Below, in pieces: positions 1 through 64,000 of a stretch of 64,000 nucleotides of DNA. Each line of letters begins with the position of its first letter. The stretch's first letter is position 1. The translations under genes and the position numbers were made by a program. The notes beneath the pieces are model-generated. The model made no database searches, was not told the DNA's origin, and worked only from the letters and a program-made list of their open reading frames with translations. This stretch comes from Symbiodinium natans (Eukaryota; Sar; Dinophyceae; Suessiales; Symbiodiniaceae): NCBI GenBank assembly GCA_905221605.1, contig CAJNDS010002499.1, positions 212,001 through 276,000 of the forward strand. The letters run 5' to 3'.

Positions 1-2190
1 GTGGTCGCTTCTGAACATGATCCGCTGAACAAGTGTTCCAACAAAAGAAGCTCACACATCCAAGAAATGATTTTCATTCCCAGAACATCTAAGTCCTCCG
101 TATCCGCTCCAACCAGCTTGAACCCACCACAAGGTTAGGCCCCGCCAAGCCTCCGCAGAACACGCAAACTTCAGAAGCCAACTCTTGCAGAACTCGTGAG
201 ATCCCGCACTGCATCGGCCTGTCAGCCTGTGCCCAACCGGGACTACCTGCGTTCGCGGAAGCCTGGCAGCTTAACACTTTGGGGCACCGTTTGGGAATCT
301 GGTGGGATGTAGGCTGGGTGTTTGCGGGGGTCTAAAGATCCTGTCGCACCGCCATTGAATGCTTCACGTGTTAGCCATCTTATCGACAATACTTCAGCTG
401 CTTAGACCCTTGAAAGCTAGGCGGGCTTTCAACGCAGAACCGAGGGCTCCTGCGGAGAAGCTTGGGAACAGAGAAAAATCGTGTATGCAGCGTAGTTCTC
501 CCAGAGCACAAGCCATACGAAAGAAAGAGCATCCCAATGCAATACTCACTGCTGTCCGGAAGCAGCACGATCGCCCAAACTCATATTGTGCCCTAAAGCC
601 AGACTCCACAAGGCCCCCCCGAGACCTCAGCCACGAGGTCGCCCTGCTGCAGCGCCAAGCGCTTGACGCCCGCAGGGCCTGAAAGCAAGCTGCACGAGTG
701 AGTCATTTCCCAGAGAGGACCTGAAATCCCGAGATAGGGCCTCAAACAACAACTCAAGTAACTAAAGGACAAGCCTCGCAGCAAGAAGATGGGCTTCGTT
801 TGGGAATGCTGGTTGTGCGTCCACTACATAACTCAGGCTGACACGGCATCTTGGGTGTTGGGAAAGGGGGGGGGAGGGGCGGGCGCATTGGCCAATTGAA
901 ATCAAATTTGTCAACTTGAGCCAAGGACAACTTTCAACCTATGTCTGACATCGGCATAAGAACCAGAATTCCCAAGATGAGTTTTCAACAGGGTTTTGTG
1001 ATGTATTGCTTTTTCTTTGGATGATTCGGCGTGGGATTCAAGACGTAAAGAGTGCTGTGCACCGCGGCACCGCGGCCTCCTGTCCACAGCGCCAGTGCAT
1101 CGGCCTCGATGCCTGCCAGCTTTACTTCTTTCGAAAACTCTCTTTTAAAGTCTTTTTTGGTGCATGATGGGGCCTATATAGCCTATATCGGACGATCGAG
1201 CCTATCACTTTGCAAAGTTGGAAGCCCCCGGAACTCGCCATCCCGAATCCGAAACTTCCTGTTCGGGCGCAGAGATAAGGACTTCAAGCCTTCAATGGCA
1301 GAGCGAGGCCGGACTGACCCGGATTGTTTGAGGTGGATACCTGTTGTCTATCCTCCCATTCAAATTGCACATCGTCAAGAGCCTCGGGTCATTCGTCCGT
1401 CGCGGGCAGTTCGCAACCGCAAGGTTCCAAATGATCCGCTTGAGGTTTGAGGCTGTCCATGATTTTTGGCTCACCACAAAGATCCGAAACGAAACCCCTC
1501 ACCGTACTGTACCCAAACCTTGCCAGGTACACGGGCCTGGAGGCTCGGGCAGCGCGGTGACGATGTCCTAGCTGCACACTTGCAGGGTCAGGCTACCTGG
1601 GTAGCTGTATCACCTCACACTAGCGCGAGCTACCCGCATCCCGCTGAGGCCATATTTGATGCCATGGCTTTCGGCCACTCTTCGCGACCCAGGGTTGATG
1701 ACCTTTTTTTTCTGCTTGGCTGCTGCGAAGGCGGGCTTGCCTTCCTTTGCCTTCTCAGATTCTGAGGCCCCTAGGCTGTCTCAGACTTCCTAGGGGTCCG
1801 ACAGGTCCTACACCTTAAGCTGTGTACGAGAACGGCACAGTTCCATACGGAGTTTCAGGATGCTTTTTGGGCTTTTTCAGGGATCTCACACGCTCGCCCC
1901 CCTCGCAATGCTAGGGCTTCGGGCAAAGCGGTCCGATCCGTAGGGCTCCTGCCGTCCTTGGCTGAGGCCTCGCTTGCGTCTAAGCCCTCACCATCCCTCA
2001 CAGCAGCATCTTCAGCAACACGAGGGCCGCACTCAGAGGAAGGACACCACCATCTGCTGCTTTGAGCAGAATCTCGACAGCCTGCAAACGGAGAGCAAGA
2101 TTCAACCTTTGAGCCCCGGGGCCCAAACTACTTTAGCCCTGGGAGCCAATCCTTGCATCCCATACTACGCTTACCCTTTGGGGTGAGCTG
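1..2190. other. Host flank without a supportable gene
   Basis: Mixed-composition DNA with only short open frames on both strands. None shows a recognisable domain or sustained codon bias. A purine-rich G tract lies near 866-885. I see no tRNA, rRNA or intact transposon gene. Confidence 0.6.
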
Positions 2191-2250
2191 CGGTTGAAGG
2201 CGGTTGAAGGCGGTTGAAGGCGGTTGAAGGCGGTTGAAGGCGGTTTGAAG
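2191..2250. repeat. 10-bp tandem repeat (CGGTTGAAGG)n
   Basis: Five exact copies of a 10-bp unit followed by a sixth copy with an inserted T. It is a minisatellite in otherwise non-coding host DNA. Confidence 0.9.
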
Positions 2251-2704
2251 TTTGGTCCAAGTTTGGGGGAGTCCCCCCCCGAGCATTGCGAATGCCAGGA
2301 CTGGAACTGGGGAGAACAAACTTACTCGCAGCATCTCGCAGGGCTCAGGACTTAAGAGAAGATTTGAAACCTCGACTCTCACACCTTCAACATGACCTAA
2401 AACCTCTGTGGACTCTAAACACACCTCTAAACTCTCGTGACTCTAGTAGCTTTCAGTAGTAGCTTTCAGCGCGTTGAACACTGAAGCCTGAGACCGATTG
2501 AAACCGGCGCCTGCCCTGCTTTGAGGCCAAGCTCCTGCCAAGAGCCCAAGAAGAGCTTCATGCCATCTCATGACACCGCAGCGCTGCAGGTGGGATGAAG
2601 GTGGCCCGGGGGTTGTCTTCTTGTAGGAACCGTTTTTGCTGAAAAACGTGTGTGCTGTGTTCTGGCTTTTGGCGCGTTGTGCCCTCCACAAATTTCAATT
2701 CCTT
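2251..2704. other. Host flank, nothing recognised
   Basis: Short open frames only and no domain or RNA gene recognised. It lies between a 10-bp minisatellite and a long CA-rich array. Confidence 0.5.
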
Positions 2705-2993
2705 TCACACAGACACACACACACACACACAAGCAAACACAAACACAAACACACAAACACACAAACACACAAACACACAAACACACAAACACACAAACAC
2801 ACAAACACACAAACACACAAACACACAAACACACAAACACACAAACACACAAACACACAAACACAAAAACACACAAACACACAAACACACAAACACACAA
2901 ACACACAAACACACAAACACACAAACACACAAACACACAAACACACAAACACACAAACACACAAACACACAAACACACAAACACACAAACACA

Positions 2994-3040
<47 letters not shown>

Positions 3041-3061
3041 ACACACACACACACACACACA
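2705..3061. repeat. (ACACACAA)n / (AC)n microsatellite
   Basis: About 250 bp of an 8-bp ACACACAA unit, with one AAAAAC variant near 2863-2870, followed by roughly 60 bp of pure AC dinucleotide. Open frames across it are low-complexity artefacts present on both strands. Confidence 0.97.
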
Positions 3062-6000
3062 GAGGTAGACGTTAACAAACATAAGAATGCTTAAACTCGC
3101 ACATCCCTTCTCATTGGTTCGTGCATGCCTGCCTGCATGTATTCATTCTGCATTGATATCTTGGTTGCTTTCTTTCGTTGATTCATCTCATTCCTTGGAT
3201 TCATGTCACTCATTTCGTTCATTCCATTCATTGCATTCACAGCATTAATTTCATTCTACTAATTCTGCTCATTTCGTTCATGTCGCTTATTTCGTTCACT
3301 ACCACCACTTCCACCACCACAAATACCACTACTCCCACTGCCACTGCTACTGCTATCTTTAATCTCCCCAGCCCCAACCTTAACCATCTTGATTGACGCC
3401 CCAAAGCTCGGAAGGCCCAGAGCCCTGAGACTCCTCGGCCCGGTTGCGGCGCTGCACTTCGTAGCGCTCAAAGAGCGCGGAGGGCAAGGAGAGACCTGCT
3501 CAGGGTCTCTGAGAAGCCGAAGAGGGTTTTTCACGGATCAGCTGAACATGAACCTCCAAATCTGGGAGCCCACCTGTTGTTCCCGTGTCCAGAACCGCCA
3601 CAAGCGGTCCTGCGACAACTGCGCAGGAAAAAGGCCGACTGTACTTTCGCTTCTGCCAGTGCCAGTCGAAACCTGCTTTCTTTTCGGGGAGGAACAGACT
3701 AATATAATACTCGCCGCACTCGAAGATTTTGCATAGCTCAGCATCCTACATCGCGAACCTCAAGGCAGTCGACCGTGATTGAGGTAGTGCATACATCTGT
3801 AAACTAATCCGTACCGTAGGGAGGGTTGAGGGAATCCTTGGTCGCTAGTCTTGAAAAAACACTACAACCGCATTGAAACATGAATAGGATAGCAAGTGCA
3901 GGGGTGTGTTCGCCTTCCAGTTCGAGGCGTTGGCCGCCCACGTTCAGAGCAGCTACCTGTCTCTTCCAAGATCGGTTTCGAGTGCGGCTTTGCTGGATTT
4001 CTGTGTGGCGTGGAGTTCAAGGCCAGCTGTGGGTGCGAGTAGGTGAGGATCATGGGTTCAAGGTTCGGGGGTAGCTCACATCACACATGACTGGATGTGC
4101 ACGTCAGCGTGCCGTGAGCTTTGCATTGCATTTCGCAAGCCGGTGTGTGTCCGGGTGAGATTCTTCCTGACGCAAAAAAAAGGTCGGGGCTGAACGGTTG
4201 GGTTTCAAGCGAAGACATTCCGAAAAACACAGACCTTTTCCCCCAAGATGTCATCCTTAGACATCCTTAATACTTCATAAGTGCTCTCGAATGCTCCCAA
4301 ATCGGAAATCTTGGGTGACAAAGGAGCGGCCACCCTCCCGGCCTCGGCAGCGTAGTAACGAACAGCCGCGCCCTGACTCCGCAGGTCGACCAAAGGGACC
4401 TGAGAGAAGGGCCCCCCCCCCCCCCCCGAAAAAAAGAACACTTGGAACCGCTGAGGGCTTTCTTCGACGTGGCCCGGTCTACAGTTTAGAACGCTGGGGC
4501 TTTAGATTCGGGCATGTACCGAGCATGTGCTGAGCTTGAATACAGTGTAAACGAAACTCCTGCAACTCCTCAACCTTTAAACCCCAAGCCTTACTGGGCC
4601 CTGAAACCTCACGCACTCTGATGTAAGGCGCAAGCGACAGCGCCACCATCTGCAACGGAAGGGCAGGAGATCATCAGGTCTTAGCTACACTAGTCGATAC
4701 CGATCTTTTGCAAGCCGGAAGTCCACAGGACATCGAGGGCCTTCAACACTTAGTCTGACTTGAATTCCAGTACGGTTCGGGATTTATCCGGTATCCCCAG
4801 CAATGCCGCACAGGCAAACGACACGAAGAAGCACCTCTTGGGCCTCTGACCCGAAGCCACTCCTTCCACACATGTCACCCTATGGATAACACCATATAAC
4901 ACCATACAACACCTGAACAACTTCAACAGCAAAGGGTCCAAAAGGTTCGCCCATCAAGCCAGCCAAGCCCCTATTGCAAGGGTTTTGTGCAGCCAGCACT
5001 GGAAACCCACGAGATGCGGAATGGCAAAAAGCTGGTACGGTGTGGTACGGTGACCAGAAGGAAATGATTAGATGCGCCCCCCCGTCGAACACACTCTAAC
5101 AGAAAGAACAACTTGCCGGACTAAGCCCTCAAGACGGAGAGAAACATAGAGAAACAAAAGGCGTGCAAGATGTGCACACTGCCACACCCTGCCTCTCGCA
5201 GGTGCCATCCGCGAGAAGGACAGGCGCTCCTCTGCAAAGTCTAGTAGTGCCCAGCTTTTGTGGCACGGAAAACTCCAGCAAATGCAGAAAGGGCCTCACT
5301 CCAACACTCAACCTAGTGACATGCACCAAGGTGCAAAAACAACCCACGTAGCTTACGTGCCTTATGTCGAACCTGCAGCTTAGCTCAAGGTAGGATCCCT
5401 TCACTCGGCAGAAGGTATTTGCACTTCTTGAATCCTTGGCTGGAAGCAGTCTGCCAATGCTGCCCTGTTTCAACCTGCTACAGGCTCAGCGGGCTCTCTT
5501 CCCGCGCCCAAAACCTGAACCCGATGTCATTCACCCTAAACCTTAAGCCCTAAACCCTAAACTCGCGCCTCCCCAGCAGCACGGAGGTCGACCGACAGAG
5601 TCCTCTGGAGTGAAAGTCGGAGAACGAAGCAGGGGGGTCTTTTTAGGAGCTTCTTGCAATGTCTATACCGGCTTGGTGCTGCAGAGAATTCAAGACTCTG
5701 CATTTGACGGCATTTCTTCTCAAGTGACCATTTGCCCTGTACCCGGTATTGCTGGAACTGCGGCCTTTCCCCACTTCGTCTTGGAACAAGGGCTTCACAA
5801 ATGTCCAACAAGCTTGGTGTTCGGTTAAAGACATGCACCGATTTCAATTCGTGCCACGGTCAACAAAGGCTCTAACGGGTTTGGGACCTGGTATGAAACA
5901 AGCAGTTCATGGTTCTGTGTGCTGCTCCGATATGACCACCACGAGCACTGACATACTCTACAGGCTTGGGGCTATTAAGACCTTCTCGGCATCGAAGAGA

Positions 6001-9000
6001 CGCGAGCACACTTCCCCTGACGAAAGCTGCGCGTCCTGACATCCGTCTGCCCGACAAGAGTCGGTCGGATCCTGGCAATTCGCATGTGGGATTCTTGAAG
6101 GCTCTGCAGGTGTCAGATTCAGATCTTGAAGTACAGTAGCTGTGCCCTAGTCGCTAGTCTCGCTACCGAACAATACATGCGAAGAAATGGCAGGCTCGTT
6201 TAAGGTCTCGGAGGCCGGGGTTGCCTGAAAAGTAAACTAGGCCCTGCTAGGCTTCCATATGAGCCTTCAACTTGGGTCAAGTGGGGACGGTACCTCTGCG
6301 TGTGGGCACAGACATCGCAGCGGTTGGTCCGGGGATAACAGCGAATTCAGCACAGAACGCGTTTTCGAATGCCAGCGTGTCCTAGGCATGTAGAGCTCTG
6401 GCTGAACAAAGCCATGCGACCCCTGCTGAGGCACCGCGGAGCGAATCTCCACAACCCCCTTGTGTGTAACCTTGTGTAACGGATGGACTGCACCACAGGC
6501 ATGCCTGTTCAGAAACTTGCGAAGTCTCCAGTCTGGCTCTTGTAGGTCCCACATCGAAAGGAATGCGAAAGGGCGCAGCGCACAGAAAAACAGTCCCTTC
6601 GCAGTCTGAAAACCCCTGACACCAGCGAGTCGGAGGGAGTGACTTTCTCAGCCCCGGGCGTTGCCCCATTGGTTTGCTCGGTCTGGTCCGTGCTACTGCT
6701 ACTGCTCGTGTCGTACTCAATCACCTTACTCTCGTAGTCACCTCTCAATCCCACCTGCTTCGCCGGCACCTTGGATCCATTCCGGATCTCCTCTCCGTGA
6801 GGCGTTCCCAAACTGCCCAGGTCTGGAGCTTGATGTACCCGGTGCTCAGCCCGGGTGACATAGCATAGCAGAGCTGGTTCTTGAACACCTGGACGTCTGC
6901 TTCATCGGCCGGCAGCGCGCCCAGCTGAACTTGATTCCGTCAAACGCGAAAATGAGGATAAGATGCTTTCCTCCACCCGAAGCTGACGACCCGATGAGAG
7001 TGCCGGAAGATGCGCGATTCAGAACAGCCACTACAAATCAGAAGACCAATTCAAACAGGTCATGGCGTTGGATGCAGTTACAACCTTTAGGGTTCTTTGT
7101 GTTGGCCGGCCTGGCTTGCCGTTCTCGCACCAGCCCAAGGAAGGCACCGCCGCCGTTGCCGCCATAAGACTCCACCTCCGGACGCGGGAGCTGAGGTTTA
7201 TGGAGGGGTCTCGGGATTCTGGGGCTTGTCCAGATGAGGGAGGGGGGATGCAGGTTTCCTGTTGCATAGATACAAGTGAAAACCGTGGCCAATACACACG
7301 ACCGTTTCACACCCACATATGCTGTTGCATGCTCTCTGACCCTTCTTCGACATACTCAATGGCTATTACTTGTAGCGACCAGAAGCGTGATCCTAAGGAG
7401 ACTGCAAGCTCGCCAGGAATCATCCCCGAAATCCCCGAAAGCTTTGCAGAGCACTCCGGATCTGCCAAAAAGTATCCGCAAAACTCATGGCACCCTACCT
7501 CGAGCATGGTGCCGTAGGTGACGGACCTCGGCAGCATGTCAGACTTGGCCACTTAGCCTTTTTTTATCCTGCTGACTTGTAGCGCTGCACATCTCAGCAC
7601 CCTCCAAAAACCGCGCGTCTTCGCAACAAAAACATCCCTCTGCTCGAACCCCCATACTTTGTTCTCATCGGTCTGAGCTGCACGAAATATTCACCCTGAG
7701 TTGTGGAGAGTCTGGAGTTCTCTGAGGTTGAGGGGGGCCCGAGATGGCCTCAGTCGAATCTTCCAAATTTCTCCTCTTTTAAAAATTGTGGGCTTCCCGA
7801 GGGTCAGGCCCAAATGGTCGTCCGCCCAGCTCCAGGGCATCCCTGTGGATTTAGAGGTGGGCCGGGTGTTAAGGGGCGTGGGAAGAGTGGCTCTAGGAGC
7901 ATGGGCTGGATGACCCCAGAACCAGCACCAAACTGTACTCAGAATTAGTGAGGGGCCTGCCTCCACAAAAAAAACAGGTGCATTCGTTTGGCTCTCCAAA
8001 AAGCAGATTCTAAGTGCCATGGGAGGCTGGCGGGGGTTCAGCTTTGCTGTTTCGAGAACACCGAAACTGTCCTTCGCCAGGTCACCCGCGCAGTGCCTGC
8101 AGCAAAGACCTCAGTTTCACGGGCACAGATAAAGCTGGAACGTCAAGCCTAAACCTTAAAAACATAGCCCCTCAACCCTCAACCCTCAACCCTAACCACT
8201 GAACCCTGAACCCTTTAGACCCTAAACCCTAAATTGACAGAGGGGGTACCGACTTTCAAGTCTGAGGCTGTGGGTTTTTTGCCCGCAGCACGTCTGCAAG
8301 AAACGGATTGCAACTCCAGCAAGCTTGTGGTCTCGGCTGCTAGTAACTTAAGCAGCTGAGTTTTCGGAGATGTTGATGGATCACGGGCTCAAGGGCAAAC
8401 ACAGATAGTTGAAATTGAACCCTGCGCCCGAATGTTGCGATATTCAGCGTTGCTTTCGCATCCCGACATTTGGGCCGTTCTCGATGGCAAACCTCGAGAA
8501 ACCTTCAGCCCTACCGGTGTCGGGAAGTGGAAGAAGACAAAATGACATTGGACCCAGGCTACTAACCTTAAGTGGACATTGTGCTTGGACTTCCGCGAGA
8601 GCATCAGCTCTTAAGCCCTCTGACCGTTGCCCAACTGCTACTCACAGCCATTCTGGCGTTTGCGACTTGCTGTGTCAGGATGCCACGGAGTTTAATGACC
8701 GCTTCGAGGGTCTCAACCCTTGAAGGCTCGGTGTGGAAGCCTTGGCCTTGGCGAATGCCCTGAGCCCAGGGTTCTGCATGAGAAGGCGCTCACCCAGCCC
8801 CCTCACCCTTCCCACCCTTCCCCCCCCCAAAAAAAAGAAACTATACTTGAAGTGCGGTCACCTCGTCAGTGTCGCCCAGGCCGGTGGGGCGGCCAGAGGC
8901 TGCTGTGGTGCCTTGGCTTGGCCCCGGTTGGCCCATCCTCTCTTCCCTCTCCAATTCCGACTCTGATCCCGATAACACTCTGAGAAGAAAGCCCCGAACC

Positions 9001-9928
9001 CGAAGCCGCAACACAGCCCCCAAAAACCGACCCCCTTCCGGCCCAGGCGCAGCCCCAGGCTCGGCAGTAGGAGGCACCTCGCCCACATGTCAAGCATGGG
9101 ATTTGAGGGCACAAAAAAAGGGTTTTCCAACTTTGGGTTCTGGTTCTTGAGTTGTACCGTGAGTCCTCATGTGTTTCCGACAGGCACATGAAGCTTCAGA
9201 AGTTTGAAGCGTCAGTGGGTTGGCATGCTGGTCGAGCTGAGGCCCACGAACACCTATCAAGCTTCGTACCTAGACTTAGGCAAGGTCTTCATGACTCCTG
9301 CACGATCCTGCACGGCTCAGCCCCAAACCTAAGCCCAGCCAAGGGGAAGTTGAAGCAACGCTTTGCTAACAATCTTGGATTGCATCGAAGTTGACAGTTG
9401 AGAACATCGAAGAGTACGCACACACAAGGACACACCTCAAACATGCCAATCTCAGCACTAGCCAGCACGACCCATGTCACAAAGCTGTTGCTGTTTTTGA
9501 GCTCCAAACCATTTTCAAGCAGGTTCCATGGTGCCAAAACTTGACAGCAGTCTCTGAGAGAGTCTTGTCCCGACCCTGGATGGGAGTGTTAGACTCAGCC
9601 GCCTCATCGCTGAAGTGCCCCCACTGCCACAAAAAAATATGTTTGCGCCGTATCCCTGGCCTGCCCAGCCCCGCAGAGTCTCTAAGGTCTCCCAGACGTC
9701 CCCCGGAAAGAGCGGAGTCCACCCCAGCAGAAAACAGAAACAGAAAACAGAAACTGCATGGTACCTCACAGAGTGTATCGGAGTTTCCAAGCCCACATGG
9801 TCACTGCAGTCACCACGTGCCTTGCGTACCGATTCTGTGGTTTGGGGGTGGGGAGGAGAGGGCCTGAAGGTTGGCCCTGCCTCCTGGTAACACATGATAC
9901 AGCTATGCCACACTCCTCATGGGGCTTA
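3062..9928. other. Host flank, no supportable gene; scattered low-complexity tracts
   Basis: This stretch holds a CATT/TTC-rich segment (about 3178-3300), a CCA/CTA trinucleotide segment (about 3300-3355), a C run followed by an A run (4411-4436), short telomere-like CCTAAA words (5535-5570) and a similar C run plus A run at 8821-8837. No open frame exceeds about 160 codons and none looks conserved. Confidence 0.5.
8159..8235. repeat. Degenerate telomere-like CCCTAAA/CCCTCAA repeats
   Basis: A short run of CCCTCAA, CCCTGAA and CCCTAAA heptamers. The same words recur at 13992, 23824 and 63402, so this is part of a dispersed interstitial telomere-like family. Confidence 0.8.
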
Positions 9929-10020
9929 CGAAAATAGGGAACCCCCATGTCCCCCAAACAGTAGGATTCCCTTATGGACCCCAACAAGGTACCCCTAATT
10001 TCGGAGACCACCATATGGTC
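9929..10020 (-). repeat. Dispersed host repeat, copy A
   Basis: Read on the minus strand, this copy contains the words AGGGGTACCTTGT and AGGGAATCCTACT. They recur with changes at 13321 (plus) and 11292 (minus), and more weakly at 62951 (plus). The minus-strand translation of copy A includes DHMVVSEIRGT, and copy B includes DHMGVSELKG. The peptide is therefore more conserved than chance would suggest. From memory, similar translated repeats are common in dinoflagellate genomes; I cannot verify that here. Confidence 0.6.
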
Positions 10021-13000
10021 CTGAGATAAAACGGGCTCCGGCAGAAGAGTCTCGAGCCTTGCCGTCCAAGGCGCAGCTGCGGGCGCGGCCAGAAGGCCCC
10101 CGCCCATCGCTACACGTGCTGACCTGAATTCTCTAAGGCACTCCAGAACTACTGGATGCGCTTGAAGGAGGGGGGGGGTGGGCTAAGGGCTGTGGTATGG
10201 TATACGCATTAGGCAGTTTAGGTGTCCGACCAGTAAGTGTTTCTTGCGCATTAAGTTAGACGTCGGGTTGTCTAGGAAACACTTTTCACCCCAGCCTCAA
10301 CACACCCCTAAACCCCTACAGCCCCTTGCGACCTTCCCCAAAACCGACGGCCATCCTGTGCGTCAGCCTGACTCCCATATCACCAGATCTTTCATCCTAC
10401 GCCCCTAGAGACCAAGGTGGGACCTCTGCGTTCCTCTTCACACCCTGGCCTACAAGGCTTTTTGACGGGTACCCTTAGCAAAGGACCCTTATGTGACCAG
10501 AGCCTTGACTTTCCAATTCGGCCCCCGCTGATTCTCATGATGTTCGCCCCAACAATAAAATCCTGCACTTCAGGCAGCAAGCCCGATACCCTAGAATACA
10601 CAGACATTTTCCTGTCAAGCCAGGTGGAAGGAGAGGGATGGGACGTCATCGTTTATCTTCTGATTTCTTCATTGAATGAGAAAGCAGAAGGAAAGCTGAG
10701 GGTGAGGGAAAACCCCGGTCAATCCTTCTCACAGAACTGTGGCGAGCAACAAGAAGAACGGATCAAATGTAGAAAGGAGAAAGGGAATGAAGAGAAAACG
10801 TATTCCTTCCCCTTCGCCTCCTTTCAAACATGAGTTCCTCGCTTCTTGTATGAAGAGGTAGACAGACAAAAGCAGGACGGGATAGTGGCGATGGCGTGCC
10901 GCTTGTCGCTTCTTGCCCTTTCCTCCTCATTCTTTCCCTCTCATTCCTTGCCATTGTCTGAAAAAGAAGAGGCAAAAGGAAGAGAGGACGAGAGGTGAAA
11001 AAAAACGGTAGAGTTCCTGCTCTGTTCGGTTCTTCCATCTTCCAGTTCGTGAGAAGAAACAGGAGAAGGGAGCAGAAAAGTCAACTGTTCCTCTCTTAGT
11101 TTGAACAGGATAATTCTGCCATCCATCTTGCCTTTCACGTCCTGATTCTTTGGACAGGCTGAGGGCAGTGAAAGAGTACAGTGGCAGAGGAAAGGGAAGG
11201 TGAAGGGGAAAGGCTCCCTCTTGCCACACTTGTCTAAAACAATTATGGGTCTTTACCACAACAATATGCGAACCTTAAAATTGACCGGCAAAGAGTAGGA
11301 TTCCCTTGTAATAATGCCCTTAAGTTCCGAAACTCCCATGTGGTCATTACTCACTTCGATCAATCCCACCTGAAGGAGATTTACCCAATCCTCATGCTGT
11401 GTGAGCCGCCGTGCATCTCTGCACAAATCATGAGATCGTGAGTTCCCTGAAAGTAAGAAGTTAACCTGGATCCTATCTGACGTGTGTGCTCCGTGGCCCG
11501 CCTTAGGCTTAACAGAAGTTGCCACGACTTTGATGAACGTGTACTCTGCAGCCGGTGCTTGTGCCTAATCCCATCAAGAGAAAAGATTTACCCGTTAACC
11601 GGATCCTGTGTGACATGCAAACCCTTAGCCCTTCGCGCGCTTGTCCCTATCTGGTTTGACATGCATGCTCTGTGGCCCATCGCGTGCTTGTGCCCAAAGT
11701 GTGAGCTCTGCAAACCAAAGGGATTTACTTAGTGGTGAGGCAAGAAAGAATATTTAAACATGTCCATTTCTATTTTTAAGCTGCTTTGAAAGGTGTGTGT
11801 CTTAAGCGTGTTCAACATGTTATTTACATACAGCAGAAGCCTGCCGTCAAATAGAGCATACAAGTCCTTCAAGGTCCCACGATGTGCCACGCAGACCGTG
11901 GCGCCGGCCAGAAGGAAGGGGCTCCCAGTGTCGACCACCGCACGGTATTGCCGTCCACCTTTGCAGTGCAGCGGGCAGGCAGATAGCGTGGTCTGGCACC
12001 AAAATGCGCTTCAAAGGTGCCGCTTGGCGTTTCAAGAGAATGCTGTCACTTCGGCGTGCTTTTTTCTCATTGCAGGCCACCAGAAGACGGCCATAAGAGT
12101 TCTCGCGCTGTCGCTGTCGAACGATTTGCCACGCTGCAGTTAGCAAAAATCACTTTACACTTTCCGTTCAGGTAGCTTAGACAGACGTCTAAAAAAGTCC
12201 TTTATACCATGCTGACAGCTTCATGCGGGCCACAGTTGTACAAGGCTTTGGCCTCTCACAATGCCTAGTTGAAGCCCTGCGTCCCCCGCCATAGTTGCGG
12301 CAGTCGCATCGACTTCAGCCCTAGAATGTCCATGAGCACTACAAGTCTTGCATTGCCTGGAAAAGCTCGCCGAGCCACGGAACTGAGTTCGAGGAATACG
12401 AGCCCTACATGGTAACCCTCCCGAGCCTCGTCACTTAAGACTCTCTAAGCTTCCTTAAGCTTCCTGCAGCGGTGCGTTGCACAGCGGATCGCGGCACTGG
12501 GTGCATGCTGCTATGTCCAGCGAATGGAAAATCAGTGGACATCAGGCATCCATCTCCAAAGCATAAAATCGAACCACCAAGCCCAGGCTAAACGCTCGCT
12601 CTCCTGTTTCCAGCCCAAGTCAGCCACTAGTCAGCCTAGCTGGGATGCCTGGGAAGGGAAAATGTGGCTCTACGTCCCAGGTTGCAGAATTCCATCCCGG
12701 AGGAAGCGGAATCCAAAGGAACTGTGAGACTAACCTGCTGCGCCCCAGCTTTGAAAATCGACACGTATCCTGAGCTTAAGGAAAAACCGTGCGCATTTGC
12801 AAACCAAAAGCGCGTTAAAGCGCTCTGCGAAGCAGAGGCCGTGGCCTGCATCATTGAGAGGTCGTTTCACACAGGTTTCACACATCCAGGTTCTGGGTGC
12901 AATTGAGGAGGGTTTTGGACTTCAGGGTCATTCACTGCAACTGCGAAAAACCCCCCATTCAACCAAATTCCCATTTGGGAGAAACATGGGTTTCATGGCG

Positions 13001-13044
13001 TTATGGCTGTTATGGTCTCATGATTTAGTGGTAGAATGGTTTGA
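10021..13044. other. Host flank, nothing recognised apart from a repeat copy
   Basis: Mixed-composition DNA with a purine-rich stretch near 10670-10800 and pyrimidine-rich stretches near 10900-11060. It contains dispersed repeat copy B (11292-11345). No gene is supportable. Confidence 0.5.
11292..11345 (-). repeat. Dispersed host repeat, copy B
   Basis: Shares AGTAGGATTCCCTT exactly with copy A at 9958. On the minus strand it encodes DHMGVSELKG followed by RESYSL, aligning with DHMVVSEIRG and RESYCL of copy A. Confidence 0.6.
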
Positions 13045-13317
13045 CGAGTCTGCCCATTAGGGGAAGCTACAGGCGGTGATCCTGCTTTTGAACTTTATGA
13101 GAATGCAATTTCCAAAGAAACAGATATTCAGATACCGGTATTGGAATATAAACAACTATGGAAAGCTGTAAGTATTCACAGACTAAGGCGAGTAGCTATG
13201 CAGGTCATTACACGTCGCATTGAAAGCGAAGTAGCAGTGCAGACTTCAGCATTAAAAAAAGACCGGAGCCGAGGTGCTATGACATCAGTACGGGTCTGCT
13301 GCTTAGGCCACTATTAA
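13045..13317 (+). other. AT-richer open segment of about 90 codons, no start codon
   Basis: A frame stays open from just after a TGA at 13042-13044 to a TAA at 13315-13317. It has no ATG near its beginning. The predicted peptide is mixed and globular-looking, for example PVLEYKQLWKAV and VAMQVITRRIESEV, unlike the proline- and arginine-rich products of chance frames nearby. The DNA is also poorer in GC than its surroundings. It could be an exon, a gene fragment or chance, and I recognise no family. Confidence 0.25.
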
Positions 13318-13320
13318 GAT

Positions 13321-13395
13321 TTGGGGTTTACGATAGTAGGGGTACCTTGTCGGGGTCCTTTTTACAAGGGGATCCTACTCTTTGGGGGACTCGCG
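13321..13395 (+). repeat. Dispersed host repeat, copy C
   Basis: Plus-strand copy carrying AGGGGTACCTTGT, GGGGTCC and ATCCTACT-TTTGGGGGAC words that match the minus strand of copy A. Its 3' end runs into a 36-bp tandem duplication. Confidence 0.6.
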
Positions 13396-13443
13396 CGGGC
13401 ACGTGTTATCCTACTCTTTGGGAGACTCACGCGGGCACGTGTT
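13372..13443. repeat. 36-bp direct tandem duplication
   Basis: Two adjacent 36-bp units (13372-13407 and 13408-13443), each starting ATCCTACTCTTTGGG and ending GCGGGCACGTGTT. They differ at only two positions. Confidence 0.9.
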
Positions 13444-16400
13444 CTGGATCTGGCCGACACACTCTCTAAGTACCCAAACAATCTGCCCACCTCACGTGCC
13501 CCCAAAACCCCACGGCCCACTCACCCCCCCTGAGGTCCCGAAGCCTGGGAGCCCCCAAAACAGGAGAGGCCTCTCAGCTCTCCATGAGCAGCTCGCGGAG
13601 TAGGTCGGGCTGAGATCGTCCCAGGCGCTTGAACTGCGTGAAGAGCATGCAGCCCCTGCAGTGGCGGGTTTTGGTGGGATTTCCTGCAGTCCATGCTTGG
13701 AGCTCTTGGGAGAGCCGTTGTTGAGTTCAGAAAAATTTACCAGGGGGCGCTGGGCCTCTCCGGAGATTTCCGAAAGACTGGTGGATTCATCGATTGTGTG
13801 TGACTGAAGGCCACTACATGGCTTTTGTCGTTGGAAGGCACATAGAAAGGGGTCGTGGTTAAACCGGGCGCTGCCGTAGAAAGACAACACTGCAAGCCAC
13901 AAGCCATGCCCCACAACGTGGACCCAAGCCCTATAAACTTCTAAAACCTCCTGAAACCATGAAAACTTAAACTCATCTCTACATACCCGAGTCTTAAACC
14001 CTAAACCCTAAACCCTAAACCCTAAACCCTGAATCTTAAACCCAGCCAGGGCACACGAGCAGGGCCAGGGATGCGATGCCTGCCACGGCCCAGAGCTGAA
14101 GCTCCGGCAGCACCTGTAGCGATGGGATTCCTCTTGCTTTTTAAGGGGATCTCAAGGGTGTGGCAAGCCATTGAGGACATTTAGGACATGAGGCTCATGC
14201 ATGCTCATGCCCAGAGACCATCTCACTCGGCTTTCTGTTGATGTTCCTTGGGCCTTGCAGCTGATGAAAGCTTCATGAGCTTCGGCTATCCTGGCCATAA
14301 GCCCCCATACCCTTGAATCCTGATTCGAAGTCCTGGATCCTGAACCGCTCCCCGCGTCCGGCACGAGCCTTCCAATGGGCCATGAAGACTTTGGTGCTGT
14401 GCCAGTGGCCCAATGTTTCCTCAAAGCTAGAAAATAGATCGATGCTTGGGCTGGGGTACATGAGTGGGTTTCGCGTCGATGCCGAAAGCTCAGTGCATGA
14501 TCGAGGGTGGTGTGTTGGGTAGGTATGTCTCTTCGGGCCTGACGACCGTTTTGCTTACAGTCGAACAACGTCCTTTTCGAAGGAACAACGGGTTTTTTTC
14601 ATTTGCGCTCCACAGCCCATCGATTTCAGGTTCCTCTGCAAACTTCATGACCGGCGAGCAAGACGTGTCTCAGAGTCTGGGAGCCCTTTGCGAGCCCCAA
14701 TTCAAAGGAACGTTGAGGCTTCAGGGGAACAATTCCTTAGCAAACTCAATTCCCTGAAGCCCTATGCTCAAGCCTTTCCGAACATTGCTCGACGACTTGG
14801 GTACCAAGACAGCAAACAAGTGTGGAACAACGCTCAACGCCTGGATTTTCGCGCGAGGCAATGCTGCGCAAGCCCCACGTGGAATCATGGCAGTTCTTTA
14901 GAAGGACTATCTGCAGTTGGGCGGCAGTGACCCGCTGCACCGCTGTGGGGGCGTAGCCTGGGCCCAAGATGTGCAGCGTGGCTCGTCACCAGGACATGCA
15001 CGTAGGTTTCTGCGACCCGCCCACCCTCCGATCAGCCTCTCACGACATGATCAACCCGTCTCTCCTGTGCAATGACCTGTCTCTAAACATACTCTCAGCC
15101 CGCGTCACACCCCTGTACTGTTGAATCTTCCTTGCATATCGGCTTTGAGGCACAGAAGCTATCCAGGTCTCCCGAGCTCATGTGGACGCAGGGCACGCCA
15201 GAACGTCTTTCAACTCCCCCCGAAGAAGCTGGCGTTTTGGTAGTATCGTTTCTTGTGGAATCCCGTACGCGCGGACAAGCAACCCACACGAGTTGAAAAC
15301 CACAGGAATCAGGGGGCTCATGCCCTGGAAAAACAGCCAAAGCACGACATTCTCAACTCCTCCCTAAAAGGCCTCCCCAATTAGGCCTCCCAATTGAAGG
15401 GCCCCGCAGGCACAGGCGAGAAACAAGCCCCGAATTCAGACCCCTACACCCTACACTTCATTCAGTCCGCGGCTTCTGAACCCGAAAATGCAGACTTCAC
15501 GCCTCCAAGCCCCGAAACTCATCGACTGTACCTGCCCACATCTGCCAAATGCTGGCAAGGGACGGTAGCCCAGCACTAGCGACAAAGCCTGCAGTGAACT
15601 CCGGATCCTTGAGCAATCTTGCAACTGTTGCAGCTGCAGGCGGAGTCAGCGGAACAAATGTAACATGGGCCTGCGGACCTAAACGGCGTTGTCCGCGGAG
15701 TTTTTTTCGGAGTTGCCGTGGCTGCGGCAACCAAAGTGCCACGGAGCCCCCGGCAACAGGAACATCATGCAACCTCATGGAACCTCTTATGCGGTGCTGG
15801 TCTCTTGGGTCGTGGGAACCGAGTCACCGAACATAAAGCTCATCTTCAAGACCTGCAACCCGTGTCCGGAATCGGTGAGCCCTGCTCGAAAGCCCCTGGC
15901 CCCAAACTGACCAGCAGATCTAGGGAGCTCCTAAGGCATCAGCCTTGCTCTCTGAGGCAGCTTCGAGGCCTGTTTTATTGGGGGGGCTTGTAAGGGCTTT
16001 AAAAGGAGAATATGCACATGGCCAATTTGAAGCTGCGGGACACCACGAAGACGGCGCCCCTGAAGGGCCTCCTGGCAGATGTGCAGCATGCCCAGATGTG
16101 CCCCGAACTTACCCTTACAGCATGCATGTCGTGCCGAATTTGTGACGGGCAAGATTCGGCAAGGGCATGCCGGGAAAGCTGCCCAAAACCCCTAAAATGG
16201 CGGGGGGTAGACTCGGGTAGACGCAGCAAAACACAAGGTGGCCGGAGTGGTCGCTCTTTAAGAGCAAGAGTCAGACTTTAAGAATAAACCCCACGGACTT
16301 CACAAAAACATATCTAAGGTTTCGATTTCTTGGGGTGCCCCTCTCAACCCAAGAATCCCGAAGCTGCAAGCCCTGCCGACTGGTGTCCATGCAGTTGCAC

Positions 16401-17102
16401 TCGGGCTTGTCACAGCTTAGGGAATCTCACGATGCAAACGAGTGCCGAGGACACTCACTAAGCCTGTCATGCCTGAAACTGCAAGTTCCACTCCTAAACT
16501 CGAAAAGCCTCCGAGCCCGAACCCAACTGATTACGCGCGACTTTCTTGATGTCCTGAAGTACACAACAGTCCCAAACATGTAGAAGGCACTCCAAACATC
16601 AAGGCGCTAAGCGGCCCAAGCGGTCCAATGGGGAACAAGGACAACACCACGACGACACCGTGACAACCCCTGCTCCCTGAAACCTAAGCCCGACTCAACC
16701 CCACTGGAAACCACCCCACACGTCGGAACAAGTCGGAGAGGCAGGAAGAACTCACCAGCGTTGCGGTTGGCCCTGGTTTCTGCGGAGAGCAACAAAGGAA
16801 GTCTCTGACGCTTCAGAGGGTTGAAGGTCCTGATAGAAAATCCTCGAGTGTTGGGTTTTCAGAAGGGATTGCGTATGGGTAGTTGTGAAGTCACGCTTAC
16901 TGAAGACACTGACCTACGAGCCTAACGAGCCACTCTCTTTTCAAGCCCCTGAGCTTCTGCATTCACGGGGGGAGGCTTCGAGGCCCTGGCAGAAAGTAAT
17001 CCCGCAGCTCGTTGAAGGGCGCCGCCTCAGGCCAGGGGGTTTGCAGGCTCTTGGATGCACGTTTCAATGTGTCCAGGTTTAATTCAAAGAGCCTCGGGCT
17101 TC
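13444..17102. other. Host flank, nothing recognised
   Basis: Apart from the telomere-like tract at 13992-14042, no conserved open frame, RNA gene or transposon domain is visible. Confidence 0.5.
13992..14042. repeat. Interstitial telomere-like (CCCTAAA)n tract
   Basis: About five near-perfect CCCTAAA heptamers flanked by degenerate versions. The plus strand shows the C-rich orientation, implying a TTTAGGG-type telomere in the host. Confidence 0.9.
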
Positions 17103-17199
17103 GGTGGTGGTGGTGGTGGTGGTGGTGGTGGTGGTGGTGGTGGTGGTGGTGGTGGTGGTGGTGGTGGTGGTGGTGGTGGTGGTGGTGGTGGTGGTGGTG
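17103..17199. repeat. (GGT)n trinucleotide array
   Basis: About 32 uninterrupted GGT units. Frames through it read as poly-Gly or poly-Trp and are artefacts. Confidence 0.98.
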
Positions 17200-17329
17200 C
17201 TATGAGCAGCACGGGCGTTATAGGCATCCTGGCGGCTCATCCTTGCCACTGTCCGCACTTGCGGCCGTGCTCTGACAATTTTACAGTCTCGCTCGTGAAC
17301 CCCTTGCCACAGCCTGGGCCTTTGCTCCG

Positions 17330-17665
17330 GGTTTAGGATTGTTCATGTTGGGGTTTTGGGTTTCGGTTAGGGTTTGAGGTTAAGAGGGGTTTCAAGAGTC
17401 CTTTAGGGTTTAGAGTTCAGGTTTAGGCTCTTCAGGGTTGGGGCTTCGGGCTTCAGGGAGGGTTTAGGTTTAACCTTAGGGTTTACGATTCGGGGTTGTC
17501 AGAGGCTGAGGGTTCAGATTAGTGTTCCGTTTAGATTTCGGTTTGGGTTTCGAATGGGATTTGGGGTATTGAGGTTTACGGTTTAAGAGTGGCTTAGGTT
17601 CCAGGGTTCCGATCTTTGGGCCTTATTGTTTCGGGATTGGGTTTCGGTTAGGATTTCGGGTTGAG
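17330..17665. repeat. Degenerate GGGTTTAGG-like repeat field
   Basis: More than 300 bp made of words such as GGGTTTAGG, GGGTTTCGG and GGGTTCAGG in the G-rich orientation. No exact period survives. It looks like decayed telomeric DNA. Confidence 0.7.
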
Positions 17666-18881
17666 TTACAAAGAACATGAACGGGAACAAGCGATGAGAA
17701 TTTGCGGACACAAACAAGGGGTGAACCTCCTTCTCACCCATTCTTGAGAAGGCAACGCCATGGCGTCTAGCATACCTAAGAACTACATGCCATGTTCACT
17801 AAGCCCAGCCAAGCATCTTAGCTCCCAGACCCCATGATGACTACTGCTCCCACAACATCCCACACCACTCCACCATGACGCGCAGGCCAAGCTGCCAAAA
17901 GGCACGAAGCGAACACTGTCCAGAATAGAACCTCACTTTTTGTGCAAGGCTTCGGGGTTCAAGAGTGTCTTTACAGGGTCTGGGGTTTTGCGCTCAGGGC
18001 TGTGTTCAACAAGTCCACAGCATGCGCCAGCTGACCTTTACACACCGAAGCACACTTGTCTCTGTAGTATCTCTCATCTACCTTGAAAGCCCAGTGATTA
18101 GCCAGGGATACGAAGCTATACCCTCCCATCCATCTGGTAAGGCTCAGGCCATCTCACCGGTGTACGTGCTCGCGATGTAGGCCTTTGCACAAGGGATGTT
18201 GAGGAACACCCGATCGCACTCGGAACTCTTCTCTGGAGAGTGCAGCTTGGATGCGATTTTCGACGGGGAACCGGGCAACAGGATCCGAGATACCGATTGG
18301 GCCCTGCTCCTGGAACTGGTGACTCTTCAACCTGCCTCAACACCGCAAAACCCGGAACCCATATCTTGGGCTGCTCTCAGCGAGGCCTGGCACTTATGCT
18401 TGTGGTGCTTGTGGCGCTGGGGACGCTGGACTTCGTACGCCGGAGCTTTTTCGAGTGCTGAAGATGCAGGCAGGTGGCTGGCAGAGCCACGCGCGCGACT
18501 GCGTAGACCGTGTCCCGCACGAGGGTGGGCACGAAGGACTGAGTGAATTCAGGGGGGCACATAGACCGAATACATCCTACTTAAAAAACTTTAAGAGCAG
18601 CACACAGGCCGAGCAAACCCCCACAGGATGCCGGAAAAACATGACAACAACCATCGCTGGAACCGCAACCCTCTCTGGGGCAGGGTTGCAAAGGGGCTAA
18701 GTGTTGGTGACTCTCTGTGCGTTGTGCGGCTCTATTCTGTTGAACTCAGTTTAGAGCTCACTTCACTTCACTCATGTGTGCCACATGGCGATGTCATCCT
18801 ACATCGCGAAACCCTCCGGGCACCCCTAAACCCCCCAAACAAGAACACCTCAAAGCCTCTATGGAATCCCCAACTTCCCCC

Positions 18882-18925
18882 CTCCCCCTTGCTCCCCCTT
18901 GCTCCCCCTTGCTCCCCCTTGCTCC
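18882..18925. repeat. 10-bp tandem repeat (GCTCCCCCTT)n
   Basis: Three exact 10-bp units with partial copies on each side. Confidence 0.9.
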
Positions 18926-19379
18926 GAGATGCCCTAAGTGTGCCACCACGGCTGCGGTAGGATCGGTTCGAGGCCTAAGCTTTGCAGCTTGCAGCGGGCA
19001 TGCAAAGAAGAGTGCAAAAGAGAGAATGCAAGGGGCAACAGGGGGGTGAGGCCGGCGGTGAGGCGGAGCTTTCGGGGTCTCATTGTTGGATTTCTTGGCT
19101 TCAACAAGGCCAGGCCTACGACCCTGAGGAGCTTAGCAAATTATGCCGCGCACGACAGCTTTCCCGGAGCAGCAGGCAAAACACAGCAGAACGGTCTGCC
19201 GCGCCTGGAATGACTGAAAGCTCGAAGAAGCTTTTGGGGGGAAGCCTTGGGTCCTTGGGTGGACCCGCTCCCCTCAGCCCCTGGCAGCCATGCGGAAGTT
19301 GGTGAATGGCAGCGTGGCCACGGAGAAGGCCACGGCTGCCAAGGCGGCCCGGGCCAGCGGCGACGTGAAAGACCTTTTT

Positions 19380-19482
19380 CTTACTGTTGCTTAGGGAATG
19401 GGGGAATGAGGTACCCTATGTAATCCCTTAAAGGGAATATGTGGGGCCCCGATTCCCTCATTCCCTGCTAACCAACAGTAAG
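19380..19482. mobile_element. Short inverted-repeat (MITE-like) element
   Basis: Both ends start with CTTACTGTTG when read inwards. The arms continue as GGGAATG-GGGAAT after a 3-base gap, giving about 28 bp of imperfect terminal inverted repeat around a 103-bp unit. The centre contains the palindrome CCCTTAAAGGG. No target-site duplication is clear and there is no coding capacity. Confidence 0.4.
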
Positions 19483-22400
19483 CTTTGAATGAGCTTGCGG
19501 CTTGCGGGGCGGCTTGCGGAGGGGGGGCTTGCGGGGCCCTTTGAAGCCACCCTACTTCTGATGAAAAGTCCAGTATACCCGCTCAGGCAACTCCCCCTTG
19601 GAAGCCGGCAGCAGCTTCGTTGCCAGTGCCCAACACAGCAGGGGCTCGAAAAGAGGGAACTTGATCATCTGCACGCAGAAGCCTCAAGTTGGCTCGGAGC
19701 TGCAGAGGAGCTGCAGAGGCTTCTTTGGCTTTGGGCACTGCACGGACTAAGGCTACAGGGCCCTACGGGCCTAAGGGGGCCCCATGTTCATGGGAGAGTG
19801 CTTCGAAGACTTGGGTATAAGGAGTAACGTAGCACGCTATGATCTATACCCACCCCCTCCCATTCCCTACCTTTCGGAAACTCGTCTGTTGACATAAACA
19901 TCCCATGGGCAGCCAGGGTAAACATGACCGTGAAGCCTCGGACGTAAGAAATACAACGTGGAGAGAGCACAGATTGTGATGAAAAAGAGCTTCTTCCAGG
20001 GATGCGAAAAGCCGGATCAGAGAGGGCCAAAGCAAAGACATCTGCAGCATCTGCAGACATCTTGGGGGCCCCCGGTGTTCCCCGGAAGTTCCCGACCTCT
20101 GAGCCCTCGGCTGACTGCCAGGAAGCAGCGGATCTGGTGCGGCTTGCTGCCGGCGTAAACTCGACGGCGCAGCATGCGATCCTCTGCAGAGGCGCAGGCT
20201 CATGGCGGCCCATGTGTATAAGATGTATGAACTGTGCTTCTGACATGGTACAGGTCACGCAGCATCGGCTTACATCCAGACCCTGAACTCTTCTGGTATG
20301 TTCGGGTTCAGGTCTTCAGGGCTTCGGGTCTCAGGGCATAGAATTGTCGGGCGCTGGTTCAGAAAGATGATGCGAATGTCACGCACAACTGAAATCTGTG
20401 ATTCTGCAAGAGTCTGCAAGGGCAGCAAGAGCGACGAAGGGGCCAATAAGGGGCCTCGCACTCCTCCCCGGATTTAACTTGGCCTGAACACCTTGAAAAC
20501 ACAAAAAACCTCAAGAGGGTGCCCCTTCTACTAAGCCACGAACTCCATCTCAAAACCCACCCCGCGAAGCCTAAACCTCTAGGTTCCAACCCCAACACCG
20601 GCAATTTCAACCCCCAAACCATGAAGCCCACAAATCCGACATGCACAAAATACCAGAAGCCCCATAACTAAGCTTCAACGCTCGCGCTCGGCCTTCAAGG
20701 GGTCCACGACAGCACTTAAAACGGCCATGACCTCACGAATTGAGTCAACCCAGGGTTCAAGAATCAACACACTTTACCTTCACCAGCAAATGCAAGCTTC
20801 AAGACATTTGTTGCAAGGTTTCCTCTGCAGGAAGACATAAGCAGAACGGCGGCGAAGCTGAGGTGAAACGATGACAGTCTCAAGGTTGCTCAGGAAGCTA
20901 CCCTTGTACAAGTAGAGCCACAGCTTCCTTATCTTGGACCGCTGTAGTGTGAGGCATGCAAAAACAACCAAGCCACTGGGCCGCGGGGCGAAAGCTTATG
21001 CTATTTCTTGAAGGGGCACGGCGCTTAAGCACAAGATGCAATTCAATTTCACGTTTGCTCACGGCACATTTTGCATCTTCACACTTTCGGCTGAAACAGT
21101 TGGTGTTGCTTTGTTTCGCAGGTGCCCTGTCTTCACCGCACATGGACTGCTTGTTCGGACAGCCTTTATCTTTCTTTTGCTGGCCCTGCTTGTGTTGTTT
21201 GCCTTCGTGGGTTCCTCTTCTGCTTCACCGCGATGTCTGTTTTGCCCATCCCGCCCGCGTTATGGCGTGTTTCTATCTATGCTGCCTGTGATGCTGCAGA
21301 ATTCAAAGCCTGGGGCCTACCCTGAGACCCAGCATAGCAAAACCAATCGGGTTTTACGGTTTTCGGGTGTAAGGAGTTTCGGATTTTGGGCTCAGGGCCC
21401 CGCTGCTACCGGGCATAACATATCTTTTGAACCCAAAGCACAAGCTGGGGGGGGGGGGGAACTGAATCAGAAGGGGGATGTGCGGAGAGGGGAGGGCAGG
21501 GGCGACAGAAACGGCGGCATAACTCAGGGGCACTAGAGCACAAGAACGAGGATAGTACTTAGGAGAGAGGACTTGGAACGGCTTTTGGGGCACAGGAGAA
21601 GAAGAAAAAAAAAAACGTACAACATGAGAACCAAATCCGTTTTTGTTATGGTACACTCCTGAGAAGACTTGACGGAAGTATGCCAACGCACGGGGCACAA
21701 CATGGCGCAACAATGTCACTGTCCGTGCCCTTGTGGCCTCAAATCCGGACTGGCTTAGGACTCAGAATGCATCCATGGGATTTGGGCGGCAAAGGGGGCT
21801 AAAATTCAAGGCCCCAAGGCCCCCAAAGAAAGGCCCCGGGGGTCCCGGCCACTGCGGCCACCACGCCAGCACCGGCGGCTGAGCGGACGCTGTGGGTAGA
21901 GAGCTCCTTCAGTAGCTGACCTGCCGCAGCTTTTATTGGGGACTATGAGATTGCTGCTTGACTGGGATTTGGGGCTTGAGTCCCCCGAAGTGCCCTTGAG
22001 CCCCAACAGCCCTGTTTTCTAAGACTCAAACTCCCTATCCAAGCCCCAAACACCCGAAACACCCTCTCAACCATACAAGCAACAGCCAGCATGTTCAAGG
22101 TCTGTTAGGTTTTAGAGGCCCAACCTTAAAACCCTTCTGTTCCGTTCTCTCCCTTCTTGCCCAGTTGCCTGCAAAGCTGTGGTGCGCTTGGATCCCGGTG
22201 GGCGACAACGCCGGAGCATTCGCGGCCCGCGGGGCCCTGGGTGCGCTTTGAAAATTGTGATCTCCCCCCTGTATTTCCGATGCGTTTACCCCCTGTCCGT
22301 ATTGTCTGCTAATACGAAAGGCATGGCAAACAGGCACCCCCTTCCATCGCACCACATGTCTCCCCCAAACCTTAGACACAAAGTTGGCGAATTGTGCTTG

Positions 22401-23588
22401 CAAGTCGCATTGTTTGTCGTCGGTTCTCTGTAGAGATTTGCAACTTTCGTATTCCGGCCCCGAACAGCGAAGCATTGGGGGCGTTGAGTCATGCCGCTTA
22501 AGGTTTGGAGCAGGCTCTCTCTCTCTCACTACACATGGCCTTGGCTTGCTCTTTAGATTTGTGGATGTATAACTTAGCTTGCTTGCATGTATGCTGGCTT
22601 CTATTTTACGTAGTTCTACATAATAAGCAGGGGTCCTGAAAAGTCTCTATCTTTCCCTGTCAAGCCCCGTATGTAACAACGCATTTCAACTTCTGAGTGC
22701 TACGCCCACAGAGCGTGTGCGGCTGCTGCTGTCTCACTACTGCCTGCAAGACAGGGCCCCTTGCAGCTTTAGGAGAAAGTGGATTGGGACGGGCGGTTTC
22801 GAGATGTTCGAGGGTATAGGGTTTTAAGTTTCGGGACCTCGGGCTAAACCCCAAATCGTAGACGATTCAAAGCTCGGCTCAGGGAACACCTCGCACGAAA
22901 TTTGGTACCCCCCCACCCCCCCCACATGTTTTTGCATGCTTCAGTTCTTCCCTTGAGTCCTATACTGGTTTTCTAGTAAGGAGGCAGAAATGAGCATTCT
23001 AGACCTATTCAAGGCTCGGATGACCAAGGAAAATGAGAAGCTTCCGGAAGTTGTTATTTTCTCTATATGCGACCTTGCAACGCATCATTCAACACAAGTC
23101 ACGCATCACCCGCTTTTGAAATTCTGTTCGGTAGAGCCCCTCCTCAACCCGCAATATCCTGAATATCCCTTTGACTCTGGTGCCTGTCTGGCCGCCGGCG
23201 GTGTGTTCCTCGGGTCCGGTCCCGGACCCAACCTTGCGCAGATGGCTTTGAAGGGGGAAGAGGGGGAGGGCCTGCAGATTTGCGTGAGTTTCTTCTCACT
23301 TCCATCGGGCTTTGTGGCAAGCGATTTCCATTGTCTTCCCCGCAGGCGATGATTGTGAAACCAATTTTTTCTGCCGAGTTCGTCTCGTCCTGGGGGCATG
23401 TCTGTCTGCAGGTTGTGAGCAACGTATGCAAAGGTTTCGATGCCCGCGAACTCCGTCCGCGCGGAATATGAAGGTTTTGAACAGCAGGGGTTCCCACTTT
23501 GCCAAGCCCCTCCTCTCCCCAACAGGCCCCTTGAAAGGCCAAGAGGGAGAAGTGCGTGTTCCAAAGGCAGGGAGGGAGAGAAAGAGAG

Positions 23589-23591
<3 letters not shown>

Positions 23592-23630
<39 letters not shown>
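23592..23630. repeat. (GA)n microsatellite
   Basis: About 20 uninterrupted GA dinucleotides, followed at 23643-23718 by an AAT-rich irregular tract. Confidence 0.97.
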
Positions 23631-23631
<1 letters not shown>

Positions 23632-23823
23632 AAGCAAAAAAACATAATAATCATACTAATTCTAAGATTAACAATAATAATAATTACAATAATAATAGTA
23701 ATAATAATGATAATGAAACTTTTTGCCTCCGGCCTGGGGACTGCGAAGCCCAGGCCACCGCCAAAGGCCAGGGCCGCCAACCGAATGCGGCGCGCCATAG
23801 GGACCCCTCTCAGGCGCTAGGTC

Positions 23824-23926
23824 TCAGGGTTGAGGGTTCAGGGTTCAGGGTTCAGGGTTCAGGGTTCAGGGTTCAGGGTTCAGGGTTCAGGGTTCAGGGT
23901 TCAGGGTTTAGGGTTTAGGGTTTAGG
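23824..23926. repeat. Variant telomere-like (TTCAGGG)n array
   Basis: About ten exact TTCAGGG heptamers followed by two to three canonical TTTAGGG heptamers. The variant heptamer is homogenised here while canonical units lie at one edge. Confidence 0.95.
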
Positions 23927-25630
23927 CCCCTTTGAGGATCATGGGGTGGCGCACTATTTGTGAAACCCTCGAAGGGCACGGTTTCAGATTCATGGCTGTA
24001 GTAGAACTTTGGAGTCTGGGGATCGGAAGCAAGGCTTATATGCTAGCACAAATTGCATTGGCAGCGCCACCTTTCCCCTACATTTGTCTATACATGCGTC
24101 GTACCCCTGGGATGGTCGGGTCTAGGACTTGGGGCTTAAAAGTTCCCCAATTCCACGAACCCAACCTCTATTGGCTCACAGGGCTGCAAGCTCTTTGCGA
24201 AACTGAGAGCCCTGATCCCTCACCACAACCCTACACGTGCAACGCATTGCAACCGTGGGGTCAACGGTCATGGGCTTGCGGCTCTGGGACTCCAGGCTTG
24301 GGAACGGGGCTGCACTCAAAAAACTCACAGAGGAAGCTTGCGGAATGTTCAGTTGGACCTAGCAGAATTTTATCTCGACTCTAAGCATAGAGGTCTGGGT
24401 CCAGAGTGGCTCGGTTGCTAGACATGGAAGCAAAGAATGGAACGGCCACTGAAGCATCTCCAAGAAGCTGTGATTAAGCTGCTAAAGTCTTAAGCCCCAA
24501 CCGCATCACCCTCTGCGAAAAAAGGCTCAATGCGAACGCTTTGCGCGGCCTGTGTTATGCAAAGACGGCGTGGGGACGTCGGGCGGCCACAAACGCTTCG
24601 AGCCGCACGACGAGGTTCGGATTACACGATCAAGTTGGGTTTGAGTCCTAGGCCTTGGGTTGCAGGAGGATGAACCGAAAAAAAGGTCCCAAGTTAACAA
24701 GGGGGGATCTTTGCATCTTCGCAGAACACAAGTTCCCCACCGCAGCCACCACATGTCTCATGATTGCAAGCGCAAGCGTGCTGTATAGAGGTTCACATTA
24801 GGTACACTAGAGGCTTCAGGTTGACTTCCGGCCCGAAAGCCGAGCCCCGGAAGCTTCTTTGGACCATCCGGGCCCCACGGCCAAGGCGGAAGGAGGTGCA
24901 AAAGCCACCTCCGCAGTATGTCAAAGGCCTCGGGGGGCGTAGGGCTGATTTCAAGGGTAGTAGCTCTTTCGTAGTGTTGAGAACCGGTTTTGAGAATGCA
25001 GAGAAAGAGGAAGAGGGAGAGGAAGAGGAAGAGAAAGAGCGGCATGAAAAGCTGGGAGCACGACAGCAAGGCCCTGATAAAGGCACCCGGAATTAAAAAG
25101 AGCACCAACAATTAACATTAAGAACGACATACGTTCACAAGTTCAAACGACAAACCTCCAAACATTGAAAAAACGCGCTTTAAACCTCCAACCAAGAATC
25201 AAGACACCTACGCCGTCCCACGCGGTGGAAGCTCCCCTGAAAAAAGAAAACCCCTAACCCCTGACTTTTGAGGCCCAAACTGCTCGACTTCGGCCGCCTC
25301 GGCCGCGCTCTGCGTGAAACCTTCGGTGGGTGGCGTGCAACGACGTAGCTCCGATGTAGCTCTTCTTTTTGAGATTGTTGACAAAAATGTCCGGGCACAA
25401 CTGCCCGGCCCAGCGAGGCCTGACCCTTGAAATTTCCTCGTCTGTTGCAAGTCTGGCTGTAAGTGGCACCCGAAGGCCGAAGACCCCAAGCATCCCCCAA
25501 ACGTTTTTTAGCGTCCCAAAGCATCCCAGAAAAGGCCCACACCTGTGGGACCACAAAAGGCCCCCCTAAGCTGCAGCCTGCACCGGCCGCGGTGGCGGAC
25601 AAGGCTTGCCGTCGGCCTCTAAGGGGGCGT
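23927..25630. other. Host flank left of the virus, nothing recognised
   Basis: Mixed-composition sequence with a purine-rich GA/GGA segment at about 25000-25050. No conserved gene is seen up to the G-rich insertion site. Confidence 0.5.
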
Positions 25631-25657
25631 GCGAGGGGGGGAGGGGGGGGGAGGGGG
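25631..25657. repeat. Host G-tract at the left viral junction
   Basis: A G-rich run broken by two A residues, ending with GGGGG directly against the first A of the viral repeat. The right junction continues with fifteen G on the same strand. The element therefore split a pre-existing poly-G tract, and any target duplication would be hidden in the homopolymer. Confidence 0.8.
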
Positions 25658-25992
25658 AAAAAATAGTAAATAGGGGGTTCCTAGGGTTCAGGCCTTCAGG
25701 CGCTGGGGTCAACACCTCACCATCTTCATTATTCACATCACATCATTTTCACCATCATCATCTTCTTCATTCTACATCATTATTTCCATCTCATTCGTTT
25801 TATGGGAGGGGTTTCTGGGGTTTCATCATGAAATCATCAGTTTTAAGTACATTCACCCTAAAATTTCATCACATGTAGTCATCTCATTCATTATTTTCAT
25901 CATAATTTCAGGGATTATCATAATTCCTAGGTTTCTGGGGAGTTTGACCTTCTAATGTTTTATCAAATATTCATAATAAGTTTTATTATGAA
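25658..25992 (+). repeat. Left terminal inverted repeat (335 bp)
   Basis: Starts AAAAAATAGTAAATAG and ends TTTTATTATGAA. Its reverse complement is found at 46619-46953, with no mismatch noticed by eye. It contains TTTTAAGTA at 25841-25849, which is the TACTTAAAA word on the minus strand. Short frames inside it are repeated at the other end and are not genes. Confidence 0.97.
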
Positions 25993-26219
25993 TGTTCGTT
26001 GGGGTTTTTGGTCTTGAAGGTTAGGGTTTTAGGTTATAGGCGCGCCTTGGCTTCTTCGTCTTCATCAACTTCCACATCTACACAGGTGCAACAGACATGT
26101 TTGAGTATGCAGTTCTCGCTTCTTCAGTGGACAACTTGTTGGTTTGAAAGAATTAAATATCCAGAGCGATTTTACAATCTCAAACGTTTCGCCCCTTTCT
26201 TCGTGCACTTTAGTGTGCA
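25993..26219 (+). promoter_or_regulatory. Leader region of the ubiquitin-like cargo gene
   Basis: The 227 bp between the left terminal repeat and the first ATG hold a short TTAGGGTTTTAGG tract and a pyrimidine-rich segment. A small inverted repeat (TGCAC 26204-26208 with GTGCA 26215-26219) has its right arm touching the ATG. No TACTTAA box is present. Promoter function is inferred from position only. Confidence 0.35.
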
Positions 26220-26789
26220 ATGGCATACCCGAGTAAGTCCATTCAGAAGATGGAGAAGCAACTCCAAGATGATGTTCATGAGAGCGAGGAAGAGTCATTG
26301 ACTGGTTCTTCCGGTGTTGATGAAGTGGTTGAGGTGGTAAGCACCGCCATGAAAAAGAAGAACAAGAAGTTGAGAATGTTCCGCATGAAGCGCGATGAAA
26401 GCCAAGTTCCTCACAACAAGGTTGAACTTGATGCCATGACCAAAGCAGAGATGAAGGAGCAACTCGTCACCATCAACGCCCAAATGGAAAATCTCCTTGT
26501 CTCGCGCGACTACCTTTTGCAGAAGATCGGTAAAGAAAAACCGTCTGCATCCACTGCCTCCGCCAACTTCAACATTGTCGGCATCTACAACGGAGAACGC
26601 GTCAACATCAACATCAGCCCCGAGGATACCCTGGCAATGGTAAAGCGAGATATCATTCGTCAGCATCGCATTCGCGGTGGCGCTGACATGAACCTTTTCA
26701 TCTCCAACCGCATGATTGAGGAAGATGGGAAGAAGAAGGTGAAGAACATGAGCTTCATTGTCGCCGGTACCGAGGTGACCATTCGCTAG
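26220..26789 (+). CDS. Cargo protein with C-terminal ubiquitin-like domain
   Basis: A 189-residue protein. Residues 1-43 are acidic and probably disordered, 44-58 are strongly basic, and 71-104 look like a coiled coil. Residues 117-189 read like the ubiquitin fold: NIVGIYNGERVNINIS matches the first hairpin, SPEDTLAMVKRDI matches the helix entry of ubiquitin-type sequences, LFISNRMIEEDG matches the third and fourth strands, and the chain stops at EVTIR where ubiquitin has its last strand. There is no C-terminal Gly-Gly, so conjugation by the usual route is unlikely; a docking or mimicry role is inference. Codon choice is more GC-rich than in the viral core, suggesting a separate origin. It is the first gene inside the left repeat. 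The domain call rests on pattern recognition alone. Confidence 0.65.
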   Translation: MAYPSKSIQKMEKQLQDDVHESEEESLTGSSGVDEVVEVVSTAMKKKNKKLRMFRMKRDESQVPHNKVELDAMTKAEMKEQLVTINAQMENLLVSRDYLLQKIGKEKPSASTASANFNIVGIYNGERVNINISPEDTLAMVKRDIIRQHRIRGGADMNLFISNRMIEEDGKKKVKNMSFIVAGTEVTIR

Positions 26790-26890
26790 GTCTTGACCTT
26801 TCAGCGTTTGCATCAACAGATGATGCACCGAGAGCCTATAGGTCTTGACCTTTCAGCGTTTGCATCAACAGATGATGCACCGAGAGCCTA
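26787..26890. repeat. 52-bp tandem duplication at the stop of the first cargo gene
   Basis: Two identical, directly adjacent 52-bp units (26787-26838 and 26839-26890) beginning TAGGTCTTGACC. The first unit begins with the gene's stop codon, so the duplication copies only the 3' untranslated region. Confidence 0.95.
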
Positions 26891-27088
26891 GAGATATCCA
26901 CAGGGCTTTAGGTTCAACTTGCACAACCCGTTGCACTGAAGAGCAGAAGTCAAAAAATCACATGATCAGCAGATGGGCGTGTTCCTCTCTCTTTGCTTGT
27001 TGCGCAAAGCATTTGAATGCTTTATGTTCACAGCATTTGTTGCTCACTTGCTGTAGTCAGGATTCAGGATAAGCACTTACTTTTCGCT

Positions 27089-27664
27089 ATGGTCTTGCTG
27101 GGTGTGAAGAAGCATATGACAAAAAAGGAGGCAATGGACGTCTTCAAGAAAAAATCACTTGCAAACAGCGTTCCCGAGAATGAAGAGTTGCCTACCAATG
27201 TGCAGTTTCCTGAAGAGTTCCTTGCATTCATGCAGAAGGTGAAGAGCAAGATGGACGAGGTAAAGACCCTTGTTGCTCAAGAAGTTCCCATTTTGAAAAT
27301 GGCGCTTCGTTCTCTACCAAATGAAAAGCTCAATGAGGTGAAGGACTTGATGCAAGAAGCCATTCGTGGATGTCGTGGTGACACAAGTGAAGCACGATTT
27401 TTTCGCGTCTTGGAGGTTCTTTTCCCTTCAATGTCTATCTTGAACAATGCCCAGAAAGAGCTCAACAATATCCAGAATGACTACCAGCGCTACTTCTTGT
27501 TGCTGTTCATTGACAACTACAGTGAAGCATCAGGTAGCACCGTTAAACATGGCAATTCACGCTTCCTCGGTGAGATTATCACTGAAATAGACCGTCGTAG
27601 AGATGAACAGCGTATGCCTTCAGCTTCAAATTCGGATGATGCACCCAATTGTGTAATTTCCTAA
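27089..27664 (+). CDS. Helical cargo protein ending in a CaaX-like box
   Basis: I do not recognise a family. From the ATG at 27089 it encodes 191 residues; an upstream in-frame ATG at 27017 would add 24 residues, and one at 27116 is also possible. The composition predicts mostly amphipathic helices, with heptad-like stretches around EEFLAFMQKVKSKMDEV and NAQKELNNIQNDY. The last four residues are CVIS after an Asn/Asp/Ser-rich tail. A cysteine, two aliphatics and a serine fit the farnesyltransferase CaaX pattern. Like its neighbour it has host-like base composition and sits in the left cargo module. Membrane anchoring by prenylation is inference; the gene call itself is supported by length and composition. 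Confidence 0.7.
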   Translation: MVLLGVKKHMTKKEAMDVFKKKSLANSVPENEELPTNVQFPEEFLAFMQKVKSKMDEVKTLVAQEVPILKMALRSLPNEKLNEVKDLMQEAIRGCRGDTSEARFFRVLEVLFPSMSILNNAQKELNNIQNDYQRYFLLLFIDNYSEASGSTVKHGNSRFLGEIITEIDRRRDEQRMPSASNSDDAPNCVIS

Positions 27665-27672
27665 AAGAAAGA

Positions 27673-27805
27673 GGTGTACACCAAAAGCGGGGAGAGCAAA
27701 CACCAAAAAGGTGTACACCAAAAGCGGGGAGAGCAAACACCAAAAAGGTGTACACCAAAAGCGGGGAATGCAAACACCAAAAAGGTGTACACCAAAATGG
27801 TGTGC
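27673..27805. repeat. 37-bp repeats carrying the palindrome GGTGTACACC
   Basis: Three 37-bp units start at 27673, 27710 and 27747, and a fourth partial unit starts at 27784. Each begins with the perfect 10-bp palindrome GGTGTACACC followed by AAAAGCGGGG (the partial unit diverges). The period is not a multiple of three, so it is not a coding repeat. A second pairing, ACACC-AAAAA-GGTGT, bridges neighbouring units. It lies just after the CaaX-protein gene. It could be a protein-binding array or a structured 3' region. Confidence 0.9.
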
Positions 27806-28275
27806 ATCTTCTTGCCTTAAACGCCCTTTAGGGGGAGTCCACTAAATGTTTAATTCCGGACTTCGGGTTTTGTTGTAGGGGCACGGCAACCAAAGAATGA
27901 GAAGTCGGCCTAAAATGTGCGATGTGCAGGATGCATACCAGCCTAAACCCCCTAAACCCCAAAATGTCAGATATCAAGTAGTCATATTCATAAAAATATC
28001 CCAAAAAATATAAATACCCTGAAAATACAGGCAAATCCCACACAAAATAACCCAAAATCCCAAAAATAATATATATCATAGACTTCAAGACATAGAATAT
28101 AAGTTTAGCCCTCCTACCCGATGGACTTTTCAACCCCTCATAATAATAAAATCCTAAAATATAGTGAATAAAGACATCATACGCTCGCGCCAGGTGAAGA
28201 ACGTGACATCCGACGATGTCGGCTCTTCCTTTCACAGAGACACAGAAGCCGATGTCGGCTCTTCCTATCCTTGAG

Positions 28276-28445
28276 ACGCTTTTAGGGTTTAGGGTTTAGT
28301 CCTTTCGGTTTAGTCCTTGAGGGTTGTTGTGGTTTAGTCCTTTCGGTTTAGGCGTTCGGGCGTTGTGGTTTAGTCCTTGAGGGTTGTTGTGGTTTAGTCC
28401 TTTCGGTTTAGGCGTTGAGGCTTGTTGTGTTTTAGGTAGGTCTGT
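28276..28445. repeat. Degenerate tandem repeats built on GGTTTAGTCC
   Basis: Starts with TTTAGGG-like words and continues with alternating units containing GGTTTAGTCC, TTTCGGTTTAGGCGTT and TTGAGGGTTGTTGT. The units look like expanded relatives of the telomere-like repeats in the host flanks but lie inside the virus. Confidence 0.75.
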
Positions 28446-28449
28446 TGTG

Positions 28450-28565
28450 TTGAAAAAAGGAACGCACCCCTTTTTATTCTTGCTTTTAGTGTCGCGTTTA
28501 GCACGCGAGGCTCGTTCCTCGCGTCCTCGTGTCCCCTTCGTGTAAAAAAGCGTTCCTTTTTTGAA
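28450..28565. repeat. Inverted repeat pair enclosing a small hairpin
   Basis: The arm TTGAAAAAAGGAACGC (28450-28465) pairs with GCGTTCCTTTTTTGAA (28550-28565) with one mismatch. A stem ACGCGAGG/CCTCGCGT lies inside. It could be a structured RNA, a decayed end repeat or a replication signal; position alone does not decide. Confidence 0.6.
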
Positions 28566-28740
28566 GATTTTGTTTTTTTGGGTTTGGTTTAGGAATTTGG
28601 TTGTATTTACACAGCACCGCGTGCCTCGCCTTGCCCTTTCGTTTTATGAAAACATTTTTAATAAAACCCTGAAAGGAGTGAAGATAAAAACCTGAAAGGA
28701 GTGCCCCACCGAGCGCCCACCAGCCCAGCCCCAGCGCCCC

Positions 28741-28749
28741 TACTTAAAG
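28741..28749 (+). promoter_or_regulatory. TACTTAAAG box of the polymerase gene
   Basis: TACTTAAAG ends 20 bp before the polB ATG. The same word or a one- or two-base variant precedes five other genes at 22-28 bp. Confidence 0.6.
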
Positions 28750-28769
28750 ACTAGCCCCCCTTAAGGGGT

Positions 28770-31700
28770 ATGGAGCCTGATGACGGAAGTCCCGACTTAA
28801 AGGATGAAACCCTATATACTTATATGGAAGATACATTAAAAAAATCTGTTATGAAATACGTCTTATCTTCAAAAATGGGTGAGATTAAAGTTAATAATAA
28901 AGGTAAACAGTTAAAGCGAGTAATTATAAACGGTAAAGAGTATCCATATAATCAATCAAATCCTTTTACAGAGCGTTTAACAAAGAAACTAGACAAAATA
29001 TCTAAAACACCAGAATACAAACGTTTTAAAGTATTAAACGACGCTTCTAAAAAAGTCATGGTTCGTCAAGCATTAAAAAGCTATGCTATTAAAAACAAAG
29101 CATCAATAACAGATGAACAATCCGCCTTAAAATCTTATGCTAATTCTTATTCCATTTCAAACATAAATCTTTCAGGTTTTAAAGGTTTATCATACCTTAA
29201 ATATCAAAAAGAACGCTTAAACGATTATCTTAAGAAACACAAGAGCATGAAAGTTTTAATTACTGTTGAATTAGTGTTTACATATCTCGCAGAAGATGAA
29301 GACGATGAAGATTTAGATAGAACACATACAATAGGAAGTAGAAGATACAATATTTTAAACGAAGAAGATTTAAACAATGCTATAAACAATATGGCGAGTG
29401 ATATTGAACTTCTAGTTGAAAACAAGAACTTAAGTAAATCAGGATTAAAAATAAAGAAAGTGAGTAAAATAACAATTCATTATGACAAATACGACCCTAC
29501 AAGAGCAGGTAAATTTATAGAACTACCCGATTGGATAGCAAAGAAAAAGGCATGTATCAATATTAAAAATGATGATGACTATTGTTTAAAATATTGTATT
29601 TTATGTAGATTTTATGATATATACAAAAAAGACCACCCAGAAAGACTTTACCATTATGCAAAGTTATTAGATAATGAAAGTTTAATAGCATGGGATGGTG
29701 TTAATTTTCCCGCTTCAAATGAAGATATTCAACACTTTGAAGAAATCAACAATAACACTTGTTCAGTAAATGTTTATACAGTTGATAATGATAACAACAA
29801 AATAAGAGCAGACAGAATAACAAAAATCATTAAACCAACTTGTCATGTTAACCTTTTACGATTAGATAATGATGATGGTTCTAGTCATTACGTTTATATT
29901 AAAGATTATAACAAGCTTATGTTCAGTCAAACAAACAAACACAAAGCAAAATTATTTCATTGTAGATTTTGTCAAAAAGGCTTTCAACAAGAAACATTAT
30001 TAACTGCTCATACATTAAAGGGTTGTATGGCTAATGAAGTTCAAGCGATTGAGATGCCTGAAGAAAAAGAAAAAATGATGTTCCAAAAGCATTACAAAAA
30101 ATTGAGATGTCCTTATGTTATTTATGGTGATTTTGAGTGTTTAACCACATTATCAAACGAGGGATTAAAGGGTAGCTATCAAGAACATAAACCAAGCGGT
30201 TTTATGTTAAATGTTGTTAATTCAATAACAGATGAAGTTAAACCATACATATATAGAGGTGAGGATTGTATGGAAAATTTTTGTAAAACAATGAATGAAA
30301 TAAGAGAAGAAATATTTGAGAAGATGAAAACACCGAAGCCCATGATTATAACACATGAACAAGAAAAAGAGTTCCAAGAGTGTAAGAAGTGCTTTATATG
30401 TGGTGGTTCATTTAATAATACTAAAGATAAAAAGAAGGTACGCGACCATTGTCATTTTACTGGATTATATCGTGGTTGTGCACATAACAAGTGTAATTTA
30501 GATTATTGTTTCAAATTCTTTAAAATACCAATATTTTTTCATAACCTTAAAAATTATGACGCACACCTTATAATATCAAATCTTGATAAACTGAATACTA
30601 AAAAAGATGATGTAAGCGTAATAGCACAGAACAGTGAGAAGTTTGTTACCTTTTGTTTGAAACAACTTGAATTTAAAGATAGTTTTAGTTTCTTATCTTC
30701 ATCGTTAGATAAGTTAGTTAAATTAACTAAATATGAGGATAATGAAAAACGAAGCGACTGGACAAACCATTTTACATACAGTAAAAATAGTGAATATGTT
30801 AAGGATGATTATGATTTGGATTTATTAACAGATAAGGGCATTTACCCATATGACTATATGAATGACTTTAGTAAATTCAACGAGACAGAGTTACCACCTA
30901 AAAAGGAATTCTACAGTCAACTAGCTGAAGAAGATATTAAAGATGAAGATTATGAAAAGGCACTACATATATGGAAACATTTTAACATTAAAAATCTCGG
31001 AGAGTATCATGACCTTTATCTTAAAACGGATGTTTTATTATTAACAGATGTTTTTGAAAATTTCAGAACAAAATGTTTAGAAGATTACGGTTTAGACCCT
31101 GCTCATTATTATACACTTCCTAATTTCGCGTGGGATGCCATGTTATTAAAAACGGGTGTTACTTTAGATTTAATATATGATGAAGAATTATATAAAATGG
31201 TTGAGAAGGGTTTACGTGGTGGTATGTGTCAAGTTTCAAAGAGAAGAGCAGAAGCAAATAATAAATACATGAATGAAATGTATGACGAAAATAAACCGTC
31301 TTCTTATATAAATTACCTTGACGCTAATAATTTATACGGTCTAGCGATGTGTCAAAAACTACCATACAAAGATATTAAATTTGTTGATAACTTTACAGAA
31401 GAACAACTTAACTCATGGTCAGATACTAATGTGGGTTTTATATTAGATGTTGATTTAGAGTATCCTAAAGAATTACACGATAAACATGTTGACTATCCAC
31501 TAGCACCGGAGATTATGAATGTAACGGTAGATATGTTAAGTGAAACACAAAAAACCATTTACAAAGCATACAATCACAATAAAGAACCTAGAGATGAAAA
31601 GACTAATAAGTTAATACTTAACGTATATGATAAACATAATTATGTATTACACATTAAGATGTTAAAATATTATTTGAAACAAGGACTAAAACTAAAGAAG

Positions 31701-32585
31701 ATAAACAGAGCTATAATGTTTAAACAAAAAGACTGGTTAAAACCATGGATAGATTTTAACACAAATAAAAGAAAGGAAGCCACAAGTGACTTTGAAAAGG
31801 ACATGTACAAATTAATGAATAACGCGGTGTATGGAAAAACGATGGAGAATGTGAGAGAACATATTCATTTTGAACTAGTTGATACACCAGAACGATTTCA
31901 AAAAGTAGTTAATGCACCTACTTATAAACACAGACACATCATTAATGAAAATCTAGTAGGAGTTGAAAAGTTAAAAGAAACAGTAAAGCTAAATAAGCCT
32001 ATATATGTAGGTATGAGTATATTAGATTTATCAAAGTTACATATGTATTCATTCTATTATGATGTGTTAAAGAAAAAGTATGAAGACAAGGTAAGATTAA
32101 TATATACAGATACAGATAGTTTTGTAACACACATAGAAACAGAAGATGTATATGATGATTTTAATGATATTAAAAAATACATGGATTTTAGCGGTTATGA
32201 TAAAGAACATAAATGTTATGATGCTACTAATAAGAAGGTGCTAGGCAAATTTAAGGATGAAGTAGACGGCAAGATAATTACCAACTTCATAGGATTAAAA
32301 CCTAAATCATACGCATTTAAAATATACAAGCAAGATAAAGAAGAAAAGAAATCAAAAGGAATAGTAAAGCATAAGGTTAAAAGAGAACTTAATTACAAAA
32401 AATATTTAGAAACACTTGAAGATAACAAATGTGATACAGTATCATTCAACAGTATAAGAAGTAAAAATCATCAAATATATTCAATAAATCAGGTAAAGAT
32501 GGCATTATCAAGCTATGACAATAAAAGATATTATTTAGATAAGGTAAACAGTTTACCTTATGGGCATTATAAAACATATCAATGA
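28770..32585 (+). CDS. polB: Protein-primed DNA polymerase family B (Polinton type)
   Basis: A 1271-residue replicative polymerase that would copy the linear genome using a terminal protein as primer. Exonuclease motifs are visible: ExoI YGDFE (D454, E456), ExoII HNLKNYDAH (591-599) and ExoIII YLKTD (750-754). Polymerase motifs are motif A DANNLYG (851-857), motif B KLMNNAVYG (1014-1022) and motif C YTDTDS (1112-1117). A C2HC finger (C398, C401, H414, C419) and an endonuclease-VII-like zinc region (C541, C544, DHCH at 559-562, C575) precede or interrupt the exonuclease, as is common in this family. The frame is intact. The ATG was chosen because it follows the TACTTAAAG box and the composition changes to AT-rich exactly there. 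It converges on a small minus-strand gene through a hairpin at the stop. Confidence 0.97.
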   Translation: MEPDDGSPDLKDETLYTYMEDTLKKSVMKYVLSSKMGEIKVNNKGKQLKRVIINGKEYPYNQSNPFTERLTKKLDKISKTPEYKRFKVLNDASKKVMVRQALKSYAIKNKASITDEQSALKSYANSYSISNINLSGFKGLSYLKYQKERLNDYLKKHKSMKVLITVELVFTYLAEDEDDEDLDRTHTIGSRRYNILNEEDLNNAINNMASDIELLVENKNLSKSGLKIKKVSKITIHYDKYDPTRAGKFIELPDWIAKKKACINIKNDDDYCLKYCILCRFYDIYKKDHPERLYHYAKLLDNESLIAWDGVNFPASNEDIQHFEEINNNTCSVNVYTVDNDNNKIRADRITKIIKPTCHVNLLRLDNDDGSSHYVYIKDYNKLMFSQTNKHKAKLFHCRFCQKGFQQETLLTAHTLKGCMANEVQAIEMPEEKEKMMFQKHYKKLRCPYVIYGDFECLTTLSNEGLKGSYQEHKPSGFMLNVVNSITDEVKPYIYRGEDCMENFCKTMNEIREEIFEKMKTPKPMIITHEQEKEFQECKKCFICGGSFNNTKDKKKVRDHCHFTGLYRGCAHNKCNLDYCFKFFKIPIFFHNLKNYDAHLIISNLDKLNTKKDDVSVIAQNSEKFVTFCLKQLEFKDSFSFLSSSLDKLVKLTKYEDNEKRSDWTNHFTYSKNSEYVKDDYDLDLLTDKGIYPYDYMNDFSKFNETELPPKKEFYSQLAEEDIKDEDYEKALHIWKHFNIKNLGEYHDLYLKTDVLLLTDVFENFRTKCLEDYGLDPAHYYTLPNFAWDAMLLKTGVTLDLIYDEELYKMVEKGLRGGMCQVSKRRAEANNKYMNEMYDENKPSSYINYLDANNLYGLAMCQKLPYKDIKFVDNFTEEQLNSWSDTNVGFILDVDLEYPKELHDKHVDYPLAPEIMNVTVDMLSETQKTIYKAYNHNKEPRDEKTNKLILNVYDKHNYVLHIKMLKYYLKQGLKLKKINRAIMFKQKDWLKPWIDFNTNKRKEATSDFEKDMYKLMNNAVYGKTMENVREHIHFELVDTPERFQKVVNAPTYKHRHIINENLVGVEKLKETVKLNKPIYVGMSILDLSKLHMYSFYYDVLKKKYEDKVRLIYTDTDSFVTHIETEDVYDDFNDIKKYMDFSGYDKEHKCYDATNKKVLGKFKDEVDGKIITNFIGLKPKSYAFKIYKQDKEEKKSKGIVKHKVKRELNYKKYLETLEDNKCDTVSFNSIRSKNHQIYSINQVKMALSSYDNKRYYLDKVNSLPYGHYKTYQ

Positions 32586-32586
32586 A

Positions 32587-32623
32587 GATTAATTTTATAA
32601 TTCATAAGATTATAAAATCAATC
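32587..32623. terminator. Hairpin between convergent polB and small minus gene
   Basis: A 15-bp stem (32587-32601 with 32609-32623, one G-U pair) starts 2 bp after the polB stop and includes the stop codon of the opposite gene. It is symmetrical enough to serve both transcripts. A role in 3'-end formation is inferred by analogy with hairpin 3' ends in Mimivirus. Confidence 0.6.
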
Positions 32624-32848
32624 TTTTATAGTTTTAGCTTTCATTTGTTGTTGTTGTCTGCAGAACTTGCAAGAACGAGATTTGCATTTACATTTTTTTG
32701 TAACTTCAAAAGCATGTGGAGCGAAATACTGACCACACGTTTTACACTTTATTAGGTCGTGAATGCCGTCTGTTCTTGTGTTAGTTTCTTTATTTAAATC
32801 TATTTCATTCTTCATTACATTTAATGTAGGTTTTTTCCTTTTTATCAT
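32618..32848 (-). CDS. Small cysteine-rich (zinc-ribbon-like) protein
   Basis: 76 residues. CKTC, CKCKS and CKFC cysteine clusters in the C-terminal half suggest a small zinc-binding domain. The N-terminus is basic and the C-terminus is Gln/Lys-rich. The 5' end overlaps the 3' end of the upstream minus-strand gene by 44 bp; using Met-12 (ATG at 32815) would cut this to 11 bp. A TACTTAACC word sits 36 bp upstream of the first ATG but inside the neighbouring coding sequence. Function is unknown; nucleic-acid binding would be typical of such clusters. Confidence 0.6.
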   Translation of the reverse strand: MIKRKKPTLNVMKNEIDLNKETNTRTDGIHDLIKCKTCGQYFAPHAFEVTKKCKCKSRSCKFCRQQQQMKAKTIKD

Positions 32849-33092
32849 ACTTAATCTTATAGTATTCTAGAGTAGTGGCTTTAGGGTTAAGTATGTCACC
32901 GCTGTTTAGTTTCGTTAGGTAGGTGTTCCGTTTATTATCGTATGTGGCATCTTTATCAGTATTTGGTTTCGTATATCTTGGTTTAGTGTTCTTTTCTATA
33001 TTATCAATCTTTTCATTCATTTCCTCTAGCAACTTCAATATTTCTAAAGTATTAACATAACATTTTTCATCAAACTCTTCTGTCTTACTCAT
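32805..33092 (-). CDS. Small hypothetical protein behind a TACTTAAAA box
   Basis: 95 residues, charged. An N-terminal helical segment (VNTLEILKLLEEMNEKIDNI) is probably a short coiled coil. A lysine/tyrosine-rich tail follows. No family is recognised. On the minus strand TACTTAAAA ends 22 bp before the ATG, placing it with polB and the right-end genes in the same promoter class. Confidence 0.65.
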   Translation of the reverse strand: MSKTEEFDEKCYVNTLEILKLLEEMNEKIDNIEKNTKPRYTKPNTDKDATYDNKRNTYLTKLNSGDILNPKATTLEYYKIKYDKKEKTYIKCNEE

Positions 33093-33114
33093 ATATGTAT
33101 ATTAAGAAAATAAG

Positions 33115-33123
33115 TTTTAAGTA
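33115..33123 (-). promoter_or_regulatory. TACTTAAAA box (minus strand)
   Basis: The minus-strand word TACTTAAAA lies 22 bp before the ATG at 33092, the same spacing as in five plus-strand genes. Confidence 0.5.
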
Positions 33124-33151
33124 AAAGTTTTTATAAAAAGTTTTTATATAT

Positions 33152-33499
33152 TTAATCTATAATATTAAGTTTATGTAAATTCTGTAGTTCTTTCACTTCT
33201 TCTTCAAGTTTTTGTATCCTTTCTTCAGGCGTTGCTTTTCTACTACCAAAACCAGTATCAACGGTATCAACGTCTTCATGGTCGTTCACGTTTGATTGAA
33301 ATATTGTGTTACCATCAGGCGTTGTTCCTCTACCAACTTTCCAACTTGTCCTGTTTTCAACTTTACTTACTACAACGTTACCCTCTTTATCTGTGCTTGT
33401 TTTTGTTTCTTTGTGGAGTGCCTTCCTATTACATTTACAAAAATTACAATCAATAGTGCTTTTGTCCATATGTATATCTTTATTTTCGTCTTTATTCAT
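33152..33499 (-). CDS. Small hypothetical protein, CxC cluster and C-terminal coiled coil
   Basis: 115 residues. CNFCKC near residues 18-23 may bind metal. The middle is polar, and residues from PEERIQKLEEEVKELQ onward form a clear heptad pattern. It is transcribed divergently from the packaging ATPase. A 12-bp inverted repeat (33497-33508 with 33523-33534) includes its start codon. No family is recognised. Confidence 0.6.
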   Translation of the reverse strand: MNKDENKDIHMDKSTIDCNFCKCNRKALHKETKTSTDKEGNVVVSKVENRTSWKVGRGTTPDGNTIFQSNVNDHEDVDTVDTGFGSRKATPEERIQKLEEEVKELQNLHKLNIID

Positions 33500-33680
33500 A
33501 TTATTAACAATTAGATTAAATGGTTAATAATATGATATTTCAAACTAATTCTCACATTTGCTTATGAAATATGAATTAAAAGACGAGCACGGGCAATGGG
33601 GGAAGCAACTGTGGGTTATACAATCTGTTCTGTTTATTGTTAACCATTATATAATAGAAATTCATTTCTAAATAGTAATA
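33497..33680. promoter_or_regulatory. Divergent promoter region upstream of the packaging ATPase
   Basis: Begins with a perfect 12-bp inverted repeat (CATATTATTAAC / GTTAATAATATG). A related word, TGTTAACCATTAT, occurs near 33642-33654, and a short IR (AGAAAT/ATTTCT) lies just before the ATPase ATG. A small GC-richer island is at 33580-33615. The TACTTAA box is absent. Confidence 0.4.
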
Positions 33681-34472
33681 ATGATAACTCCTATAGTTAA
33701 ACCTGTTAATGTTAAAGAATATGATTTTAAACAATCTAAATATGAAATAGCACCACGACTACCATTTAGTCAAATAATTATTGGTCCTAGTGGTTCTGGA
33801 AAAGGTATCTTACTACAATCAATGATATTAGATATTTATCGTGATGTCTTCGCTAGAATATACATTTGGTCACCTTCAATTTCAGTTGATAGCAATTGGA
33901 CACCAGTTAAAAAATATATTCAAGATAATTTGAAGGTTGATTTAGAAAAGGAGAAATGTATGTTTGATGAATATGTTCCTTCAGAATTGGAAGCAGTGAT
34001 AAAAAGACAACATAAAGTAATAGAATATCAGAAAAAGAATGACCATAATAAATTACACTCAATACTTATTATTGTGGACGACTTCGCAGACAGTAAGGCT
34101 TTTTCAAGAAACTCACCGCTACTAAATCAATTGTATGTGAGAGGTAGACATAATGCAATTAATATTATAACATCAACACAGAAATTTAACGCTTTATCTC
34201 CTATAATTCGTGTCAATAGTCGCCAGTTATTTTTCTTCAGGTTAAGGAACTACAAAGAAATAGAAACAATGGTTGAAGAATTAAGCGCGGTATTAATTAA
34301 GAAATCCAGTGTAGCAGATACTAAAAACCTACAAGAAGCAAAGAAACTATTATTAGAAGTGTATAATATAGCAACAGAAGAACCATACAGTTTTTTATTT
34401 ATTAACTTAATGAAAGGGGATGTTAATGATATGTTTTATAAACGATTTGATGCTAAATTAGTTATTGATTAA
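33681..34472 (+). CDS. A32-like (FtsK/HerA) genome-packaging ATPase
   Basis: 263 residues. Walker A is GPSGSGKG at 35-42 with Lys-41. Walker B is ILIIVDD with D133-D134. A downstream STQKFNALSP motif and an IRVNSRQ segment match the polar sensor and arginine region of viral packaging ATPases of the A32 family. It would translocate DNA into the procapsid. The length is normal for PLV and virophage ATPases. It lies between the replication genes and the capsid block and ends in a hairpin shared with the convergent small gene. Confidence 0.93.
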   Translation: MITPIVKPVNVKEYDFKQSKYEIAPRLPFSQIIIGPSGSGKGILLQSMILDIYRDVFARIYIWSPSISVDSNWTPVKKYIQDNLKVDLEKEKCMFDEYVPSELEAVIKRQHKVIEYQKKNDHNKLHSILIIVDDFADSKAFSRNSPLLNQLYVRGRHNAINIITSTQKFNALSPIIRVNSRQLFFFRLRNYKEIETMVEELSAVLIKKSSVADTKNLQEAKKLLLEVYNIATEEPYSFLFINLMKGDVNDMFYKRFDAKLVID

Positions 34473-34498
34473 TAATATTATTTGATAATATTATTAAT
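34468..34498. terminator. Perfect hairpin between convergent ATPase and small gene
   Basis: A 13-bp perfect stem, ATTAATAATATTA / TAATATTATTAAT, with a 5-nt loop. The left arm contains the ATPase stop codon and the right arm reaches the stop of the opposite gene. Shared 3'-end function is inferred. Confidence 0.6.
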
Positions 34499-34707
34499 TA
34501 TATTAGTGAATAATTGCATAATGTCATTGGGGGAAGTTTGTAATATATTTTATCGCTTTTTGTTTCCTCTAGTTTTTCAACTCTTTCAATAACATCTTTT
34601 AATGTATTGAACAATAATATATCTGTTTTAGTTTTCTCATCAATATCTAATTCTTTTATTTGTTTCATATTTTCAGTAGCACAAGATTTTGATGATTTAG
34701 AACCCAT
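34498..34707 (-). CDS. Small protein with N-myristoylation motif
   Basis: 69 residues starting MGSKSSKSC. Gly-2 with Ser at position 6 and Lys at 7 fits the eukaryotic N-myristoyltransferase consensus, and Cys-9 could be palmitoylated as in Src-family-like N-termini. Residues 18-52 form a helical, probably coiled-coil segment. It lies downstream of the fibre gene on the same strand. A role at membranes during assembly or entry is inference; no family is recognised. Confidence 0.7.
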   Translation of the reverse strand: MGSKSSKSCATENMKQIKELDIDEKTKTDILLFNTLKDVIERVEKLEETKSDKIYYKLPPMTLCNYSLI

Positions 34708-34713
34708 TATACA

Positions 34714-34759
34714 ATTATTAATATATTTTAGAAATATTTTCTAAAAATATATTAATAAT
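34714..34759. terminator. Long AT-rich imperfect hairpin before the myristoylation-motif gene
   Basis: About 21 bp of stem with one bulged A, between the fibre 3' region and the start of the small minus-strand gene. Confidence 0.5.
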
Positions 34760-34760
34760 T

Positions 34761-34821
34761 CTAGAACTCTACAAGAGTTGTACGATGACTTCGTCATCCT
34801 AGAACGCCCTAGGCGTTGTAC
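34761..34821. repeat. Alternating hairpin array in the fibre 3' region
   Basis: Two units share the frame CTAGAAC-nnn-nnn-nnn-GTTGTAC (34761-34783 and 34799-34821). The stem triplets are TCT/AGA in one and GCC/GGC in the other, so they pair in both. A separate GATGAC-TTC-GTCATC hairpin (34784-34798) fills the gap exactly. The compensatory changes argue for selection on structure. Confidence 0.75.
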
Positions 34822-34841
34822 ATTAATTTTAGAACTTAATT

Positions 34842-37202
34842 TTACGCTTTTGCTTTTGGTTTTGTCTTTGCCTTTGGTGAAGCTTCTCCTTTTAACTTCT
34901 TAACCTCCTTCTTTAAATCTTCAACTTCTTTCATTAATTCTTGAACACACCCCCAAAGAACAACAGACATTTTATTATCGGCTAATAATTTTACACCTTC
35001 TTCATTATAATATATTATGTTGTCCCATTCTTTCGGAATTTTAGCGTCCTTTATATCGTCTGCTATAAAACCTAGATTACTCTTTTTGTCTTCATCTTTA
35101 ATAAAATTATATGTTTTCGGTTTAATATATTTAACTGCTTTATAACATTCTTTCGTGTTTATCTCCTTAATGTTCTCTTTTAATTTAGCGTCTGATGTTT
35201 CAGTTAGAGCAACACACGTTACATTTCCTCCAATATCTGCGTTGTTAGTTGTAGTAAGGAAACCATAAACATCAACGCCTGTATTTGTAGCATCTAATCT
35301 TGATAAATTATTATTACTTAATCTAATAAATCCATCATCATCTGGATTATTAATTAATACTCTTTGTTGTCCTGAAACATCAGTATTTGTAATTTCTAGT
35401 TGTCCAACTAATGTAACTTGACCGTCTGTTATTTTAATTTCTGGCGTTGACGCTTCTAATCCGACTGTTAAATTAATATCTCCTAATGCATCGCCATTTC
35501 TAATATATAATTTATATTGTGTATCCAATACTTCCTTAAATTCACTACTATTTTGAAACATAAAGCGACCCCAACTAATAACATCTGCTTCACCAACAAT
35601 ATTTCCAATGCTATTAAATGTTTGATTATTTGTAACTGCTCTATTAATAGTAATTCCGTTAGTGTCGTTTAATTGTAGTGCTATTGTTCCTGTTGTAGGG
35701 TCAGTTGTTCTATTTGACTGTAATGAGAAATTAATTTCATTTGTTGATATAACATTTAATGAATTATTAGCGTCTGCTCGTTGAAATATTCTACCTGAAT
35801 TATTAACATAAATATCACTATTAAATGTTGATATATTTTGAAACGATGCTGTCCCACCAAAATTACTATTGCCACCCGAAACATTTAATTTATTTGAACC
35901 TTGAATAACACCAATACCTAAACTTAAACAATAAACGCCATTACCGTTTGCTGTATTTAATAGAAGTAATGAAGAACTGTCATTGCTTGTATTATAAGCA
36001 TTAATATTAAATGAATTAAATTTTAGATATCCTTGTGCATTTTTTACAGTTAAAACATTACTAGCGTCGGTTGTATTTTTATAAAATGTCAATCCATTTG
36101 CATTATTAATATTAGCATTTTCACCATCATAGTTTAAATCATTTGTTAAATCTAAATTACCATCAACTTTTAAATTTTGTCTAACAATAGCACTATCAAC
36201 AACATCTAATGTATATCCTCCTGTTAATGTATTTGATGCTGTATCTACTAATAACGAATGAGATTTAACATATTCATTAGCATTACTATTTAAATTTAAA
36301 ATTCTTCCTGTATCACCAACTGAATTATAACAATCAATACTATCATTATTAAAAGTAATATAATTATCAGTATTTCTAACTGTAAATGATAAATTAGCAT
36401 CCGCTGTATTTTCTACTACTAAACCACCTGTTGGCGTTTCTATTTTACCTGACATTTTATATCCTGCGTTATTATTTGATAAATCTAATTGTTTCATTGT
36501 ATCATCTGATGTATTATTACATAATATTTTATCACCTTTTAAAGTTATATAACTTGTTTGATTTCTAAAAGTCGCTACATCTCTATCTGCTTCTGCTCCA
36601 AATTGATTACTGAAAATCAACCCTGCTAATGGTTCAATATTAAATGTTGAATTTTTTAATGTTAGTCCTTGATGTAAAATAGTAGGTCTTGATAAATCAA
36701 TAACTGGAAAAAATGAAACATTGTCAGTAAATAATGATAAATTAGCCTTCAATGCGAGGAAATTATCAATTTCTGTATCAGTGTATCCACCACCACCTCC
36801 TGCACCTGCTATTAATGTATCCACCTCGCCCTTATTATAAAAATTGATAGCTAATAATGTGTTGTTTTGATAATTGGTAGATAAATTTGTGTCTATTTGC
36901 GTTGATGTATAATAATTAGTAAATGTAGCGTCTATTTCTGTTTTATTGTAAAAATTACTACTTAACATTGTGTTAGTTTGATACTTATTTGTTAAGTCAT
37001 CATTAATAGCATTAATATTATTAAAATTTTGTAGTTGTTTTGTGTTTAAAACTGCTATTGCATCAGTATTTGCTGTTACTTCTGTTGTGTTGTTTATGTC
37101 GTTAAGTTCTGTTTTTGTTGCATATAATAAAGAAATGTCTGTTCCGCTTACAATAACATTATCTGCTGTTAATGTGTTTGTATTATTTAGTGTCAAAGGC
37201 AT
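34842..37202 (-). CDS. Long fibre protein with C-terminal S74 intramolecular chaperone
   Basis: 786 residues, the second largest viral protein. The N-terminal fifth repeats a motif of the type YNKTEID, YTSTQID, YNKGEVD and YTDTEID, typical of trimeric fibre shafts. A Gly-rich hinge follows (AGAGGGGGY). The centre is Asn/Thr-rich beta-structured repeat. Residues 670-786 are a Peptidase_S74/ICA domain: SDAKLKENI with the Ser-Asp pair at 670-671, NLGFIADDI, then a coiled coil and a Lys/Ala/Pro tail. In this family the domain trimerises the fibre and cuts itself off at the Ser-Asp. The product is probably the host-recognition fibre. It is encoded downstream of the major capsid gene on the same strand. 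Confidence 0.9.
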   Translation of the reverse strand: MPLTLNNTNTLTADNVIVSGTDISLLYATKTELNDINNTTEVTANTDAIAVLNTKQLQNFNNINAINDDLTNKYQTNTMLSSNFYNKTEIDATFTNYYTSTQIDTNLSTNYQNNTLLAINFYNKGEVDTLIAGAGGGGGYTDTEIDNFLALKANLSLFTDNVSFFPVIDLSRPTILHQGLTLKNSTFNIEPLAGLIFSNQFGAEADRDVATFRNQTSYITLKGDKILCNNTSDDTMKQLDLSNNNAGYKMSGKIETPTGGLVVENTADANLSFTVRNTDNYITFNNDSIDCYNSVGDTGRILNLNSNANEYVKSHSLLVDTASNTLTGGYTLDVVDSAIVRQNLKVDGNLDLTNDLNYDGENANINNANGLTFYKNTTDASNVLTVKNAQGYLKFNSFNINAYNTSNDSSSLLLLNTANGNGVYCLSLGIGVIQGSNKLNVSGGNSNFGGTASFQNISTFNSDIYVNNSGRIFQRADANNSLNVISTNEINFSLQSNRTTDPTTGTIALQLNDTNGITINRAVTNNQTFNSIGNIVGEADVISWGRFMFQNSSEFKEVLDTQYKLYIRNGDALGDINLTVGLEASTPEIKITDGQVTLVGQLEITNTDVSGQQRVLINNPDDDGFIRLSNNNLSRLDATNTGVDVYGFLTTTNNADIGGNVTCVALTETSDAKLKENIKEINTKECYKAVKYIKPKTYNFIKDEDKKSNLGFIADDIKDAKIPKEWDNIIYYNEEGVKLLADNKMSVVLWGCVQELMKEVEDLKKEVKKLKGEASPKAKTKPKAKA

Positions 37203-37207
37203 TAGTT

Positions 37208-37243
37208 AATATTAATAAAATAGATAATTATTTTATTAATATT
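37208..37243. promoter_or_regulatory. 15-bp perfect inverted repeat before the fibre gene
   Basis: Arms at 37208-37222 and 37229-37243, six bp upstream of the fibre ATG on the minus strand. It may act as the 5' signal of the fibre transcript or as the distal part of the capsid 3' region. Confidence 0.55.
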
Positions 37244-37254
37244 ATTTCATTGTT

Positions 37255-37345
37255 TAATCGTAAACGGCATAGCCCTTTAGGATTAGATGTTTTACATCTA
37301 ATCGTAAACCGCGTAGCGCTTTAGGATTAAATCTTTGATTTAATC
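37255..37345. repeat. Alternating hairpin array in the capsid 3' region
   Basis: Four overlapping hairpins. A (37255-37285) and A' (37299-37329) share TAATCGTAAAC...CTTTAGGATTA, with central stems GGC/GCC versus CGC/GCG, a double compensatory change. B (37281-37303, GATTAGATGT stem) and B' (37325-37345, GATTAAATC stem) overlap their edges. B' includes the capsid stop codon. A and B cannot fully form together, so alternative folds are possible. Confidence 0.8.
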
Positions 37346-38773
37346 GTAAACCTTTAAACCTAAATCCTTAATCTCTAATATTTGTTCCGACAGTAATGTT
37401 ATATAAATATTATCAGGCATAGCAGTAGTCGTTATTGAAGCATTTGCAGGTTTAACTTTTACTAACATCTGTTGTCCGGCGCGTGTATTAATTCCTGTGT
37501 ATGAACTGTCTGGAACTTTTTCAAATGAAAACCCAAATACAAATTGACGGTCGCGATACTGTCTGAAATCAATTGACAATGAATGTTGATGAAACATTGG
37601 AAGATTTAATGCCTTTCTTAAGTGATAGTAACATTCTTGAAGTGATGTAATCGGATACTCGGCATATAGTTTAGAACCTAATTGTATTTGCATTTGTAAA
37701 TCAAAATTATTGTCATAAATTCCTTCAGTTTGTTCGTCTGATTGTTGTTGTGGGTGATAGAAACGACAAAACTCTTTGTCACAGTATTCGTAACCTGTGC
37801 TTGGGTCTCCTTCCTTGTAAAATGTAATGAATGATGCTACTAATTTTGATACTGAACGGATGACTTGGACGTTAATATCAGTTGTGCCTTTTACTGATTG
37901 AGATTGAGTAATATAAGTTGTATAAGTAATGGGCAGGCCTTTTCCTTCTAAAAGATGTTTTACATATTCATTATTTAAGTTATTATCAAGGGTGCAAACA
38001 TCACAAACAACACGAGCATTATTAATTTCCCAGTCAACACTCGTATTTCTAAATTCAGCATCTGCTTCTGTGGCAGGATTAACATCAGTTACAAACCTAT
38101 TTCCTACAGCGTCCGCCGTTGTAACATCTTCAGGGTCAATTACACAATCAGTAGCATTAGTCACCAATTCTAATTCAATTGTTAAATTTCCCATATACTT
38201 TAAAGGCAAATACTTAAATTGACTGAATAAACCACATAAGGGCTTAAATCCAACAATCATTTTATCCTTAAAGCCTTGACAAGTTAAACCATTCACTTCA
38301 TATTTTAGTCTTGTGTCATTATCATTAACGAGAGTTTTAATTTCATCATCATATCTATAACCGAACCCTTCATTTGCTTCATCTTTTCTTGCACCTTGAG
38401 ACATCATTTTAGAGAACATATGATGAACTCGGTTGTAATTATCAAAGTCTTCAACAACCTGATTACCAGCAATAATTCTCATTCGTCTGAAAAAACTATA
38501 AGGAGGAGATAATGGACGGAGTTTGTTATTATATGTTCCAATGTCAAGATTTTGTAATGTAAAAAAAATTCTTACTGATTGAGGGTCTAACCACGCGTTG
38601 TCTTCAGCATTTAATGAAAATTTCAATACACGGTTACCACTTGTAGGCTTATAGATATTTGAACCAGAAGGCCAGAATGTAACACTTCTTCTATCAGTAA
38701 TATAACTTGAACCTTTGTTTAATTTAAATGACAGGTTGTCAATGAGAATATCCTCGGGGCTGAACGTCTCCAT
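37340..38773 (-). CDS. Major capsid protein (double jelly-roll, PLV type)
   Basis: 477 residues. The start, with SVTFWPSGSNIYKPTSG and then LDPQSVRIFFTLQNL, follows the pattern I associate with PLV and Polinton major capsid proteins, and the FFRRMRIIAGNQVVED region is likewise typical. The rest has the strand-rich, loop-rich composition of a double jelly-roll. The fold assignment is by pattern and gene context; there is no catalytic motif to confirm it. It would form the pseudo-hexameric capsomers. It is the middle member of a minus-strand block running lipase, small gene, capsid, fibre. The upstream region is purely AT-rich without the TACTTAA box, as for the other structural genes. Confidence 0.88.
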   Translation of the reverse strand: METFSPEDILIDNLSFKLNKGSSYITDRRSVTFWPSGSNIYKPTSGNRVLKFSLNAEDNAWLDPQSVRIFFTLQNLDIGTYNNKLRPLSPPYSFFRRMRIIAGNQVVEDFDNYNRVHHMFSKMMSQGARKDEANEGFGYRYDDEIKTLVNDNDTRLKYEVNGLTCQGFKDKMIVGFKPLCGLFSQFKYLPLKYMGNLTIELELVTNATDCVIDPEDVTTADAVGNRFVTDVNPATEADAEFRNTSVDWEINNARVVCDVCTLDNNLNNEYVKHLLEGKGLPITYTTYITQSQSVKGTTDINVQVIRSVSKLVASFITFYKEGDPSTGYEYCDKEFCRFYHPQQQSDEQTEGIYDNNFDLQMQIQLGSKLYAEYPITSLQECYYHLRKALNLPMFHQHSLSIDFRQYRDRQFVFGFSFEKVPDSSYTGINTRAGQQMLVKVKPANASITTTAMPDNIYITLLSEQILEIKDLGLKVYD

Positions 38774-38805
38774 AATTATATATTCATTTATAGAAAAAAT
38801 AAAAT

Positions 38806-38845
38806 TATATTTGATTAAATATTTTTAAATACTTAATCAAATATA
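38806..38845. terminator. Hairpin at the stop of the small gene upstream of the capsid gene
   Basis: A 13-bp perfect stem, TATATTTGATTAA / TTAATCAAATATA, with a 14-nt loop. The distal arm includes the stop codon of the 38833-39033 gene. Confidence 0.55.
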
Positions 38846-39033
38846 TTAAACTTAAACTTAATATTATTTTCATTGTTTTTCTTTCCTTTCTTTGTGTTTA
38901 TAGTCTCTTTCAATTGCATCTCTCCTCCTTCATCAACTAACTTTCTTATTTCTTCATAGCTATTATGTTTAAACTTTTTATCTGGTTTAGGCTTTTCCAT
39001 TTTCTCATAACTACTAGATTTATAAGCAAACAT
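38833..39033 (-). CDS. Small basic hypothetical protein
   Basis: 66 residues from the ATG at 39033; a GTG three codons further upstream extends the frame but is an unlikely start in a eukaryotic virus. Lys-rich, with NSYEEIRKLVDEGGE as the only ordered-looking segment. It sits between the lipase-like and major capsid genes on the same strand, so a virion or assembly role is possible. No family is recognised. Confidence 0.5.
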   Translation of the reverse strand: MFAYKSSSYEKMEKPKPDKKFKHNSYEEIRKLVDEGGEMQLKETINTKKGKKNNENNIKFKFNIFD

Positions 39034-39068
39034 TATTAACACTATTGAGAAATTAATTAAATTGTTAG

Positions 39069-39173
39069 ATGAAATCAGAAACTGATTTCATTAAGAGTTT
39101 AACTTTCAGTTAAACTGTTACAAATGTTTCACATTTTGAAGAATTTCATTAAAAATAAGTTTCACTTATTTTT
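39069..39173. terminator. Three tight hairpins in the lipase-like gene 3' region
   Basis: Perfect stems at 39069-39091 (10 bp, AAA loop), 39096-39116 (9 bp, TTC loop) and 39151-39173 (10 bp, TTC loop). The last overlaps the stop codon of the upstream minus-strand gene. Trinucleotide loops recur in the other arrays of this element. Confidence 0.65.
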
Positions 39174-39813
39174 ACTCAAATTGTTGCATAAACTCATCAC
39201 TTGTTATTGGTAAATTCCCTTCTTTATTATGAACATTGCCTATATCTTGATATGAATGATTTTGCAAGGGGTCTAATGTTCCCTTATTTAATGTTATACT
39301 ACCTTTATCAAACATACTAACAACATCTCCGGCATTTCGTATTCGTAAATTAGTTCCCGTATCTTCCGGTCTCTGACTTGAAACAAAAGGAGAACCATAA
39401 CTCCTACTTCTGAAAATATTACCATAATCATTATTAATTTGTTGCCCCACCGCTGAACCTAAACTATGACTAATTATATCAGTAATTCCTGTAAGTTGTT
39501 TACCGTCAACTTCTATAGTTTCGTCTTTAATAAATTTATTAACATCTTTATATCTTTTCGTTTGTTGTGTCTGATACAATGGTAATTTTAAATCATCATA
39601 AACATCTCTACCGCTTTTGGTTCCTGCAATGTATAAAATAGAACCATTTTGATAAATGCCTTCTGGGTTTTCATACGCAAGTCTTAAACCTTGAGTATCA
39701 GTTAAATATGTTTCAGTTCCTGCTAACTCTTCCCTAACATCGTTATGTATTTTATTTCTTGTTTTAGGCGCTTCATACAAAATACCTTCATTTCTTCTTT
39801 TATGTTTAAACAT
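39172..39813 (-). CDS. Class-3-lipase-like alpha/beta hydrolase
   Basis: 213 residues. DIISHSLGSAVGQ (113-125) fits the lipase-3 nucleophile elbow, with Ser-117 as candidate nucleophile; the usual first Gly of GxSxG is Ser-115. A YGSPF segment at 139-143 follows, then RNAGDVVSMFD with Asp-163 and NHSYQDIG with His-186 in the order and spacing of the lipase-3 triad. This suggests an esterase or phospholipase. Its placement in the capsid block, 39 bp divergent from the minor capsid gene, suggests a virion enzyme helping to breach a host membrane; that is inference. Short for the family, so it may be a minimal domain. Confidence 0.75.
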   Translation of the reverse strand: MFKHKRRNEGILYEAPKTRNKIHNDVREELAGTETYLTDTQGLRLAYENPEGIYQNGSILYIAGTKSGRDVYDDLKLPLYQTQQTKRYKDVNKFIKDETIEVDGKQLTGITDIISHSLGSAVGQQINNDYGNIFRSRSYGSPFVSSQRPEDTGTNLRIRNAGDVVSMFDKGSITLNKGTLDPLQNHSYQDIGNVHNKEGNLPITSDEFMQQFE

Positions 39814-39852
39814 ATAAAATAACTTATAATTTATTTTGTAAGTGAATTAATA
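39814..39852. promoter_or_regulatory. 39-bp bidirectional promoter between lipase-like and minor capsid genes
   Basis: Only 39 bp separate the two divergent start codons, almost all A/T with an imperfect ACTTATA...TTGTAAGT symmetry. Both structural transcripts must start from this segment or inside the neighbouring gene. Confidence 0.5.
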
Positions 39853-40689
39853 ATGCTTAAGTTTAAAAAAGTATATATTGATAGTAGTTATAAAGTGAGT
39901 GGCACTCCGTCCGATTTTACAATTGACTTACCTGAAACGGTTCAATTAGAAGATAATATGCTATGTCAAATACACGAGGTAAGCATTCCTCATTCATGGT
40001 ATTCAATAAATAGCACTAATAATAACATTTATTGGAGACATCAAGTTATACCCCCAGGTGTAATAGCAGGTATTACTTATCGTAAAGTAACAATCCCTGA
40101 AGGAAACTATACAGCGGTTGATTTAGCACAAACAATACAAATAGCGATTAATTTATTGGTTGATACAGGGGACAGGCCTAATACATATTCTTTAAGTTAC
40201 AACACATCAACTAATAAATTTACAATCAGTTCTAATTATGCAACTGTTATTTTTGTTCTTCTTACTGATGGAGAAGTAGCTCCGTTAGCTGGTAGTTTTA
40301 GTGACCCCGTTGACATTAATAATTTAAGTTCAATGAATAGAGTAATCGGTAATACAACACCGGCAACTGATTCATATACTAATGTGGCACCTTATACAAG
40401 TAATTTTGTAGATTTAGTTCCCTTCAAGAGTTTGTATTTACATTGTAATGAAATTAGTAACTACAACCAATTAACAGTAGCGGGTAATTCATCAATAGTA
40501 AAGAAAGTAAATGTAACAGTTCCCTATCTGGGCGTTATAAACGATAATGAGTTAAGTAGTGTTGATTATATTGATGTATCGGGTAAAATGCTTCGTCGTT
40601 TGAATTTTAGACTTACTAATAATTTAAATCAGGTAGTAAATTTGAATAATGTTGACATCTCATTCACTTTAACCTTTTTTAGAGGTTAA
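39853..40689 (+). CDS. Minor capsid (penton) protein, jelly-roll type
   Basis: 278 residues. The opening VYIDSSYKVSGTPSDFTIDL followed by IHEVSIPHSWYSI is the signature I associate with PLV minor capsid proteins. The remainder alternates strands and Asn/Thr loops, ending FTLTFFRG. It would form the pentameric vertices. It begins the rightward structural block. Confidence 0.8.
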   Translation: MLKFKKVYIDSSYKVSGTPSDFTIDLPETVQLEDNMLCQIHEVSIPHSWYSINSTNNNIYWRHQVIPPGVIAGITYRKVTIPEGNYTAVDLAQTIQIAINLLVDTGDRPNTYSLSYNTSTNKFTISSNYATVIFVLLTDGEVAPLAGSFSDPVDINNLSSMNRVIGNTTPATDSYTNVAPYTSNFVDLVPFKSLYLHCNEISNYNQLTVAGNSSIVKKVNVTVPYLGVINDNELSSVDYIDVSGKMLRRLNFRLTNNLNQVVNLNNVDISFTLTFFRG

Positions 40690-40701
40690 AATATATAAAA
40701 A

Positions 40702-40719
40702 ATTTTCTATATAGAAAAT
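40702..40719. promoter_or_regulatory. 18-bp perfect palindrome abutting a start codon
   Basis: ATTTTCTATATAGAAAAT lies between the minor capsid stop and the next ATG and ends exactly at the A of that ATG. Confidence 0.6.
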
Positions 40720-41316
40720 ATGGAAACAATTAATGAGGAGGTTGAGGAGGTTAAAAATGAAGAAGAGACTAAAGAAGTGGTTAATGAAGTTATTCAAGAA
40801 GCAACGAAAGAAGAACAAAAGCAAGAAGAGGAAGTTAAAAATGAAGAAGTAGAAGAACAACCTAAACCAAAAGCAAAACCAAAGAAACAAGCGAGAAGTG
40901 TTAAAGTAGTAGAGCTTGTTGAATGTGAAGCGTGTAATAAAAAGATGCTACCAAAATCATTAAGACACTCACACCCGAGAAATTGTAAAGGTCAACCAAC
41001 AGAAACAAGGCCAATAAACAAACAACAAAATTCATATGGGACTAAATTAAAGGAACAAATGAGAAAAGAAATTGAAGAAGAGATGAAAACTAAATATGAA
41101 AATAAAAAACCTAGAGAAGAACAAATACAACAACAACCGACAAAACCTGTTAGAATGTCTGAACCAGAACACGAAGTTTCGTGTAGCATACGCGAACCAC
41201 CACCAAGAATTCCAACAGCAAGAGAACTTTTAGCATCATCTTATGCAGAAATAAGAAGAGCAAAACAACAGGAAAAGATGGAAAAGATAGCAAGGTTTAA
41301 AACGAGTATGTTTTAA
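40720..41316 (+). CDS. Acidic/basic zinc-finger protein, probable virion component
   Basis: 198 residues. Residues 1-45 are extremely Glu-rich, 48-60 are a Lys/Pro/Ala basic linker, and a C2HC finger follows (CEAC...HSHPRNC). Lys/Glu helices come next, then a Pro-rich segment. The finger resembles those in the polymerase and in the 116-residue protein. No enzymatic motif is seen. Position right after the minor capsid gene suggests a DNA-binding core or scaffolding protein; function unknown. Confidence 0.7.
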   Translation: METINEEVEEVKNEEETKEVVNEVIQEATKEEQKQEEEVKNEEVEEQPKPKAKPKKQARSVKVVELVECEACNKKMLPKSLRHSHPRNCKGQPTETRPINKQQNSYGTKLKEQMRKEIEEEMKTKYENKKPREEQIQQQPTKPVRMSEPEHEVSCSIREPPPRIPTARELLASSYAEIRRAKQQEKMEKIARFKTSMF

Positions 41317-41353
41317 TTATTAATAATATTTTTAATCTAATATTATTAATAAT
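41316..41353. promoter_or_regulatory. 15-bp perfect hairpin between two plus-strand genes
   Basis: Arms 41316-41330 and 41339-41353 with an 8-nt loop. The left arm starts at the last base of the upstream stop and the right arm ends exactly before the next ATG, so it can serve as both a 3' and a 5' signal. Confidence 0.65.
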
Positions 41354-41674
41354 ATGAGCATTTGGAAAAGTAAACCAGAGTTTAAAAGAATGCCACAGGT
41401 GCAACAATACTATGATTTAGAAGATACTATAGGAGTAGCAAGTAGGAAAAAATATTTAGAAGACTTAAAATTAAGAGTTGAAGAAGCAGAAAACAGAGGT
41501 AAAAATATTGCTATGAGGAATGATTGGGTGCAACATCAAAAGAAAAGTTTATATCAGGGTCAATTAGATGATATAAACAAACAATTAGAGCGTCCAATGA
41601 TGCCAGTAAGAACAAAAGAAGAGCTTAAGAAAAAACAAAATGAATTAAAAGAGATTATGATGAATTTAGTATAA
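41354..41674 (+). CDS. Small helical hypothetical protein
   Basis: 106 residues, mostly charged amphipathic helix (KKYLEDLKLRVEEAENR and KEELKKKQNELKEIM), probably a coiled coil. It lies in the structural block directly behind a hairpin. No family is recognised. Confidence 0.65.
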   Translation: MSIWKSKPEFKRMPQVQQYYDLEDTIGVASRKKYLEDLKLRVEEAENRGKNIAMRNDWVQHQKKSLYQGQLDDINKQLERPMMPVRTKEELKKKQNELKEIMMNLV

Positions 41675-41720
41675 GTTACATTTTAATATAATTAATTAAA
41701 ATCTAACTCCAAATATAATA

Positions 41721-42734
41721 ATGATTAAAACATTAAAATCTGAATTAAAATTACGACCTACTTACGATGAAATGGTAGGTATGATTGAAAGTCAAGGAGA
41801 TGAGAACCGACCACCAATAGAGAAAATAATTGACAGAAGAGCAACATTATTTAGAAACAACCAGTTCGGTAGTCAATTTGATAACATTGATTTTTTAGGG
41901 TTGAAGAAGCAAGAGGAGGATAAAGTTAAGAATGATTTAAGAAGAGCACAACTAAATCATTATGGGGTTACGAATGGTGTATCAACTGCTGTAGCAGGAA
42001 TGCAAACAAGTGCAACATCTAGCGGATATGATACACCAATAGAAGTTTATGAAGGAATGGAAGAAGAAGAAACGTATCCAGACTACATTCATGATTTAGA
42101 CGGTGCATTGAAAAGGTTGCAGGTGCTATCAGAACAAAGAAAACATGTAGAAGATGCCAAAAGTGATTTAGATGACGTTCATCATCAGTCATTACCAGCA
42201 GGCGTTGAAGTTCATTCAATGGATGTTCCAGCAGAAAATGATGATGATAATGAAGAAGAAGCAGAAATAACCGCGCTAGAACAAAAAGTAGCATACACAC
42301 GTGGTTTTGACCCTGACCAAGTCTTCAACGATGATAGCGTTACTTATAGAGGGTTAATGTTTCAGTTATTTGTTAGAGATTTGTTAACGGATGAAATGGT
42401 GGATTTATTGAATAAACTACCAACAGACCAGAAAAAGAAGCAATACCTAGTATCAATCATAGAGGGTCACAAAGAATTAGATGAATGGAACGCAGATTTT
42501 GACAGTGCTAAATTAAGTCGTAAAATAAAGTTGTTTAAAAGAGAGAGAAGACGTGTAAAATCCAAAAGAGTAGAACAATCAGCATCATCAAGTGGAGTAG
42601 GTGCAGTAGTCCCTTCACAAACAGCATCATCAACACCTTTAAGAGACATAGCAGTAGCTGGTGCAAAAGCAGGTGTTGAAACACTAGCAAAAGCGGGAGC
42701 AACAGCAATAGCAAAATCATTTTTACCAGTATAA
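41721..42734 (+). CDS. Probable virion protein, LRPTY family member 1
   Basis: 337 residues. The N-terminus carries KLRPTYDEMVGMI (10-22), matched by LRLRPTYEEIARE in the next gene. Both then have an Arg-Arg pair and a NIDF/NFDD aromatic-acidic patch about 25-30 residues later. The middle is acidic and disordered, 185-275 is helical, and the last 25 residues are an Ala/Val amphipathic stretch (AVAGAKAGVETLAKAG...). A shared N-terminal motif in two adjacent genes fits a capsid-docking peptide, but that is inference. Confidence 0.7.
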   Translation: MIKTLKSELKLRPTYDEMVGMIESQGDENRPPIEKIIDRRATLFRNNQFGSQFDNIDFLGLKKQEEDKVKNDLRRAQLNHYGVTNGVSTAVAGMQTSATSSGYDTPIEVYEGMEEEETYPDYIHDLDGALKRLQVLSEQRKHVEDAKSDLDDVHHQSLPAGVEVHSMDVPAENDDDNEEEAEITALEQKVAYTRGFDPDQVFNDDSVTYRGLMFQLFVRDLLTDEMVDLLNKLPTDQKKKQYLVSIIEGHKELDEWNADFDSAKLSRKIKLFKRERRRVKSKRVEQSASSSGVGAVVPSQTASSTPLRDIAVAGAKAGVETLAKAGATAIAKSFLPV

Positions 42735-42752
42735 AAATATACTTATTAATAT

Positions 42753-43559
42753 ATGTTGAGGTTACGCCCCACTTATGAAGAAATTGCAAGGGAAGCAAGA
42801 ACAAGAAGATTAAGAATATTACCAGAGAAAGAGAGAAGAACACAACAAGGTTTATTATTAAATGATGTTAACTTTGATGACTTTGATTTAGGTAAGTATG
42901 ATAAGAAGACAATATTAATGAATGATAACCCTAATAAGGGAACACAAACGGATGTATTCAATGAAACACCAAGCATAACAGAAAGTGAAAGTATGAAATC
43001 ATTAGAAGAAGAAGTTAAACAGAGACAAACAGATGAAAGCCTTTCAAGTATAAATAGTAGTAAAAAAGAAGAAAAGACTGAAAGAGAACGTGAACGCAAT
43101 CAACCAGAGAAAAAATCAGTAATGCGTAGAGTTTGTGATGCTATGTTTGGAGAAGATGAATTTAAAGAAGAAAGAGAAGAAATGAGAAGCAGAAGGCAAC
43201 AAATATATACTGATGAAGATGTAAATGAACCATCTGTAGAGAAACAAAAGACTGAAGAGAGCGATGATGATTTACCTATGAATGTTAAAAAATCTTTTGA
43301 GCCTTCTTCGTCATCAAGTTCTAGAAGAAGTTCAAACAGAAGTGTATTATTACCCATTGAAGAAGAGGCGTTAAGTGAACATATTCATTCATCACCTCCT
43401 GAAACAGTTCAAAGTTCCGTTCCAAGTGATAGAACAATTGAATATGTTGAAGAGCCAAGTCCACCTCAAAGTGTCATTAGTTCTCGTAGAAGTCAAGAAA
43501 CCATAGAATACATAAGGAGTAGAAGCAGTAGTAATAGCAGAAGAACATTAAGTAGTTAA
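42753..43559 (+). CDS. Probable virion protein, LRPTY family member 2, Ser/Arg-rich tail
   Basis: 268 residues. It starts MLRLRPTYEEI, paralogous to the start of the preceding gene. A short motif, SVMRRVCDAMFGEDEF, in the middle looks ordered. From about residue 185 the chain is Ser-rich, with two TIEY(V/I) repeats and an RS-type tail (SRRS, SRSSSNSRR). Such tails are often phosphorylated or bind nucleic acid. The start is separated from the upstream stop by 18 bp. Confidence 0.7.
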   Translation: MLRLRPTYEEIAREARTRRLRILPEKERRTQQGLLLNDVNFDDFDLGKYDKKTILMNDNPNKGTQTDVFNETPSITESESMKSLEEEVKQRQTDESLSSINSSKKEEKTERERERNQPEKKSVMRRVCDAMFGEDEFKEEREEMRSRRQQIYTDEDVNEPSVEKQKTEESDDDLPMNVKKSFEPSSSSSSRRSSNRSVLLPIEEEALSEHIHSSPPETVQSSVPSDRTIEYVEEPSPPQSVISSRRSQETIEYIRSRSSSNSRRTLSS

Positions 43560-43592
43560 TTATTACTTTATGGGGGGTGCTAAAACGCCCCC

Positions 43593-43601
43593 TACTTAAA
43601 G
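43593..43601 (+). promoter_or_regulatory. TACTTAAAG box
   Basis: Lies 23 bp before the ATG at 43625 and directly after a GGGGTG/CGCCCC stem that follows the upstream stop codon. Confidence 0.55.
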
Positions 43602-43624
43602 AATAATTAACGTTATATAGTAAG

Positions 43625-43975
43625 ATGAACTCCTGCTTTGTAACGGAAAAAGGTGAAAAGTTAAATATTGATGATGACCTTTTTGACGTGCTGTGGAACT
43701 CGCTAGATGAAGAGAATAGCGAGGAAATAGCACAAGCGAAAAAGAAATCACACAATGATAAAAACAATGAAAAATATAAACAAAATGGCTACTTCAAACA
43801 ATATTTTAAAAATAATAGTCAGTGCTTTGAATGTGAGAAGTGTGGAAGAAAGATAAGTAGCAATACTAATAAATCTAAACATATGAACACGAAGAGATGT
43901 AAAGAAATTTATCAAGAAAAACTAGAAAAGGAAATGATGGATAAGATAGGAAGGAAGATATTGTTATGGAATTGA
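43625..43975 (+). CDS. Small C2HC zinc-finger protein
   Basis: 116 residues. An acidic N-terminal third and Lys/Asn-rich centre precede a finger, CEKCGRKISS...H..TKRC, with C-x2-C-x12-H-x5-C spacing. A basic helix ends the protein. The TACTTAAAG box suggests expression with the polymerase. DNA or RNA binding is inferred; it could regulate transcription of later genes. Confidence 0.7.
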   Translation: MNSCFVTEKGEKLNIDDDLFDVLWNSLDEENSEEIAQAKKKSHNDKNNEKYKQNGYFKQYFKNNSQCFECEKCGRKISSNTNKSKHMNTKRCKEIYQEKLEKEMMDKIGRKILLWN

Positions 43976-44006
43976 TATTATTATCTAACATATAATAATA
44001 TTAATT
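43970..44006. promoter_or_regulatory. 15-bp hairpin ending at the integrase start codon
   Basis: Arms 43970-43984 and 43992-44006, one mismatch, 7-nt loop. The left arm covers the stop of the upstream gene and the right arm ends immediately before the integrase ATG. Confidence 0.6.
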
Positions 44007-44939
44007 ATGAGTAAGAATAATAAATTAGCAGAACTATATTATGATATTGAGTCAGGTTTTGGGAGTGCAAAGAGTTTATATGATGATGCTATAAAAGCGG
44101 GATTAGTAGTAACGCTAAATGAAGTTAAAGAATGGTTGAAAAGTCAGTCAATAAAACAGAGAAGTAATTACAAACAGTATAACAGTTATTCAGCTCCTTT
44201 TGCTAGAGCTATTTATTCTGTGGATTTAATGAATATGATTAGTTTAATGAAAGATACTGACACATATAAGAAAGAATATCCGTTATATGGTTTTGTATGT
44301 GTTGATAACTTTAGTAAGAAGTGTCACGTTGTGCCAATGCAAAATAAAGACGGTGACACAGTACTAAATGCTCTAAAGGAATGTTTCAAAGTAATGGGTC
44401 ATCCCCAGTCGGTTTATAGTGATGATGAAGGAGCGTTGAACGATAAAATATTACAAAAATATTTGAAAGACGAGGGCATAACACATAATACAACTTTAAC
44501 TCATGCAAATGTGGCTGAACGAATGATAAGAACCTTAAAGAAAATGATAGGTGATAGGGCACTTGTTCATAAAGGAGCGTGGACAATAATGTTAAAACCT
44601 GTTTTGGATAAATACAATAAACAAATGAAACACAGCACGACGGGAATGACACCTAATGAAGCCCATAAAGATGAGCACCATATAGAAGTAAAAGCTAATT
44701 CAGTAATGAAGGAAAAATATTTACGAAATTATCCTAATATTAAAGAAGGTGACACTGTAAAGGTTTTTACAAAAAGTGGTGGTAATTATACCAGCAGAAA
44801 AGAAACAAGGAGCAAATGGAGCGAGAAAACATATGAAGTTAAAGAAGTTGAAAGAGATAAACAACTGAATAAATATTATGTTCTTGAAAGTTTACCTAAA
44901 AAATATATGAGACATGAATTATTGTTAATAAATAAGTAA
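44007..44939 (+). CDS. int: Retroviral-type (rve) integrase, Polinton family
   Basis: 310 residues. An N-terminal helical domain (GFGSAKSLYDDAIKAGLVV, then VKEWLKSQ) is of the kind seen in Maverick/Polinton integrases. The RNase-H-fold core has acidic residues Asp-73 (SVDLMNM), Asp-139 or Asp-140 (YSDDEGAL) and Glu-171 (ANVAERMIRTLK), a DDE triad. The C-terminal part (EGDTVKVFTKSGG...WSEKTYEV) is an SH3-like barrel as in retroelement integrases. It would join the terminal inverted repeats to host DNA, consistent with the element's identical ends. No TACTTAA box is present. Confidence 0.95.
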   Translation: MSKNNKLAELYYDIESGFGSAKSLYDDAIKAGLVVTLNEVKEWLKSQSIKQRSNYKQYNSYSAPFARAIYSVDLMNMISLMKDTDTYKKEYPLYGFVCVDNFSKKCHVVPMQNKDGDTVLNALKECFKVMGHPQSVYSDDEGALNDKILQKYLKDEGITHNTTLTHANVAERMIRTLKKMIGDRALVHKGAWTIMLKPVLDKYNKQMKHSTTGMTPNEAHKDEHHIEVKANSVMKEKYLRNYPNIKEGDTVKVFTKSGGNYTSRKETRSKWSEKTYEVKEVERDKQLNKYYVLESLPKKYMRHELLLINK

Positions 44940-44942
44940 ATC

Positions 44943-44951
44943 TACTTAAAG
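44943..44951 (+). promoter_or_regulatory. TACTTAAAG box
   Basis: Four bp after the integrase stop and 26 bp before the ATG at 44978. Confidence 0.55.
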
Positions 44952-44977
44952 AAAAAAGACTTTAATATATTAGTGAT

Positions 44978-45400
44978 ATGGACACTGATAAAGCAAAGAA
45001 GATTGTTAAGAAGTTCATCCAAAATAACCGTTATCCTGAATATAATGATATAGTTAAAATGTTAAAGAAAAACTTTAATAAATACCGAGAAAGTGATGAT
45101 AAAGAATTTGCTATTCATTATCTTAATCTTTTCAGTGAGTATGGACAACCGAACCATGAATGGATGAAAGAAATATATGAAAATATCATGAATAGAAAAC
45201 TAATTAAAACAAACGGTGAGAAGATATATAATAGAGGCGGTGCCCTTGTAATGCAATCCAACTATTATACATTGATTGAGATATTGAAAGATATGTTTGA
45301 AGATAAAGGTATGAAACATGATGAACGAGTAGAAATATTGTATCCAATAAAAGAAAAAATTAGTGAATGCTGGAATGGAGTGGGAGAATGGAGACACTAA
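44978..45400 (+). CDS. Right-end small protein, paralogue 1
   Basis: 140 residues, helical and charged. The C-terminus ends with a pattern ERVEIL-PIKEKI---W-GVGEW. The product of the gene at 46155 ends DLRISIL-TIVQVW--NGIW in the same place, so the two are probably distant paralogues. No known family. Located between integrase and right repeat, a typical place for accessory genes. Confidence 0.65.
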   Translation: MDTDKAKKIVKKFIQNNRYPEYNDIVKMLKKNFNKYRESDDKEFAIHYLNLFSEYGQPNHEWMKEIYENIMNRKLIKTNGEKIYNRGGALVMQSNYYTLIEILKDMFEDKGMKHDERVEILYPIKEKISECWNGVGEWRH

Positions 45401-45444
45401 CTATTATATTATAAACAATTAAAACTGTATAATATGCTAGTATC

Positions 45445-45453
45445 TACTTAAGG
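45445..45453 (+). promoter_or_regulatory. TACTTAAGG box
   Basis: One-base variant of the box, 27 bp before the ATG at 45481. Confidence 0.5.
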
Positions 45454-45480
45454 ACAGACCGCCCTAGAATAGTAGGAACT

Positions 45481-46101
45481 ATGACCATCCTAGATTATAG
45501 CAAGTGTGAAGCGTGTAAGAAACTTAAAAATACAAAATCAGTAACTTTAAATAAAATATTACCTGAAGTTGTAGTAGATAAAATCGTTTCATATAATTGT
45601 TGTTATTATTGTGGAATGATGAGGAAGAAAGAACAAGAAAATAAAACTAATGAGCACTTAAGTAAGATTGAAAAACAAATACAGTATTTCAAACGAACTA
45701 AATTATCAAGATTTAATGAATATGATAGAAGCATAACAAGGGAAATAAACCAACTGAAAAACATTATTGACAGAGGAAACAGTCCGTTTAAAAATGTTTT
45801 AAAATCATATGTTAGAAATTGCTATAGGGTAATAACTTATCAGTTCTGTATGGTTATTAGGAACTTACATAATAAGAAGTGGTTAATAGACTTTATAAAT
45901 AATAAATCAAATATACTAACCATGAGATATAGTTATTATAAAAATACTTATCCAGATAAATGGTTATGTAAAATAATTGTTTATGAATATTTACATGATT
46001 TGATAAGTTATGATATGAAGTATATTGATAATGATGAACTTAAAAAATATTTGAATGATGTATTTGATGATAATAATAATAAGAGGCACTGCCGACCCTA
46101 G
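45481..46101 (+). CDS. Right-end cysteine-containing hypothetical protein
   Basis: 206 residues. CEAC near the N-terminus and CCYYCG at about residues 40-45 could form a split zinc site. Between them, ILPEVVVDKIVSY resembles the start of an F-box helix, a weak resemblance. The rest is basic and rich in Tyr/Asn/Lys helices. No family is assigned. Confidence 0.65.
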   Translation: MTILDYSKCEACKKLKNTKSVTLNKILPEVVVDKIVSYNCCYYCGMMRKKEQENKTNEHLSKIEKQIQYFKRTKLSRFNEYDRSITREINQLKNIIDRGNSPFKNVLKSYVRNCYRVITYQFCMVIRNLHNKKWLIDFINNKSNILTMRYSYYKNTYPDKWLCKIIVYEYLHDLISYDMKYIDNDELKKYLNDVFDDNNNKRHCRP

Positions 46102-46117
46102 GCGGGAGGGGGTAGGC

Positions 46118-46126
46118 ACTTAAAGG
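46118..46126 (+). promoter_or_regulatory. CACTTAAAG box
   Basis: One-base variant of the box, 28 bp before the ATG at 46155, in a short GC-rich patch. Confidence 0.5.
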
Positions 46127-46154
46127 GAGGGCGTCCTACTATAGTAAGAGAGCC

Positions 46155-46583
46155 ATGAACTGGAAACTGGAAGGGGGGACGACACAGCAAGAAATCAAAC
46201 ATTTTATAAAAGAAAACCCGCTACCGCGAAGAGGAAATAAATTTTGGACAAAAGTTTCAGATAAATTTTTGATGATGGAAACACCCATTGATGAAGATGA
46301 TAAGAAAACAAAAGATGATAGACTTGAAATGCTTTTTGCTATTATGGTATTGAAAGATGAAGACGGAATGGTTGACATATATGAAAAAATTGACGATGTA
46401 GAAACCATTAAAAGGGTTGGAAAAGAGTTTAATGAAAGAAACGGTATGAATTCATTATATATTAATATTTGTATTTTACGAGAAGCAATTAGAACAATGA
46501 CTTTAAATGATGATTTAAGAATATCAATATTAAAAACTATAGTTCAAGTGTGGAAAGATAACGGAATTTGGAAAGAAACCTAA
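46155..46583 (+). CDS. Right-end small protein, paralogue 2
   Basis: 142 residues, last gene before the right terminal repeat. The N-terminus (MNWKLEGGTTQQEIKHFIKENP) is followed by acidic helices. The C-terminal LRISILKTIVQVWKDNGIW matches the end of the 44978 gene product in pattern. Function unknown. Confidence 0.65.
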   Translation: MNWKLEGGTTQQEIKHFIKENPLPRRGNKFWTKVSDKFLMMETPIDEDDKKTKDDRLEMLFAIMVLKDEDGMVDIYEKIDDVETIKRVGKEFNERNGMNSLYINICILREAIRTMTLNDDLRISILKTIVQVWKDNGIWKET

Positions 46584-46618
46584 AATATAAACTTCAAGAC
46601 AAAACCCCGCTACAAAGC

Positions 46619-46953
46619 TTCATAATAAAACTTATTATGAATATTTGATAAAACATTAGAAGGTCAAACTCCCCAGAAACCTAGGAATTATGATAATCCC
46701 TGAAATTATGATGAAAATAATGAATGAGATGACTACATGTGATGAAATTTTAGGGTGAATGTACTTAAAACTGATGATTTCATGATGAAACCCCAGAAAC
46801 CCCTCCCATAAAACGAATGAGATGGAAATAATGATGTAGAATGAAGAAGATGATGATGGTGAAAATGATGTGATGTGAATAATGAAGATGGTGAGGTGTT
46901 GACCCCAGCGCCTGAAGGCCTGAACCCTAGGAACCCCCTATTTACTATTTTTT
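46619..46953 (-). repeat. Right terminal inverted repeat (335 bp)
   Basis: Reverse complement of 25658-25992, apparently identical. Ends CTATTTTTT against a run of fifteen G. Contains TACTTAAAA at 46762-46770, reading out of the element. Confidence 0.97.
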
Positions 46954-46968
46954 GGGGGGGGGGGGGGG
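46954..46968. repeat. Host G-tract at the right viral junction
   Basis: Fifteen G directly after the terminal T of the repeat, on the same strand as the G-rich left flank, consistent with insertion inside one poly-G tract. Confidence 0.85.
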
Positions 46969-49900
46969 CAGTGACAAAAAAGAGAGCTTGAAACCGAAGA
47001 ACCCAGAGATCGCGCAATGGCCTGGGTTTGACTCGGCACGCTCGGGCACGGTAGGCTTGCTCTCCTGCTGGGCACAGTTGCGCGGCATGAAGAGTTCCAA
47101 TTGGGGCTTTAATAAGGCGAGCTGAACCTTCAGAAGTGGCAGACCAGGAAGCTTCGAAAGGGTTTGTGGCTGCAAACTGCACAAAGCCTCGACATGCTTC
47201 GACGATAGCTCGCATGAACCCAGCAGACGTGCCACAACTTCAAGACACTGCTGGCAAGGTGAGACAGGGCCCGCGAGCCTCTTGCGCTGCCAGCCAGCAC
47301 CCTCAGCATGACCACAACACGGCTTGGGCGTGCTCTCTTGATGGGTCTTGAAAGCTCCGTGTTCCTTCGTGGCTTCGGGGTGCGGGGGCCCAAGGGGTCC
47401 AGGACCTCACAGTGGGAGGGCCAAGTCCTGAAGGCCCGCGCTGAACCGCAGGAGAGTTCTGAAACATTCTGAAACCCTTGCGCCACCCTGCCACAAAAGT
47501 GCCCCGGGTGCCAGGCGGCCGGCACCCAGCGCCGCGAGCACGAGAGCCCGGTGGCGCATCTTGTGACGCATCTTGCGGGGTATGGGGTTGCAGCGTGTGG
47601 GCTGCGGTGCATTTTTCTTGCCGGGAGCGCCCCACTCTCGGGCACGGTATCATTTTCGGATTTCCGGGGCTTTGGGGTGACGCTGACTGCGCATGCTGCA
47701 TGGGTTTCAAGGTCAGCTTTTGTAAAGATAAAGGGTTTTGCGGGGTCTTTTGGAGACTAAGGTCGTGGGGCTTCGAGCCCCCCCTGTAATTGAGAGAACA
47801 TGCGCAGCAGGCAATCATGAGCCACGCATCCGGCGCGGCAACACGCTGCAAACTCTTCCACGGATTACGGATGATGATCTACGAACCCTCAGCTGACCTC
47901 ATGACCTGGCACTCGCAAAGCCCCAAAGCCTTCCGGATCTAAGAATCTTTTGGTTCTTCATCGGTCCTAGCTTCATCCTTGGTCGTGGCAGTCAGGATTG
48001 TCGCCCCTTACGGCTTCCTGGCTCGAGTTGCGCTCTTTCCTCTTTTGGGACAACATCGGGGGCTCCCCAGCTTCCCCCTATTTCGCGGGGCCCACCTCCT
48101 CAACGGGAAAACTTCCCCACACACTTTTCTCCACGCGCGCGCTGTCCCGCAGCCCCTGTCCCGTCGCGCACGGCGGCACCAAGGCGAGGTGTGCAGCGAG
48201 TTCTCGCAGGGTTCCCTGAGCTGGTCAGAGCTTCTTCCGGGGATCTTGCGGGGATTCTTTGGCGAAGGGCTTGTTGTCAAGGTCCATTGCTTTTGACGTT
48301 TTGGGCTCGGGGATCGTGTAGGGGCTAACAGGATCTAACTGCACTCGAGTTACGACAAGATCCTTGCAAGATTAAGCTTCGAAGGCACTCAAACTTTCTA
48401 CACGTAGTGCACATTCGTCCGGCCTCACAAGATGCTCAATACCTGGTCCTCAATCGAATGGCTCAATCATGCTGGGCCCCAGGCAGGAAGCAGCTTCGCG
48501 AGAGTTTCATAGGCCAGTGGAACGGTCCAATCCAGGAGTCATGACGCACGACGCCAGCTCTTAGAGTTCTCAGGGCCTGCGGCTCCATGAATCAGGGTGT
48601 GGACAGGATGAGGTCCTGAACCCTAAACTGGCTTGGCGCCAGAGCACCCGGCAGGTCTATCCAAAAGCAATGATATATGGATATGATATGAGCGACCTTC
48701 CCAAGACTGTCGACAGCTGCTCCTGCTGTCAAGTCAAACTCTGTGTGGTTTTTTGCTGGTCTTGGGAAGGTCAAGAACAGATTTGGCAGCAAAACTGCCT
48801 TCACTGCATTTTCGGTCCTCGCGCTACTCCTGCTTGGGGCATTTTTCGGTTTGACTTTTTGACGCTGCACTGAGTTATATCGAGGTTCTCAGTTACCAAT
48901 AGGAAAGCGCCCGCGAGCTGCCCGTTGGCGAGTAGTGTCCCAAATCAGCTGCCGAGACAGTGCACTGGGGTATCAAGTTCGGGCTGCCTTTCCATCCTAC
49001 GGTCTGGACCTTCCCAGCCTAAGTTCGGAATCCAACAGCTTGGCGCAATGCGTTCTATGGCGAGGACATGCAGTGAGCTGAGCTCTGCAGTTGAGACGAT
49101 TCAAGTCGCCGAGGCGAGCAGCATTCCGTTCAAGCAAAGTGGCGGGCTAGATGCTGACAAATCACCCTTATAGCCACCCCATCCGAAGACTTTTTCACAC
49201 GAGACCAAAGAGCTCCAGAACTGAAAAGATGGACAAGAATTGACAACTCAAAACACATGACTGCACTTCACGGCACACATTTCGCATCCCAAAGTCCCAG
49301 CAAGCCCCGAATCTCAAGCTATCCAGATCCTCTGCGGGCTTGCCACAGCACAAACTTTGCTTAAAGCACCGCCTTCTTAAACAAAGTACAGCCCTAAAGT
49401 ATTGATCCCCTTCGCTTCAGCTCGCTCGCCAGCTGGTGGTATCCCACCGGTTCTCAATCGGGAGTCATGGGAAGGGCGCTCGCAGGTCATCTTCTACGTT
49501 AAGTTTAAGGCGCAGGGTTTAGGATTGAGGCCATCCAGCAGAATCAATTCCCAGCCCCAAAGACGAAGCATGAAGGTCCAGAATCCTCATACCCTAACGC
49601 CTCCACTCCCCACACTCCCCAGAAAGTACCGGGAGGGTAGCGAGAAGTCGTGCTTGCGGCGGCGCTCCACGCAAGCCGGCATTGAGGCACCGATACTTGA
49701 TTCCGATTCTACTTTTTTTATTTGGGGCGGGGGGGTGGGGGGGGTGCGGTTGCAGGATTTGGGCCAAGGGGACTGCCCGCTTAGGGGCTTAGGGGGTTAG
49801 GCGCTAAAGGAGAGGAGCCGAAGCACAGCATCCGCAACTACAAAATAACCCCCAAGGTATTCCAAGCCCTGGAAGGCCTTCCGGGGCCTTGCCTAACAGC

Positions 49901-51440
49901 ACTAAGGTTCTCTGGGATCACCTCAGCAGAACGGCCTTACAGGAGCACCGCCTCTTACAGCGCGCGCTACTGCAATTCTCACTTCCGACTTGAGCTGCTT
50001 TTTTTGTTCCGGACATGTGAAGAAGCTGCTTGGTGGCTCAGCGTGTTGACATTGAGGGTTGAAGGGAGGCAGTACTCAACGCTGGAAGCCTCCAACAATC
50101 AGTGATAGTACCACACCGTGACCCAATTCTTGTTCTGCTTCGTAGGAACTCCCTTCTGCAAACCCAAATTCCTCCAAGGGTGGACTAATCCTAGGTCTTA
50201 TTAGCCATCCCAATGCCAAGCCCAAGGCTTATGAGGATTCCATTCTGTTGCATTGGATTTTGCATTCTGCACTGCTACGGGTGCTGAAGAATCTGAGCAG
50301 AGCTTAGGGTGGTTGGAGTGTCAGAGAACCGCAAGAGACAGAAACTGTATCCAGGTAGCAAGAGTTCACTGATTCGCGGGAGCCCGAGAGCGCTTGGAAG
50401 AACCCTTTCTGCTCGTCTCAGTGAGGAAGTGAGGACTGAGGCAGCGCAGCATGCAGAGATTGTGACCCGAGGGGTTGCTTGGCACATAGACCTATGCTTC
50501 CTCAAAGCACTCCCACTAACATGTGCCCCCAGAACCCCGCAGATTCAGTCGCCTCCCTGGCATCGATGCCACAGAAGGCGTGCCCAAGCTGCCAGCTGAG
50601 CTCTGCAAGGCATTGGAAGACTGCAAAGGGGCTTTGTTCCATTTTCCATCCTTTCATGATCGCAAGCTGAGCCTTATGGTGGAATACTACCGAGCTGCGA
50701 AATGAAGCCGCGTCACAATCCCGAAGAGCAGGATGCTACTTTACTTTCTAGACATATGACAGCACAGGAAAAGGCTTGAAATGCTCGATGCTTCAATCAA
50801 AGTCGTCTGCACCTGGGTATTCCAGAGTGCTCGGCCTATGGCTTAGCTGGGCAGGAACCAGCTTCTGCCGTGGACGTTGCATGCAGTAACCCGTGAGAGG
50901 TTCAGGTTAACCATACCAAGAGGTACTAAACTCAGTAGCTCAGCCCTCAGCTTGAAAGTAACTATGCACAAAACAATCAGCAGCAGCCGAGCTTTGTTGC
51001 ACGCCAGGTTCACACATGTAGCAGAACTGTGCAGCGCTTGCCCATTCGAAGGCTGCTTGTCTGCCCCCGCACTTCAGATCTGTTGTTTCGTCAAAAAAAA
51101 TTGTGTAGGCTTGGCGACAAGCTTCAAAGCATACTGAGAGTGATCTGACAAGCAAGGCTCAAAGCTCGGCGGGTGGTGTCACGGAGCAGTCGCAGGGGCT
51201 GCCCCACAAACTGGGGCTTGCCGAACATCCCGGAAGTGGATGTGAGCGCCCGGGCCCTCTCCAAGACGGCGGCCCCGTGGACCCACAAGCAAATTGGCAG
51301 GCGAAGGGCTCTGGAATAGGGAATGAAATCCAGCACGCAGAAAGCGGAGTTCGATGAGCCCTGCTGCAGTCGTGTCACGCGATGTACAGTAAAACCCTCG
51401 ATAGTTTCTAGTGTAGTGATCAAATGTATATATACATATG
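46969..51440. other. Host flank right of the virus, no supportable gene
   Basis: GC-richer mixed sequence. The open frames of up to about 180 codons at 47130-47851 are overlapping in several frames, Pro/Arg/Ser-rich and without domains, so they look like chance frames. Confidence 0.5.
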
Positions 51441-51549
51441 TGTATGTATGTATGTATGTATGTATGTATGTATGTATGTATGTATGTATGTATGTATGTA
51501 TGTATGTATGTATGTATGTATGTATGTATGTATGTATGTATGTATGTAT
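51441..51549. repeat. (GTAT)n microsatellite
   Basis: About 27 uninterrupted tetranucleotides. Confidence 0.98.
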
Positions 51550-54500
51550 ACGCATATGCACACAAAAACATAAATCATATGACATATATGCTCACCCCCA
51601 CCCACCCCGCCCATGTCCTACCCCTCACCTATTAGCGCATGATGTAATTCATACAAGTACTGGAATTGGCAACCCCCAAAAAAACAGTATTTAGTTAGTT
51701 CAGTTCACGACATTACTGTAATCGAGAGTCAATTCTATGTTGCAACTTGTTCAAGTTAGCTGTTCGAGCTTCTTAGCTAATAGTACATTCGTCAGCTGTG
51801 AAAACCATCACAGGTTCATTGAAGAATCTGCAATGCAGTTTGGCTACTTTGCTAACAGACTGATGCACTTTCGCCTTTACTCTATGATAATACTAACGCA
51901 ATGACTGAAATTGGTATACCCTGGCTATAATCATCTGCCCCTCCCCAAAGCCACATTTCGCAGCCAGGGGGCCCATTTGATTTGTTAACAAAGGAGAACT
52001 TTGACTAGTTTGCACAGATTACTGGCCAAATAATTCTCGGGGAAGGCGATCACCATTGGCGGTTCCTTCCATTACGAAAGTTTTCCCTCGCCTAGCTGGC
52101 TAGCAATTACCTGCGACTCCACTTCTTTGGGTTTTCGACATTTAGCTCATCCTGACTTAAAGCAATTCATCCCTCAGGAAACGGGGACCTACATAATCTC
52201 ATGAGTTAAACTAGTTAGATTGTCCTTTCGCTTTCAAACACCTAACATTAGCTTGAGCCACGTAGTGGGCATAAGACATACCCCGCCCCCAATTGGACCT
52301 TAAAGAACGAGACAAGTACTACTTTCAGAAGCCTGCTCTATCAAGATTAGTTGAACTCTCCTTTCAATTCTTTGTACGTGGATAAGTCGACGAATTTATG
52401 AAGTTCATCCTGGGGGGGGGGGGAAGCTAATGACTAAGGCCAAATAAACTGCAATAGTTAGATTACATTCGCCCATTGAAAACATACCATGCAAGCCTGA
52501 CCCTCAGAGTTATGATTTGACATAGCCAGTCGTTCCTAGATAGCTTGAACGGAGGTCACCTCGATAAAGTCCAGCGCTTCTACTGCGCAGTGGCCTTTGA
52601 AGCCTATTCAAAGCCGCTGTGCTGTGGAAGAAGATGGCGCCCTTGAGAGGAAAACCCACCTGTCTCGAAAAAGCCCACTTTGGATCGGCCAGGTTCCAGA
52701 AACCATCAGTTTACGAGGGACAAGGAAAATGTGTTGGATCAGAAAAAACCATGTCTTACTAGGATTTGTGCTGGATGAAAACCATCCTTTTCTCGAAGAA
52801 AAACAACAACAACGACAAAAGCATACATGTTTTTCGGACCCATAGGGTTTTCCTGGGCCGGCCCAGTTCCAAAATAACATCCCTGCACTAGGCAAAAGGC
52901 CGCATCGGAGAAGAAGAACATCTTTATCTTTGCTGGGGGCATGATGCCACCTTTTCCAGAGAGAACATGATGGTGTGGGATCAAACGGCGCATCTTGACC
53001 GGGCCAGTTCGCTAGAAACCAGGTTGGTTCTCGGCTCTAGGGTCTACCTACACCTTGACGGCACCTTGATTGCACCTTCCTCAAACCTACATGGAAAACT
53101 ATACGCGACATCGACAGAATCGACCCATATGACCCACGTGCACAACTGCAGAGGCATTCCAGCAGCCTTCGCCGCAGACTGTTTCCCTGAAGGAACAAAG
53201 TCAGGAGCCAAGTCTTCATCTCAAATGAATTTTTAAAGAGGAAAGCTGGGTGACCCTTCTGAAGCCCGGCAAATGCCCACACGTTTTGTTGAGTCTTGGA
53301 ACACACAACAGCCCAGAACAATCGCTAATTCAGCCTTTTAACTCCCACGCTGCTCACAACGATCCCGAGCTATGTTGGAGCTAAGAGGTGGTCTACACTT
53401 TAGGGTCAGGTTGGGCCCTGCATTGCGGGGCTGACAAGTTCTAGGATTTCGAGTTCTAGGCAGGATTTGGGATGTTGCGCCTAGTGTAGATGACTGGACC
53501 ACTTCGAGCTTTCCTTGTCTGCACCATTTCAAGAACGTTGCAGGTTCAGCAGCGCCATGATACAAAACGAGGCAAGTCCAAGAAACCGCCCTCACAAACC
53601 TGAAACTCAGTTTTGTCTTGATTTCAGGCGGAATGTTGCCCACCGCTCTCTGCAATGGCGTAATCCTACATCCATCATTCTAGCGCCGCTGCGCACACAT
53701 GGTGAGTGAGAATGGACAGAGGGCTGCATGACAACACTAATTACGATCCTCAAGCTCAAAAAATCTTAGGGTAGAGCCTCTCCACTATGGTTGTGCATCG
53801 GGCACTGCTGCAGGAAGAAGTGGCTGGGCAACAACCCCTCAGGTTTCCTCACCGGAACTCCCGCAAAGAAATCGAGGCCCGAAGCATGGAGGATCAGGAT
53901 GGTTTTGGTGCTGGTCGAAGCTACCCCCCTCAACCTGAAACCCTGAAACCCTAGAAGCAGACTAGTTCTGAAAACTCCGAGCCCTGACTCCTGACAACCT
54001 CACCACACCAAGTCCGGACCATACCCCCCCCCCTTGCCCTGAACATCGTGTCTTGCCGGAAGACTCACAGGAAAACTGAAGGGGCTCGCCACGGGGCTCC
54101 ACTCGAGAGTGGATCACACCATGATTGCAGTCCTTGCGCTCGCCTCAGCCCGGAGGATGCAAAGCGAGCTCAATGGGGCGTTTCCGACACTAGGGGTCTA
54201 TGTGGAGGTCCATATTAGGGGTCCCTTTATTTTTGTAAACCCGCACTTCGGTTCCGCTGCATGATTCAGGACATGTCGATGGCCATTGCACAAGCGAGGC
54301 GTGCGCATTGTCGTTTCGCACATTTGGTTCAGGCGCAAAGTGCCACAACAAGGCGAGGTAAGACTCCAACAGGCTCTAGGACCTCTCAGAACCAACAAGC
54401 TTGGGAAATTCCATTAAGGCCCCCGGGGCTCCAGACATGCCCGCGTTACGTGAGACCGATGCACCGCTTTGGGAGACGTCGATGGGCGAAAGAAGCTCGG

Positions 54501-57500
54501 ATCGCTGCGTTGGTGCTTTGATGCGGCTGATGGCTTGCAAGATGTGCAACGGAAAATTCCGCGTCACCCCCAACAACTGCTACAAACGGGACCTCTGCAC
54601 AGTGATGAGGTGCCGTGGGTGTCACAGTACAAGTGAACACCTCCAACACTTGAGAGATGAACCTTTGCGCAACATGAGTGCTTGAAGTGGACAGCCTCTT
54701 GCCAGGCCGAGAAAGCTGCGTTTCTTTTTGTGTTTTCTTGTTTCTGGTCATGCCCCATCTCTGGCAGCTGGTAGCAGTCCGCAGCAGCTTGCTTTCTCAT
54801 CTGCACCCTGGCACACCCTTCATTCCGCGATTCGGGGTGATTTGCACATGATGTGCACTGGCCATGCGCTTGTCCCTTGGCTTAACCGAAAAGACCCGGT
54901 CTTTCACAACGCCCAAATCTGAATCCAAGCCCTGACCATGTTTTCGGCTGCGCTGGGGAGTCGGGCTGTAGTGTTGTATGTCCTGTATGTCTTGTATGCC
55001 CTTGTCTGTCCTTACATGTACGGGTCTTGTATCGTTTGGGACCCTGGGAGCCACCACACTTCACCGGCCGAGCGACGGGGGTATCGTTGGATTGGAGCAA
55101 AGCGCTTCTGCAGTCACGGTTGAAGATGACGGCCTGAGTCTCGAGGATCACGGCGGGGCTAAGAACGCCCAAAGTGCACAAAAACCCCAAGGACAGCTTG
55201 AACAACTCAGGAAGAACAGCTCCGTACTCAAAAGCCAAGCGCTAAGCGACTGAAGACTATAAATGGGATTTCAATGGTTTGCACCATCAAACGAGGGCTT
55301 GCAGGGCTTGGAGAGATCCCTGAGCAACGATAGAAGCTTTCACACGGAAGGCGCCATTGAAACCCTCAAACCCGTGTTCACGAAGACCTTCAAAGGCGCT
55401 CCAGCACATGGACAGACTAATTCTCGATGCGCGATGAGTTGCCTGAATTGCAATGAGACCTTTGGGCTTTGGGTGTGCATTTTGAGCTTGAAGCTCATTG
55501 CTGACAAAAGCTGACTTGCTGGCGGGCTTGGGCCGTATCCTGGGCTGTAAGGTAAAACAGTGCGAGTTCAGGATTCACGGTGCAGGGTTTGGATGTTTCA
55601 GGGTTTGGCCAAATGCTCTTTCCCCAATCTGAGAGCAATAAGGCTCTGGCTGGTGGCAAAAGGCTTGTGAAGAGCTTTGCAAAAGCCTTGCAGGGTAAGG
55701 CGAGCTTAACAGCTCGGCTTTTTTTGGCTGAAGCCTGAGTTGTCTCTTGAAGCCGTGCGAACCCGGCTGTTTCTCACAAGGAATACGTGATGAGAGCTGC
55801 GCACCTTGCATTACCTTCCAAGCATGTCGTTCGGATCAGGTGTGCGATCAACAGCAGCAGAGCATGGCAACAAAACCAACTGTCAAGGCCTTGATTGAAC
55901 GGTTTTTGTCGTTGCGTTTGTTGCGTGGCTGTCTTGGTGATCTTTGTTGTGAAGGTTACGCGTTGAAGCTTGACAGGCTCTGGTCAAGCCTACTCCATCT
56001 GCTCCAATGTGTTTGCTTTTGCTGAACATCTACGGAAGGTGGCCTCTCTGGACTCAGCACAAGTCATAAGCTGCTGGGCTGGATGTTCCATGCTGCTGAA
56101 ACTCAAGTACCTTTGCAACTGGCTGCCTGTGCTTTCAGCGGTCGCAGAACGAAAGCGTGTGCTTCAATCTTCGTGCGCCTGACAAGCCGAGAATCCCAAA
56201 AGCCCTCCACACCCGACCCTTGCTCTGTAGTGACCATAGACCCTCTTCCTGAAACTCCGGATCCAACAGGAGAATCCTCCCGAAAGCTCTCCTCCAAACC
56301 CTCGAGCCCTAAGTCCGAGCCCACGCGCCTCTGCGCCACCAAGGTCGGAACATTTTGCACGCGCAAACCGTTCCACCACCTGATTCAAGGGCTCCAAACC
56401 AAAGCCCTTCTAGTGGCACCCTTGCAGCAGTCCTCTTGAAAGCACAGCTCGCCAACTCAGTCTTGCCAGAAGCCTCCCCTGGGCCCTGGGCACACATCAG
56501 CTGCCGCGTGGGCAATCGCACCTGAGGGCTGCGACAATCAGGGGGTTTGGAGTTCGTGCGTTTTCCTATTTGCTCGTCGTCTTCAGTGGTTCCGGGCTGC
56601 CGTGTTTTAGTTTAGCATCTTGGCTTTGAATCTTGCGCAGATGATGCGCTGTGAAGCGTTTCGGGGGCTTTCTGAAGGGATGGCTCCAGAGCTTGGGGTT
56701 TGGAAACCTGCGTCTCCCCATCTAGCTTCATCTTGGCTCCTGCTCCCAGGTCCGACATCCTGTTGAGGCGCTGGGCTCACGGCCAATCCACTCATCAAAA
56801 GGCGGTGAAAGAGGTCGATACCTCGGTGCCGCCAGGGATTTCAGGGCAAGCAAGACGAAGACGCAGCTAGACTCCCAACACCGCCTGGGCACGCGGCTTA
56901 AGCTGTGCAGCGGCGGCACCTCTTTCACTTTCACTTTCAGGAGCCGGTCTGGAGTTGGGGGAGTGCTCGGCTTTGGTTTTTCGTTTCTGGGCTCGGCAGA
57001 TTCCCTGGAGGCTTGCAGAGTTCAACGAGGGCTTCACAGTCTAAACTTGCCAAAATGGTTCGCCTCAAAATGGACAGCCTCACATGTTTAACGCCCGAGA
57101 AGCTGAAATACCTGCCTCTTGGGAACCGTCGTTCATATCCTCATCTTGGCTCCCGAAGGCCTCCCATACCTCGAAGCATCGAGGCTAAATACTCAGTAGG
57201 GCCGGCAGGGCTTTTGGGTGCAGGAAGAGGTTGAGGTAAGGAAACTCGACCTTACATGCTTGGTTTGCTTACATGCTTTGCCAGCATCCGTCGAGCTTGA
57301 AAGTGCCGGGTGCGTTCCGCGACATTCTTGACCTTCAATTCCTTTTTGCAAAGCACGATACCTAAACTAAAAATTTCGGACCTACGATTTGGCTTGGAGA
57401 CTTGGCTTGGCGGTGGAAACCTCAGTAGATTGACGAGATAGTCCTCGAAGTGGGTCGCACAATTCCCTTCGCGCTTTAGGGTTGAGCCAGCTTTTGCAGG

Positions 57501-58649
57501 CGGGCCCTTCTACAGAACCAGGCTTTGGAACGAGGAGCATCTGCTTTATGTGTAGGGCTAAGGCCCAAGTCTCGGCTCTTTCACTCGTTGGGGCCTCAAG
57601 GCGTCATCTCAAGATCCTCCAGATGTTGCAACAAAGGAGGCTCTCCGACATCCACACCAGCGCATGGTTTCTACGCTTCCTTCCAAGTCCCCAAGCCTCC
57701 ATGTCAACCTCTGCAAGGCGCCTTGACCCCGGCCAACTCGGCGAAGTGCTCCAAGTGAAATTCGAAGCAGGCGGCCTCCCATAGGTTATCACAGTCCCAT
57801 GTAGGGCGGGGGGGGGGGGGTCTTACTCTCATGAACAACAACATAACCTTTTCGCTGCAAGGGTTCGGGAACTTCTGCGAGAACTGAACCATAAGAAATC
57901 ACAAAACCCGAAACATGTTGGAGGCACACAAAAGCACAGTTCCGCAACCGCAGCCCCAGAGTACACACAAAGCCATGGAAAGGATTCGGGCTCAGGGCTA
58001 GAGTTGAGCCTTCATGTCGTTTCACACGTGTGCTTATGGTACTAATGCACCTCCTTTGCCAGCTTTACATTCAACATATCTCATTCCATCATATGTAGTG
58101 TGCTATGTTTCTTGACTTTCCACCTTTGCGTAGATATCACATCTCACAAGACCACGCCCGTGCCAAAGGAGCTAAACTCAGGATGCCAGAACTGCAAAAC
58201 CGCTTAGACTTTGCGATGAGCTTTGCACGGCCGGCAGATAGCTCAGGAAGCAGAGGCTTGTGCCAAAATCACATAGAGACACGCAAAGCCCTAAACTCCG
58301 AACCCAAACCCGACGCAGTACAGCCACAAACATCGCCAGGCCTCAACATCCTCGGCATCATCACATCCATCCACTTCCTGCAAAAGCATCTCGGGGCTTT
58401 GGAGGCAGTTTCGAGGCAGCCACTGCTTGGACACACTTGGACCGCATCAGCAAGTCTGCAGCCGATGTCCGTGCGTGTGCAAGTGCGTGTTCTTGGTGTG
58501 GGCGTGTGGTGGTGCCCTCATGCGTGCACGTGCGTGCGAGTGCAAGCGTGCGTGGGTGCGCAGGAGCGCGTGTGCTCTTACGAATTCATACGCACATGAT
58601 GTATGCGCGTCTTTGCGCGTGCCATGCGCGCGCCAGTGTGTCTCGGTGC
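51550..58649. other. Host flank, nothing recognised
   Basis: The block 51695-52596 is AT-richer and unusually free of open frames on both strands. The rest is mixed sequence with G runs at 52412 and 57810. No gene, RNA or transposon domain is recognised. Confidence 0.5.
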
Positions 58650-60063
<1,414 letters not shown>

Positions 60064-60316
60064 GTGTTGCTCTTGTTGCTCTTGTTGCTCTTGCTGCTCT
60101 CGTTGCTCTTGTTGCTCTTGCTGCTCTTGCTGCTCTTGCTGCTCTTGTTGCTCTTGTGGCTCGTGCTTTGTTGCTCGTGCTGCTCTTGTTGCTCGTGCTG
60201 CTCTTGTTGCTCCTCTTGCTCTTGTTGTTGCTGTTGTTGTTGGTGCTGTTTGGTGTTGTTGCTGTTGGTGTTGGTGCTGTTTGGCATCGTTGCTGTTGTT
60301 GTTGGTGTTGTCCCTT

Positions 60317-60349
<33 letters not shown>

Positions 60350-60350
60350 T

Positions 60351-60388
<38 letters not shown>

Positions 60389-60530
60389 GTGTTGGTGTTG
60401 GTGTTGGTGTTGTCCCGTTTGCTGTTGCTTGTTGCCGTTGCCGTTACCGTTGCCGTTGCTGTTCCGGTTCCGCTTGCGGTTGCGCTTGCGGTTGCGCTTG
60501 CGGTTGCGGTTGCAGTTGCTGATGCGGTTG
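60064..60530. repeat. Imperfect GTT/GCT trinucleotide array
   Basis: About 470 bp of GTTGCTCTT, GCTGTT and GTTGCG units in blocks. Both strands give long low-complexity frames (Leu/Cys/Val or Gln/Asn/Ser), which I do not regard as genes. Confidence 0.9.
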
Positions 60531-61170
60531 CATGGTACTTCTCGCTCCGCTTGGGGAAAGAGGGAGAGAGTCAGGGTGGGCGAGGAAAAGAGTCTGTGGT
60601 GGCTTGGACCTTGAAGTGGTGGATTGCTTAGAGTATTCTTAGGAAAGACTGACAAACCTCCAACATGTCTAAAGATGCCACATACAGGGTCTAGTAGCGG
60701 GGCCTGGTACCCCAGTCCTCTCAAGCCGCAACCCTCTACCCACTGCGGTGGCGCACCACAAAGGTGCCACCATGTAGGAACTCAACAAGCCTTGCCATCT
60801 GGTCCTCGGTCGCTTTCGGGTTAAAGGGGGACACAGACAATCTTCCGGCTTGGAGGCTGTCAGTTTCTGCATGTGACGGCAGGATGTTACAGGAGGGGGT
60901 TGAGCTGTTTTTTGGCTCTCGGGGTGGAGCTCAGGCGAGCATTCTGTATGCAAAATACGGGTGCGAGTGCCTTGGGAAACATTAGGCGTGGAGGCACTTG
61001 GAGGGATCTCTGGACAGAAGATCTGACTGAAATTGGACTATAACAATTCAGGGCTTGCCAGGACCTTCCTGGGTCTGGGGTGTATCGGGTGCGTGGCTTA
61101 GAAGCAGGCTTGGGACTTCAAAGCTTTGCTAGTGTTGGTGGGGCCTTCCACCCCACTGAACCACGACCCC

Positions 61171-61220
61171 AAATTGCCCCAATTTGCCCCAAATCGCCCC
61201 GAATTGCCCCGAACTGCCCC
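61171..61220. repeat. 10-bp tandem repeat (AATTGCCCCR)n
   Basis: Five 10-bp units of the form RAATTGCCCC with point changes. Confidence 0.85.
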
Positions 61221-62950
61221 AGGTATCGCATCTCCGGCGATCTGTGAGCCCGGCCCGCGGCCAGTAAACCGTGACAGCGGATCCAGACGCGGCATGGCCT
61301 GGGCCAACACGCACAGAGGGGCCAAACACTCGTCAGAACGTTTTCTGGTTTCTTCAATGCAACGCGAAGACCTGTCCTAAAGCCCTACCCTCAACCCAAA
61401 TCGCCCCACTCGCTCACTGACCCACTTCTTTTCTCGAGCAGCGTTCGATCCTGCACTGGGGCCCACAGGGGCGGCTGGATTTTGGAGCCTCTGGTGTGTA
61501 AACAAGTGTTTCTTCGAACGGATGCCTGCCCCAAGAGCCCCAAGCAAGCTAAGGGTCCAGGCGAGTAAATCTAAGAGTCGGAAATTGTTCAAGGTGTAAG
61601 GCTCACGGTGCCCGACACCCGAAACGTAGCGCCACTGCCGAAGATCTTCTTGGTCTGGTGGCTTTGCACGCTGTCACAGCAGTGGTCTACAACTTTTCAC
61701 AGAGGCTACCAGGGCCTCCAGGGCCAGCACTGCTGCCCAAGAACGAATGCACAATTCAAACAGCCAGCCAACAATCGGATACGAGCATTAAATCATCTAG
61801 CGCCAGCACTTATCTAGCTTAGATCCCTCCAGATGTGTTGCCAGAGGCCTGGGCTGAACGTTGAGGATTCGGAGGCTCTTTTGCAGGGCAGCTTGCAGCC
61901 AACATTAAAGACCAAAGCCTAAGCTGGAGCTTTTGGCGTTCAGGGCTTGGGGTTCGCTGACAAACGGTCTGACCGTGCTGAAAACGATTGGCTTCTGAGG
62001 CGCAGGGGGCCTACTGGGACTTGGTCGCACAACCGTACAGACTGCAATAGCTGCCTGTTGCACAAGGCTCAGAAGAATGCTCGGCAGATTCCTGGGTGGT
62101 GCGTTTAGGGCTTAGCAACCAGGCCATGCGATGTCAGAACTGGTGTCGGAGGACTATGAACATCTCCTCTTTACCAAGACGACCGCACAGGCAGCCAAGC
62201 TTTAAAAGCACGCTGCGCCCTGATCCCCTAAGGCCCTAAGAGCTCAGCGCCTGAGATGGGGACCTTCAAGGCGCAACTTTTTGAAATGCCAAGCGTCACT
62301 CGCCGAAGGGGAAGCACTCTTCCGACTTTCCCAGGAATGGGCATTTCAGCGTGTACATCTCCTCGAACCTTGACAGGCTTAACTCTAACTAGCTCAGGGC
62401 ATCTCAGGATTGACGGTCGTCTATCGCCTGTCCCTTTTGGCTTCCCTCGACTCAACCTCTTCTTCCGGCCTCGCTTGACAGTGCGCGCGGATGTCGTGTG
62501 GAAAATTCGGTAGGACCTGATTCGCAGCAGGCAGGCGCTGTCAAGCTGAGACATCCTCGAGAGTGAATGAAAACGATTGGGTTTGTGGGGATGGCTAAGG
62601 ATTTCCTGAGGATCAATCGAGGCTCAACTGAGGATCGATGGTCGGTTGAGTTCAAGCCCTAAGTCCGGCTTCGCTTCAACGGACTCCTTGCGGCCCACAG
62701 CCCGGGCATGTCGAACCGGGGAGCAACTTCCTCTGACTCAAGCCCTGTGAAGTTCGGAACCTAAACGATGCAGCACTTGCAGTTCGTGGACTTTGCAAGG
62801 AAGGCTTCGAAAAAAAAAGAGACCTTTGAAGTCCAGAAAGTTCGAAGGTTTGGTGCCCCGCAAGAAACCCGAAACGCACAAAGCCGGCGTCGAAGACAGC
62901 CGATGCCTCCGATTTTTCGGCAAGTGTCGCCGAACTCCCTTGGGGCCCTA

Positions 62951-63005
62951 ATATGGGGTTTTGGGGGTTCTTATGGCATTTCTGCGGGGACCATAAGGGA
63001 ATTTC
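62951..63005 (+). repeat. Dispersed host repeat, copy D
   Basis: GGGGACCATAAGGGAAT here corresponds to GGGGTCCATAAGGGAAT on the minus strand of copy A; the rest is diverged. Confidence 0.5.
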
Positions 63006-63401
63006 ATTAATAAGTATACCGACCCTCTATTACTTTGCTGAACTGAGCATCCCGAACGCCGAGCTCTTCGAGACCCTCAAGGCGCTCCCTCAAAAGGTTA
63101 GAGAAGCTCAGGCAGTTGATGGGGGTTAGGTTGGGATAGCGCGGGGCTTGGGGCATTAGAGTTCCGAACCCTGTTAGGATGCCCGTCGGACAGGACGTCC
63201 GTCCGATAGTCTGGAGACCCAACGGGCTTTGGGAAGCTGAGGAGGTGGGTTTAGGGTTTCGACACATGAGGCCGCTTGAAGTCCCAGTTCTCAAGAGCTC
63301 AGGAGCAATCGTCCCCGGCCTGCTGCCAGTTGTTTAAGTACATGTACGACCAGGCAAGATTGAGGATGATCGCCAGCATGTTCCTGAAGCAAAAGAATAG
63401 T

Positions 63402-63426
63402 CCCTAAACCCTAAACCCTAAACCCT
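63402..63426. repeat. Interstitial telomere-like (CCCTAAA)3
   Basis: Three exact CCCTAAA units followed by CCCTGAA. Confidence 0.9.
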
Positions 63427-64000
63427 GAAGAGTGTCAGCTGCAGAAAAACAAGCAACCACGCCCTTCTCGGCAAAATCAAAGACGCGCTGCCCGTCACCG
63501 TGCCATGGAAATTCTTCCCGACTCCACGATCGATTCTTTCTTGCTGGCGAGGCTCAAGAGAAGCGACATGCTTGACTCGTTCCTGGGATGTTTATGCAGG
63601 GGTTCTGAAGCCTGGCACGGCTGTCGATACTGGAATTCTCAATACGATCGGGGAAATAGACTTATAAAGTTACTTGTGGTCCACCCCATGCTTGTGGGGG
63701 GCGCGACCTTCGCATGCCCCGCACTTCCTTATGCTCCGGAACCTGACTCCAGGCCCAGGTGCTCCATGCCCTCCGCTTTGTTCGACGTCTCCTCTTGGAG
63801 CAGGGAAGTTCGTCTGAAAAAACTGGGTTTTCACGCCCGAGTTTGCCCGATTCCTGCGATCCCTGCCAGTCAACCTCCCTGCACTTGGCGGATCGCCTTC
63901 TTCGGATGAGCAATCTTCGTTCGCTCGATGAAGCTGCCTCGCCGAGCTGTGATTAGATGACGGCTTTTTCAGGCCCAGGGCGTGAGGGTACGGTCGTCTA

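Follow-up and report, generated by a model that had tools for sequence, protein, structure and literature searches.

A complete Polinton-like provirus in the Symbiodinium natans genome and a family of relatives whose readable ends lie in G/C-runs

Borders and genes of the provirus

Within a 64-kb stretch of the Symbiodinium natans genome (the window), positions 25658-46953 are a complete Polinton-like provirus of 21,296 bp, a kind of element that is already known. A sequence-only reading had placed it at these coordinates, which proved right to the base, and had described 335-bp inverted repeats without mismatch. Ungapped alignment of the arms (25658-26023 against 46588-46953, 366 nt at 98%) indeed revealed no mismatches over the first 335 bp and nine in bases 336-366, with looser similarity extending about 40 bp beyond the core. 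In its size and its long terminal inverted repeats (TIRs), the element resembles Polinton-like viruses (PLVs; 14-40 kb, long TIRs). The following features were recognized.

25653..25657, left copy of the target duplication, GGGGG, at the end of an imperfect G-run from 25635
25658..25992, + strand, left TIR, identical 335-bp core, with a looser match on to ~26035
26064..28700, GC-richer leader segment, variable between copies, with frames 26220-26789 and 27017-27664 (both +)
28770..32585, + strand, family B DNA polymerase (PolB), protein-primed type, 1271 aa (Pfam DNA_pol_B_2, E 1.3e-13)
33681..34472, + strand, A32-type packaging ATPase (Pfam Pox_A32, 9e-11)
34842..37202, - strand, fibre with a C-terminal Peptidase_S74 chaperone (Peptidase_S74, 4.2e-9)
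37340..38773, - strand, predicted major capsid protein (MCP), double jelly roll, 477 aa (fold match of the predicted model)
39172..39813, - strand, putative lipase-like protein, 213 aa (SHSLGS/YGSP motif)
39853..40689, + strand, candidate penton (minor capsid) protein (N-terminal motif and position)
40720..41316, + strand, 198-aa protein with a zinc-finger-like stretch seen by eye (weak Pfam Ribosomal_L37ae match only)
41721..42734, + strand, 337-aa protein with an N-terminal LRPTYDE motif
42753..43559, + strand, 268-aa protein with an N-terminal LRPTYEE motif, resembling that of the adjacent frame 41721..42734
43625..43975, + strand, C2H2 zinc-finger protein, candidate targeting factor (Pfam zf-C2H2, 0.0039, below cut-off)
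44007..44939, + strand, rve integrase, 310 aa (Pfam rve, 4.7e-10)
44978-45400, 45481-46101 and 46155-46583, + strand, three small frames
46619..46953, - strand, right TIR, identical 335-bp core
46954..46958, right copy of the target duplication, GGGGG, at the start of a 15-G run (46954-46968)

The GC content of most of the provirus is 0.28-0.34, versus about 0.53 in the host. Between 26.1 and 28.8 kb, values of 0.42-0.52 prevail, falling to 0.345 around 27.9-28.2 kb, and this segment contains tandem repeats of 52, 37 and 38 bp. We considered a nested insert and dropped the idea in favour of a variable leader region, given the patchy matches among copies: the segment is unmatched in most fetched copies, aligns at 72% to copy C2097 over 0.86 kb, and includes a 189-aa frame that is faintly matched (25%) in C1974, a short element. 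Rfam (gathering threshold) and tRNA searches of the window found nothing.

The frames for PolB, ATPase, fibre and integrase are uninterrupted, as had been claimed, and each is identified by Pfam, including the A32-like ATPase typical of PLVs. PolB contains a zinc-binding-like stretch at residues ~528-577 with a weak Endonuclease_7 match (Pfam, 1.9e-4, below cut-off), and a tblastn search with PolB against phage records returned none. In the integrase, D73, D139 and E171 are invariant across an alignment of 20 sequences; its IS481-type match (2e-11) falls below the cut-off.

Both capsid proteins had also been claimed. The MCP frame has no Pfam match above the cut-off, and a protein search with it found 493 relatives (the best 120 of the 493 are listed). 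Its AlphaFold model, of moderate confidence (mean pLDDT 58), matches the double-jelly-roll capsids of PBCV-1 (2.9e-14), Sputnik (2.9e-13) and mavirus (5.4e-10), matches that do not rank lineages. The model thus identifies 37340-38773 as the predicted double-jelly-roll MCP expected of a PLV. The second capsid protein stands as a candidate only. The frame at 39172-39813 was dropped as a penton for its SHSLGS/YGSP motif, which we take to be lipase-like; it failed to give a usable model (pLDDT 31) and has no library match. The frame at 39853-40689 appears to be the better candidate by its N-terminal motif, presumably of the penton type, and it has no significant library match. Sequence searches of solved structures yielded nothing convincing for the MCP profile, the 213-aa profile, the integrase or the 278-aa protein. 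With the second capsid protein excepted, the TIRs, the gene set and the MCP fold bear out the description of the element as complete and Polinton-like.

Relatives in the host genome and their age

A search for further copies found at least 89 capsid gene copies in the 759-Mb host assembly, the window's included. The sequence-only reading had noticed neither this many-copy family nor its G/C-run sites.

The reading had also called the insertion recent, and this holds in relative terms. The arms of the window's element differ by 0% over 335 bp, versus 0.8-15.5% of compared bases in 13 other alignable pairs, which supports an insertion more recent than those of these 13, with the proviso that this clock could be reset by conversion between the arms. 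Repeated invasion could become datable from the range of arm divergence among copies.

Copies might have arisen mainly by transposition or duplication within the genome rather than by repeated infection, an explanation that we consider improbable. Consistent with it, 11 capsid matches in a group at 83-84% share an equal score of 913.8, and near-identical pairs such as C2209/C694 (dS 0) look like local amplification, so copying or duplication within the genome also occurs. On the other hand, 26 copies of the window's own group differ widely at silent sites, with a median dS of 0.343 and a median dN/dS of 0.056 over 325 pairs; these 26 come from a set of 34 close capsid copies, of which seven were not fetched and C2038 was left out for its length. 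Further, the window's TIR is 100% identical between its own arms and reaches at best 88% identity with any full-length TIR elsewhere in the family. The wide silent divergence combined with low dN/dS suggests that the close copies diverged mostly while functioning as viruses rather than as silent sequences within the host genome. Selection on virus function during internal copying would leave the same mark, so infection and internal copying are not cleanly separated by these values. Related viruses that keep re-entering the host would be the best explanation for the pattern.

Insertion sites in G/C-runs

Across 45 junctions from 25 elements, at least four of the five flanking bases are the same letter, G or C, in 44, and all five are in 31. 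The background for such 5-mers is 5.7% in the host (75,580 bases) and 4.7% in the window; the enrichment is measured against the host 5-mer background. The 25 elements are those with a recognizable end, since ends sought at guessed distances in 22 elements revealed a terminus in eight and none in 14; no terminus was recognized at the right end of C694. A search whose pattern came only from inside the terminus, and was therefore blind to the flank, found 23 places (none with the reversed control), and all 23 lie at G/C-runs. Six further ends are decayed: four abut runs (C1004, C2419, C484 right and C2213), C1999 is ambiguous, and C484 left is without a terminus. Relative to the element, the runs are oriented 9 versus 9 among the 18 elements whose capsid strand is known. 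Where the terminus is readable, then, the family sits in G/C-runs, which is a new observation.

The host might decide these sites, G/C-runs being open or fragile DNA that receives whatever integrase or element arrives. In favour of this, the host genome is rich in such runs (42 of at least six bases in 42.6 kb). We nevertheless judge it unlikely: 44 of 45 junctions against the 5.7% background is more than we would expect from chromatin bias, and the cuts fall inside the run itself. An exact 5-bp direct repeat flanks 15 of the 20 two-ended elements (the repeat of C1764 is readable as 6 bp), and even the short run of C2245 is cut in this way (...cggttAGGGG|element|AGGGGcccct...), its repeat being plain because the run is short. 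The lack of an exact 5-bp repeat in the other five is partly due to A- and G-runs that blur the border.

It is far less probable that insertion or later events created the runs, through end addition, slippage in repair or misassembly. Homopolymers are prone to error, and the runs differ in length between the two sides, as might follow from such events. Yet the same letter, on the same strand, flanks both sides in 20 of 20 two-ended elements, as a pre-existing target predicts, whereas symmetric end addition would pair G at one end with C at the opposite end. Imperfect runs that continue into other host DNA are also common. A search of the assembly with the left flank of the window's element found no empty allele; the flank occurs once.

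Proposed integration and known systems

These observations suggest target choice of G-tracts by a Polinton-like lineage. We consider it very probable that the element is a Polinton-like provirus whose integrase joined its ends to a pre-existing host G-run, that a virus protein chooses the site, and that such viruses re-enter repeatedly. The virus would enter as linear DNA with inverted-repeat ends; the rve integrase would join the AAAAAAT ends to the G-run, and cuts 5 bp apart would leave GGGGG on both sides. Site choice would lie with a virus protein and not with host chromatin. The chooser may be the C-terminal part of the integrase or the C2H2 protein, whose gene directly precedes the integrase in all seven copies covered, the window's included. 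Elements C902 and C1819 encode integrases that share 70% and 68% identity with the window's across the compared regions, and these integrases, too, use sites of this kind. We lean slightly towards the broader view that a eukaryotic DNA virus lineage evolved site-selective integration into G-runs through its rve integrase, perhaps aided by a dedicated C2H2 partner, and with a sequence demand far looser than that of classic site-specific integrases. If so, G-runs would offer plentiful and probably harmless sites. We found little in the literature on PLV site choice, and should G-runs be read by the integrase or by the adjacent zinc-finger protein, viral target choice could be tested in vitro with one or two proteins.

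Polintons/Mavericks share with the window's element PolB (protein-primed), the rve integrase, the A32 ATPase, the double-jelly-roll capsid and TIRs. They differ in encoding a cysteine protease, whereas a Pfam scan of 20 frames, which a highly diverged protein could escape, found no capsid maturation cysteine protease. Their target duplication is 6 bp, versus a best fit of 5 bp in the window's family; for rve integrases, PMC12220804 gives 6 bp as typical and also names 5-6 bp. Microsatellite-targeting transposons (PMC5907723), going by the paper's title, likewise insert into simple repeats; they are plant transposable-element arrays, not capsid-bearing viruses, and the opening of the abstract does not name G-runs.

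Among viral contigs, an alignment search with the integrase found a sole relative, the IMG/VR contig L104 (IMGVR_UViG_3300028392_002905); scans with the single MCP sequence, the single integrase sequence and an MCP alignment found none. Its PolB, integrase and MCP are 55%, 44% and 36% identical to the window's, and its ATPase, S74 fibre and MCP have the same order and orientation. Its integrase adjoins PolB, unlike that of the window, and no TIR occurs in the 12,240 of its 17,398 bases examined.

Endogenous PLVs occupy a noticeable share of some protist genomes (PMC12220804, PMC10120064). Those of cryptophytes and other protists are ~14-40 kb long and occur in many copies in large genomes; they are usually poorer in GC than the host and carry long TIRs, an MCP, an A32 ATPase and an S74 fibre, often with rve integrase and protein-primed PolB, and in some cases with a putative lipase (PMC12220804, PMC10675990, PMC10120064). 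The window's element shares these features of size, GC, TIRs, genes and copy number. It differs in its family's G/C-run sites, as the portions of these three papers available to us describe no G-run target; in that of PMC12220804, the low-complexity repeat GAGGG of its clusters C5/C6 is termed spurious. If G-runs are indeed read, low-complexity target duplications set aside elsewhere merit re-examination.

The provirus and its genes

The sequence-only reading had proposed a complete, recent Polinton-like provirus encoding PolB, integrase, ATPase, both capsid proteins and fibre. The window corresponds to C2187:212001-276000 of the assembly. The element is real and complete: it is bounded by inverted arms, the outer 335 bp of which are identical, and contains uninterrupted frames with Pfam matches for PolB, A32 ATPase, S74 fibre and rve integrase, together with a predicted capsid fold. 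Its GC content is ~0.3 across most of its length, versus 0.53 in the host. The main features are as follows.

25658-46953, the element, 21,296 bp
26064-28700, leader, GC-richer, with tandem repeats
37340-38773, frame of 477 aa, predicted major capsid protein
39172-39813, protein adjoining the penton candidate, lipase-like in appearance by motif alone
39853-40689, candidate penton
41721-43559, two adjacent proteins with a common N-terminal LRPTY(D/E)E motif

The claim of two capsid proteins stood for the major one, which has a double-jelly-roll fold predicted with moderate model confidence; the other, the penton, has a candidate proposed from a motif. The two LRPTY(D/E)E proteins are possibly related to each other. 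The leader varies in length and content among the five copies compared, and its TTTAGGG-like repeats near 28281-28438 resemble host repeats. Long simple arrays also occur in the window's host DNA, at 2709-3059, 51441-51549 and 58653-59158 ((ACACACAA)44, (TGTA)27 and (TG)n).

G- and C-runs at the element ends

G- or C-runs flank both ends of the first ten elements that we inspected and of four inspected subsequently. To avoid selection by eye, we searched the whole assembly (759 Mb, 2543 contigs) with a pattern from inside the terminus, leaving the flank free. This pattern was found at 23 places and its reverse at none, and all 23 places adjoin G/C-runs (at least 4 of 5 bases). Altogether, 25 elements provided 45 junctions between element and host DNA, and at 44 of these the same G or C occupies at least four of the five adjoining bases; such 5-mers make up 5.7% of the host positions counted. 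The sole exception, the right end of the copy on contig C1974, reads TTGGG at an ambiguous A-run border.

Among the 20 two-ended elements, all carry the same letter on both sides and 15 have an exact 5-bp direct repeat, a count that in some elements depends on whether 5 or 6 terminal A are chosen. Repeats with mixed letters are plain to read: AGGGG in C2245 and C1819 and CCCCT in C2062. Run orientation relative to the element is balanced (9 versus 9 in 18 elements). The shared letter, the repeat and this balance are as expected from insertion into a pre-existing run. The window's left flank occurs once in the assembly, so a search with it gave no empty allele.

Ends of 22 elements were also sought at assumed offsets from the capsid gene. 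A terminus was found in 8 and none in the other 14, nor at the C694 right end; the statement about runs is therefore limited to elements with a recognisable end. Six decayed ends comprised four at runs, one ambiguous and one unreadable.

On C1848, two same-direction left terminal inverted repeats (TIRs; positions 299755 and 301314) lie 1.56 kb apart, are 99.2% alike over 502 bases and each stand behind a C-run; they are perhaps a partial tandem insertion. A short element of 7.9 kb with TIRs at both ends (C1974:297464-305365) likewise lies at G-runs. Nothing in it matches PolB, ATPase, fibre, capsid or the penton candidate, but it retains the zinc-finger/integrase side, with broken integrase frames.

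Copies and ages of insertion

Further copies in the host are numerous: the capsid protein matched at least 89 places in the assembly, the window's own included. They form one group of 34 with 97-100% identity and another of 55 with 78-84%, and 5 of the 89 have an internal stop. A public protein search returned 493 relatives. Among 26 of the 34 genes in the closer group, silent sites have diverged strongly (median dS 0.343 across 325 pairs) and the proteins have changed little (median dN/dS 0.056). Within this set, the copy closest to the window has a dS of 0.236, and the closest pair of all, C2209/C694, a dS of 0. In the 83-84% group (e.g., C1213, C1899, C1967 and C2220), eleven matches share a score of 913.8. 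These copies are apparently near-identical to one another, which points to a recent wave of copying or duplication, in contrast to the group that includes the window. The ends of C1213 and C2220 were not found at the expected places.

The window's arms show 0 differences over 335 bp, and the best full-length TIR match elsewhere in the genome has 88% identity (shorter matches, up to 94%). The insertion therefore seems recent relative to its divergence from the copies compared. The arms are more divergent in all of the 13 further elements whose two arms were aligned (e.g., 3/381, 5/558, 9/488, 17/392, 22/408, 31/546, 29/424 and 68/440 compared bases, gaps left out); many insertion ages are present in this genome. 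Conversion between arms could make the window's insertion appear too young, and the abrupt start of a looser match directly inside the 335-bp core may be a trace of such homogenisation or of recombination. The proposed recency is supported in relative terms.

A zinc-finger candidate and comparison with known elements

The integrase residues D73, D139 and E171 are invariant across 20 aligned relatives, and its C-terminal stretch resembles retroviral integrase tails by eye. A short C2H2 protein gene directly precedes the integrase in all seven copies covering this place (window, C2097, C2245, C86, C1819, C902 and C1974; an eighth fetched stretch, C1764, contains only its start), and the other six proteins are 50-98% identical to the window's. 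Because zinc fingers of the C2H2 type often bind G-rich DNA, this protein is a candidate for the factor behind target choice, through putative binding to G-runs. Over the parts compared, the integrases of C902 and C1819 share 70% and 68% identity with that of the window, and both elements lie at the same kind of site. In C1819 (arms differing at 31/546 bases) the integrase is split into two frames.

The provirus is a further member of the already known Polinton-like group, large numbers of which have been published from protists. No G-run target is described in the passages covered from PMC12220804, PMC10675990, PMC10120064, PMC8547959 and PMC12721341; PMC12220804 mentions one low-complexity repeat, GAGGG, and terms it spurious. 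A literature search on target preference of Polinton-like viruses or on homopolymer targets, with most subscription papers outside its scope, returned no report. Among environmental sequences, the closest relative found is IMG/VR contig IMGVR_UViG_3300028392_002905. Against this background, the G-run target preference is new and strong as a pattern, with either a virus protein or the host as the chooser.
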